From Sphagnum magellanicum (Eukaryota > Streptophyta > Sphagnopsida > Sphagnales > Sphagnaceae), in contig CM038919.1 of NCBI GenBank assembly GCA_021904315.1, positions 19,399,666 to 19,463,665 of the forward strand: DNA of 64,000 nt, read 5' to 3'. Below, in pieces: positions 1 through 64,000 of the stretch (positions are counted from its first letter, which is position 1; each line of letters begins with the position of its first letter). The notes under the pieces are model-generated. The model saw nothing but the letters and a program-made list of their open reading frames with translations. It did no database searches and was not told where the DNA came from. The translations under genes were made by a program, and so were the position numbers.

Positions 1-1578
1 AGGCCACAATCAAATCGGTGATGTCAAAAACGACTTGAATAAAATGACTAAGGTGGTTTGTTTTACTAGTGAATAATAGGGGTACGTTTTGGTCAAAATT
101 TTCAATTGGAAAAGTCATGATTTGTAGTAGTGATGGATGTAATGTTTTGCAACCATTGTTGTGAGTATCCACACTAACCAATCAATGCATCGACCTTGAA
201 GCCCTTTTGTCTCCAAGGACAATTAACATTTCAATGCCTCATGGTAAGATTCAATGGATGCCTGTGTGTTTTGGTTTGAATGCAACACTTGTAGAATTTG
301 CACCATCTACAACTCTATGGCAACATGGTTGCATGTACATAAAAAATAAAATGGTGGAGTGAAAATAAAGCCCACCACAATGCTCATAATTCTTGTGGAG
401 CATTATTAATGATGAAACATGCAGGTTTTCACCCAAGCATCTTCCTTTGAAGCTTTGCTTTCAAAGGACTTAACCACTCCACTAAATCATTGCATGTTTA
501 ATGACTTGTAATGATCCGTGTGACCAACATTTTGGTGTGTTGTGCATCAAACCCCATTAATGTGAACAAATGGAATTTCACATCATTGGTGCCAGATGTG
601 ACATCCATTGAGATTGCCCCATGATCACCTAATGAAACCATGGATTACAATTGTGTCGAAATTTGGATCCCTATTATGAATGGGACTTTAATTCCATTAA
701 TTTCACATGCATCTTGGAAATAAAACACATCATCTAGATGATTAAATGCCCATGTGTGCATGAAAGTGGCCAGGTTTGTATGTAAACATTAACTCCCTTT
801 CTTATGTTTGTGATCCTAGTACATAATGTCTTGTTGCCTAATGAAATCATCCTTCATCATGGTTCTTCCCATATTGATTTTATCCCACCATATTTCTTTA
901 TGCTTGTCATATATTTGTTTAACGATGTAATCTAACCCCAATAGAATCCAAATGTGGTCGTTGAGAGCTTGTGACATTCGCAGAAAAAAAAAATGATGGT
1001 CATGTAATGAAATCAAAGTCATGTTTGCCATGTGTGGGCTCCCCATTTTTTCCATTTGTGTGGTCAATCGTAGAAAATTATTTTTGCCACCTGAAGTTTT
1101 ATGTATAATTACTTAATTGAAAATTGAATTAAACAACTTTATTTAATGGATTGATTATTGCTTGGGTATCCACAGTTGTCTTCCAATCCATACTCACATG
1201 TATACCTACAAAATGTGCCATCAATTTCAATACTTAGGGTTGTGTACAATGACATTAAAAAATCAATTATATAACAAGAATGAATAATAAAACACCATAC
1301 CAAATGTGGCCAAGGTGGTTTTGGATTTTTAGCATCTTAATGTCCCCTTGTGGAGGTATTTGTTTATAAATGTTCCATTCCATTGTAAAATCTTCATGGC
1401 TATGTTCACCATCTAAAAACTTTGAAATTTGTGCATGTGGGATATATGCACAATTAACTTTGATTATATGTGGCCCTCCATGTCGAACGTCTTTTGTCCA
1501 CACTCAATTTATGTTATTGAATGGGGACCTTTCCAAGTTTTGGATTTCAATAGATTGAGATTTTGGAGCACAACCCAT
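1..1578 (-). pseudogene. Mutator-like (MULE) transposase relic, copy A
   Basis: Read on the minus strand, this is a decayed MULE-type transposase of the large plant family with a MULE DDE domain. A possible start ATG lies at 1,576-1,578. The N-terminal stretch at 1,267-1,503 includes AYIPHAQISKFLDGE and IPPQGDIKMLKIQNHL. The piece at 816-1,067 includes YDKHKEIWWDKINMGR. Around 540-640 comes the start of the catalytic core, GAISMDVTSGTNDVKFHLFTL, whose DVT aspartate fits the first DDE position. It continues as LVEWLSPLKAKL and a degraded INNAPQEL. Several stops and frame changes break it, and it runs off the window. The assignment rests on remembered family motifs. Confidence 0.72.
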
Positions 1579-3104
1579 GGTTGAAACTAAATGTGTGTGA
1601 CATGTAAGAAAAACATCAATTTGATGTAAATATGCAAAGACATGTACTTGTAATACCATCAACTACATATTAATTGAAATCATTAACTTGATTGTATATA
1701 CACAATTACTTTGGATGAAAGATCGTAAAACCTAAGTATAGGTTCAAGGTGATACAATTTAAAATTCAAATGGTAAAAAATAATGGCAAAAGTTGTGTAA
1801 CCCTTGCCTTCAAAGTTGAATTATCTTCATTATCCTCCGAAAGCCAAAAAAAAACTTGAATTCATTTTTTATGTGTATTGGAAAAAACCTTACATCCAAC
1901 TAAGATGTTCTAAACAATATAGGCCATGGATGCATAATTTTAATCTACAAAGTAAACAATTTCATTAAAATGCTTTAAAAACCATAATCTTAATTTTGAT
2001 GAGAAAGATTTGCATTCACCCTAAATAAAATGAACATGACAACCAATGGAACCTTAACCCTCATCTAAAACTAAAACAATTCTTACAAATGCCCAAAAGA
2101 ACCATAAACCTAATTTTGACAAGAAAAACTTGCATCCACTTTACAACTTAATCACTACATAACCATAAATCTAAAACTAAGCAACCATATGCAAAATGAA
2201 CCCTAAATTGTTGTGCTCAAACCACTTATGCAACAAAATTCTCTACAATGACCTTAATTTAAATTTTAAAAATGAATTTGTTGCATAAATTTAATGACAA
2301 AATTTAACAAGTTTTTACAACTAAATCTTATATGTAATTTTGGGTATTTTGGATTTGCAAAAACCCCTAAATTTAGTGAAGACTATAAGTATTCAATACA
2401 TGGTTGCAAAAGAGATAACAAACAATCTTATAAAAGTACTAAAAAAAATTATAACCTAAATCTAATTTGGGGGGGGGGAAGCCTAAACCATTAATAAAAT
2501 GTAAATAAAACAAATGGGAAAGTTTTCATCATTCATACCTTTGCCATGAAGCCAACTTGAGTCTCCTTTCCTCTAGTAGATGAAAGAGAACAAAATAATG
2601 GAAGCTCCTTCTATATATATGAACAAAATATAATTTGCTAGCAAAAAAGTTACCTTAAACCTTAAACCCAATGTCCCCCTTGTTTATTTGAAGCATATAA
2701 TATTAAATAGTTCATTTGTACTTTATGTTTTTAATGTAGATCACAAAAAATGAAAAGTGGGAAAAACATTCTTAATGGTTAAAAAACCATCAATGGATGA
2801 ACAATACCTACATATTTATTTACCAAAAGAATTATACTCACATTCAAAAATAATATTACTTTCTATATATATAGATATTGCAAATGCGTCATCTTCAGAG
2901 CGAGGAATTTATCGATGAAAGTAATTTAATATTAACATGTCTTGGGTTGAGAATTTAATATTGCATTTGACGGGTTTTGTGCTAAACCCTGAACATAATT
3001 TGAAACAAAATTTGAAGACTTTGCAATACCTGCATACTCAAATTGGCCATGTATCAATTCACCCTTTAAGGTTTAAATCATGTTAATAATGACCTTCAAT
3101 CTTC
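1579..3104. other. AT-rich stretch with no recognised gene
   Basis: No convincing gene. The part up to about 1,781 is shared with copy B. A two-copy degenerate tandem repeat of about 120 bp is visible (near 1,980 and 2,100, both containing AACCATAA and a variant of TTGCATTCACC). A run of nine G lies near 2,470. The last 200 bases before 3,105 are the presumed upstream region of the following ORF. They show no clear TATA box in the expected place. Confidence 0.5.
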
Positions 3105-4382
3105 ATGCGTGTGAAGTGTCAGATTGACATCTTGATGCGCTCCAGCAAGGATAGCTTGGAGACTTGGACTCTGGTGGAAGATTGTGTGCTGATTCCCATC
3201 AGAGAGTTTTGTGCATCACCCACAAAAGGATGTCAGGGTGTGGTGCTTGTGGAAGGCATTCTTCGACCCCAAGCTGTGAAGGAGCCATGGGTGTACAATG
3301 AGAGAAGGGAACAGTGTGTGGGGACTGAGATTCTCAAGCTCAAGGTGCTGGCAACAGGAAACATGGAATATGAACATGAATGGAAGAAACCTCTGTCAGG
3401 GTCTCTGCGAAGCTCCTCTGGCTCTGCCGCTGACAAGGCCCAAGATTTGATAGGAGAGGAAAATTGGGAGGATGTGTTGAATCGATGCCTGTACATTCTT
3501 GAGAAGCTTGATGATGAGTTGCAACTGGATGTTCCTGTCAGTGGGATGCAAAATGGTGGAACAGGACATCCTCTTCGAATACCTCGCACTGTTTCTCTTC
3601 TCGCACGTCCTCAGGAGATGGCAGGTCATCTCATCCGAACAAGGCTCTCCAACAGGGTTGGAGAGATTCAGAACCTGCAGCAAAAGCTCCTGCCGGGGCT
3701 CTCCAAGCACCTGGACAAGGTGATCCAGTTCCCACCTCTGCTGGAAGATCACATGATCCCTCGTCTTGTGTACTTGACAAGTGAGGGATCAGTGAAGGGT
3801 GGTGAGAGACTAGTCACCAGGCTACCAGTGGGTGCAACTTCAAGACAGATGCACCTCATGTGTGAGCACCACGATGAAATTCACAAGCTTGACAACCAGC
3901 TTGGGAGCACCATGAGGTTTGATGACAAGACACTGAAGAGTGTGCGACCACTTCTGGTATGGAGATTGCAGGTCATCACCATGTTGATGAAGATTGGTGA
4001 GCAAGCAGCTGGTGGATTTAGTAACATGGTGTCAGAGCTGGAGAGAGCCATGCTGATGGGAATTATTATTGCAGGAGCTCCAGAGCATCAAGATGGAAAG
4101 ACCGGTAGTGAAGCTGGTGCTGCAACAAAGATGGAGTTTTCAGCTAACCTACTGATGGACTTGACTTTGACAAAGGTGCCCATTACAGCTGATGAGAAGA
4201 CAGTAGCTGAGCAATGGCTGCTCCATTTCTTGAAGGGGAAGAACATCTCAACACTTTTTGGATTGTACAAGGTTGAGTATGTTGATGATGGCAAGACAAC
4301 CAAACATGTTGCATGGGTGTGCGAGAAGCACATGAACTATGGTTTGCGCCTTGGCACCATGCAACTGTTGCCTGTAGGATGA
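3105..4382 (+). CDS. Intronless 425-codon ORF, possibly C-terminal part of a ROCO/TORNADO1-like or NLR-like protein
   Basis: One uninterrupted ORF that is visibly richer in G and C than the DNA around it and shows normal plant coding character. The product is soluble, with no signal peptide or membrane segment. The first 100 residues include LVEDCVLIPIREFC and VLVEGILRPQ. Residues about 180-215 (IRTRLSNRVGEIQNLQQKLL) look helical. Residues 215-320 (HMIPRLVYLTSEG, then MHLMCEHHDEIHKLDNQLG) recall the C-terminal region of plant ROCO/TORNADO1-like proteins or conifer NLR-like relatives. That is from memory and is uncertain. If right, the leucine-rich and GTPase parts are missing, so this would be a 5'-truncated copy or a retrocopy. 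It lies in the block absent from copy B. Whether it is expressed is unknown. Confidence 0.45.
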   Translation: MRVKCQIDILMRSSKDSLETWTLVEDCVLIPIREFCASPTKGCQGVVLVEGILRPQAVKEPWVYNERREQCVGTEILKLKVLATGNMEYEHEWKKPLSGSLRSSSGSAADKAQDLIGEENWEDVLNRCLYILEKLDDELQLDVPVSGMQNGGTGHPLRIPRTVSLLARPQEMAGHLIRTRLSNRVGEIQNLQQKLLPGLSKHLDKVIQFPPLLEDHMIPRLVYLTSEGSVKGGERLVTRLPVGATSRQMHLMCEHHDEIHKLDNQLGSTMRFDDKTLKSVRPLLVWRLQVITMLMKIGEQAAGGFSNMVSELERAMLMGIIIAGAPEHQDGKTGSEAGAATKMEFSANLLMDLTLTKVPITADEKTVAEQWLLHFLKGKNISTLFGLYKVEYVDDGKTTKHVAWVCEKHMNYGLRLGTMQLLPVG

Positions 4383-4541
4383 TGATTATGAGCAAGAAGA
4401 CCAAAATGATGAAGAGGAACAATTACTACAACAACATCCTTGCAGCTTGGCACCATGCAGCAGTTGCCTGTAGGATGATGATGAGGAAGAAGAAGAAGAA
4501 GAAGAAGATCATGAGGATGATGATAGTCCTTCATGCTTTGA
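4350..4541 (+). repeat. 96-bp tandem duplication across the ORF stop
   Basis: A segment beginning CTTGGCACCATGCA at 4,350 recurs at 4,446, including GTTGCCTGTAGGATGATGAT. The unit period is 96 bp. The two units then diverge into GAA/GAT-rich simple sequence (about 4,480-4,530). The stop codon of the preceding ORF lies inside the first unit, so the duplication arose at its 3' end. Confidence 0.7.
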
Positions 4542-4766
4542 AAAGCTTCATTTTCTTTGAGGTGCGCAATTTGTGTTTTTATTTAGGTTGCATAATTCAT
4601 GTCATGTGTGATTGAAGCTAAGTTGCTGATTATTGCAAGCACAAGAGTTTTTTTTTCCACTGGGAGTGAAAATTACCTCCCAATCTTTAAGCTGTTTGTT
4701 GGATGACGTTGCTCCTGCTGCTGCCATCTATAGAGTTTTTTTCTCCCTCTTTCTCTTTGTTTGCAG

Positions 4767-4921
4767 CTATGGAAGTTTTTACATCAGCGATTTCCAGGGA
4801 TGTGGGTGGTGTTGGGGGTGGGATTGTGTATTCTCTGATAAATTCTTATCAGCACTTTGCTTATTTAGTAGGATTCAATCCTTTTGCAGAAAACAAAGAT
4901 GTTGAGAATATAAAGTTCTAG
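4767..4921 (+). other. Possible 5' exon after a strong splice acceptor
   Basis: A long pyrimidine tract ending in TTTGTTTGCAG (4,756-4,766) is followed at once by an ATG (4,769). An open stretch of about 50 codons with a hydrophobic start follows, MEVFTSAISRDVGGVGGG, ending at 4,921. It is reminiscent of the N-terminus of plant coiled-coil NLR proteins. No continuation was found downstream. It may be an exon fragment related to the ORF at 3,105, or chance. Confidence 0.2.
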
Positions 4922-6945
4922 TAGCCATACATAGATCAAATATCAATAACATTATTGCCATTCCAAAGCTCCAGGATTTGAGCATAATAATCTCTACATT
5001 GTCTTCTTAATTGATTCTTGTGCTATCTTATTTGATGTACCCTAGTGGACAAAAACTGTTGCATTCACGGTCATTGTGACACTCATGCTCAAAAGCCTCA
5101 TAGTGTGCTTGTATCATCATGCATTTGAATTTCCACCACCAAATCATGTGCACAATAATGTGTTTATCTTTAGAGTGATCTCGAGAGATTGGGAAAGATG
5201 GTTATAAATTGGTTGAATATTAAATTGGTTATAGACCTCCACCTTCTTTATTATTATTCTGACCTCCTTCTCATGCAAATGAAGGCAAAACATCTTAAGA
5301 TTAAAAATTTTAAATTAATGTAACTAATATAATACATTCCATAAAAAAAATTTAAAATTATTAAGTTGATAAACCTCCATCTCCTTTACCATTATTTTAC
5401 CACTTTTTGACATTTTCAAAGTGAAGCTTAAAATTTTGATTTAAAAAATAATTTAAATATTATGATACATTCCACAAATTTTTTTCCTTGGTCTTGGAGT
5501 TGTAGTAATTATTATGAATTTTTTTCTCATAGCAAAATACTACTTCATACGCATGTTCTCAAGTTTATGGAAGTTTTATTCCATAATTCAAGTCTTAAGG
5601 TTTTCCAAACAAAATGAGCATCGACTTTTTCAAATCTATAATAAAGGTGACAGCATATACCTATTCAATTATTGAACATTTTAAAAACAAGGGGGTTCAC
5701 TTTTTGCATCATAGTCATGATTTTCTTAAAATGTCTGTGACGACAAATAATATATAACATAACATTGATCAGGACTTGGTCTTAAATTAATAAGTTCAAT
5801 ATGAAGACATATATAATTTTTTTTTGATACAAGTACACCCATTCTCAATAATAAAGTTTTGAAGTTCAAAAACACGCATGGGTAATCTACCTAGAATTTT
5901 TTAAAATGAAATATTGGTATTGAATTTCACTAAAAATAATTTATAGTGATTAATTGTGTGAAATAACAAACTCAATGTATATGGAAAGCATTCCCTTAAA
6001 AACTTTAGCCAAAGTATGGACTTTTAATTAGTCAAATTGAACATTGTTTTCAAAAGTACATTTTTATTGTGATGTTTTTGTTTTTAAATTTTATCTTTTC
6101 TAAAAAGCATGTATATTTAGATCTTTAAGTGAGATCTTGTTCACATATGGACATTATTAATTCACTAAACATCAAATAATCCCCACTTAACAAACATGAT
6201 ACCATAATAGACTATTGGAAAAGGCTTCCTTCTAGGTTCCCAGTAAAGCTATGACAAAATGAGTAGAAATAAATAAAACATGAGCTCTATTTGGAGGAAT
6301 AAAAGTAAACAAATTTTCTAGCACTGTTACAATGCTATTGGCACAACTCTATAGCCACCATAGTAATCAACCTAAATTTGACTAAGGTAAATCAGGGACA
6401 AAAATTTAAAAAACCAAGGGCTTTACTTAGAATAGGCTACAATAACCTTATTGTTCATCCCTTGCAACTATCAATTTAACACTATGAAAATAAACATATA
6501 TGATCTGTTGTATCTACCAAGTGAATCATGGGCTATCTAGCATTTGACTATTGTATACACTGAGTAGTTCCTTTGGAACTATATTGAACTCTTCCCAAAG
6601 CTCCTATAACAAATTGGATCTAAAAGCATGTCCCATGCACAAATCTACAACCCTTTACATGAACAAACTAATTAATAGGTTTTCACTTAAATTAATAGCT
6701 CTAGAAACAAGAAGCAATCCATAAATCATTTGCCTAATTAATCACTTACATTTGAGGTTTGCCAGTCGAATTAAAAAACGCCTTGAAACTTGCATATAGT
6801 CAATTACTTCATTCCATCACATGTCCACAACAACAACATTGTGCCTTATCTAAAACACTTTTGAATAATCTTTATGTTGACATTGGAAATGTTTCTAACC
6901 TCAAAATTGCATAAGTATCAATTTCAAAGGTATGAACATGAACCA
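4922..6945. other. Gene-free AT-rich stretch
   Basis: No gene recognised. Short pieces near 5,230-5,450 loosely resemble sequence at 25,290-25,450, which lies beside the last exon of P450-A. They may be eroded 3' flank of a P450 copy, split from the exon relic at 7,092 by later insertion. Confidence 0.35.
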
Positions 6946-7091
6946 TTGAAATGAAATAGCACATTACAACATATAATGAATATAGGCAACATCAAAACTC
7001 AATGTAATCAACTCATACCTTATAGAACTCCCACAAATATTTCTAAGTAAATCAATAGTATTAACTATTTACCTTTTGGAAAACCTTTTGA

Positions 7092-7412
7092 TCATGTATC
7101 CTTACTAAATTTTTGATTAGTCTTTCTTATGGATTTCTTATGAAGCCCTTTCTGAAAGGTAGGAAATGGATTCATTATCATTTTTTCAAAAGGGTCAATC
7201 ATTGACCATTCACAATTCAGCACCAAATGGTGCAGGAATACAACCATTTTAGTGTGAGCAAACTCACTTCCAGGGCACATTCGAGGTCCACTTCCAAGTG
7301 GCAAATAAGTGAAAGGTTGGGGTCCTATTCCTTCAAAATGAGATGGATCAAACATTTCAAGACTTGGGAAAAATTGCAGTGACAAGTGTGAAACTGGACC
7401 ACTCCAAGCAAC
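7092..7412 (-). pseudogene. P450 last-exon relic (copy C)
   Basis: This minus-strand open stretch matches exon 6 of P450-A and P450-B. It keeps FDPSHFEGIGPQPFTYLP and PRMCPGSEFA with the heme-binding cysteine. The phenylalanine before the heme loop is leucine (LGSGPRMCPG), the PxRF arginine is histidine, and the C-terminus differs. At the acceptor it reads GCAAG where P450-A has GCAG. Homology continues into the intron to about 8,262 and stops, so exons 1-5 are missing. The flanking intron looks closer to P450-B than to P450-A. It is a dead remnant. Confidence 0.85.
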
Positions 7413-8262
7413 TTGCACAACATCCATGAATGGGGAAAGTTATTAATGCAATTAGGAAAGAAGAAATTCAATCCAACATTATGTTGATTTCTATTTGACA
7501 TTTAGATTAATGAAATTCAATTTGAAACGTCATAATATAAAAGTTCATAAAAAAATTTTAGTGTAGAGTCCAGACATTGTGTCCTATTTAGAATGTGGTT
7601 ATTGATCAAACATTTATGCACAGTCCAAGACCTTAAGAACTTTTGAAACTTTTAATCAAAATTATTTATAACATATTTTGCACCATTTTGTAAACCCTAC
7701 AATTGACAAAGAAACTAATTACAGCCTTTTAGAATGTGAAACATTTAACCTTTTGTATGCACTACTTCTTGAGCCTTGACCATTCTAAACATTATCTTCA
7801 TATCATTGGTTTGGACCAAAAGTGGCCTACAATATGTAAAGTTCACACAAGTATGTAAAATTGATTTGTAGCATTAATGTAAAGTTCAACATAAAACATA
7901 GTTTCCAATTGTGTTGTTAGGTTTAAAATGTGATTTGATATTTGGCTAGGTCAAAAATAAATTTTATGTGGTCAATTGGTATTTCTAAACTCACCCACAT
8001 GTGTTGGTTTGATGTGTAAATCATTGTTGGGCAATTACCTTGTTTGGGTGGGTACCACTAAAGGTTATAGTTTTAATTCATAAAAAGTGAATCAAAATTA
8101 GGTTTGATTTTTGGAACCGGTTTTAGATTCAAATGTTTTTAAAAAACATTTAAATTGAAAAACCAAACCAAAACCAAAATTCGAACCCTTATCTTTGAAA
8201 AAAAATTTAAATCAAGTGCTAATCGAAGGTTAATTATTATTCCCAATGCGGGTTCCTTACAA
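7413..8262 (-). other. Intron remnant of P450 copy C
   Basis: Non-coding sequence homologous to intron 5 of P450-A (25,941-27,142) and P450-B (about 60,122-60,965). Shared landmarks include CTTCTTGAGCCTTGACCAT and TTTGGACCAAAAGTGGCCT. Homology ends abruptly near 8,262, which marks the truncation point of this gene copy. Confidence 0.8.
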
Positions 8263-11200
8263 ATTTGACATTCCTTCATTCGAGTTTCAAGCTGCAAGCA
8301 TGAGTAGGTACAAAACAAGCTCCATCAAACAACATACAATTGGATTACTAGACCAAACATCAAAGTATGAATCTATCTTTATCAATAATGAGGAACCTCC
8401 CTACAAATTGTCTGCTTGAAAACATTCACAGAAAATTTAATTTCGGGGTGAAACACCATGTTAAAATGAGCACACACCCATTGGTTAGAACAATGAAATA
8501 AAATTTGGGTAGAGATAGAAACTTGTCAAAAGAACTTGAGAAAAAATGATGATGGACATGAACCTAAAAGTTACAGGAAGCAAGATTGAATTGAGTGGTT
8601 GACAGTTTGCTTACACTGTGTTTTGAAAATTTCTATGATAGACATACCCACGACAGAAGTACTCATATTCTTATAACAAAAAAAAGAGTAATCACCCTGG
8701 AAAGCTCAAAATCCACACCCCTGCACCTTCCCCCCCTCCCAACAGTCTTCCAAATTCTTGTAGCTATGTGTGTGTTTGTTCATCAAATACTTTGTGATGT
8801 GGGTACCAAGTATTTTGCCAATAATGGACATACTAAAGGGGGATGAACGTTTAAGCACCAAAGGAGAGGGTGGATCACTCAAAGAAAAAAAAGGGCCAAC
8901 TTTTAGGGGAAAACATTTACACAAGCCCCAAACAAAAGCAATGAAAATTGAGTTGTAGAAGAAAACTAAAACCAACAAAAGAGCTTTGAGAAAAGAGCAA
9001 AACGATTATGACACTTACCTACAACTTTGCTTCTATTGCTTTTGAAAACAAACAAACAAAATTTTCAAAACCGAAGAAATCCCATCTTCATTCTTTCCTA
9101 ACAAAAGCAATAAAAGATGGCCATGAAGGAGGAGGAGGCGGTCAAAGGGATCTCATCTGACAAACTTGAATTGTTGTCTTACGGTCTATGTAGGGCACAA
9201 CACTTGTGAGAAGTTCACTACCCACCATTTTAGTTGTGATAAAAACAGAATCACCAGGAGGAAAAAACACAGAAAAACAAACTTCTTCTCATTGCAATCT
9301 ACAAAACCTACAAATGAAAAAACCCAATTGTGAGATTTCAAAAGTTCAAAACTCAGGAGTGGCATAGATTCTGCAGACTTAGAAAATGTACCCTACCAAG
9401 ATGTTTACAAGTTTCACATCATGATGCACTATTATTTCCTTGTGAAGATACTATAATGCCTTTGCAAAATTTCCTCTAATAAACTCCAACAAAATCAGTA
9501 AAATCATGTCTGATTAAAGAGCTTGACATGGTGTTGGAACTCTCTTGATGAGCAATATAAGAAAATGGTGTCCTAGAAACAAATGTGTCACACACAAAAG
9601 TTTTTACAATAATCCTTTTTGTAGCGATCTGTAGAGACAAATGGAAATTTTAGGTTAGAAACACACCCAAGCTGTATAGCAACAATGGTCAGAATTTGTT
9701 GGAGAGTTGGTATAGTGTGCCTAATTTAGGAGCTTAACATGGCACTGAGAAACTCTTGATGAGGGTTATTAAAAATTGGTGGGTTTATTACAAACATGTT
9801 GAACACAGAAAAGCATAATGAGAATTCTTTCTATAGTAATATGATAATAGTTTCCTCTTGTTTCCCTCCATCACTGGTTTCTTCTCAACCTTGGTCTTCA
9901 CGGGCTTCTTTTCAATTGGATATTTCCTCCTTTCTGCTCTCCTTCAATTGCTTTGGATGCCATTGCCTCTGCTATATCTGATGTCCTACAAACTCAAATA
10001 GATGTAATTTGTAATTCTTTCTATGGAAGGTTTCAAAGCATATTTTTGAAAGGTTTTCCACATATTTTCACTAGACTCATATCCTCAAGTCAAATTTTGT
10101 AAGATTGCATTAAATACGATGGGATTATGTTTGAAATTAATTGCATGTTGATTAACATTGGATTTTTTTCTTTTCATTTCCACATTTAATATTAGTTTTT
10201 TTCAATTGTGTGCTCCTTGTTTCCATTCCAAGTGATTGGGTGTTACTTCTCCCATTCTTTGAAGAATCAGATAGTTGTTTTTATGGGTTAATTCTTGTAC
10301 CTTCCCTAGCAAGAGGTGTATAATCATCTATTGCTTTCAGGAAATACCATCTTTATATTGTTTCATTTTATGTATTCAAGGTCTTTCTTTTCAATTACAC
10401 TTTTTTATTTTTAAAACTTCACTTTTGAACAATGAAAATAATTATAATTTCTTTACATAAACAAAGGGCTCAAAATTAGTGATGGATGAATATCATGTTT
10501 TTTAAATATCAATTCAGATAAATGAAAAGTTACAAGGGAATTTTGCAACAGTAACTACAGCAAATACTTTTGCAGTAGGTGCTGCAATAGCAACTACAAC
10601 CAAAGCTACACAAAAAAAATCACACAAACTCCTCAAAAAGCAACTCCTTGACGGGTTTTCTATTCTACGAACATTTTGTGGAACAATTCATTAAATAAAT
10701 ATTTTTTATATAAGTTAACCATTTAACATATATAAAATATTTTATTTTTATTTTGTTAATTTTGTATTAAATTGATAGTTGAAACATTTATCTAATTCCT
10801 ACCCAATGAGATAGTAACAAAACTTATATTTTAAAAAATTATCCGTCTTACAACTTTGATAAATGGAAGATATCACACTTGGGGAAAAACAATAGACAAT
10901 GAAATATTCATTATGAGAATGCTCAACAAATCATGGAAAAGAATAATAGGTAACACAATTGAATGGTCAGCATTCTACCTAACAAATATAAAACATCAAA
11001 AATATCAATGGAATAAAATAACATATAGTGAAATTTGCACAATTTTATCTTTTGAAAAAAAATTCAAATAGTAAATCTAGTGAACATTCAAAATTCAAAA
11101 TTCAACCTAATATATTATTCAAGAAAATATTTATTACAATAAAATTATCATCTCCACAAAATCATTTAGTCATTGTCATTGGTTGTGTGAAGTAATGTGG

Positions 11201-11357
11201 AACCCAAGTGCATTTTGTATGGAATCCCATGATCTTGGAGGAAGAAATCAAATAGGTATGAGGAATTTGATTTTGAATGATTCAATATCATGGTGAAACC
11301 ATCTACATATTTCTCTATTGTAGCAAGAATGTTGATCATAATTTAATCCGTTGGATA
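8263..11357. other. Stretch with no recognised gene
   Basis: Part of the block absent from copy B. A degenerate two-copy repeat about 210 bp apart is visible (near 9,520 and 9,730, sharing AGCTT.ACATGG and CTCTTGATGAG). A segment near 11,211-11,275 (GCATTTTGTATGGAAT, then GATCTTGGAGGA) recurs at 32,885-32,950. Short ORFs here have no coding character. Confidence 0.4.
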
Positions 11358-12410
11358 CGATGGTTAAAGACACCAAGAGATACATAGAAGACATTGTGAA
11401 CATTAGTGTCAAATATATTTCATATTTTTATTTTATTTTTGAACTAGGATTCATTGATAATCATGGTAAAGAGGACATTGGGAAATGTTGTAAAAGTTAA
11501 AAACAAGTCTTTAGAAATAACAAAGGCATAAAAAAAACATCATGGATATTAAAACTATTAATGTTTTAGGAGGTGAAAATTAAACTAAATCTCATACTCT
11601 AGAATTTAGTAAATGTGAAAATGATTTCATGGAAAATTCATATGGTCATGAATTAACAATGTTTAATAACTATTTTTTTAAATAATAATATTTTTTTGGG
11701 AAATACGTAGTTTTTTTTTTGGTTTTTTGAAGAGGGTGCGAAAGGGGGTGTTTTATGAAGCTCAGGAATGGCGGGGTAGAACTTCCATTGTCTATGGCAA
11801 GAATGTAGGTGTTTACATGGTGGAGAACAAAAACAAATTATAAGGAGAAAGAGAAACATAAATGAGGTGGAGTGCATTTGGTTTTGAGATTTTATGGGAA
11901 TTTGGATTTTCATCAACAACAACAACAACCCTATCATCAAAAGAACTTTCTCCATAAACCCTAATTTTGGTGTTTTTCTTTCATGGCTTCTTCACCTTGG
12001 TTGATAATACATATGCCCTAAGGTGGGTTATAAATGTTCTATCTCTAGGACAATTCAATAGAATGTTTTTTAACAAGTTTTTTAACAAGAAATGATTTGC
12101 AATGCAAACATTTTGCAAGTTTTGCATGTGCAACATGATGAAGATTATTCATACATCTCTTGTGACATTCCATGTTTGTTGATACATCTGACCAAAATGA
12201 TGTTGATTTTGGATTTATTTATGCATGTGGCAGAGGAAACCTTGCTGGTGGCAAATGCCAGGAGTGCTTGTGGATGTGATCTAAACATGCATGCAAGCTC
12301 ATTTGAATCATTTTAGTATCACTGTTCTAAACATTGAAGAAAATTGAGTAGGTTTCTCATTTTGCCCCATTTCATCTACATTTTGCATTTTCATTTTTGG
12401 AGACTTTTAA
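11358..12410. other. Shared repeat sequence left of the CACTA element
   Basis: Matches about 40,836-42,291 of copy B, which has an extra block of about 400 bp at 41,160-41,575. A plus-strand open stretch at 12,092-12,316 is conserved in B (41,973-42,218) with a few substitutions. I do not recognise the peptide. It may be a relic of an older element. Confidence 0.4.
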
Positions 12411-12683
12411 CACTATGCCAAAACATGGTTTTCATGACTATGACAACTTGTGAGTACTCTCCAAGTATAGTCATGTCGTCATATTTGAACTTCAATCATT
12501 GTCATTATTTTGATTACAATCATTATTAAGAGTACATGACTATATATGACTATAGGTAATTATATGACTATAAATTACAACTACACATTTAATAATCATG
12601 TTGAATATAATTGACATTGTTTGACCAACTATAAAAAATTTAAATAAATATGAAAATGTAACTAAGTTTAATAAAAATTGACC

Positions 12684-14475
12684 TACATTTAACCTAGGTT
12701 TGGCTTTGGTTTAACCTACTTTAATTAACCTCTAGATTTTCTTTGATTGAATTTTAACCTCTAGGTTTAACTTCCTCAACTTATTTTGTGAGATGAACTT
12801 CCATTAAATTTATTTTATAAGTTTAATTTAAATTTAGCATCGTTTAGTCTATGTATATTTGTTTAACTTAACTTAACAAATAACTTAATCTTGCCCTAAT
12901 TTTTTTAGGTAATCCAATCCAATGGAATTTAACCGAAATAGACTAAAATAATATAATTTAGCTTAAATATTTTGAATTAACCAAATTTAACCAAGTTTTG
13001 ACTACTTTAGTTTAAATAATTTAATTTTGTCAATTTTTGCCTAAATATCTTAATTTTATCAAAATTTGCCAAGTTTAACCCAATTTCCCTCAAATAATTT
13101 AGTTTAGCCAAGTATAGCCTAATTTAACCAAATTTAATTAGGTTTTGCAAAGTTTAGTTTAGTATAACCAAGTTTAACCTTAAATAACCTATTGTAGCCA
13201 AATTTAACCTAAATAACTTACTTTTGCCAAGTTTAGCCTAGAATAGCCTAATTTATCAAAGTATAGTTTAATTTAACCAAATTTAATCTAATATAGCTAA
13301 GTATAGCCAATTATAATTTAGCTTAACCAAATTTAATTTAAATACCCTACTTTTGCTAAGTTTAACCTATTATAGCTTATTTTAGCCAAGTATAGTTTAA
13401 TATAACCAAGTTTAATCTAATATAGCCAAGTATAGCCTAATTTCACCTAGTTTGATTAAATTTTACTTCAATAACTTATGTTTGTCAATTTTAACTTAAT
13501 ATAGCTTAATTTAGCCAAGTATAATTTAGTACAACTAATTTTAATTTAATATAGCCAAACATAGCCAAAAATAATTTAATTTAACGAATTAAAACCAAAA
13601 TATCCTACTTTTACCAAGTTTAGCCCAATATAACCAAGTATAGCTTAATTTAACCAAGTATATTCAAATTTAACCTAAATAACCTACTTTTGCCAAGTTT
13701 AACCTAATATATATTAGTTTAACCAACTATAATTTAATATAGCCAAATTTAGTTTAATATAATCAAATATAGCCAAGTTTAACCAGATTTAACTTAAATA
13801 ATCTACTTTTTCCAAATTTAGCCTAGTATAGCCTAATTTAACCAAATATAATTTAATTAACCAAATTAAACCTAATATAGCCAAGTATACCCTAGTTTAG
13901 CCAAGTGTAGCCAAATTAAACTTAAATATTTTATTTTTGCCAAATTTAGTTTAGTATAGCCCAGTTTAGCCAAATATAATTTAATATAACCAAATTAAAC
14001 TTAATATAACCAAATATAGCCTAATTTAGCTAAATATAACCAAGTAAACTTAAATAACTTACTTTTTCCAAGTTTAACATAATATAACTTAGTTTAGCCA
14101 AGTTTAACCTAAATATTTTACTTTTGCCAAAATTAACCTAGTTTAGCCTAGTTTAACCAAATATGATTTAATATAGCCAACTTTAACCAACTACAGCCAA
14201 CTATACCCAATTTTAACCTATATAACCTACTTTTGCCAAGTTTAGCCTAGTATAACCTACTTTTGCCAAGTTTAGCTTAATATAACCTAATTTAACTTAG
14301 GTTAAACTTAAATAATTTAGTTTAACTTAATTAGCCCCAAAGTAGATTAAGTTGTTTAGGTTTAATCTCGGAAGATTTAGATTTGCTTTAAATAACCTAT
14401 GGAGGCCTAGGCTAGATTGTTGGGTGGCCTAAGTTAGCGTAGGTCAACCTAGGTCAACCTAAGGAGGCGTAGGTT
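12684..14475. repeat. Degenerate tandem array inside CACTA copy A
   Basis: About 1.8 kb built from short units of the kind TTTAGCCTAATATA and ACCAAGTATAGCC, with recurrent CCTACTTTTGCCAAG every 150-250 bp. That spacing suggests a higher-order period over a basic unit of about 10-11 bp. Adenine-thymine rich, no ORF. It grades on the right into CCTAGG-rich sequence. Confidence 0.85.
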
Positions 14476-14539
14476 AATCTAAGCTAGAAAAAATTATTCT
14501 TTATATTTTTGTGATACCTTCATTTGTTACATAAAAAAT

Positions 14540-14640
14540 GTGGTGGCTTGATGGCAAAGGACTTTGCCCCTCAAAGTGGAGGTGAGGTGTTCAAGTCCTC
14601 TTGCCTTCATCCTATTGCATTGCTTCCTAGGTTCTTAGGG
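14540..14640 (+). repeat. tRNA-derived SINE-like head, copy A
   Basis: TGGCTTGATGGCAAAGG near 14,544 resembles a Pol III A box and GTGTTCAAGTCC at 14,587-14,598 a B box, about 43 bp apart. The right-hand side does not fold as a mature tRNA. It is read as the head of an old SINE within the CACTA element. Confidence 0.45.
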
Positions 14641-14691
14641 AAGTAGTAATGCAGTAGCCTTCCTAGGAGGAGGGTTAAGTGGTTAGCACAT

Positions 14692-14717
14692 AACCTAGGT
14701 TTTTAAAAACCTAGGTT
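14692..14717. repeat. 26-bp perfect palindrome
   Basis: Half-site AACCTAGGTTTTT followed directly by its complement, centred at 14,704/14,705. The corresponding B sequence (about 45,100) is imperfect. It sits in CCTAGG-rich sequence at the right of the CACTA interior. Confidence 0.8.
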
Positions 14718-15155
14718 AGGTCGCCTAGTGTAGAGTGCCTACCATAGGGCTCCTAGCCTAGTAGGTGGCCTAGGCTAGGTCCCAAGTGTCATTATTTCAC
14801 TAAAAGTTGATTGCCACATGGCATCATATAATTAGGTAGGAAAAATAATTTCATTATTCTAAATTGCCACATATCCACTCATAAATGGTTAATAAATTTT
14901 TGAATTCATTTTAGGCTATCACGTGGTAGCAAGACATTAATCAAAATAAATTATAATTAAATTTTGGCCATTGAAAATATCATGCAATCATGGAAGATAT
15001 AGTCGCAAATGGCATTTATGACTATGCCATTTTTTGCGACTAGTGATAAATACCACAAGGCCATATGACTAGCAGTCATGGCCAATCATATATGTAGTTT
15101 AGGATTAGATTGTCAGTCACTTCTATAGTCATATTTTCCATGTTTTGGCATAGTG

Positions 15156-17040
15156 TGAGGACAAAATGCATTTAAGACTTAAAGCTACATGTGGGGTGGT
15201 TGGGCACCTCATAGTTTTAGGAAATGCATAATTCCAATGGGTAATGTATTTACTAGTCATTCCACAAAAGGTGCCAAGGATTGGTGGGATTGTCAGAATG
15301 GTCCATCCTTCCACTGGTATTTTCCTCTCTCATTTATGCATCAAGGAGTCCAATTTGTGTTCATGCGTAGGAGTCAAGGAGTGGGTTTTTCTTCACATCC
15401 ACTTTGCCAATGGTTGCAAACACATCCTTCTTTTTCTTTTGAATTTTTCAAAATGTTGGATGCCGATTATTGATTAGTTCTACTTGCTACTCAGGCTTTA
15501 TGGTCGCAAGAACTTTAGTAGTAGCACCTATATAAGTGGATTCTTTGGTGAAAAGACTAGGATGGTCATCCAACACTTATGTTCTATCAATAGTGCCACC
15601 AATGTATCAAAGATTGTGAGGTTGTCAATCATGCAAGGATCAAAAACATCATCAGAGAGAAATGCTTGTCATGAAAGAGGGGATGAGCTTGTGGTAGGTG
15701 TGTTGGTAGACTTGTGGCCACTTGACCAACAACAACATCACATTTTTTTTATGTTTTGGCATGCAAATCCTATTGAAGGTGGGCATGAACTTTGTACTGG
15801 AAAGTCATTGTCTTATTCACTTGCAAAATGTTTCAATCAAATCATGCAATTGTGTTGGGGTTATGATTTATGGAAAAGAATTGTAATTTTTTGGAATCCT
15901 TTCAATCCTTAGACTTGTGTACCATTTGGAGATAGAAATTTTTCTTGCTACTATTTGGTGAGCTTGGGGTGGTGATGGCCATAGCTCAACCTTGTAGGAA
16001 CAAGACATTCCTTTGATGTTGTATTTGATCTGGGCCTTCAAATGTTGATTCCATTCAACAAAGATGTATATATCCCTTAGTAGATCCAGGTATAAAGTTT
16101 TTTTTTAACTGGTCAATAGATTGGTAAGATTAGAGATGCATCAAACTTAGAAATGGTGTGCTACAAGCAACATTATTTTCGCAACATCATTGGCATGAAG
16201 GTAATAATCTAGAAAACATATATTTTATCATGGTGATTAGGAGATGTTATGAATCCAAATTAGAATTCAAAGGTAGTTTGATTTCAATGATAGACTATTG
16301 GTCTCAAATTTGTTGAAGTCCATATACTCAAAATTGCAACACAACTTTGGGTGTTGAAACTCAATTCAAAATGCAACAATTTTTTCTATGTTATTACTTT
16401 AAGGCTGGAAGCTTACAAGTCAACATGGACTAGACTATGCTGCACATGTTATTACTCAAATGTTCCCACAAATAATTGATTTCTTAAAATCTTGAATTTT
16501 TCAAACTTCGGTACTTCATCCACAAGAAATTGAAGGGTACTTTTATAATATCACACCTTTGCTCTAGTTAGCAATGTGGGTCACAAAACAAAAAGACATT
16601 GTGTAAATGACAATCAACTTCATCTACAACCCTCGACCTAAGCATGTGTTTCAAGCATGATGCTAGATACTAGTGTGAAGCTAAGACTTCAAAAGCTTTT
16701 GTGAAGCCAAATAAGAAATGTTTAAATCATCTAGAAACTTATATTGTTTTATTTTGTCTTTAAACCATGTTACACTCTACAATGTGCAGAATTATATGTT
16801 GAAGCATGATTTCCTATATATTTACAACATAAGAATATTTGCATGAAAATGCCAATGGGCATAAATTAATCTCATATCATAATGAAGAAAAAACCAAATC
16901 ACAATATTAATGACAATTCCATTTCTCAAGATAACAAAATTTCAACCTAAGGTGTGCACATGTGAAAAATCAAAACTCAAGATCAAAGAAAAATTTGCCT
17001 TGTTAAAGTTAAAGCTACAAGTTTATTTATTGAAACCACA
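15156..17040. other. Shared unrecognised repeat sequence
   Basis: Matches 45,550-47,426. A plus-strand open stretch at 15,484-15,912 has a broken counterpart at 45,931-46,347. Reading frames shift between the copies, which argues against a constrained gene. It is likely an eroded element of unknown class. Confidence 0.4.
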
Positions 17041-18841
17041 CATTATGAAAAAAAAAGGTGTTTTGCAATTGGCCTTGTAATTTAATTTTTGAGTTACAAA
17101 GGACATTTGCAATTCATTGTAGTTATATGTTGTGAGTTCTAATGGACAAGTTGCATAAATTGTAAACTTGCAACTCACTATATATACGATGCAACTCACT
17201 CCAACTCAATTGCAACTCAATTAAAACAACTCATTTTCAACTACTATTCAACTCCATTATAGCTACATCCATGATATCATGTTGATGTCATTAATTGTCA
17301 TCAATATATTAAAATTTAACACGTGGCACTATGAAGATTTCAGACATTAAAAAAATTCGAAATATTGATCTCCATCATCCATTATGATTGTTAATGATGG
17401 TCTAAAATTGCAATACATGGCACAATTAAAATTTGTCACATGGCATATTAATGGTATTTTGGAAAAAAATAAAAAATAATTTTTAAAATTTTAGTAGCTA
17501 GGTGGGTCATACATAACCATAGGTAGGTAGGTTGGTAGGTCTTAAGACCTACATACCTATGTATTTACCTAGGACCTACTTACTTACTTAGGTAGGTAAG
17601 TAGGTAGGAAATCACAAGACTAAATGCACTAAAAATATATAGCCATGAATTTTAATGTGAAAACATACGAGAACAAACCTTTATTATATAATTTTTAACA
17701 TGGGAATTGACAAAACATAAGGGTTAAAGTTTTTAATTATTCATTAATTGCAATTGAATTACAACTATAACATTTAAATGCTCAAAACAAGTTAAATCCA
17801 AAAGGAGGGCTCCATTTTTTGGCGTTTAAACAAAATTTGAACCCCTCTTAATGCACTAAAAATTGTCAAAAATGGAATATAATTGAGAAAGTTATGGCCC
17901 CTCAAAATAGAGGGGTCAAGAACTCAAAAAATAAACCACCAAATGTTACAAAGGCCAATTCCTAAACACTGACAAAACTCCTTGTATGTTGATTTGTTGT
18001 TGTTATAATTCAAAGATAATTTGTAGAACTTTAGGTGGTGCTCCTATAGCACTTTAAATTGTTCAAAATGAATAAGAAATAAGAAAGTTATGAGGTTTGA
18101 AAGTAGGAGGGGTCCAAAGAAAAAAAAAAGTTTTGTAAATTGGAAAGCTTATTTCTTTTCTTGTTATTTTTTCATTATTCATTTTCCTTTGCACTTCAAA
18201 GATGATTTCTAAAACTTGAGGTAGCACTCTCATAACATTATAAATCACTCAAAATGAAACAAATATGATGAAGATATAAATAACTAATGAATATGTATCC
18301 CTATTAAGTTATAAATAATTATTTATAGTCATAACATAATTGAATAATAATACTTTAGTAGTGGCGCACTAATGGCCATATTAATCATATTAATGGGAAT
18401 CATAATCGAAAACTAGTTGCAAATGTATCCATAATGGGTGGTGGAGATGTGGACACATGGCATAATCGCATGTATGTACATTGTATAGTAGTTGCAACAT
18501 AGTTGTTGCTTTAATGACACATTTATGATAGTTCTAAAGTAGTTGCCACATGCAACTACAATGCAACTCCTTAGAAAGTTAAACATGGTTGACTACATAT
18601 GTATGTATGATGTGTATAAATTACCATATAGAATACCCATTTTTAATTATTTGCAACTATAATACAATTAATTGATTTTCTGACGTGATAATTTATTTAC
18701 AATACATTGTATTTTTAAGTGAATAGTTGCACACTATATTGTAATACCCAAGGGATAGTTGCATAATAGTTGTATACGAGTTGTTTTTTGAGTTTTAGTT
18801 GTAAGGTAATGTGATTTCGACAAACACAATTTTTGATACCG
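17041..18841. mobile_element. Second CACTA-like non-autonomous element, copy A
   Basis: Recognised by comparison with copy B. The left end here is mutated to CATTATGA and the right end is eroded (GATACCG in place of CATAGTG). The flanking triplet is ACA on both sides. Subterminal GCAACTCA/TAGTTGCA motifs cluster at both ends (17,060-17,260 and 18,480-18,800). The interior has short TAGG-rich inverted repeats near 17,500-17,615. No ORF of note. Confidence 0.62.
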
Positions 18842-20149
18842 ACACCTTCAAAAGAATCCCTCGAATCACACCTTCAAACATGAGCATTCATTGATAGAAA
18901 AAATAATGTAAAATATAAAATCGATCCCTCAAAACATAATCAAAATTTCTTATTACCACCACAAGCTTGGAACAAGATTAACAAAACAACAATTTTGGTG
19001 ATCCATTAAGTAATAACCAAAAAACGCTAAAACAGTGCAAAACCAAATTTTAAAATAACAACCCAAATCTCATAAAAAAGTTGTAAGGTCACATTTGCAA
19101 CTTCAAACAAAATACTTTGCTTTGTGATCACAAATGTTATGTGAATAACCATAGATCACAAAAAGTAGGCATCTAATTATAGTACTTTTGACCAAAACTT
19201 TGATGGAAAAATAAGGTTGTAAATCAAATTGAAAGTCAAGAAAACTATGAGACTTTGTGCATTGTATTGAACTTTGCTTTTGGCTTCTTGCACCTAGCGT
19301 GCTTTCCTTTAAAATATTTTATTCAACCCTATATCACCAACCCAGTAGAATCCATCCAAAACCAAAATACAAGTACCCATTATCATTAAAAAAAAATTGT
19401 GATCACATGAAAAGATGATTTTTTCTAACATCATTTTAAAGTAAGTTTCTTTTTCTAAATTAACATTGTATCCAAGGTGTTAGTTATTAGAACATGCATT
19501 GACCCTAAAAAGGTGTGTGTCACACAATGGCCTCGCCATATATATATATATATAGTCTTATTGGACAAGCTAAATTAATGAAGTTAAAATGAAAGTCAAA
19601 TATGATAAAAATTTATTCATAAAAAATTCATGTTTGAAGCTTGAATATTTTGAATGTGAATGTTTTGTGATTTCAATTGAAAACAAGATTTCAAAAACCT
19701 CACCAACAAATGAAATGTCAAAAATTTGACCAATAAAGATCATTTACATCATGTGATTTTAAAAAGGATGTTTGTGAAAAATAATTATGGAAGACATAAT
19801 CTAATAAATTAGTATTTCAATTGGAATTGAAATTTTGAATAAGGAATTGGAATTGAAGTTTTTTGGTGTTATTTCAATTGAGGCTGAAATTCGCCTATCA
19901 TTTCCTTTGAAACCTATAGATCCCACAAAATTGAGTAAGGATTTTGGAAAAATGAAAGAGTAGTGAATTGCACATTAATAATTCCACGAAATGTTTAGTT
20001 TGATCTTTTTTGGGGAGAGTGGTAAATAATGATGATGATATTGATGATGATTGTTTGACCATAATTAGCTCAATTAATAAGGTAGAATATTTGGTTTAAA
20101 AGTGTAATCAAGAGGATTGGGAAAACTAACCCAAGTAAGAAAACAAGTA
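18842..20149. other. Gene-free shared stretch
   Basis: Matches 49,186-50,500. No gene seen. A short (TA)n run at about 19,538-19,556 is followed by some 45 bp that B lacks (B has a shorter run near 49,907). Confidence 0.5.
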
Positions 20150-20725
20150 GCATTGAATAGGATTTTGCAAGCCATGGTAAGACCAATACCTTGAAATAGC
20201 CCCTTCATTCCTTCAAATGCACACACCATTTAAAAATCATCCAGACTTCCACAATGTTTTGGATTATGGTAATCATCCACTTGAATCACACTCTTGGTCA
20301 CATATGTTGGATTCATAGATATCCAAAACGTTGCACCTACAACACCGCTTGTTAGAATTTGTGATCCCTTCCCAAGACGTGAAATATCCTTGCCTCCAAC
20401 AAGAATCTGTCACTCCAAACATGGTTGTCGCAACATAATTGGAATGAGCCCTCTAAATAAACCAAACATTCATGTTTCCAATCTCAACACCTATTATATA
20501 ATGTCAAGAGGCCTAATGTTGTACTTAGTTCAAGACAAGATAACCCTTGTTGCTGCTATTTGTGGCCATGTCATTGTTGTTATTGTTCCGACCAAGGCAC
20601 TCTATGTCTACAACTTGCATTTCAAAAGCTATATGGGACATACGGTGAATCCAACTCCCACAAAGCCGATAATTGTGATCTGAGGGATTTTTTCAACAAT
20701 GCTTCCATTTATCCTCTTGCGCTAT
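20150..20725 (-). pseudogene. Pseudogene of BOU-type mitochondrial carrier, copy A
   Basis: The minus strand reads in pieces as a mitochondrial carrier-family protein closest to plant A BOUT DE SOUFFLE, a carnitine/amino-acid carrier of the inner membrane. Recognisable pieces are MEALL near 20,720, then GFVGVGFTVCP followed by LLKCKL (the PxE..K carrier signature with its glutamate codon lost), GLFRGLIP, LGKGSQI, GVVGATFWISMNPTYVTKS, IQVDDYHNPKHCGSL and FEGMKGLFQGIG. Several stops and frame changes break it. The pieces follow one another without intron-sized gaps, which suggests a processed copy, though the gene's intron structure here is unknown. Confidence 0.82.
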
Positions 20726-23225
20726 TAATAGCATAAATTCATCTTGTAAAAACTCACTTTTCTAACTATCGATTTTTGACTATCGATTTGCACTACCAAT
20801 TTGTAATATTGATTTATTAATAACTGAAAAGGAGTACCAAAGTAGTTTAGATATTTATATTTAGAACCAAAATTTTAGAAGATTAATCTGACACCGGTTA
20901 AGTTTATCTTGATTGATGTTAATGATTAGTAGAGAAATTTAGGATTTTTTGTAATTCCATCATTTTCTAGAAAAGACTTCTAGGAGGAATCCAATGATTA
21001 TTACAACAATTTTTTTGGTGAATTGGACTAAGATTTTGTCTCTAAATCAAGTTTTTTTTGGTGGAATTTTACCTCTTTGTGTATCTTTTGGATTAACATC
21101 ATTGTTTTCCTTCAGATGTTGAAGCTTTTGTTTCACACACTAGTATTTTGAGATGATAAATAACTAGTATTCAAGTTGCAACACTAGATGTTACTAGCTG
21201 CTCAAGACTATTTCTTGAACCTAAACCCCTAAGTTATTTACTTGGGGCCTTTAACAATGACAAACACAACAACATTGGAAATAGCCACTATGGCAAGTGG
21301 CATTCCCATTCCTTTGAATAACCCCTTGGGACCTTCTAATACCAAGGTCTTTTGGACAGTGTCTATGGCTCTTGAGTATTTTAGAAGTTGTCTCAATAAT
21401 GCTTATGGTTGGCTCTATAGTTCCACCTTACTCGTGTCGAGTAACTGCATGGTAAGGTGGACCAAAAAACATCAAGAATTTGCAAATTTGAAAGTCCATT
21501 TTGGGTCCATTTCCTTTGTGTTTTTTTTAGCTTTGAAATGGTTTTTGTAGTTAGGTAGCAACAATGTGTTGATTTTAAGCAATTTTTTTCCATTGAGATT
21601 TTTGACCTCCTAGAGCTCATTAATTAAAACATTCTTGCTAAATTTCAACACTATTTTTATTTCTTTCAAGATGTAATGGACTTTTGAAAAAAATGTGTTT
21701 GCTTTTCACCAAATAAAAGTCGATAGTTCATAAACTTCAATAAATATGAACCAAAACCTTTCATTCTTGATTTCATTATTACATTTTAAAACTAAAACCA
21801 AGTTCTTAAAAAGTTTTAAGGTCCATCATAGAACCAAACAAAAAGTCTATTCATTTCATTGTTCCTAATGATACATATCCTGATTTTCAAGTTCAAAAGT
21901 CATAGCTCTTACAATTTCATGTACTTTTCATGCCAATTAATTTCATTGTGTACATATTGAAGTCCATAATTTCAAAATGAGTCCCATTGAACAATTCCAA
22001 TATGTACAAAAAAATGTGGTCATAAGAATCACATCTAAGTAGTAGAAAAGTGGACTGTGTTACTCCAAAATTGGTCCACCCTACCATGCATCCACCCTGT
22101 CAAAGGGATGACCCACCACTAGGAATTCCATTGCTCTACCAATGTCCTTGCTCATAGATCCTTGGCCACAAATTTCCTCTCCATTACCTCTTCTTGTCTT
22201 TCTTTCCTTCTTTCATTGCTTCGAATCCACGAACTTCACCTCTTGTTGATTGAGTAAAGTCTTGAAAAACTTCCAAATAAATCTTTGCCAAATTTCTCTC
22301 TCTTTCAAATCCAATATTTCTAGCAATTCATTCCAAGAAAACCAATTTCCTTCTTTTGCCTCCTTAACACAATCTTTTAGGAGCCTTCACACACTCTTTT
22401 ACTCAATTCGTTTCAATTATCTCACAATTGCTTGAGCACCACCATCATCGCCATTTCGAGTGAACACAAAGTTCACATTTCTTTTGGCAAATTTTTTTTA
22501 ACCCCTTTTTGTGCAATCCAATCATTAAAAAACATATGAAAAAAAAGGGTTGTTTAGTGTTTTTTTTTTCAATTTTGTGATATTTCTCAAAAAGATTTAG
22601 CCACATATGACTATAGACCAAATATGAATGTCGTTTTAAAAAAAAACCTTCTATATTTTGGCTACTTCTAAGAACCTAGTGTAGAAATCTAGCAATTCAA
22701 AAATAACAATTGATTGAAATTTGGTGAATTTTGGCCACTTGGTTTTTTTTTTTTATAAAATCTTTTGATACTTTTTTATTACTCCTTTTTTTTTTCGAAA
22801 AATGGAAAAAATTCAACAAATTTTAACCCAAAAAACTATAAATGGTCATATATATGTCTATTTTATGTTTTAAGAGGTATCCAAAATATAAAAGGAGTTT
22901 CCAAAAATTCCCACTTTGAATATAAAAGAAAATTCTTTACAAAAACCATTGGTTCTTAATATTATTTCTAATTATATCAAAAATATATTTAAAAAGAATA
23001 TTTGGATATCTAACAAACAAAACACAACTAGAAGAGATTTTTTTTAAACAATTATTTCTTAAGGATCAAAATCCTTCAAATTATTAGACTCTATAATGGA
23101 TCTTAAGTTTCAGTACAAGTGAAAATATCATCTTTGAAATATCTTTTATAAAAATAAACTTATTAACTGGGGGGTTAGAATTTTTAAACTTATTATATTT
23201 TATAATGGACTTCAACATTATATCC
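20726..23225. other. Gene-free shared stretch
   Basis: Matches about 51,066-53,572. Only short ORFs that are not conserved in frame. A pyrimidine-rich segment near 22,150-22,440 is free of unusual repeats and could be an old promoter or leader, but nothing ties it to a gene. Confidence 0.4.
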
Positions 23226-23613
23226 CTACATGTTGTCAAGGCCAACAAATGTGAATATGCACATTGTTATATTTGAATATCTTATTGCCTTCACATTGCC
23301 ATCATTTCCCTTACATCCCTTGCTATTTCCTTGACGTCCCCATAATTTCCCAACATAAAATTGGCATTCGTGGTGTCTCTTGCCATTTTGTAGCATTGTT
23401 GTTGTCCTTTGCCATGGCATAACACCTTCTACCAATTTCCCATTCCTTATCCAGCATTGCCAAACCTCTATAATGTGTCCCCACATTCTTCCTACTACTA
23501 CCAAGCCAGGCAATTGCAAGCCTAAGCCACAAATTGTGATGTGTTGGCAAACGTTAGGTTGCTTAAGCAACTTGGCAACCTCTTGAAGCTCTTTGGCTTG
23601 GTGCCAACATGGA

Positions 23614-23620
23614 TATAAAA
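23614..23620 (+). promoter_or_regulatory. Conserved TATA box of unknown owner
   Basis: TATAAAA in the context ACATGGATATAAAAAGGACC, conserved in copy B at 54,484-54,490. No gene follows downstream. It may be the promoter of an eroded element; the family is not identified. Confidence 0.3.
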
Positions 23621-24226
23621 AGGACCACTTTGTTTCTCATTTCCGCATGCCCATTCTAATGCATTAAAAACAATTCCCTCAACCGCTAATATGCTTGTAA
23701 TCTCGAACAATAATTCGACAAATGTGCATAAAGTTGTGTCATAGTTTTGTTTCTATTATTATTTGTTTTAAATGTTGTTCCTCAGATCTTTGGCTTTTCC
23801 CTTGAAAGCTAATGCAATTGATTTTTGAACCCATTACCACATGGCATGAACAAATTGAAAGGCTCAACCAAACTTTAAAAATTTAAAGATTAAACTATAA
23901 TTAAAAACCCATGGCTAGATCGAATGTAAGTGGGAGCTTGAATGGAAGTGGGGTCCCAAGAAGTCTGAACTGAAACCAATCCTTTTAATCTTATCATTTG
24001 GGTTCCCAATGACCACAATCCATGATATTTTTGCAACTTATTGTTTATATATCCATGATATTTCAAAGCTAAGATGCCTTTGAAGAACCTAATATTCAAC
24101 TCATTGTTAGGAAAATGAATTATTGTCCAATAATTATACATTATTGAATTATTTTTACATCAACCATTACTAAATTTGAAACCAATTTTTTTTTTCGTAA
24201 AATAATATTAGTTGGAGGGTAGTTAC
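23621..24226. other. Gene-free shared stretch
   Basis: Matches about 54,491-55,088. The last part, next to 24,226, is homologous to the start of intron 2 of the P450 genes (GTAACTACCCTCC against GTAGGTACCCTCC on the minus strand). Exon 3 could not be found. Confidence 0.45.
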
Positions 24227-24382
24227 TTTTGTTCATCTCTTAATTTGGCAACAATGATGTCATGCCCAACTTTTTTTTCCAAGGATAATGGCAATGGGTT
24301 TTACACTAGCTTGTTCTCATTTGAAAACAAAAACTTGTTGCCTTCCCCCTCCTAGAGAAGATAAAAGATGCAACTTGAACAC
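24227..24382 (-). pseudogene. Orphan P450 exon-2 relic, copy A
   Basis: The minus strand matches exon 2 of P450-A (28,455-28,624). It starts GTGTTCAAG, keeps the stretch coding for NEN.LV, and ends at EQ.. followed by a GT donor. It is 156 nt against 170, so it is out of frame, and it has a stop after NENKLV. The neighbouring intron-1 side also aligns (the ATTACATGAT and CTTGTCAATG region). No exon 1 or exon 3 was found nearby. It is the remains of an older P450 copy downstream of the living one. Confidence 0.8.
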
Positions 24383-25637
24383 CAACCAAACCAAGTTGAG
24401 AACTTTCATTACATGATTGCCAAACTTGTCAATGCACATACAAATTCACGTTGCAATCCTCATACCATGCACATTTGACTTACTTATGATCAACTCACAT
24501 GCATTTGAAAAAAATGTATGCATGAATTGGACACTTAATGTTGAAAGTTCGAAGGAACCACCAAAACATAACAAGGCCAATTTTACATGAATTTTGAAAC
24601 TATTCATTGCGTTGAATCAACTATATTTGGAAACGGTACATGTAGGATTCATTATTGCTTACACAAAAAAAAGAACAAAAGTTCATGTATGACAATGGTC
24701 CACAACACTTACAATTTTAAATCTTGAATTCCACAAAACTTTTTTTTATAAATAAATTAGCTTTTCTTTTTCCATAGATTATTCTTGCCACTTGTGAGGA
24801 GTGTTTTGAATCAACATTTTGTTTACTAGCAAAATTTCTCCAGAAAGGGATTTTTAAATTTCAAAATTAAAAACTGAAGTGATTTTGGAGGTGGTCAATA
24901 TGAAGAAATGAAACAAAAATTTGTAAAATTATATAGATTGGGTTTCGTGTGTGGCCATGAATATAGAAAGCCATTTAAAAATATTTGCCACAAACTCAAT
25001 TTGTAGCCAGATTTGGCTAAATTTTCTTAGGGATGATTGCCATTTTCTTTACATCTTCCTATGGAGGATTACCATTTAGGTTACATTAAAGAAATCCAAA
25101 AAATACATTGGTTATGATTCTAGAGCTAATGAGAGCAACAAATTATTACCATGAATTTCATTGATTTATTTCCATGAATTTTTGTAATTAATTTTCCAAA
25201 TTTAATATTTTTTTTTCTAGATTTATCCATAGCCTATGGCATCAAGCCATTCACCACATAATTATTATCATCATGTATGTATACACCATCTACTAAAATA
25301 ACTACCTCACCCATCTCTCCTACCCACCTATATGAAAATGCAAAATCTTTATAACTATTTAAAAAATATCCTTTCATAATTTTCACCTCGATCCTTAATG
25401 ATTATTTTGACCTCTTCCTCACATACCTTTTGAAATCTTCCCTTTCAAAGTGAAAATTAAAAATTGAATTCAAATGAAATAACACATTACAACATATAAT
25501 GAATATGGGCAACATCAAAACTCAATATAATCAACTCATAACTTATAGATTCCCACAAATATTTTTAGGCAAATCAAAAGTATTAATTGTTGTGTCTACC
25601 TTTTGGAAAAGTTTTTGATCATGTATGCTTACTGAAC
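24383..25637. other. Sequence between relic exon and P450-A
   Basis: Non-coding in both copies. The first few hundred bases align with intron 1 of the P450s. The rest is the 3' flank of P450-A, with the segment from about 25,470 also found beside copy C and copy B. Confidence 0.5.
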
Positions 25638-28600
25638 TTATGAATAGTCTTTCTTATGGATTTTCAATTGAAGCCCTTTCTGAAAGGTATGAAATGGACT
25701 CATTGTCATTTGTTCATGAGGGTCAATCATTGACCATTCATAATTTAGCACCAAATGGTGGAGGAATACAACCATTTCAATGCGAGCAAACTCACTTCCA
25801 GGGCACATTCGAGGTCCACCTCCAAATGGCAAATAAGTGAAAGGTTGGGGTCCGATTCCTTCAAAACGAGATGGATCAAACCTTTTAGGATTTGGGAAAA
25901 ATTGCGGTGACAAGTGCGAGCATGGACCACTCCAAACAAGCTGCACAACATCCATGAATGGGGAAGGTTATTAGTAAAGAAGAAATTCAATCCAACACCA
26001 TGTTGATTTCTATTTAACATTTGGATTAATGATAATTCAATTTAAGAGGTCCTAATATCAAAGTGTAATTTTTTAAAGTTTAGAGTCCAAACATTATGTC
26101 CTATCTAGAATGTGGTTATTGATCAAACAATTATGTACAATCCAAGACCCTAGAAACTTTTGAAATTTTTAATAAAAAATATTTATATATGTAGTTTGCA
26201 CCATCTGATGAACCCTAAAAGAAACTACTTACAACCTTCTAAAATGTGAAACATTTAACCCTTTATGTGCATTACTTCTTGAGCCTTGACCATTTTAAAC
26301 ATCATCTTCATATCATTGGTTTGGACCAAAAGTGGCCTATAATATCTAAAGTTCACACATGTATGTATAATTGGTTTGTAACTTTAATATAAATTTCAAC
26401 GTAAAACATAGTTTCCATTTGTGTTGTTAGGTTTGAAATATGATTTGATATTTGGCTAGGCCAAAAAAACAAATTATTTGGTCAATTGTTATTTCTAAAC
26501 TCACCCACATGTGTTGGCTGGATGTATAAACCACTATTGGGTGGTTGCTTGGTTTGGAAGGTTAGAACTAAAGGTTCAAGTTCCAATTCATGAAAAAAAA
26601 ATCAAAATTAGGTTTAATTTTTGGAACCAATTCTAAAGTCAAAATCAGAAAATTAAGAAAATGAAAAACCAAACCCAAAACCAAAATTGGAACCATATTT
26701 TTGAAAAAACAATTTGAAAAAAATTAAAATCAAGGGTTAACAAAAGATTAGCTATTGTTTCTAGGTTGGGTTCCTTGGAATTAGGTCTAGCTTTCAAAAC
26801 AAGAACCCAAACTAAAACCAATTTTTTTTTCCTTGAAAAATCTAGCCAAAACTAGAACCAAAATCACAATTTTTTTTTTTGAAGAACCGAAATTAAAATT
26901 TTTCTAATTTATTTTAATAAATTGAAACTAGAGGTTTGTCATAAAAGTTAAGAATCACCCAACACAATTATAAAGTTCAAATAATTGTCTTATGGATTAG
27001 CAATAGATTTAGACAAGTATGCCTATGACAATATGCAAAATTTGTAGTTCTATTAACTTGTTAATTAGATTAAGCTTAACATATCTTGTGGTCCATCATT
27101 TCAAGAAACACAACACATAAAATTGTTTTTTACAACTCTCACCTTCCAACCTTTTGGAATGGTAAATCCTCCATATTCAATCTCTTTGATTGCTTCTCGT
27201 GTTCCCCATGGCACTATAGGTTGTATGCGCATAGTCTCTTGGATAACTTGCCACGTGTACTTCATTTTTCGTGTGTCATCCCAACATAGCAAGTCTTTAA
27301 CCTTTTCCATTGCAATTTTCTTTTGCTCTATCACATGCACAAATGTAAACCTTCAATTTCAACTAAATGGAATTAGTTGGCAAGGAGAAACAGATAAATT
27401 TGTGTTAAAATGACATAGAATGCAAATATATGTAAAATGTGATTCCATCCAAAATTTTCATTTTCTTAAGACCTTTTCACCAAACTTATGATCTAGGGAA
27501 CATACCTTTAATAACCTCTTGTAAACAATGCGGATTTAAAAATAGATATTTGAGTACAACTGCAATTGTGCCAGATGTTGTGTCATGGCCTGCAAATAAA
27601 AATCCCAAAATGTTGTCCTTGATTTCTTCATTGGTGAGTAGGTGGCCTTGATCATCAGGGGTGTTAATTAGCATTGACAAAAGATCTTGGTGAGGTGAGA
27701 TCTTTCCTTCTTCCATATCCTACCATTGAAAACAATAGTTAAAACATGTACATAGGTGAAGCCTATCAAATGTATAATGTACATGGGTGGAACCACCACA
27801 ACATGGCATAACAACTACGCTACCCCATTTGAAATTAATCAAGGCAATGAATTGTGAAAGTAATCAAATACTTTGGAAATAAGCTTAGATTGTTGCAAAA
27901 AAATAAAAAAGACTTGCAATAAGGAGTCATTTACCTTTTGCTTTTGACATATGATGATCTCCAATTTATGAAGTAGTCTTTTGCGTGCTAACAACGCTTT
28001 GTGGTATGTAGTTCCAGGAAAATTCAGTGGTAGTGCCAAGAACCCTGCCACGTATATATTCATATCATGTGCTAATGCATGAAATTCAGGGCCTTTTCTA
28101 ATGCTCATGAATAAATCAATTGCCAAAGATAAGGTAAATTTTTTCAATAATGTCCCAGCCATAATTGCATCCTTCTTTTCCCAGAATTGTTCAAAATGGG
28201 CTTTTGTTGTTTCATGCATTCTAAGCACAAAGCTTTGCAAGCCAATAGGGCCAAAGAAAGACGAAAGAATTTGGCGAACCCTCCTAAACATTCAAAACCA
28301 CAATTTATTAGTCATGCTCATTCCCAATTATCATAGTCCATTGTACTTCCATGATTAACACAACACAAAAGTCAGTTTTAGAAAAATGAATGCATGTTTA
28401 GATGTATATGGTTGAGGGCTTTGTAAATGGATATATTGATGGGAGGGTACCTACTTGTGTTCTTCTCCTACTTTGGTGGCAATGCTGCTGCGCCCCAAAA
28501 GTTTGACCATAGGTGATGGCAATTTAGCTTGCACTAGATTGTTCTCATTTGAAAACAAAAACTTGTTGCCTTTAGGTGGACCCAAAAACACTAGTGGAGA

Positions 28601-29525
28601 AAATAAAGCATGTGTCTTGAACACCTGAGCCAATTTGAAACTTTAATCATATAATCACCTTGTCAATATGTATATGAATTCTAGTTTAAAATTAATATGC
28701 ATTTCACTTGCATATGCATGACGTCATATACATTAAAAAAAGTGTATGCAATACACACTTAATGATGAAAGGAACATTTTTGGTAAATTCACTGAACACT
28801 ATTTGTAATTGTCTTCACATCTTCAATATACCTTTGCATTTTAAAGTATTAAAATGATTTGTAGCTTGTCAAATAACAATCCATAGCATAGACATGTATT
28901 GTCAAGAAAACAATCCAATTCAAAATTCAAACTCCAAAAAAATGCACATTCGATATGAATGTAGACATGTGACTTTAAGGATAAAGAAGTACGTTGAAAT
29001 AACCTAAGATGCACTTCCATGCAAAAGAATCAATTAACAAGCTTCAATCAACACATTGTGCAATGCAATTTGATATTATTATAAATATACATTCCTAAAA
29101 GTTTAAAATGTAAACTAACATCATGAGTAGGTTAAACACACCCACAATGCTTAACTGCACTTGATAGAAAGGACTCTTGCAAAGATGTATAAGATATATA
29201 GATGACAAACCTGTCCATATTTGGTCATACGAGGGTTGATAAAGTCCTCCACAAATTTATTGGCTTTATAAGCACGAAGAAACTCTGAAGTCTCTCCTAG
29301 AAAAGGGAGCCCAAGACTACCAGGAGGTAGAGTTGTTTTGGCATTGTCCTTCAAGTTCCTTTGCCAAGAGTACCACCTATACAAAGTAACAACTCCTATT
29401 ACAATTCCAATAGCCAAGCCCACATCACCGAATGTTAAAGAAAGACACAATAAATCAGTGATTTTGCAATCGTAGTGTGCATGATGACCCATTTTTAACT
29501 TGTGCTTACACCCTTTCCCAATCAA
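25638..29525 (-). CDS. Cytochrome P450-A, CYP716/CYP725-like (CYP85 clan), six exons
   Basis: Exons on the minus strand: 29,211-29,525, 28,455-28,624, 27,935-28,283, 27,506-27,719, 27,143-27,327 and 25,638-25,940. They total 1,536 nt, or 511 codons plus stop. All introns are GT-AG and all phases agree. Residues 35-52 form a membrane anchor (VGLAIGIVIGVVTLYRWY), followed by a proline-rich hinge LPPGSLGLPFLGE (66-78). The I-helix is AGHDTT (321-326), the K-helix ETMR (380-383), the PxRF motif FDPSRF (432-437), and the heme loop [10 protein letters not shown] has cysteine 457. FDPSRFEGIGP resembles CYP716 enzymes; the N-terminal half also resembles taxane hydroxylases (CYP725). An ER-bound terpenoid oxidase is likely, substrate unknown. 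A second in-frame ATG at codon 12 could be the start. The gene looks intact. Confidence 0.92.
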
Positions 29526-29570
29526 TGGACTAAAACCTTATTGGTGACACAGTAGTAAACTTACAATCTC

Positions 29571-29578
29571 ATTATATA
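29571..29578 (-). promoter_or_regulatory. TATA box of P450-A
   Basis: TATATAAT on the minus strand, 46 bp upstream of the first ATG. Transcription starting about 30 bp downstream would give a short leader, which leaves the second ATG (codon 12) possible as the start. The promoter region is largely conserved in copy B. Confidence 0.6.
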
Positions 29579-29580
29579 GA

Positions 29581-31886
29581 CCATCCAAACTATGAATAGG
29601 AGCTGTTTGAATTTAGGTGCACACAATCAAAGAAATCTATACAATGAAATGATGCCAAATTCATCAATAGGATAATGTTGTACATGCACACTTGAAATGT
29701 GACACACAGTCAAGACTATGGCTTGTAAATGACATTCCTCCACTATGAAAGGGGGTGCCTCATACATGCGAAAGAGTTTTGTAGCTCCTTTTGTAGCTCC
29801 TTTTGTCTAAAACACGATTTCAATTGGTAAAGGCCCAGGATCTCCAAAAGGGTTCTACTTTTTGCAAGGAAATCATTTTTTTCTAGTAATTTTGATGCAT
29901 ATCCAAGGTCAATTGTCACAAGAAAAGAATTTTTGTTTCACATGTGGAACATGATACTTTATATATAATTCATACCAATTTTCAACTAGTAGCCCATCTA
30001 TCCCATTTGGAGATATTTGTTAAAACTGTTGTTGATAACATATTCAATGCTTATTGGCACTGGGTGATATCTTTTTCAATTTTCTAATGTTGCATTATTG
30101 ATTAACATCCCAAAAGGAACTAGCATTAAATGATAAAAGGTTTTTAGAGCCTGTCAAGATAGTTTTAAAACTAGTTTTTAAAATGCTACCCAACTAAAAT
30201 TTGAGTCCAAATGTGGCCTTAAATTTTTTTTTAAAAATTAAATGGAAAATTTCTCAAGAAAAATGAGAATATTTCAAAAGAATATTCCCTTTCAAGAAAA
30301 ATCTTCACATTTCAAATGGCAAAATTTTGCACCAAAAGACATGCTGATTGGCACACTCAAGTCAACCCATCATGCTACTTAGTGTTGAGTTTCAAAGTAT
30401 TCCCCCACATATTGCAATTGGAACTTGAAAGGATCAAAACTTTTTAACTCAAAAAACTTCACCCAAAAAATTGACAAAAGAGTACCTTAAGGTAGGTGCA
30501 AAATCATCTTGATGAGGTTATGGATTTGTCTTTATTTTCACTATGTTTTATGAGCCCATGACATCCGCCTAAAAGGACTAATTAGCAAGTCCAAATCATC
30601 AATTCACAATCATAATGTTCCTATGAATAAGGGGGCTTGCTTGTTGTGGGGGTATACAATATTGGGTAGTTATAGGTCTTTGAGAAAAACAGGTTAGACA
30701 AAATATGCGCCAAAATGATTAGTTCGAGGTTTTATTTACATTGCAAAAATATAGGAAACATGTTTACACAAAATAATTAAAAGGGTACAAAAGTCAATGA
30801 CAATTTCTTGTTATTTGTCAATGAATTTAATTGAGATGGATAAGTTTTCTCTTTAAAAAAAAGGTAATTCTTGCTGACCACCTGACACGTCTAGCGAGGT
30901 TCACATAATTTCCGATTTTTCAGAAAAAAGATGAAAAGATTCGTTGTGCCATACCTCTACACATGGGTTGCTATTTTGCAATTGATCAGATGAAATACAT
31001 GACAGCGTGTATGACATCATCCAAGTGACATATGCAGATTCTAGATATGTAAAGCATTGGCTTTTTTTTGTCTTTGTTATTTGACAATCAGTTTCTAGCT
31101 GAATATTGGAGGCCTATCTTCCAAGTTGGAAGATTTCTTGCACTCTGTACACTATCCTTGGGACCTTTTTTTTCTCTTTGCAGCATTTCCTTATATTTCA
31201 AAGATTCATTTATGCTTTAACAAAGATCATCAAGAAAAGGATTGATAGTGGGAGGGCGCCGATACATAGGAAGACTAAGAAAGAATTGGAATAGATAAAG
31301 ATAAAAGGGAAAAGAAAATCAGTGCTTTATGCAAGAGAATGGTAGCCCTCTCAACCCTTCCATGTTATTAGAGTTATCCGTAAACTCATGCCCTATTGGG
31401 CCTGAGTTGCACCCCTCATTTGATGCTTCATCCCCTCTTGGCTGTTGTCCGCAAAGTCATGAAATTTTAATAAATAAGGGTATGAAATACTGACGCTCAG
31501 CATTAAATGCTCCAGGCTCGCGAGCATTTAGAGAGCTACAGTACACAGAGCAGCAGCTGTGATTGGTTGAATGCGTTGAGGAAAAGAAAGGACAGTGCAA
31601 ACTCAGTTTAGCACCAAATTGCTCTATTCCGTTTTCAAATTGGACACGGACACTTTTGTAGACCGGGCCTGAGTTTCATGCCCGGTTGAAGGTTAGTGTA
31701 CTTTTTTTTCCTGTTTTCTGAAATCTCTTCCCCGATGTGACGAAACACGGGGTTCCAATGCCGTCTTTGCCTGACTTCACGGATAACTTTATTATGTGCC
31801 TAGCAGTTGGGCTGTTGCCCTTGTGCCCATGCACCCAAAAACATGGAATATCCTCTCTATGGCTACCCTTTTCCTATAATGAGAAA
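29581..31886. other. P450-A upstream region and unique spacer
   Basis: Homology to copy B is lost to view at the window end near 29,760. Beyond that the DNA is AT-rich with no recognised gene. TTTTGTAGCTCC is repeated near 29,780. At 31,106-31,294 an open stretch ends IDSGRAPIHRKTKKELE after a good acceptor (TCTCTTTGCAG, about 31,174-31,184). It could be a stranded exon, but I do not recognise it. The part 31,370-31,880 is richer in G and C and holds two inverted repeats (31,505-31,529 and 31,663-31,685). Confidence 0.35.
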
Positions 31887-32130
31887 CTAGTTTGAACCCT
31901 GTGCCTAATGCACAGGTGTGTGTGTATTTGACGGTACATATTACAAAATTACAATTACAAACTACATTTCCAAAACCTCTTTATATTCGACATTCCGCAT
32001 GTATCCATTGGGACCCTCGCTGCTGAAAATCTTGATGTTTGCACTTCTTGTGACCCATGAGATAGCAACATACAGCTGACCATGGGAATAGACCGGAGAT
32101 GGCAAATATACCCCAACGTTGTTCAACTTG
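31887..32130 (-). mobile_element. Helitron 3' end with last codons of Pif1 helicase
   Basis: On the minus strand the sequence from about 32,130 reads NNVGVYLPSPVYSHGQLY, then VAISWVT, and continues to a stop at 31,962-31,964. This is the hallmark C-terminal motif of the Pif1-type helicase in plant Helitrons. Below it lies a 7-bp-stem hairpin (31,898-31,916, CCTGTGC and GCACAGG), then CTAG at 31,887-31,890 followed on that strand by T. That is the classic Helitron 3' terminus inserted at an AT site. The rest of the Rep/helicase is missing upstream of codon LNNVG. The 5' end was not found. Confidence 0.82.
31898..31916 (-). terminator. Helitron 3' terminal hairpin
   Basis: Stem CCTGTGC / GCACAGG with a 5-nt loop, 7 nt from the terminal CTAG. 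Such hairpins mark the end of rolling-circle replication in Helitrons. Confidence 0.75.
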
Positions 32131-33239
32131 TAAGTAAGTCGTAAGTTACTTATTTAATAGGTATCAATCTGTTGAAAATTATTTCTTTGTTTTTGTATGT
32201 TGATAAGTTCCAGTATCCGGACCCCCTCCATGTTCATAATGGTTAGGGTTTCTGGTGCAGCCAATTTTCACATGCATCATAATAATATCTTTGGCATCTA
32301 GCATATTATTATTATTGGCAAAATTGTTTTTCTGGGCAATCTGATCATTGCAATTACCAATATATCTATTAAGTTTGTGTGCTAAAATGGCAACTGACAT
32401 CCATTGCCATTATTATTATGGCAAATGCAAGCCTTGAAATTGCCAATATCTAATAGAAGTGGCTTAACGGCTGCTCGCTCTGGCATCCATTGAACTATAA
32501 TAAAAAATTATGGCAATGTAAAAAGCATTGAAAATTTCCAATATATTAAATAAAATTTCAAAAAAAAAAGAAAAAAAAAGCCCAACCCAACTCTTTCAGT
32601 TGTTAAGAAAGAGACAGGATGAGGGTACCTAAGTCCAAAAACCCCAAAATAAAAAATAAACATAAAAATAAAAATAAAATTACAACACTAATATATATTA
32701 TTCTCCATTGCGTCGCATCTGTGTTCCACTCTTTTTCCGCCCCATCAGTAGAAACAGACCATGACGAGACAGATGGATGACCAAACAAATGGACGAATGG
32801 ATGACGAGAAAAATGGATGAAATGATGCTTCACGACGTCCTTTATTATATGTAATTGTGTTGGAGTTAGATTTGATTTTAGAAAATGCATTTTGTATGGA
32901 ATTCCCTGATCTTGGAGGAGGAGATCAAATGGGTATGAGGAATTTGAAATATTAATGTTTTGTGGGATGGAGTGAACCAGCCCCTGTGATTGTACCAGTT
33001 GGCCGTTCTCTCCATTGGATGGGCTATGATTTTTCATTCGCCTCCTCACCCTACGTTAATCAATATTCTACCACAGTCAATTTTTTTGCCTGTTTACCTT
33101 TGACTGTTTTTTTTGGGCCAATTTTTTCTTAACCCTGACCTCCATACTACTCTCCCACATAGTCACCCTACTAACCTACTTAATTTGCTAACCTACCTCT
33201 TAGCGCTACATACTAGCTAATAAGCAATCCTTTACCTAC
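32131..33239. other. Spacer with no recognised gene
   Basis: May include more of the Helitron body, but no Rep or helicase motif was found. An open stretch on the minus strand (32,603-33,049) has no recognised domain. Its right part shares 32,885-32,950 with 11,211-11,275, so it is at least partly repeat-derived. Confidence 0.35.
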
Positions 33240-34370
33240 CCTCTCTATCTTTTCCTGGCAAAACTTTTATCTCGTGACAAAACTTATATCTCTTTTTGAC
33301 TAAAGTTTTATCTCTTCACAAAACTTAAATGTTCTTGGCTAAACTTTTCACTTGGCAAAATTTATATTTTTTCTTGGCAAAACTTATATCTATTTTTGGT
33401 TAAACTTCTAATTCTTGACAAAACTTGTATGTCTTCTTGGCTAAAATTTTCTTTTGGCAAAACCTATATTTTTTCTTAGCTAAATTTTTCTCTCTTGAAA
33501 AAACCTATATTTATTTTTGGCTAAACTTTTAACTCTTGGCAAAACTTAATCTTTTTTTGGCTAAATTTTTTTTTCTTGACGAAACCTATATCTCTTCTTG
33601 GCAAAACCTGTATCTATTATTGGCTAAACTAATATATATTCTTCGTTAAACTTTTTTTCTTGGCTAAATTTTTTTCTCTTGGCAAAACCTATATCTATTC
33701 TTGGTTAAACTTCTAACTCTTGGCAAAACCCATATTTCTTATTGGTACTTTTTTCCTTTGTGAAAACTTATATTTTTTCTTTCTTGGCAAAACCTATATT
33801 TTTTTCGCTAAACTTTTCTAACCCCTGGCAAAACCTATATTTCTTATTGGCTAACTTTTGGCAAAACTTATATTTCTTCTTGGAATTTTTTTTCTTGGCA
33901 AAACCTATATTTTTTATTGGCAAAAAATTTCTCTCTAGTCAAAGCTTATATTTCTTCTTGGCAAAAAATTTCTTTCTTGGAAAAATTTATATTTCTTTTT
34001 GGTTAAATTTTTTCTGTCTTGGCAAAACTTATATCTTTTCTTGGTTTTTTTTTTTTTGGGAAAACCTTATTTATTCTTGGTTAAACTTCTAACTCTTGGT
34101 GAAACCTATATCTCTTCTTGGCTAATTTTTTTTCTTTTGACAAAACATGGATCTCTTTTTGGCTAAATTTCTAAGTCTTAACAAAACTTATATTTATTTT
34201 GCCAAGAGTTAAAAGTTTAGCCAAAATGCGCCCTTGCTAAACTCCTACCTCCCAACAATTCTTTTATGTCTTTTTTGGTTAAAATTAAAACTTTCAACAA
34301 AACCATTTTATATTTTGGCTAAACCTATACTTATTGGCAAAACCTCTACTTCTCTAGAGGGAAAAGAAAT
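33240..34370. repeat. Degenerate tandem array, TTCTTGGCTAAAC / CTTGGCAAAACC units
   Basis: About 1.1 kb of alternating units of the kind CTTGGCAAAACCTATAT and TTCTTGGCTAAACTTTT, giving a composite period of roughly 40-60 bp with much variation. The open frame at 33,742-34,092, which repeats LAKPI, is a by-product of the array. Read on the other strand the units contain TTTTGCCAAG and TTTAGCCAAG, as in the CACTA arrays. Confidence 0.85.
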
Positions 34371-34829
34371 ATTAATGGAATCACAAGGTGTAAATTGAAC
34401 TTTAGTATATATTTTTTATAGAAATCAATTAAGGACATAAAAAATAATGTTGATTTTAGTTAGAACAAATAACTAAGAAAGTAAGATATATATATTTGTA
34501 TTTTCAACAATTATCTAATTCAATCATTTAAATCATGAAAAAATTAATGTAAAACATATGGTTCGTAAAGGGGGGTTATATTTACATATATAGAGGTTGA
34601 AGGTTTAGGTTTTGGGCATTACAATATTCATGTCAACTTTAAGTTAACACCATGTTTGTAATGATTTGGAGTTCCCAAAACTAACACCTACTACATGGAT
34701 AACATGCAGGTGTTGCTTACTATGCCAATTACTAATAGTAGTTGAAGATTTAATCCCAACATGCAATACACACCTATGAAAATAATGGCATTTGTGATTG
34801 AAATGAAAGTTTTTTTCTCTTGAAATCCT

Positions 34830-35210
34830 TTTTTTAAAAAATATTATATTTTTAATTTCAGGTACTTTTATTTTTCATTTTAAATTTTGATTATTTTTTT
34901 CTTGTTTTAAATGATTTTTTTTCTATTTCTTGTACTTTGATTTTTCGCTTAAATGTTTTTGTTTTTGTTTTGTTTTAAATGATTTTTCTTCTATTTCTTG
35001 TATTTTTATTTCTTGTTTTGAAATTTTATTGTCTCTTTCTTTTTTAAAATGATTTTTATTTTATTTCTTGTACTTTTATTTTTCATTATAAAATTTTATT
35101 ATCTCTTTCTTGTTTTAAATGATTTTTCTTCTATTTTTTTTACTTTTATTTTTTATTCTAAAATTTTATTGTATTTTTTTGTTTTAAATTATTTTTTTCC
35201 TATTCCTGTT
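34830..35210. repeat. T-rich tandem repeat, period about 69 bp
   Basis: Five degenerate units sharing TTGTTTTAAATGATTTTT, then CTATTTCTTGTACTTTTATT. The GTTTTAAATGA landmark recurs near 34,901, 34,971, 35,042, 35,112 and 35,180. No coding potential. Confidence 0.75.
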
Positions 35211-36340
35211 TCATAATCAATTTTTTAATTCCTTTATTATTCTTCTAATTTTTAAAAAACTCAAAATTATTGTAATTCCTTTTTTTGTAATTTTAAACAA
35301 ATTCGAAACTATCTTTGTCATTTTTTGTTCATCGTAAACTATGCATATTTTATGCCCAACATTTGGGGATTCTGTGAAACATGAAAAAAATCTTACCATC
35401 ATTTTATGCTTCAAATGTGAATATTACATTTTTTTTATTTTTTTTCTTTTTAATATTTCTTGTCATAATGTTCACAAAAATAAAGATGAAGGTACTACAT
35501 ACAATGGACCAATCATGTTGTGATGGAACTTGAATGACAATGGACCCAGATTTTGCAATACCTTCATGATAAAACTGAGGCCCTGTTGGAATTAAAATGC
35601 AAAAAACCAAGTCCTTGCAATTCCCATATAATTTACATTACAAATTATATTTTGTTTATGTAAAGGTTTAATATGTGGGCATTGCAAAGACTTGCCCCTC
35701 CATCGCTTAAATTTAGGGTTACCAAAGAGTTCGAAAAAATACAATACCTACAACACCAATATCCAATACTAATGTCAAAGTATGGGTGAACGTAATTCTT
35801 ACATATTCAATTGTGATTACTCACTACATACACCAACAAAGTAATATTTTCATCATATTTGTAAACGTGTTAATATTACATTACCTTCATCCAAAAACAC
35901 ATTTCTTCAGTGTGAAATCAACTCATTAGCAATACCTGAATTTAAGACTTTCATTATAACCCCATGTTACATTACCTACATCCATTACATGAAATCTTCA
36001 CTGTGAAGATAACAAAAAAAGACAATATTTGGATTAAGATGGCAAATCCCCTATTGGAAGGGTTATGGGACGGGTAATACCCTCATTTATCAAAACAAAA
36101 AGTCATCATGTCCCATGTAATGTGTGAAATTCTATGCAATATTAAAAAGCCTACCCACTAACCGATAACTATTATACATTAATTGTTTTAATTAATATGA
36201 AATGGGGGGTTGATTTTCAAGCCATACATGTTCATTATTTAAAGTTTAGACCACTAACACATATTATGGTAATATGTGCCATCTTTAAAGAAATAGAGAT
36301 TGATATGGGAGAATAATACAAGTGGAACTATTTTTTTTTC
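35211..36340. other. Gene-free spacer
   Basis: AT-rich, no gene, no array. Nothing recognised. Confidence 0.5.
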
Positions 36341-36988
36341 CTACTCGTGAACCCTCTTCCTATGGATATTTGCATGTTCTACCGTGGTCTCATGCCAATC
36401 CTTCATTTGGTGCATTAAATTGCCTAGGCCATCATTGATGTGATGAAACACCATGCCTAGATGCATGATTTCATTCACCTTGGAAAGGTGAATACTTTGG
36501 ACATTTGATGTAACCACACACAATAATGATGTGGCATGGTCAATGAGTTGAATCCCACCTTCTTTTACTTCATTGATGATTTCTTGCACTACATCACCAA
36601 TTTGGGCAAGGGCTCTTTTTTTGGGGGCATTTGAAATCGAAAGTTGGTTGTGATCCTTATTTCCCTCAACATTTGGGGAGATATAATCCAATGTCAAAAG
36701 CCCACCCATGTTGAAAACCCATGGTTTTTCAATGTCATCCTCATTGGGCTCGTTATCATCAAATTCATTGTCATAAAGGTGTAAATATGTAAGGTCCACA
36801 AACATGGTGGAAAAACCTCCATGATTGGATCCATACCATGTCCCATAATATTGAATAACATTATCCTTGGTGAGATCAGTACACATAAGAAGAATAACAA
36901 TTTGGTGCTCACACAAGTTTCCACACAACACCCATTCATATGTGCAACAAACGTACTTGGTGAAAGAAAACAAAACCTTGTATGTCAC
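36341..36988 (-). CDS. Unrecognised 215-codon ORF
   Basis: An uninterrupted minus-strand ORF, the longest in the spacer. The middle is acidic (DNEFDDNEPNEDDIEKPW, about residues 72-89). After it come a lysine-arginine patch (APKKRALAQI) and a likely helical region with IINEVKEGGIQLIDHATSLL and further heptad-like stretches, ending RKRVHE. No signal peptide and no family match from memory. It may be a second ORF of a transposon or an exon of an old gene. Sequence upstream (to about 37,090) has coding-like pieces in other frames. Real translation is not established. Confidence 0.3.
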   Translation of the reverse strand: MTYKVLFSFTKYVCCTYEWVLCGNLCEHQIVILLMCTDLTKDNVIQYYGTWYGSNHGGFSTMFVDLTYLHLYDNEFDDNEPNEDDIEKPWVFNMGGLLTLDYISPNVEGNKDHNQLSISNAPKKRALAQIGDVVQEIINEVKEGGIQLIDHATSLLCVVTSNVQSIHLSKVNEIMHLGMVFHHINDGLGNLMHQMKDWHETTVEHANIHRKRVHE

Positions 36989-37329
36989 ATTTGGACATTG
37001 TTAGCTCCACACCATCCATGCATGGCCAATGTCATTAGAGTCATCCGTCCCATTGGTGACATGAATGCGAAAGATCAATGTGGTTTTTTCAACATTTGAT
37101 TCCACAATGCACTATTACAAATCATGACCTTTTAGAAGGTCCAACTTGACCAAAGTGTTTTTTTTTACTTGAAGTGATGTCCATTTTCACTAGTGGTTGA
37201 GGCATGAAAGACATGTGTTACTTTTTATTAATACATTTGATTAAAGTGACTTTTTTGACTAGGTGTCAATCAGTCAATTAGTAAAAAAGGACAAACAAAA
37301 GAAAAAGGTCAATCAAAATGACCATGTTT
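36989..37329. other. Short spacer
   Basis: No gene. Contains GTCAATCA/GTCAATTA repeats near 37,265-37,315. Confidence 0.4.
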
Positions 37330-38470
37330 TAGTGAAATTGAACATATTGATTTGACATTAGTTAAGTAGGCCTAGGTTAAGGCTACCTACATACTTAACA
37401 TACATAATTAACTAACCTAATATAATTAACATACTAGCTTATTAATTAGGTTTAAGTTACATACCTAACATATTTTGTAGTATATTAATAGAACTTAGGT
37501 AATTTTTACATACATAATCTAATAGTTTAAGCTAAGTAGTCAAGCTAAACCTAACAAGGTACGTAATTGCCTAAAGCCTAGTTCTAGGTTAATTAAATAG
37601 ATCAAATATACAAACCCTATCAACCTACTTACCTACCCATTCACCCTACCTTATTTATTTAAAACATACATATTTACCCTACTTACATACTCACATTAAC
37701 AACTAGTTAACCTACCTACCTATACCAACTTAATCACCTTAACAACCTCCTTACTTCCCTATATATCTACCTACCTACATACATACCCACATGTACTCAT
37801 TTACTTACCCTATTTACTTAAAACATATATTTTTACCTTACATACTTACCTTAACAATTAGCCAACCAACTACCTACCCACTTAGTCACCTTAACAATCT
37901 CCCTACATCCCTACCTCCCTACATATCCTAACAACCTACATACATACCTACCCACCTATATTTATTTATTTACCCTACCTACTTACCTACCCATTCAACA
38001 TACATGATCCTACTTAATTAAAACATACCTATTTACCGTACTTACATACCTATTTACATACCTTAACAACCTACCTACCTACTTAGTCACCTTAACAATC
38101 TCCCTACATTCCTACCTCCTTACATACCCAAACAAACCTATTTACATACCTACCCACATACCCTAACAATCTCCCTACATCCCTACCTCCCTACATACTC
38201 AAACAAACCTACTTACATACCTACCCACATACCCTAACAAACTCCCTACATCCCTACCTCCCTACATACCCAAACAAACCTACTTACATACCTACCCACA
38301 TACCCTAACAATCTCCCTACATCCCTACCTCCCTACACACCCAAACAAACCTACTTACATACCTACCCACATACCTTAACAACCTACCTACATACTTACC
38401 CACCTAAACCTATTTGTTTACCTTAGGTTTATTATGTACCAACTCATACCCACCTACCTATACCTACCTC
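37330..38470. repeat. CTAC/CATAC-rich low-complexity tract
   Basis: About 1.1 kb of CCTACCTACATAC-type sequence, a tetranucleotide-like tract with strong strand asymmetry (pyrimidines and A on the plus strand). It contains a clean higher-order repeat, listed separately, and grades into CTAGCTA-rich sequence on the right. Confidence 0.85.
38096..38380. repeat. 71-bp tandem repeat, four units
   Basis: Units begin CAATCTCCCTACATCCCTAC at 38,096, 38,167, 38,238 and 38,309, exactly 71 bp apart, with only a few substitutions. They are far more alike than the surrounding tract, so this expansion is recent. Confidence 0.9.
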
Positions 38471-38734
38471 CCTAACTATGTCCTACTAATTTACTAAGTA
38501 GCTAAAATTATATTTAGGTTTATTAGCTAGCAACTAATTATTATCTAAGTAATTAGGTAGCATATATCACCTAGCTACTATATAGTTCCTAAAGTTACTA
38601 CATACTAATTAGTATTCATTTGATTCATTTGAGTAAGACATGAAGAACAAAATGCACTTCAAAGTTTGAATGTTGAAAAATATTTGGAATGGAACATATT
38701 AATAACAAAGTTTCACATACATTATTACAAATTA

Positions 38735-38880
38735 AAGGTCTGGTGAGTTGGTTAAGGACTTAGTAAGTAAATGTGGCCAAAGAGGTCAAAGATTCAACTC
38801 CCATTCCTTACATGTCTTAGGTTATGGAATGTATGACTACCCACCACGACCTAGGTGGTAGCTAACATCTACCTACGAAC
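38735..38880 (+). repeat. tRNA-derived SINE-like head in the spacer
   Basis: TGGTGAGTTGGTTAAGGAC near 38,741 resembles the A box of a serine/leucine-type tRNA. AGATTCAACTCCC near 38,790 resembles a B box. The rest does not fold as a tRNA. Probably an old SINE. Confidence 0.45.
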
Positions 38881-39032
38881 CTATTTTATGACCCACCTAC
38901 CTACATTTAATTAAACATTTTGGGTACACATTTCTTGAAATTTAAATATTGACCCAAAAAAATTGCTACCCAAATTTTTTGTTGGTTGATTTGACCAATC
39001 AAATAATCCACCAGTTGACTAGTCAAAAAGGT

Positions 39033-40635
39033 CACAATAAAATCGGTGATGTCAAAAACAACTTGAACAAAATGACTAAGGTGGTTTTTTTTACTAGTGA
39101 TTAATAGGGTACGTTTTGGTCAAAAATTTCAATTGGAAAAGTCATGATTTGTAGTAGTGATGGATGTAATGTTTTGCAACCATTGTTGTGAGTATCCACA
39201 CTAACCAATCAATGCATCGACCTTGAAGCCCTTTTGTCTCCAAGGACAATTAACATTTCAATGCCTCATGGTAAGATTCAATGAATGCTTATGTGTTTTG
39301 GTTTGAATGCAACACTTGTAGAATCTACACCATCTACAACTCTATGGCAACATGGTTGCATGTACATTAAAAAAAAAAAAACATCATTGCATGTACATAA
39401 AAAATAAAATGGTGGAGTGAAAATAAAGCCCACCACAATGCTCATAATTCTTATGGAACATTATTAATGATGAAACATGAAGGTTTCCACCCAGGCATTT
39501 TCCTTTGAAGCTTTGCTTTCAAAGGACATAACCACTCCACTAAATCATTGCATGTTTAATGACTTGTAATGATCCGTGTGACCAACATTTTGGTGTGTTG
39601 TGCATCAAACCTTATTAATGTGAACAAATGGAATTTCACATCATTGGTGCCAAATGTGACATCCATTGATATCACCCCATGATCACCTAATGAAACCATG
39701 GATTACAATTGTGTTGGAATTTGGATCCCTATTATGAATGGGGCTTTAATTCCATTAATTTCACATGCATCTTGGAAATAAAACACATCATCCAGATGAT
39801 TAAATGCCCATGTGTGCATGAAAGTGGCCAGGTTTGTATGTAAACACTAACTCCATTTCTAATGTTTGTGATCCAAGTACATAATGTTTTGTTGCCTCAT
39901 GAAATCATCATTCATCATGGTTTTTCCCATATTGATTTTATCCCACCATATTTTTTTATGCTTGTCATATATTTGTTTAACGATGTAATCTAACCCCAAT
40001 TGAGTCCAAATGTGGTCGTTGAGAGCTTGTGACATTCACAGAAAAAAAAATGATGGTCGTGTAATGAAATCAAAGTCATGTTTGCCATGTGTGGGCTCCC
40101 CATTTTTTCCATTTATGTGGTCAATCGTAGAAAATTATTTTTACCACCTGAAGTTGTGTATATAATTGCCTAATTGAAAATTAAATTAAACAACTTTGCT
40201 TAATGGATTGATTATTGTTTGGGTATCCACAGTTGTCTTCCAATCCATACCCACATGCATACCTACAAAATGTGCCATCAATTTCAATACGTAGGGTTGT
40301 GTACAATGACATAAAAAAATCAATTATATAACAAGAATGAATAACAAAACACCATACCAAATATGGCTAAGGTGGTTTTGGATTTTTAGCATCTTAATGT
40401 CCCCTTGTGGAGGTATTTGTTTATAAATGTTCCATTCCATTGTAAAATCTTCATGGCTATGTTCACCATCTAAAAACTTTGAAATTTGTGCATGTGGGAT
40501 ATATGCACAATTAACTTTGATTATATGTGGCCCTCCATGTCGAACATCTTTTGTCCACACTCAATTTATGTTATTGAATGGGGACCTTTCCAAGTTTTGG
40601 ATTTCAATAGATTGAGATTTTGGAGCTCAGCCCAC
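39033..40635 (-). pseudogene. Mutator-like (MULE) transposase relic, copy B
   Basis: Duplicate of the relic at 1-1,578. The 78-codon N-terminal piece (40,324-40,560) differs from its partner by one residue. The catalytic-core stretch lies near 39,600-39,700 and is equally broken, so the element was dead, or died in parallel, around the time of the duplication. Left of 39,033 the coding resemblance stops. I saw no clear terminal inverted repeats. Confidence 0.72.
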
Positions 40636-42291
40636 GGTTGAAACTAAATGTGTGTGACATGTAAGAAAAACATCAATTTGATGTAAATATGCAAAGACAT
40701 GTACTTGTAATACCATCAACTACATATTAATTGAAATCATTAACTTGATTGTATATACACAATTACTTTGGATGAAAGACCGTAAAACCTAAGTATAGGT
40801 TCAAGGTGATAGAATTTAAAATTCAAATGGTAAAAATGGTTAAAGACACCAAGAGATACATAGAAAACATTGTGAACATTAGTGTCAAATATATTTCATA
40901 TTTTTATGTTACTTTTGAACTAGGATTCTTTGATAATCATGGTAAAAAGGACATTGGGAAACATTGTAAAAGTTAAAAATAATTCTTTAGAGAAAACAAA
41001 GGCATCAAAAAAGCATCATGGATATTAAAAATATTAATGTTTTAGGAGGTGAAAATTAAACTAAATCTCATACTCTAGAATTTAGTAAATGTGAAAATGA
41101 TTTCATGGACAATTCATATGGTCATGAATTAACAATGTTTAATCATTATTTTTAAAAATAATTTATTTAAGTAAAATTTAAATATATTAATATTTTGACC
41201 TTATGTCAATTGATTGTCATTGGTAGTGTGGAGCAACATAAAGGCCAAATAATATTAAATTAAAGATATTGAATAGAAAGTTTCCAACCACACAAGATCA
41301 AGATGCCAATAAATGGAGTTGTCCCCTTATTTTAGGGCCCTCAAGTCAAGGGCCAAATATCGTCGTCCAAGATAATGACATGTGCATGCTTATAGGGATC
41401 TATAGGTCTTTCGTAGGGTTGTATGGCCATCCTCATTTTCTCTCTCCCTCTGCTCTTCTTATGCACCAAGTTTCGGGAATTTGTTTTCTTATTTTTGGCA
41501 AGAAAAAATATTTCCAAAATCTTCGCACAAGATCCTAATCTTGTGATGTGCTTGCAAATCTTGCATAACTTTGTATAATATTTTGGGAGATACATAGTTT
41601 TTTTTTTTGTTTTTTGAAGAGGGTGCGAAAGGGGGTGTTTTATGAAGCTCAAGAATTGTGGGGTAGAACTTCCATTGTCTATGGCAAGATTGCATGTGTT
41701 TGCATGATGGAGAACAAAAAAAAATTAGAAGCAGAAAGAGAAACATAAATGAGGTGGAGTGCATTTGGTTTTGAGATTTTATGGGAATTCGGATTTTCAT
41801 GAACAACAACCCTCTCATCAAAAGAACTTTCTCCATAAACCCTAATTCTGGTTTTTTGCTTTCATGGCTTCTTCACCTTGGTTGATAATACATATGCCCT
41901 AAGGTGGGTTGTAAATGTTCTACCTCTAGGACAATTCAATAGAATGTTTTTTCACAAGTTCTCCAACAAGAAATGATTTGCAATGCAAACATTTTGCAAG
42001 TTTTGCATGTGCAACATGATGAAGATTATTCATACATCTCTTATGACATTCCATGTTTGTTGAAACATCTGCCCAAAATGACGTTGATTTTGGATTTATT
42101 TATGCATGTGGCAGAGGAAACCTTGCTGGTGGCAAATGCCAGGAGTGCTTGTGGATGTGATCTAAACATGCATGCAAGCTCATTTGAATCATTTAAGTAT
42201 CAATGTTCCAAACATTGAAGAAGATTGAGTAGGTTTCTCATTTTGCCCCATTTCATCTACATTTTGCATTTTCATTTTTGGAGACTTTTGA
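40636..42291. other. Shared sequence left of CACTA copy B
   Basis: Contains the junction at about 40,836 where the 9.6 kb block of copy A is missing, and a B-only block at about 41,160-41,575. No gene recognised. The open stretch at 41,973-42,218 is the partner of 12,092-12,316. Confidence 0.4.
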
Positions 42292-42554
42292 CACTATGCC
42301 AAAACATGGTTTTCATGACTATGACAACTTACGACTACTCTCCAAGTATAGTCATGTAGTCATATTTGAACTTCAATCGTTGTCATTATTTTGACTACAA
42401 TCATTATTAAGACTACATGATTATATATGACTATAGGTAATTATATGACTATAAATTACAACTACACAATTAATAATCATGTTGAATATAGTTGACATTG
42501 TTTGACCAACTATAAAAAACTTAAATAAATATGAAAATGTAACTAAGTTTAATA

Positions 42555-44900
42555 AAAATTGACCTACATTTAACCTAGGTTTGGCTTTGGTTTAACCTAC
42601 TTTAATTAACTTCTAGATTTTATTTGATTGAATTTTAGCCTCTAGGTTTAACTTCCTCAACTTATTTTGTGAGATGAACTTCCATTAAATTTAGTTTATA
42701 AGTTTAGTTTAAATTTAGCATCGTTTAGTCTATGTATATTTGTTTAACTTAACTTAGCAAATAACTTAATCTTGCCCTAATTTTTTAGGTAATCCAATCC
42801 AACAAAATTTAACCGAAATAGACTAAATTAATATAGTTTAACCTAAATATTTTGAATTAACCAAATTTAACCAAGTTTTGATTACTTTAGTTTAGGTATC
42901 AAAATTTTACCATGTTCTATTTAATTTATTTTTTTTCAAAATTTTCCTAAATATCTTAATTTTATCAAAATTTGCCAAATTTAACCCAATTTACCTCAAA
43001 TAATTTAATTTAACCAAGTATAGCCTAATTGAAGCAAGTTTAATTAGGTTTTGCCAAGTTTAGCCTAGTACAACCAAATTTAACTTAAATAACCTATTTT
43101 AGCCAAATTTAACCTAAATAACCTAATTTTACCAAGTTTAGCCTAAAATAGCCTAATTTATCAAAATATAGTTTAATTTAGCCAAATTTAACCTAATATA
43201 GCCAAGTATAGCCAATTATAACTTAGTTTAACCAAATTTAACCTAAATGCCCTACTTTTGCTAAAATTAACCCAATATAGCCTATTTTGGCCAAGTATAG
43301 TTTAGTATAACCCAGTTTGGTCTAATATGGCCAAATAAAACTTAATTTAACCTAATTTTAACTAAAATTTACTTAAATAACCTATTTTTGTCAATTTTAA
43401 GTTAATATAGCCTAATTTAGCCAAGTATAATTTAATATAGCCAAATTTAATTTAATTTAACCAATTAAAACCAAAATATCTTACTTTTACCAAGTTTAGC
43501 CTAATATAACCAAATATAGCCTAATATAGCTTACTTTAACAAAGAATAACAAAGTTGAATATAATATACCCAAGTATAGCTTAATTTAACCAAGTATAAC
43601 TTAATTTAACCAGGTATAGTCAAATTTAACCTAAATAACCTACTTTGCCAAGTTTAATTTAGTATTAATTAACTTAGCCAAATATAATTTAGTATAGCCA
43701 AATCTAGTTTAATATAATCAAATATAGCCAAGTTTAGCTAGATTTAACCTAAATAATCAACTTTTTCCAAAATTAGCCTAATTTAGTCAAATATAATTTA
43801 ATATAACCAAGTTATACCTAAAACAGCCAAGTATAACATAATGTACCCAAGTGTAGCCAAATTAAACCTAAATAACTTAGTTTTGCCAAATTTAGTCTAG
43901 TATAGCCTAGTTTAACCAAATATAATTTAATATAACCAAATTAAAACTAATATAGCCAAATATAACCTAGTTTAGCTAAATATAACCAAGTTAAACCTAA
44001 ATAACTTACTTTTGCCAAGTTTGACATATTATAACCTAGTTTAGCCAAGTATAGTTTAATATAGCTAAATTTAACGTAATATATTCAAATTTAACCAAAT
44101 TTAGCCAAGTTTAGCTTAGTTTAACCTAAATACTTTACTTTTGCCAAATTTAATCTAGTTTAGCCTAGTTTAGCCAAATCTAATTTAATATAACCAAATA
44201 TAGCCAAGTTTAACTTAATTTAGCCAAATATAATTCAATATAGTCAAGTATAACCAAGTTTAACATAAATAACCTACTTTTGCCAAGTTTAGCCTAGTAT
44301 AGCCTAGTATAATCTAGTTTAGACAAGTATAGCCTAATATAACTAAGTTTAACCTAATTTAGCTAAGTATAATTTAGTATAACCAAGTTTAGCCTAATAT
44401 AGCGAAATATAGTCTAGTTTAGCCAAGTATAGCTTAATATAACCAAATATAGCCTACTTTAACCAAGTATAGTTTAGTATAACCAAGTCTAACTTAATAT
44501 AGACAAGTATAGCCTAGTTTAACCAATTATAGCTAAGTTTAACATTAATAACCTATTTTTGTCAAATTTAGCCGAATATAATATAATTTAGCCAAATATA
44601 ATTTAGTATAGCCAAGTTTAATGTAATTCAACCAAGTATAGCGAAGTATAGCTAAATTCAACTTAAATAACCTACTTTTGCCAAGTTTAGCCTAATTTAA
44701 CTTAGGTTAAACTTAAATAACTTAGTTTAACTTAAGTAGCCCCAAAGTAGATTAAGTTGTATAGGTTTAACCTAGGAAGACCTAGATTTGCTTTAAATAA
44801 CCTATGGAGGCCTAGGCTAGATTGTTGGGTGGCCTAAGTTAGCCTAGGTCAACCTAGGTCAACATAAGGAGACATAGGTTAATCTAGGCTAGAAAAAATT
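42555..44900. repeat. Degenerate tandem array inside CACTA copy B
   Basis: Counterpart of the array at 12,684-14,475, but about 2.3 kb long. The unit vocabulary is the same. Segments with AACCAAGT and TATAGCC around 44,280-44,690 have no simple counterpart in A, so the array expanded in B or contracted in A after the duplication. Confidence 0.85.
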
Positions 44901-44941
44901 ATTCTTTATATCTTTGTGATACCTTCACATGTTACATAAAA

Positions 44942-45042
44942 ATTGTGGTGGTGTGATGGCAAAGGGCTTTGCCCCTTGAAGTGGAGATGAGGGGTTCAAG
45001 TCCTCTTACCTTCATCCTATTGCATTGCTTCCTTGGTTCCTA
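44942..45042 (+). repeat. tRNA-derived SINE-like head, copy B
   Basis: Counterpart of 14,540-14,640. The B box GGGTTCAAGTCC is closer to the Pol III consensus than in copy A. The A-box region reads TGGTGTGATGGCAAAGG. No intact tRNA is present. Confidence 0.45.
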
Positions 45043-45549
45043 GGTAAGTATTAATGTAGTAGCCTTCCTAGGAGGAAGATTAGGTGGTTAGAAAAGCCTA
45101 AGGTAAAAAACCATAGGCTAGGTGACCTAGCCTAGTAACTGGCCTAGGCTAAGTCCCAAGTGTCAATATTTCACTAAAAGTTGATTCCCACGTGGCATCA
45201 TACAATTGGGTAGGAAAAATAATTTCATTATTCTAAATTGCCACATGTCCACTCATAAATGGTTAATAAAATTTTGAATTCATTTTAGGCTATCATGTGG
45301 TAGCAAGACATTAATCAAAATAAATTATATTTATATTTTAAAATTAAATTATGGCCATTGGATGCCATGCAGTCATGGAGGATATAATCATAAATGGCAT
45401 TTATGACTACGCCATTTTTTGCGACTAGTGATAAATACCACAAGGCCATATGGACTAGCAGTCATGTAGTCATGGCCACTCATATATGTGGTTTAGAATT
45501 ACAGTGCCAGTCACTTCAGTAGTCATATTTTCCATGTTTTGGCATAGTG

Positions 45550-47426
45550 TGAACACAAAATGCATTTAAAACTAAAAGCTACATGTGGGGTGGTTGGGCA
45601 CCTCATAGTTTTAGGAAATGCATAATTCCAATGGGTAGTGTATTTACTAGTCATTCCACAAAGGGTGCTAGGGATTGGTGGCACTGTCGGAATGGTCCAT
45701 CCTTCCACTAGTATTTTCCTCTCTCATTTATGCATCAAAGAGTCCAATTTGTGTTCATGTGTTTGAGTCAAGGAATGGGTTTTTCATCACATCCACTTTG
45801 CCAATGGTTGCAAACACATCCTTCTTTTTCTTTTGAATTTTTCAAAATGTTGGATGTCGATTATTGATTTAGTTCTCCTTGTTACTCAAGCTATATGGTT
45901 GCAAAAACTTTACTAGTAGCACCTATATAAGTGGATTCTTTGGTGAAAAAACTAGGATGGTCATCCAACAGTTATGTTTCTATCAATAGTGCCACCAATG
46001 TATCAAAGACTATGAGGTTGTCAATTATGCAAGGATCCAAAACATCATCAGAGAAAAATGCTTGTCATGAAAGAGGGAATGAGCTTGCGGTAGGTGTGTC
46101 GGTAGACTTGTGGCGACTTGATCAACAACATAACATTTTTTTATGTTTTGGCATGCAAATCTTATTGAAGTTGGGGATGAGTTTTGTATTGGAAAGTCAT
46201 CATCTTGTTCACTTGGAAAATGTTTCAATCAACTCGTGCAACTATGTTGGGGTTAGGATTTATGGAAAAGAATTGCAATTTTTTGGAATTTCCTTTCAAT
46301 CCTTAGACTACTTGGAGATAGAAATATTTCTTTCTACTATTTGGTGAGCTTGGGGTGGTGATGGCCATAGCTCAACCTTGTACGAACAAGACATTCCTTT
46401 GATGTTGTCTTTGATCTAGACCTTCAAAGTGTTGATTCCATTCAACAAAGATGTATTTTCCCTTTGTAGATCCAAGTATAGAGTTTTTTTTTAACTTGTC
46501 AACAGATTGGTAAGATTGGAGATGCATCAAACTTAAAAATGGTGTGCTGCAAGCAACATTATTTTCACAAAATCATTGGCCTAAAGGTAATAATCTAGAA
46601 AACATATATTTTCTCATGGTGATTAGGAGATGTTATGAATCCAAATTCGAATTCAAAGGTAGTTTGATTTCGATGACAAAATATTGGTTTCAAATTTGTT
46701 GAAGTCCATATACTCAAAATTGCAACACACCTTTCAGTGTTGAAACTCAATTCAAAATGCAATAGTTTTTTCTATGTTATTGTTTTGTGGTTAGAAGTTT
46801 ACAAGTCAACATGGACTAGATTATGCTACACATGCTATTACTCGATTGTTCCCACAAATAATTGAGTTCTTAAAAGCTTCAATTCTTCAAGCTTGAGTAC
46901 TGCATCCATAAGAAATTGAAGGGTACTCTTGTAATATCACACCTTTGCTCTAGTTAGCAATGTGGGTCCCAAAACAAAAAGACATTGTGCAAATGACAAT
47001 CAACTTCATCTACAACCCTGGACCTAAGCATGTGCTTCAAGCATGATGCCAGATACTAATGTGAAGTTGAGACTTCAAAAGCTTTTGTGAAGCCAAATAA
47101 GAAATGTTTAAATCATCTACAAATTTATATTGTTTTATTTTGTCTTTAAACCACGTTACACTCTGCAATGTGCAAAATTATATGTTGAAACATGACTTCC
47201 TATATATTTACAACACAAGATCATTTGCATGAAGATGCCAATGGGCATAAATTAATCTCATATCATAGTGAAGAAAAACCCAAATCACAAGATTAGTGAC
47301 AATTCCATTTCTCAAATTAACAAAATCTCAACCTAAGGTGTGCACATGTGAAAAATCAAGACTCAACATCAAAGAAAAGTTTGCCTTGCTAAAGCTGGAG
47401 CTACAAGTTTATTTAATGGAACCACG
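45550..47426. other. Shared unrecognised repeat sequence, copy B
   Basis: Counterpart of 15,156-17,040. No gene recognised. The open stretch 45,931-46,347 shares only part of its frame with the copy A stretch. Confidence 0.4.
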
Positions 47427-49185
47427 CACTATGAAAAAAAGGGTGTTTTGCAACTAGCCTATAACTCAATTTTTGAGTTGCAAAGCACACTTGCAAGTCA
47501 CCGTATTTATATGCCATGAGTTTTAATGGACAAGTTACATAATTGCAAAGTTGCAATTCATCATATATACAATGCAACTCATTTTCAACTACTATTCAAC
47601 TCCATTATAGTTACATCCATGATGTCATGCTGACGTCATTAATTGTCATCCATCTATTAAAATTTAACACATGGCACTATGAAGATTTTGGACATTAAAA
47701 AAATTTGAAATATTGATCTCCATCATCCATTATGATTGTTAATGACAATTTGAGATTGCAACAAGTGGCACAATAAAAAATTGTCACATGGCATATTAAT
47801 TGTATTTTGGAAAAAAATAATTAATTAATTATTTTAGTAGTTAGGTAGGTCATACATAACCATAGGTAGGTAGGTTGGTAGGTTTTAAAACCTACATACC
47901 TATATATTTACCTAGGACCTACTTATTTACCTAGGTAGGTAAGTAGGTAGGAAATCACAAGACTAAATGCACTAAAAATATATAGCCATGAATTTTAATG
48001 CGAACACATAAGAGAACGAACCTTTTTTATAGAATTTGTAACATGGGATTTGATAAAACATATGGGTTAAAGTTTTTAATTGTTCATTAGTTGCAATTGA
48101 GTTGCAACTATAACATTTAAATATTCAAAGCAAACTAAATCCAAAGGGAGGGTTCCATATTTTGGCATTCAAACAAAACTTCAACCCCTCTTAATGCATT
48201 CAAAATTGTCAAAAATGGAATAGAATTGAGAAAGTTATGGCCCTTCAAAATAGAGGGGTCAAAAACTCAAAAAACAAACCACCAAATATTACAAAGGCCA
48301 ATTCCTAAACACCCACAAAACTCCTTGTATGTTGATTTTTTGTTGTTATAATTCAAAGATAATTTGTAGAACTTTAGGTGGCGCTCCTATAGCACTTTAA
48401 ATCATTTAAAATGAATAAGAAATAAAAAAGTTATGAGGTTTGAAAGTAGGAAGGGTCAAAAGAAATATATATATTGTAAATTGGAAAGCTTATTTCTTTT
48501 CTTGTTATTTTTTCATTATTCATTTCCCTTTGCACTTCAAAGATGATTTCTAGAACTTGAGGTAGCTCTCCCATCACATTTTAAATCACTCAAAATGAAA
48601 CAAATATGATGAAAATATAAATAACTAATGAATATGTATCCTCATTAAGTTATAAGTAGTTGTTTATAGTCATAACATAGTTGAATAGTAGTACTTTAAT
48701 AGTGGTGCACTAGTGGCCATATTAATCGTATAAATGGGAATCATAATCGAAAACTAGTTGCAAATGTATCCCATAATGGGTAGTGGAGATGTGGACACAT
48801 GGCATAATCGCATGTATGTACTTTATACAGTAGTTGCAACATAGTTATTGCTTTAATGACACATTTATGATAGTTATAAAGTAGTTGCCACATGCAACTA
48901 CAATGTAACTCCTTAAAAAGTCAAACATGGTTGATTACATATGTATGTACGATGTGTATAAATTACCACATAGAAGACCTATTTTCAATTCATTTGCAAC
49001 TATAATACAACTAATTGATTTTCTGACGTGACAATTTATTTATTAATACACTGTAATTCTAAGTGGATAGTTGCACAGTATGTGGTAATACCCAAAGGAT
49101 AGTTACATAACAGTTGTATACGAATTGTTTTTTGAGTTTTAGTTGTAGGGTGATGTGATTTCAACAAACACAATCTCTCATAGTG
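47427..49185. mobile_element. Second CACTA-like non-autonomous element, copy B
   Basis: Begins CACTATGAAAAAAAGG and ends with the complement of CACTATGAGAGATTGTG, giving an 8-bp terminal inverted repeat starting with CACTA. Flanks are ACG on the left and ACA on the right. Copy A shows ACA on the left, so ACA is the likely original 3-bp target duplication. GTTGCA-type subterminal repeats lie at both ends. No transposase. Confidence 0.65.
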
Positions 49186-50499
49186 ACACTTTCAAAGGCA
49201 TACCCCGGTTCACACCTTCAAACATGAGCATTCATTGATAGAAAAACATCATGTAGAATATAAAATCAATCCCTCAAAACATAATCAAAGTCTTTTATTA
49301 CCACCACAAGCTTGGAACAAGATTAACAAAACAACAATTTTGGTCATCCATTTAGTAACAACAAAAAAACTCTAAAACAATGCAAAACAAATTTTTTAAA
49401 TAACAACCCAAATTTCATAAAAAAGTTGGAAGGCCACATTTGTAGCTTCAAACAAAATACTTTGCTTTGTGAACACAAATGTTATTATGTGAACAATCAA
49501 TTTTTCCAAAAGATTTGTAGATCATACAAAGTAGGTGTCTAATTATAGTAATTTTGATGAAAACTTTGATGGAAAAAGAAGGTTGTAGATCAAATTGAAA
49601 GTCAAGAAAACTATAAGACTTTGTGCATTGTATTGAACTTTGCTTTTGGCTTCCTGCACCTAGCGTGCTTTCCTCTAAAATATTTTATTCAACCCTATGT
49701 CACCAACCCAATAGAATCCATCCAAAACCAAAATACAAGTGCCCATTATCGTAAAAAATATTTTGTGATCACATGAATAGATGATTTTTTTTAACGTCAT
49801 TTTAGAGTAAGTTTCTTTTTTTAGATTAACATTGTATCCAAGGTGTTAGTTATTAGAACATGCACTAACCATGAAAAAGGTGTGTGTCACACAATGGCCT
49901 TGCCATATATATATATGATAAAATTTATTCATAAAAAATTCATGTTTGAAGCTTGAATATTTTGAATGTAAATGTTTTGTGATTCTAATTGAAGATAAGA
50001 TTTCAAAAACCTAACCAACAAATGAAATGTCAAAAATTTGACCAATAAAAATCATTTACATCATGTGATTTTAAAAAGGATGTTTGTGAAAAATAGTGAT
50101 GGAAGAGATGATTTAATAAATTAATATTTCAATTGGAATTGAAATTTTGAATAAGGAATTGGAATTGAAGTTTTTTGGTGTTATTTCAATTGAAGCTAAA
50201 ATTCGCTTGTTGTTTCCTTTGAAACCTATAGATCCCACAAAATTGAGTAAGGATGATGGAAAAGTGAAAGAGTGGTGAACTGGACATTAATAATTCCACA
50301 AAATGTTTAGTTTGATCTTTTTTGGGGAGAGTGGTAAATAATGATGATGATATTGATGATGATTGTTTGACCATAATTAGCTCAATCAATAAGGTAGAAT
50401 ATTTGGTTTAAAAGTGTAGTCAAGAGGATGGGGAAACTAACCCAAGTGCTCCTTAGACAGTTAGTAAATAGATAAGAAAACAAGCATCATTGACTGGGA
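49186..50499. other. Gene-free shared stretch, copy B
   Basis: Counterpart of 18,842-20,149. Nothing recognised. Confidence 0.5.
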
Positions 50500-51065
50500 T
50501 TTTGCAAGCCATTGTAAGACCAACGCCTTGAAATAGCCCCTTCATTCCTTCAAATGCACACACCATCTAAAAATCATCCATAGTTCCACAATACTTTGGA
50601 TTATGGTAATCATCCACCTCAATCACACTCTTGGTCACATATGTTGGATTCATAGATATCCAGAACATTACACTTGCAACACCGCTTGTTAGAATCTGTG
50701 ATCCTTTCCCAAGACATGAAGTATCTTTGCCTCCAATAAGAATTTGTCACTCCAAACATGATTGTCGCAACATAATTCAAATAAGCCCTTTAAATAAACC
50801 AAACATTCATGTTTCCAATGTCAACACCTATTATGAAACATCAAGAGGCTTAATGTTGTACTTAGCTTGAGATAAGATAACCCTTGTTGCTATTATTTGT
50901 GGCCATGTCATTGTTGCTATTGTTCCAACCAAGGCACTCTATGTCTACAACTTGCATTTCAAAAGCTATATGGGACATACCGTGAATCCAACCCCTGCAA
51001 AGCCAATAATTGTGATTCGAGGGATTCTTTCAACAATGTGTCCATTTATCCTCTTGCGACTATTA
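50500..51065 (-). pseudogene. Pseudogene of BOU-type mitochondrial carrier, copy B
   Basis: Counterpart of 20,150-20,725, with the same order of carrier-family fragments and similar decay. Sharing the insertion and breaks with copy A means it was already a pseudogene before, or soon after, the segmental duplication. The plus-strand open stretches over it are shadows. Confidence 0.8.
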
Positions 51066-53628
51066 ATAGCTATAAATTCATCTTGTAAAAACTCACTTTT
51101 CTAACTATCGATTTTTGACTACCAATTTGCACTACCGATTTGTAGTTTGATTTATTAGAAACCAAAAAGGAGTACCAAAGTAGTTTATATGTTTATATTT
51201 AGAACCAAAATTTTAGAATATTAGTTTGACACCAATTAAGTTTATCTTGATTGATGTTAATGATTAGTGGAGATTTCCAAGAGTTTTTTATAATTCCACC
51301 ATTTTCTAGAAAAGATTTCTAGGAAAAATCCAATGCTTATTGTAACAATTTTTTTTTGTGAATTGGACTAAGATTTTGCCTCTAAATCAAGTTTGTTTTT
51401 GTGGAATATTACCTCTTTGTGTATCTTTTGGATTAACATCATTGTTTTCCTTCAGATGTTGAAGTTTTTGTTTCGCACATTAGTATTTTGAGATGATAAA
51501 TAATTAGTAGTCAAGTTGCAGCATTAGATGTTACTAGCTACTCAAGACTATTTCTTGAACCTAAACCCCTAAGTTATTTACTTGGTTTCTTTAACAATGA
51601 CAAACAGAACAACATTGGAAATAACCACTATGGCAAGTGGCATTCCCATTCTTTTGAACAACCCCTTGGAACCTTCTAATACCAAGGTTTTTTGGACGAC
51701 GTCTATGGCACTTGAGTATTTAAAAAATTGTCTTAGTAATGCTTCTGGCTAGCTTTATAGTTCCACCTTATTTGTGTCAAGTAACTGCATGGTAAGGTGG
51801 ACCAAAAAATAACAAGAATCTACAAATTTGAAAGTCCATTTTGGGTCCATTTCCTTTGTATTTTTTTTAGCCTTGAAATGGTTTTTATAGTTAGGTAGCA
51901 ACAATAGATTGATTTTAAACAATTTTTCTTCCATTGAAATTTTTGACTTCCTAAAGCTCATTGATTAAAACATTCTTGCTAAATTTCAACATTATTTTTA
52001 TTTTTTTCAAGATGTAATGGACTTTTGAAAAAAATGTGTTTGTTTTTCACCAAATAAAAGTCGATAGTTCATAAACTTCATTAGATATGAACCAAAACCT
52101 TTCATTCTTGATTTCATTATTACATTTAAAAACTAAAACCAAGTCCCTAAAAAGTTTTAAGGTCCATCATAGAACCAAACAAAAATCCATTCACTTCATT
52201 GTTCCTAATGATACATACCCTGATTTTTCAACTTCAAAAGTCCATAGCTCCTACAATTTTACATATTTTTCATGCCAATTAATTTCATTACGTACATATT
52301 GAAGTCCATAATTTCAAAATGAGTCCCATTGAACAATTCCAATATGTACAAAAAAATGTGGTCATAAGAATCACATCTAGGTAGTAGAAAAGTGGATTGT
52401 GTTACTCCAAAATTGGTCCACCCTAGCATGCATCCACCATATCAAAGGGATGTCCCACCACCAGGAATTGCGTTGCTCTACCACCGTCCCTACTCATAAA
52501 TCCTTGGCCACAAATTTTCTCTCCATCACCTTTTCTTCTTGTTTTTCTTCCTTTCTTTCATTGCTTCGAATCCACGAATTTCGCCTTTTGTTGATTGAGT
52601 AAAGTCTTGAAAAGCTTCTAAATAAATCTTTGCCAAATTTCTCTCTCTTTCAGATCCAATATTTCTAGCAGTTCATTCCAAGAAAACAAATTTCCTTCTT
52701 TTGCCTCCTTAACACAAAATCTTCTAGGAGCCTTCACACGCTCTTTTATTCAATTCGTTTTGATTTTCTCACAATTGCTTGAGCACCACCATCATCACCA
52801 TTTCCAGTGAACACAAAGTTCACATTTCTTTTGGCAAATTTTCTTCAACCCCTTTTTGTGCAATCCAATCATTAAAACACATATGAAAAAAATCGTCGTT
52901 TAATGTTTTTTTTTTCAATTTTGTGATATTGTTCAAAAAGATTTAGCCACATATGACTATAGACCAAATATGAACGTCATTTTTTTAAAAAAAGCTTCTA
53001 TATTCTAGTTACTTTTAGGAACCTATTGTAGAAATCTAGTAATTCAAAAATAGCAATTGATTGAAATTTGGTGAATTTTGGCCACTTGGTTTTTTTTTTA
53101 TAAAATCCTTCGATACTTTTTTATTGCCCCATTTTATTTTTCGAAAAATGGCGAAAATTCAACAAATTTTAACCAAAAAAACTATAAATGGTCATATATA
53201 TGACAATTTTATGTTTTAGGAGGTATCCATAATATAAAAGGAGTTTCCGGAAATTCCCACTTTGAATATAAAAAAAAATTCTTTACAAAAACCATTGGTT
53301 CTGACTATTATTTCTAATTATATCAAAAAAAAATATTTAGAAAGAATATTTGGATATCTAGCAAACAAAACACACCTAGAAAAAATATTTATTAAAACAA
53401 CTATTTCTTAAGGATCAAAATCCTTCAAACTATTAGACTCTATAATTGATCTTAAGTTTCAGTACAAGTCAAAATATCATCTTTGAAATATCTTTTATAA
53501 AAATAAACTTATTACCTTGGGGGCCAAAATTTCTAAATCTATTATATTCTATAATGGACTTCAGCACTATATCCCTACATGTAGGCAAGGCCAACAAATG
53601 TGAATATGCACATTGTTATATTTGAATA
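51066..53628. other. Gene-free shared stretch, copy B
   Basis: Counterpart of 20,726-23,275. No gene seen. Confidence 0.4.
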
Positions 53629-54075
53629 TCATAGGAACTATTGATTTTAATATTGAAGCAAACACAAACTTATCAATTACTTTGCTATATGAATATGAGA
53701 CCTAGTGCCAAAGAGACAAAGACTTATGTTAATGAAGTGATATGTAAGTGGTTATCGATTCATTGTTTCCCTTCTCCCAAATACAAACAAGACCACAAAA
53801 AATAGGTTATCATTTTTCACTTACCTCATACCTACTTGGGAAATATGCAGTTTCAAAGTGTTTTTTATCAAGGTTCCCAAAAGGGACAACCTTAAAGTCC
53901 TTATTGACATCCTTGCTAGCGGTAAATTTGTTCTACTATAATTATTATTTAGGTTTTGGAAAAGGTTTTGACTTATCTAAACATTGGTGTAACAAGGGAA
54001 TGATGGGCTAAATCATCCTTGGCCATTTCCCCATCCACCATCATTTCATTAACATTCCCCCCATTGTCTCCATCC
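53629..54075. other. B-only block of about 450 bp
   Basis: Copy A passes from the equivalent of 53,628 to about 54,076 directly (near 23,275-23,285). Either B gained this block or A lost it. No terminal repeats or ORF identify it. Confidence 0.6.
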
Positions 54076-54096
54076 TTCACATTGTCGTCATTTCCC

Positions 54097-54160
54097 TTAC
54101 ATCCCCTGCTATTTCCTTGACATCCCCTGCTATTTCCTTGACATCCCCCACTATTTTCCT
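54097..54160. repeat. 21-bp tandem repeat, three units
   Basis: CATCCCCTGCTATTTCCTTG plus one base, repeated with minor changes. Copy A has a single unit near 23,317, so it expanded in B or contracted in A. Confidence 0.75.
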
Positions 54161-55088
54161 AGCATCCTCATGTCTCCCCAACCTTTTTCCCTCATGTGCC
54201 CTAGCATCCCCACAATTTCCCAACATAAAATTGGCATTTGTGGTGTTTTTTGCCATTTTGTAGCATTGTTGTTGTCCTTCACCATGGCATGACACCTCCT
54301 ACTAGTTTCCCATTCCTTATCCAGCATTGCCAAACCTCTATAATGCATCCCCACATTCTTCCTACTACTACCAAGCCAAGGGATTGCAAGCCTAAGCCAC
54401 AAATTGTGATGTGTTGGCAAATGTTAGGTTGCTTAAGCAGTTGGGCAACCTCTTGAAGCTCTTTGGCTTGGTGCCAACATGGATATAAAAGGGACCACTT
54501 TGTTTTTCACATGCCCATTTTAATGAATTAAAAACAATTCTTTCATTGGCTAGTATGCTTGTAATCTCGAACAATAATTTCACAAATGTGCATAAAGTTG
54601 TGTCATAATTTTGTTTGTATTATTATTTGCTTTAAATGTTACTCCTTAGATCTTTGGCTTTTCCCTTGAAAGCTAATGCAATTGATTTTTGAACCCATTA
54701 CCACATGGCATGAACAAATTGAAAAGCTCAACCAAACTTTAAAAATTAAGCCTAAACTAGAATTTAAAACCCATGGCTACATCGAATGTAAGTGGGAGCT
54801 TGAATGGGAGTGGGGTCCCATGAAGTCTAAACCCAAACCAATCCTTTTAATCTTATCATTTGGGTTCCCAATGACCACAATCCATGATATTTTTGCAACT
54901 TATTGTTTATATATCCATGATATTTCAAAGTTAAGATGCCTTTGAAGAACCTAATATTCAACTCATTGTTAGGAAAATGAATTATTGTCCAATAATTATA
55001 CATCGTTGAATTATTTTTTACGTCAACCATTACTAAATTTGAAACAAAAAAAAAAATTGTAAAATAATATTAGTTGGAGGGTAGTTAC
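54161..55088. other. Gene-free shared stretch, copy B
   Basis: Counterpart of about 23,340-24,226. Contains the conserved TATAAAA at 54,484-54,490. No gene recognised. Confidence 0.4.
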
Positions 55089-55244
55089 TTTTGTTCATCT
55101 CTTAATTTGGCAACAATGATGTCATGCCCAACTTTTTTTTTCAAGGATAATGGCAATGGGTTTTACACTAGCTTGTTCTCATTTGAAAACAAAAATGTGT
55201 TCCCTTCCCCCTCCTAGAGAAGATAAAAGATGCAACTTGAACAC
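55089..55244 (-). pseudogene. Orphan P450 exon-2 relic, copy B
   Basis: Counterpart of 24,227-24,382, again 156 nt with the same landmarks. Its presence at the same place in both duplicons shows the older gene had already decayed to this fragment before the duplication. Confidence 0.8.
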
Positions 55245-56477
55245 CAACCAAACCAAGTTGAGAACTTTCATTACATGATCACCGAGCTTGTCGATGCACA
55301 TACAAATTCACATTGTAATCCTCATACCATGCACATTTGACTTACTTATGATTCAACTCACATGCATTTGAGAAAAATGTATGTATGAATTGCACTTAAT
55401 GTTGAAAGTTCGAAAGAACCACCAAAGCATAACAAGGCCAATTTTACATGAATTGTGCAACTATTCATTGCGTTGAATCAACCATATTTGGAAACGGTAC
55501 ATGTAGGATTCATTATTGCTTACACAAAAAATTGAACAAAAGTTCATGTATGACAATGGTCCACAACACTTACAATCTTAAATCTTGAATTCCACAAAAC
55601 CTTTTTTATAAATAAATAAAATTTCCCTTTTCCATAGATTATTCTTGCCACTTGTGAGGAGTGTTTTGAATCAACATTTTGTTTCCAAGCAAAATTTTGC
55701 GAGAAAGGGAATTAAAAAATTCAAAACTGAAGTGATTTTGGAGGTGGTCAATATGAAGAAATGAGAAAAAAAATTGTAAAAATATATAGATTGAATTTCG
55801 TGTGTGACCATGAGTATAGAAAGCCATTTTAAGAAATTTGCCACAAACTCAATTTGTAGCCAAATTTGGCTAAACCTTCTTAGGGATGATTGTCATTTTC
55901 TTTACATCTTCCTATGGATGATTACCATTTAGGTTACATTAAAAAATTCCAAAGAAAACATTGGTTGTGATTCTAGAGTTAATAAGAGTAACAAATTGTT
56001 ACCATGAATTTCATTGATTTATTTCCATGAATTTGTGTAATTCATTTTCCAATTTAATATATATATTTTTAGATTTATCCATAGCCTATGGCTTCAAGCC
56101 ATTCACCACATAATTATTATCATCATGTATGTATACACCATCTACTAAAATAACTACCTCACCCATCTCTCCTACCCACCTATATGAAAAAGCAAAATCT
56201 TTATAACTATTTTAAAAAGAAACTTTCATAATTTTCACCTTGATCCTTAACGATTATTTTGACCTCTTCCTCACATACCTTTTGAAATCTTCCCTTTCAA
56301 AGTGAAATTTAAAAATTGAATTCAAATGAAATAACACATTACAACATATAATGAATATGGGCAACATCAAAACTCAATATAATCAACTCATAACTTATAG
56401 ATTCCCACAAATATTCTAGGCAAATCAAGAGTATTAGTTGTTATGTCTACGTTTTGGAAAAGTTTTTTATCATGTAT
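55245..56477. other. 3' flank of P450-B, left of the LTR-type insertion
   Basis: Counterpart of 24,383-25,625. Non-coding. It is the original downstream flank of the P450, now separated from it by the insertion. Confidence 0.6.
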
Positions 56478-59400
56478 TGTTATGCATTCTTACACACCCT
56501 TAACATGAAGATATGCATTCACAAACCCGCTTGGAAGTGAAACTATTATGTAGTTGTAGTGTAACAAGTACGGTGGTTCAATGTAATGCAATGAAATTCA
56601 CTAAGAGTCTAATGCGTTGTGTCCAACATCTACACATAACATCCTAATCTAGCATGCATTGGATTTTTGAAAAGCTAATCTAAAGGAATCGTGTTACAAA
56701 ATCTCATAAGTTTTTTTTTTTTAAATTTTTTTGATCAAGAGTTAAGCTTTGAACTAGAAACCACTTTGCTTAGATTGAAGGAAAAAACAGACAATTCAAC
56801 CCCCTCTACTTCCAACACGTGTAGCTCCCTTTACAGTAACTCCGATGATGCTGAAATTTGAGGAGAACCTTCTACACCTCTCAAACTAAGACTGATTTAA
56901 ATTTGACACATCCAATGATGGATTTGGGAGGAACAATTAATTGAAATAAAAATCCAAAGGCTTTGTCATGGAAGTCCTTCCATGAACTCCACTATAACAC
57001 CCTCTACTTCCAACCATGTAGCTACCTGACAGTAACTCCGATGATGCTGAAATTTGGGGGGAACCTTCTACACCTTCCAAACTAAAACTGATTTCATTTT
57101 GACACAAATCCAACGGTGGATTTGGGAGGAACAACCAATTGAACCAAAATTCCAGAGGCTTTGCTACAAGTACTTGTTACACACAACTTCCTTCCATGTT
57201 TGATTCTTGCACACACCTTTTCCATGAACACCTCTCCACACATAAGGACCAAAAATTCTTCCTCACACTTCCTCCTCCTCTTTCTTTCTTTTCCACATAC
57301 CCACAATACCTTCTCCTTTGGTAAGCCTCCATGACCTTCCTTGAGCTTGTTTCTCTTGTTCAATGAAAGCTTTGAAATCCTTTGCTCCAATCAATGGCCT
57401 CCTCATGCTTTTAAAGCCAATGATAATTGAGAATAAATTGCCATCCAATTGAGTTTAAGATGAGAATTCTTAGGCCCAATGAGACCCAAGAAATATTCCA
57501 TCCTCTAATCAAATAGGATGATAATCCTCATGACTAATGAGATTGAAGGATTCATCCCTTCCCTTATCTTGGATATCTTGATGAGGTCTCTTGAGCTTGA
57601 TTGACGCGCTCCCAAGTCACGGGGTGAAACCCACTTGAGGGTTTCCCAAAATCAAGTTGCGGAAATTGTGACTTAGCGGCGCGCTCCCGGCTTCCATTTC
57701 TAAAAAGGGGTAGAGGGTTGAGTTGGGAGCCCAGGGATTAGACTAGGAAGATGGACTAGTACATCAAGCACGAATCTGCATCCAAAAACCAACCACAAAA
57801 GGTTAGTTTAGCATTCGGAACACCCTGGGGTGTTGGGACTTGCCACGGGCACTTGGACACACAAGACTCACCACAGTCCGGACTCGAGAGTAAGCCACCA
57901 CCTTACTCCCTATAGTATTCTCTGCGGCTAGTCGTCGAGGCTACATCCAAATGGCACATTTTGTTGGGACTCCCGAAATGGAGTCCCGAAATTGTCCCAG
58001 CTGGACTCCCGGGACTTTGAATAGCCATAACTCCTCGCCCTGAACTCGGATCGGGACGAGTCCTAAATCAAAGTTGTAGTTCTCGTCGAGAGCTTTCCAA
58101 CGCCGTGTCGCACTCTTCAAGGCGACGTCGGGAAGAGGTCGATTCCCGACTTTTAGTGGTCGGGAGTCAAACTACCAGTTTGACTCCCGGCCCTTCTTTT
58201 GCCCATAACTTGGGCTGCAGATGTCCGAATGGCCAATGCGAGGCCATTTTCGATATCTACGTTTCAAGACCTTTCCAATGACACTAAGAACACCTCAATG
58301 CGAATTGTTTTGGGCCTTGCTGTTAATCTCTGAACATTCGGGAGTTGCGGAGGACTCCAAATCTCCAACTTTTCCAAGTGTTGGGCTTCACCCCCACACT
58401 TGGCCAAAGTGGGGTTGCGACATTGATCCTTATCCTTTCCGTCCATTGACCTTCACATCCTACTTCTTCATCCTAATTACTTCAAATAACTAACTACTAG
58501 GATAGTTTATCAGTAGTAACAAGTAACGTCCTTGAATTCTTACTTGACTAATTCAATGGTTGAACTAACATCCCCGTGTACCATTTACTCTTTTGATATC
58601 CCGTACCTATTTATTTTACCATGCACTAGTTAACTATGTAGTACATAATAAAATTTGCACCACAAAAAACCCCACATATTTCTAGATCCACCGTCAAAAT
58701 TAGGGTTTGATGAATCCATTAGATCTAGGATGTTCGAGTTTTCATGAGGTTCCGCCGTCACTCCCACACGTTATGCCTACCTTAATTTGTTAAATAAAAA
58801 GGCCTCGACCTCTTCTGAACGCAAGTACCACATTGTTTGTACTACCTTCTTAGTTTTTGTTGATGCAAGTGAGAACTAGTCGTGGCGGATGATGTCGCTA
58901 CGCCTTCGAATCCTCCAGTTGCACCAGTAGAACAGGAAGAGCTTGGAGAAGCACCGCTCGACGTGATTGTTTTTCAACGGTCGTGTGAAGAAGAACCGCC
59001 CAGGCGAGTGGTGCGCAATCAAGTCGATTGTTTGGCATGGGATCGTCGATTGTCTCCTAACCCACATGCTTTAGCAATCTATTTAGAATTCGTTCCTACT
59101 TGTGGAGTCGTGCCAGAAAGGTTTGAAGAATGTCAATGCGAAGATGATGATGTCCGTTTCCATTGTCAAACGTGGGTTCCCGGTGATGGCCACTATCGTT
59201 GGCTATGAGGGCCAATCAACCCCCTTCCCATGGAGCACCAAGCTAAGTACCATTCGTCGCATTTTAGATTTTTTGCAATTGTGATCTATCCTTTAAGTCG
59301 GTTATAAAGTTGTAATTCACCTGAGGCTACTCATGCGAAAATGTTAATACTTAAGTTTGATTTTATTTTATTTAAAAGTCTGATAGAAGTGAAACTAAAT

Positions 59401-59802
59401 AAAGATGTATTAGGACTACATCCTAAAAATCTTACAAGTACATCATTAGTGCTTGAAGATTCTTCTACATACTAACTTAACCTTGTCATGGCAAAATGCT
59501 ATTGTTAATTATGGGCTTGTATTCCCTATATATCAATAATTCACATTTAATTTTACATCCCCTTTCCCTTCTCTACAACATAAAAGGGATAATGTACTTT
59601 AAAAGGTTTACTAGGTGCTTAACTAATTAAGCGTTACATCAATTGAAATAAAGAAGTACTATATGCCTAGAAATATCACAAAAGCTGATTCAACTATTAA
59701 TAATCACTACTTGGAGGCTTATAAGCATTCAAATCATTAGTACTAGGGAAAATTACGGAATTAAAGCTTAACTAATTATTGAGCTATAATCCATGGCTCA
59801 CA
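56478..59802. mobile_element. LTR-type insertion, probably a solo LTR or non-autonomous element
   Basis: Copy A lacks this 3.3 kb. It begins TGTTATGC and ends CTCACA (TG...CA ends). TGTAT flanks both sides (56,473-56,477 and 59,803-59,807); the match can be stretched to CATGTAT, which makes the exact end ambiguous by two bases. No gag-pol domains or internal second LTR were seen. The region 57,600-58,460 is GC-richer than anything nearby. It is a fossil, younger than the segmental duplication because only copy B has it. Confidence 0.65.
56799..57165. repeat. Direct repeat of about 170 bp inside the LTR-type element
   Basis: Sequence at about 56,799-56,966 recurs at about 56,989-57,165, sharing CAGTAACTCCGATGATGCTG and TGGATTTGGGAGGAACAA, with moderate divergence between the two units. 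Confidence 0.8.
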
Positions 59803-59819
59803 TGTATCCTTATTGAACT

Positions 59820-62800
59820 TTTGATTAATCTTTCTTATGGATTCTCAATTAAAGCCCTTTCTGAAAGGTAGGAAATGGATCCATTGTCATTTTTTCAAAA
59901 GGGTCAATCATTGACCATTCATAATTCAACACCAAATGGTGTAGGAATATAACCATTTCAGTACGAGCAAATTCACTTCCATGGCACATTCGAGGTCCAC
60001 CTCCAAATGGCAAATAAATGAAAGGTTAAGGTCCTATTCCTTCAAAACGAGATGGATCAAACCTTTTAGGATTTGGGAAAAATTGTGGTGACAAGTGCAA
60101 ACATGGACCACTCCAAACAACTTGCACAACATCCATGAATGCGAAAGGTTATTAATGCAATTAGTAAAGAAGAAACTCAATCCAACATTATGTTGATTTC
60201 TATTTAACATTTGGATTAATGATAATTCATTTTGAAATGTCATAATATAAAAGTTCATAAAAAATCTTTAGTGTAGAGTCCAGACATTATGTTCTATCTA
60301 GAATGTGGTTATTGATCAAACAATTATGCACAGTCCAAGACCTTAAAAAATTTTAATCAAAATTATTTGTAACATATTTTGTACGATTTTGTGAACCTTA
60401 CAATTGACGAAAAAACTAATTACAACCTTTTAGAATGTGAAACATTTAACCCTTTGTATGCACTACTTCTTGAGCCTTGACCATTTTAAACATCATCTTC
60501 ATGTCATTGGTTTGGACCAAAATTGGCTTACAATATTTAAGTTCACACATGTATATAAAATTGGTTTGTAGCATTAATGTAATTTTCAACATAAAACATA
60601 GTTTCCAATTGTGTTGTTAGGTTTGAAATGTGATTTGATATTTGGCTAGGTCAAAAATAAATTTTATCTGGTCAATTGGTATTTCTAAACTCGTCGACAT
60701 GTGTTAGTTGGATGTGTAAATCATCATTGGGTGGTTACCTTGTTTGGGGGTTACCACTAAAGGTTCTCGTTTTAATTCATAAAAAGTGAATCAAAATTAG
60801 GTTTGATTTTTGAACCGATTTTAAAGTCAATTTTTTTAAAAAATTTAAATTGAAAAACCAAACCAAAACCAAAATTGGAACCCATATCTTTGAAAAAAAA
60901 ATTGAAAAAAAATTAAATCAAGCATTAATCGGAAGTTAACTATTATTTCTAGTTCGGGTTCCTTACAATTTGATCGAGTTTTCAAAACGAGAACCCAAAT
61001 TATAACTAATTTTCTTTTGTTTGAAAAATCAAAGCCAAAACTAGAACCAAAATCACAATTTTTGTTTTAAAGAATTGAAACCAAAACTATTCTAATTTAT
61101 TTTTAAAAACTAAAAATAAAGGTCTTTCATAAAAGTCAAGAATCAGCCAACACTTATATTAACTTCGAATAATTGTCTTATGGATTGGTAGTAGATTTAC
61201 ACAAGTATGCCTATGATAATATGCAAATTTTGTAGTTTTATGAACTTGTTAACTAAATTAAGCTTAACGTATTTTGTGGTCCATCATTTCAAGAAACATA
61301 ACATATAAAAATGTTTTCTACAACTCTTACCTTCCAACCTTTTGGAATGGTAAATCCTCCATATTCAATCTCTTTAAGCGTTTCTCGTGGTGCAAATGCC
61401 ACTATAGGTTGTATGCGCATAGTCTCTTGGATCACTTGCCACGTGTATTTCATTTTTCGTGTATCATCCCAACATAGCAAGTCTCCAACCTTTTCCACTG
61501 CAATTTTCTTTTGCTCTATCACATGCACAAATGTAAACCTTCAATTTCAATTAAATCAAATTAGTTGGCAGAGAGAAAAGGATAAATTTGTGTTAAAATG
61601 GCGTAGAATGCCAATATATGTAAAATGTGATTCCATCCAAATATTTCATTTTCTCAAGACCTTTTCACCAAATTTATAAACTAAACATATAATCTAGGGA
61701 ACATACTTTTAATAACCTCTTGTAAACAATGCGGATTTAAAAATAGATATTTGAGTACGACTCCAAGTGTGCTAGATGTTGTGTCATGGCCTCCAAATAA
61801 AAGCACCAAAATGTTGTCTTTGATTTCGTCGTCGGTGACTAGGTGGCCTTGATCATCAGGGGTGCTAATTTGAATTGACAAAAGATCCTGGCGAGGTGAG
61901 ATCTTTCCTTCTTCCATATCTTGCCATTGAAAACAATAATAAAAGTATGTACCTAAGTGAAACCTATCAAGTGTACATTGTACATGGGAGGAACCACCAC
62001 AACATGGCATCGCAACTATACTACCCAATTTGAAATTACTCAAGGCAACCAATTATGAAAGTAATCAAAAACTTTGGAAATAAGTTTAAATTGATGCAAG
62101 ACAACAAAAAGATTTGCAATATGGAATCAATTGCCTTTCGCTTCTGACGTATGGTTATGTCTAGTGTATGAAGCATTTTTTCATGTGCTAACCTAGCTTT
62201 GTGGTATGTAGTTCCAAGAAAATCCAATGGTAATGCAAAAAACCCTGCCAAGTATGTATTCATATCATGTGCTAATGCATGAGATTTAGGGCCTTCTTTG
62301 ATGCTCATGAATAAATCAATTGCCAAAGATAAAATAATTTTTTTCAATAACGTTCGAACTGTAATTTCATCTTTCTTTTCCCATAATTGCTCAAAATGGG
62401 CTCTTATTGTTTCATGCATTCTAGGCACAAAGCTTTGCAAGCCAACAGGGTTGAAGAAAGACGAGAGAATTTGGCAACCCTTCCTAAACATTCAAAACCA
62501 CAATGTATTAGTCATGCCCATTCCCAATTATCATAGTCCATTGTACTTCCATGATTAACACAACACAAAAATCACTTTAAAAAAAAATGAATGCATGTTC
62601 AAGATTTATATGGTTGAAGGATTTGTAAATGGATATATTGATGGCAAGGTAGGTACTTGTGTTGTTCTCCTCTTTTCATAACAATGTTGTCACGCCTAAG
62701 AAGTTTGTGCATAGATGATGGCCATGAGGCTTGCACTAGCTTGTTTTCATTTGAAAACAAAAACCTGTTGCCTTCAGGTGGACCTAGAAACACTTGTGGA

Positions 62801-63752
62801 GAAAATAAAATATGTGTCTTGAACACCTAAACCAATTTGAAACTTTAATCATATAATCACCTTGTCAATATGTAGATGAATTCCAATTTAAAATTAATAT
62901 GCATTTCACTTGCATATGCTTAACATTGTATACACTAAAGAAAGATGTATGCAATACACATTTAATGATGAAATGAACATCTTTGGTAAATTTATATTCA
63001 ATCATGTCACAACTAGAAATAGTGTTCAAGGATTACATTTGATCTCTATCTTCACATCCTCAAAATACCTTTTCATTTTCAAGTATTAAAATGATTTGTA
63101 GCTTGTCAAAATAACAATCCATAACATAGACATGTATTGCCAAGAAAACAATCCAATTCAAAATTCAAACTCCAAAGAACATGCACATTCCATATGAATG
63201 TTAGACATGTGACTTTAAGGATAAAGAAGCACCTTGAAATAACCTAAGATGCATTTCCATGCAAAAGATTCAATTAACACATCATGCAATGCAAGTTTGA
63301 TATTATTGTAAATATATGTTCCTTAAAGTTTAAAATGTAAAGTAACATCATGATTGGGTTAAACAGACCATCACTGTTTAACTGTACTTCATAGAAAGCA
63401 CTTTTGCAAAGTTGCATAGGATAAATAGATAACAAACCTGTCCATATTTGGCGGTACGAGGGTTCATAAAGTCCTCCATAAATTTATTGGCTTTATAAGC
63501 GCGAAGAAACTCCAAGGTCTCTCCTAAAAAAGGGAGCCCAAGACTACCAAGAGGTAGAGTTGTTTTGGCACTGTCCTTCAAGTTTCTTTGCCAAGAGTAC
63601 AACCTATACAAAGTAATGACTCCTATTACAATTCCAACAGCCAAGCCCACATCAGCAAATGCTGAAGAAAGACATAAAAAATCAGTGATTTTGCAATCAT
63701 AGTATGCCCGATGACCCATTTCTAACTTGTGCTCGTACCCTTTCCCGATCAT
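59820..63752 (-). pseudogene. Cytochrome P450-B, decayed duplicate of P450-A
   Basis: Same six-exon layout on the minus strand: 63,438-63,752, 62,657-62,826, 62,135-62,483, 61,707-61,920, 61,331-61,515 and about 59,820-60,121. Exons 1-5 keep the P450 motifs (membrane anchor, LPLGSLGLPFLGE, GGHDTT, ETMR) and the same lengths. Intron 3 has a GC donor (62,133-62,134) and its acceptor AG has moved by one base. The intron 5 acceptor is GCAAG where A has GCAG. In exon 6 a TAA (60,026-60,028) precedes the heme loop, which itself reads [14 protein letters not shown], and another TAA replaces CAA near the C-terminus. Even if spliced, the product would lack the heme-binding end. It was once a full gene and is probably dead now. 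Confidence 0.85.
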
Positions 63753-63797
63753 TGGACTAGAAACTTATTTGCAACACGGTGGTAAACCTACAATATC

Positions 63798-63806
63798 CAT
63801 ATATAG
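63798..63806 (-). promoter_or_regulatory. TATA-like box of P450-B
   Basis: TATATATGG on the minus strand, at the position matching the TATA box of P450-A (29,571-29,578). It may still support transcription of the pseudogene. Confidence 0.5.
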
Positions 63807-64000
63807 ACCATCGGAACTATGAATAGGAGTTGTTCGAATTCAGGTGTGTGCAATCAATGAAATCTGTACAATGAAACGATGCCAAATTTATCTATAGGAT
63901 AATGTTGTACGTGCACACTTGAACAAAAGATGTAACAAAGAGTCAAGACTATGTCTTGTAAATGACATTCCTCAACTATGGAAGGGGGTGCCTCGTGAGG

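Follow-up and report, generated by a model that had tools for sequence, protein, structure and literature searches.

The 64,000-nucleotide stretch of moss DNA analysed here (the window) belongs, with a probability of roughly three in four, to a 126-kb segment of a P450 tandem array that was duplicated from contig C9 into a repeat, Q, on contig C13. The recurrence of units along the contig places the window within a C13 tandem array comprising four or more units, and the window contains the tail of unit 1 (U1), unit 2 (U2, copy A) and the larger part of unit 3 (U3, copy B), while the array continues beyond both window edges and its outer boundary lies outside. The phase of the repeat was therefore set wrongly in the earlier note, as the first 1779 bases are the tail of an upstream unit.

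The ends of the array carry most of the argument. On C13, it spans 126,191 bp between junctions at C13:19368688 and 19494878, and its counterpart is C9:1,595,015-1,726,548. At the left end, C13 matches C9 from local position 69,023, inward from C9:1,726,548, with 96.8% identity over 349 bases, and to the left of this end C9 and U2 continue as array. At the right end, the two contigs match up to 1,595,015 (97% over 1,213 bases) and split at one base. The array on C13 starts mid-unit and ends inside sequence that continues in C9, where the array extends beyond both end points. The two parts of the host repeat, Q2-left (to 69,016) and Q2-right (from 195,214), are joined at 229,641/229,645 in Q3, an uninterrupted related copy nearby, which thus represents the empty site as one paralogue. 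The block is flanked by TGACAT on the left and AGACAT on the right, with TGACAC in Q3, which may be a short target duplication. No inverted repeats were seen in the end sequence inspected by eye, which speaks against transport of the block by a terminal-repeat transposon.

The interior agrees with this colinearity. Between the matching end points, both contigs carry three P450 genes and a partial unit; beyond the B-type gene, each skips from the counterpart of ~31.4-31.9 kb to that of 9,297, and ~5.2 kb then precede the next unit on both. C9 thus offers a colinear source with sharp ends on another chromosome, as compared at sequence level at both ends and mostly by match coordinates in the interior. 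Identity between the contigs is ~93 to 98% across the block.

That the window holds colinear, adjacent copies in the same orientation with a P450 gene, as the earlier note had stated, is borne out by the diagonal of 11360-29761 against 40836-63994, next to which there is a separate match of 1-1779 to 39029-40836. The note had further proposed that a segment of 25-30 kb was directly duplicated in tandem, by which copy B would have arisen from copy A. Adjacency, common orientation and the shared insertion site of a CACTA-like element would fit, but this explanation is rejected for the gene and its flank and is very improbable overall. A single duplication should leave uniform divergence, whereas the divergence found is stepped, with levels of ~4% and ~8% in different blocks and 13% in the P450 gene. 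In 500-base steps, identity is 95-98% at 1-1779, 94-97% at 11360-12927, 89-93% at 14300-23284, 93-95% at 23337-25626 and 81-91% at 25620-29761, so the copies are not equal “base for base”, and the step at window position 26,039 has a logLR of 36.3 versus a maximum of 7.3 in 200 shuffles. Patchy divergence is the very outcome that the note itself had named as contradicting a single event. Moreover, copy A and copy B each have relatives on C9 that are closer to them than the other copy is. Constraining U2 and U3 to one clade costs 997 units of lnL in the gene (p-AU 5e-55) and 125 units in its 3' flank (p-AU 2e-31); by these trees, U2 and U3 are not sisters, neither being the closest relative of the other in gene or flank. 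In the flank tree, the partner of U3 is C9_1620, and in the gene tree its partners are C9_1620 and C18 (support 100/100 in both), and U2 groups with U1 and two other C9 units.

Could one unit have reached C13, followed by local growth of the array and by later interchromosomal exchange that kept C9 and C13 alike? U1 and U2 are ~97% alike and the trees leave their branching order with C9_1706 undecided, which would suit local growth, but P450 lineage types A and B are both present on both contigs at matching positions, the block ends match C9 on both sides, and several independent exchanges would be needed, which makes this course of events unlikely. Similarly improbable, and if anything slightly more so, is that both arrays are ancestral, e.g. 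from a genome duplication, and that an array was cleanly deleted from Q3. There is one empty-site paralogue only, and old genome duplications are described in Sphagnum (PMC9946827); against this stand the mid-unit start of the C13 array, its end in sequence that continues in C9, and an identity of 93-98%, which seems more than an old duplication would have left. Assembly is difficult in long arrays of similar units, and the second copy or the entire C13 array might be an assembly artefact. However, the copies differ by 2-13% and have private indels and insertions, there is no N in 264 kb, and the likely source genome was built from PacBio reads of a haploid genotype (PMC9946827); an artefact is therefore highly unlikely.

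Copying of a block from C9 to C13 would be one step in a longer history. The P450 array would first have grown by tandem duplication, and the C9 segment would then have been copied into Q, presumably in this direction and in a single event, probably by a chromosome-break repair that captured a long DNA segment. The mixing of array units would be due to gene conversion or unequal crossing-over, and the later events include an exchange among them close to the final P450 exon. Subsequent changes would have been deletions and element insertions, among them a 9.6-kb deletion and a 3.3-kb insertion in unit 3, and lesions that disabled some of the genes. Captured segments in break-repair duplications are expected to be far shorter than 126 kb. 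As in plant P450 and NLR arrays, with their birth, death and unit exchange, the units lie in tandem, some copies are open and others broken, some units are mosaic and further copies lie on other chromosomes, but here a 126-kb array piece seems to have moved between chromosomes, leaving sharp ends and matched by an empty site. Break-repair duplications with captured DNA (PMC2671141) share the sharp ends without terminal repeats and the possible short target duplication, whereas in our case the source is on another contig.

In total, 13 full or nearly full CYP85-clan-like P450 loci were found on six contigs, nine of them open under our gene model, including copy A, while copy B is broken. Single copies on C16, C3, C11 and C18 each group with one C9 unit; in case of the C16 copy (equivalent to window 23370-31862), no terminal features were seen in the ~140 bases inspected per end. 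It is conceivable, at somewhat less than even odds, that an array piece of >120 kb was dispersed in one step, being copied whole to a new site where it generated a target duplication of ~5-7 bases but lacks terminal repeats, and that the C9 array is a hub that also seeded these single copies. The processes behind the array are already known and the case is clean; no report on this P450 array was found in the open-licence literature searched. Array neighbours can mislead, as the two copies side by side here have closer relatives on another chromosome than in one another. Block and empty site together constitute a testable example of gene-array copying between chromosomes in a moss, and the block also exemplifies how unit exchange produces mosaic P450 loci.

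Several observations fit less well with a 126-kb block copied from C9 to C13. Q3 is the sole empty-site comparator (identity 94% left, 82-90% right), and the target duplication is short. Unit 2 is of type A and the matching C9 unit of type M, the flank of unit 4 is nearest to C9_1662, and C13/C9 identity is uneven. Within U3, C9 units 1662 (94%) and 1620 are equally close at window 45,073-48,976, and the first 1.7 kb are nearest to U1, U2 and C9 unit 1662.

Table 1. Features of the window (positions in the window; copy A, unit 2; copy B, unit 3).
Feature	Position	Strand	Basis or remark
U1 tail (unit upstream of copy A)	1-1779	+	matches 39029-40836 (unit 2 tail)
Unit 2, first part; unit 3 equivalent deleted, junction 40836	1780-11359	+	junction bases; present in C9 units
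Orphan last exon of a P450, with part of intron 5	6945-8268	-	intron part nearer B-type genes
CACTA-like element with AT-rich tandem array, copy A	12411-15155	.	terminal bases 13/13; flanks TAA/TGA
P450 3' flank, segment S2, copy A	23337-25626	+	
P450 gene, copy A, six predicted exons, open	25641-29492	-	
Copy A exons	29492-29211, 28624-28455, 28283-27935, 27719-27506, 27327-27143, 25940-25641	-	last acceptor uncertain; exon 6 start is a prediction
Unit 2 tail	39029-40836	+	match to 1-1779
Unit 3 (copy B), most of	40836-64000	+	colinear diagonal, unit recurrence
CACTA-like element, copy B	42292-45549	.	terminal bases 13/13; 3-base target duplication TGA
P450 3' flank, segment S2, copy B	54207-56477	+	
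3.3-kb element, copy B, between CATGTAT repeats	56478-59800	.	C9_1620 without element
P450 pseudogene, copy B	59801-63719	-	two AA acceptors and two in-frame stops under copy A model

Judged from the junction bases, 9.6 kb are deleted from unit 3 (Table 1). An insertion into copy A is ruled out, as the segment is present in C9 units (equivalents at C9:1730308-1737303 and C9:1724368-1728965). The CACTA-like elements have CACTA ends, with a 3-base target duplication (TGA) in copy B and TAA/TGA in copy A, and no transposase domain was found among the ORFs scanned in the window. The earlier note held that two CACTA elements predate the duplication; this applies to one CACTA-like element, which occupies the same site in both copies and hence is old. 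Its LTR-type insertion is indeed young, since C9_1620 lacks it, but the LTR type finds no support: no long direct terminal repeats were found in the 3.3-kb element, the end regions of which match over 10-12 bases only.

Copy A is an open, CYP85-clan-like P450 gene under our model, with the clan suggested by its best solved-structure matches over residues 51-495, taxadiene 5-alpha hydroxylase and CYP90B1, which we take to belong to the CYP85 clan. That it is a cytochrome P450 is supported by PF00067 matches in three of five exon ORFs and by the heme, I-helix and K-helix motifs, which copy A has in common with CYP85-clan enzymes. In Pfam searches, five of ten ORFs of a first set matched, always to P450, and none of the ten in a second set did, with ORF 36344-37000 common to both sets. 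The orphan exon is old, as had been proposed, since related C9 units carry it or its flanks. It is absent from copy B because the segment that contains it was deleted there, not added to copy A. A capture of this exon by a transposon was set aside, as the B-type genes C9_1783 and C11 are likewise accompanied by its flank (3104-6940).

Self-alignment of the window yields two colinear stretches (11360-29761 against 40836-63994, together with 1-1779 against 39029-40836), and the duplicated copies A and B described in the earlier note are thus real, but they are not alike base for base, as had been stated there: identity in successive blocks is 95-98%, 94-97%, 89-93%, 93-95% and 81-91%, so that divergence is not uniform and the copies are not of one age. 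Each copy also holds a stretch that is absent from the other, window 1780-11359 in copy A and 56478-59800 in copy B. With 100 kb fetched on either side of the window, at least four repeats of the P450 array unit (U1-U4, see table) are found on this contig, C13, of which the window covers 19399666-19463665; copy A is U2, copy B is most of U3, and it is the tail of U1, not the start of copy A, that fills window 1-1779. In the genome (439 Mb, 31 contigs), a P450 probe, with 40 of 128 candidates scored, matches at least 13 full or nearly full loci, namely three on C13, six on contig C9 (named by kb position: C9_1558, C9_1620, C9_1662, C9_1706, C9_1746, C9_1783) and one each on C16, C3, C11 and C18, besides fragments and remoter paralogues, many of them on C2.

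The gene tree separates an A/M clade (U1, U2, C9_1706, C9_1746, C16, C3, C9_1662, C9_1558) from a B clade (U3, C9_1620, C18, C9_1783, C11), each with 100/100, and in the 3' flank tree U3 and C9_1620 form a sister pair (100/100). Constraining U2 and U3 to be sisters costs 125 lnL units in the 3' flank and 997 in the gene. The order of events proposed earlier is right only in part, and the single local duplication has to be abandoned. U1 and U2 are 95.7% identical over one 15-kb alignment, the topology test leaving U1 nearest to either U2 or C9_1706, and U2 and U3 are 89% identical over 14400-23280. The first 1.7 kb of U3 are nearest to U1, U2 and C9_1662 (94-95%; U3-U2 94.6% in the divergence-step analysis), and in window 45,073-48,976 C9_1662 is, among the matches listed, as close to U3 (94%) as C9_1620. 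Against these two exceptions, the rest of U3 is mostly 92-95% identical to C9_1620 among the matches listed, which include neither U3 nor U2. Each single copy groups with a C9 unit (C16 with C9_1746, C3 with C9_1662, C11 with C9_1783, C18 with C9_1620 and U3, all 100/100), which suggests that the C9 array may be the hub of the single P450 copies.

The processes behind the array are already known, and the point of interest is a sharp-ended block of 126 kb. Leftward of U1, C13 consists of a repeat, Q, which among 40 of 3866 candidates scored is found on C13 only, two short dispersed repeats aside. The array block interrupts the copy Q2, and in the uninterrupted paralogue Q3 both parts are joined. 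On the left, the match of C13 to C9 starts at 1,726,548 and runs inward (96.8%, 349 bases), and C9 and U2 both extend leftward as array sequence; at the right end, the match continues until 1,595,015 (97% over 1,213 bases, 93.5% in the final 401 columns of the alignment), beyond which C13 changes to Q and C9 continues. Between these points, a partial unit accompanies three P450 genes on each contig, the types being A, A, B on C13 as against A, M, B on C9. Past the B-type gene, C13 and C9 alike break off in the unit tail, near the equivalent of 31.4-31.9 kb, and take the unit up again at 9,297 some 5.2 kb further on.

Read most simply, these sequences suggest that the C13 block would have been copied from C9 into Q2 in one event. 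The motifs TGACAT at the left and AGACAT at the right end could represent a target duplication (Q3 has TGACAC), but are too short for certainty, and no inverted repeats were seen at the block ends. What counts against a single copying event? U2 is of type A and the corresponding C9 unit of type M, the U4 flank is nearest to C9_1662, C13/C9 identity spans about 93 to 98%, and Q3 is the only empty-site comparator (n=1), so that the units would have had to exchange sequence later, or the source to have been in another state. C9 was mostly compared by match coordinates, and by sequence letters for six P450 loci, seven further stretches and two end pieces.

Features of the array and its surroundings (local coordinate = window + 100,000)
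Feature	Position	Observation
U1	local 69.0-101.8 kb	P450 broken: three stops
U2	local 109.9-140.8 kb	
U3	local 140.8-165.6 kb	P450 broken: two AA acceptors, two stops
U4	starts about local 171 kb	
C3 P450		broken: one AA acceptor, two stops
C9_1706 P450		broken: one AA acceptor only
Q2-left end	local 69,016	
Block	local 69,023-195,213	126,191 bases
Q2-right start	local 195,214	
Q3 joint	229,641/229,645	identity 94% left, 82-90% right
Second P450 paralogue cluster	C2:3.61-3.98 Mb	~66-80% identity to window gene, exon by exon
Open frame	window 3093-4382 (+)	429 aa; no Pfam match
Possible gene relic, 3' flank	window 24205-24547	66-70% identity to P450 exon 2 region (28433-28771)
Scrambled pieces right of C18 P450	C18:17204300-17204900	like window 10894-11125 and 29824-30190, adjoining

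The units themselves look like mosaics. Divergence between U2 and U3 rises from 6.7% to 14.4% at window 26,039 (2-unit interval 25,996-26,047; logLR 36.3, against a maximum of 7.3 in 200 shuffles of this pair only). The step lies at 26,039-26,042 in five of eight A/M-versus-B pairs and at 25,916-25,917 in three, and none of four within-clade pairs has one (logLR 2.2-3.5); constraint on exon 6 and a highly divergent patch in intron 5 leave its exact point uncertain. As the intergenic flank is less diverged (6-7%) than the five introns (9-16%, U2 versus C9_1620), and as B-type genes occur with two 3' flanks, the A-unit flank in U3, C9_1620 and C18 and the 3104-6940 sequence or part of it (B2 flank) in C9_1783 and C11, units of the U3 type seem to be recombinant. 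Another exchange has probably affected the end of C9_1746 and C16, since both are 96-97% identical to C9_1783 over window 25,437-25,736 (U2, 90%) and have its C-terminal residues. The orphan exon at 6945-8268, whose intron part is nearer to B-type genes and whose flank is the B2 flank, can be taken for the remnant of a B-type gene.

For copy A, the six-exon model is stop-free through to the C-terminus, and among solved structures it comes closest to taxadiene 5-alpha hydroxylase and CYP90B1; its exon 6 acceptor is uncertain because the chosen start makes the protein a few residues shorter than the usual pattern. By this model, nine of the 13 copies have an open frame and GT/GC-AG introns. The donor after exon 3 (window 28455-27934 region) is GC in all five B-type copies and GT in the other eight. 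For the 21 of 78 pairs in which it was computed, some including broken copies, dN/dS (Nei-Gojobori) is 0.30-0.80.

The later changes of U3 are a deletion, a 3.3-kb insertion and the breakage of its gene. The deletion removed the 1780-11359 equivalent, with one or two bases at most shared at the junction. The insertion, which sits between CATGTAT repeats and has an inverted relative in U4, had been called LTR-type; its late date stands, but no LTRs were found in it. A CACTA-like element, present at an identical site in U2 as in U3, is therefore older than their split, which upholds the early date given to both CACTA elements for this one; the tandem array inside it has changed in length since, as had been proposed. 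A second CACTA-like end pair (12 of 13 bases, target duplication ATG) lies at window 37110-39159, and a 71-base tandem repeat (4.4 copies, 94% match; unit containing ACCCTAAC) at 38089-38400. The dispersed repeat of ~970 bases at 31886-32856, at whose ends no inverted repeat was found, is fairly young, as many genome copies are 90-93% identical. Another, at 17040-18838, whose copies (80-87% identity) are spread over many contigs, is perhaps the MULE of the earlier note.
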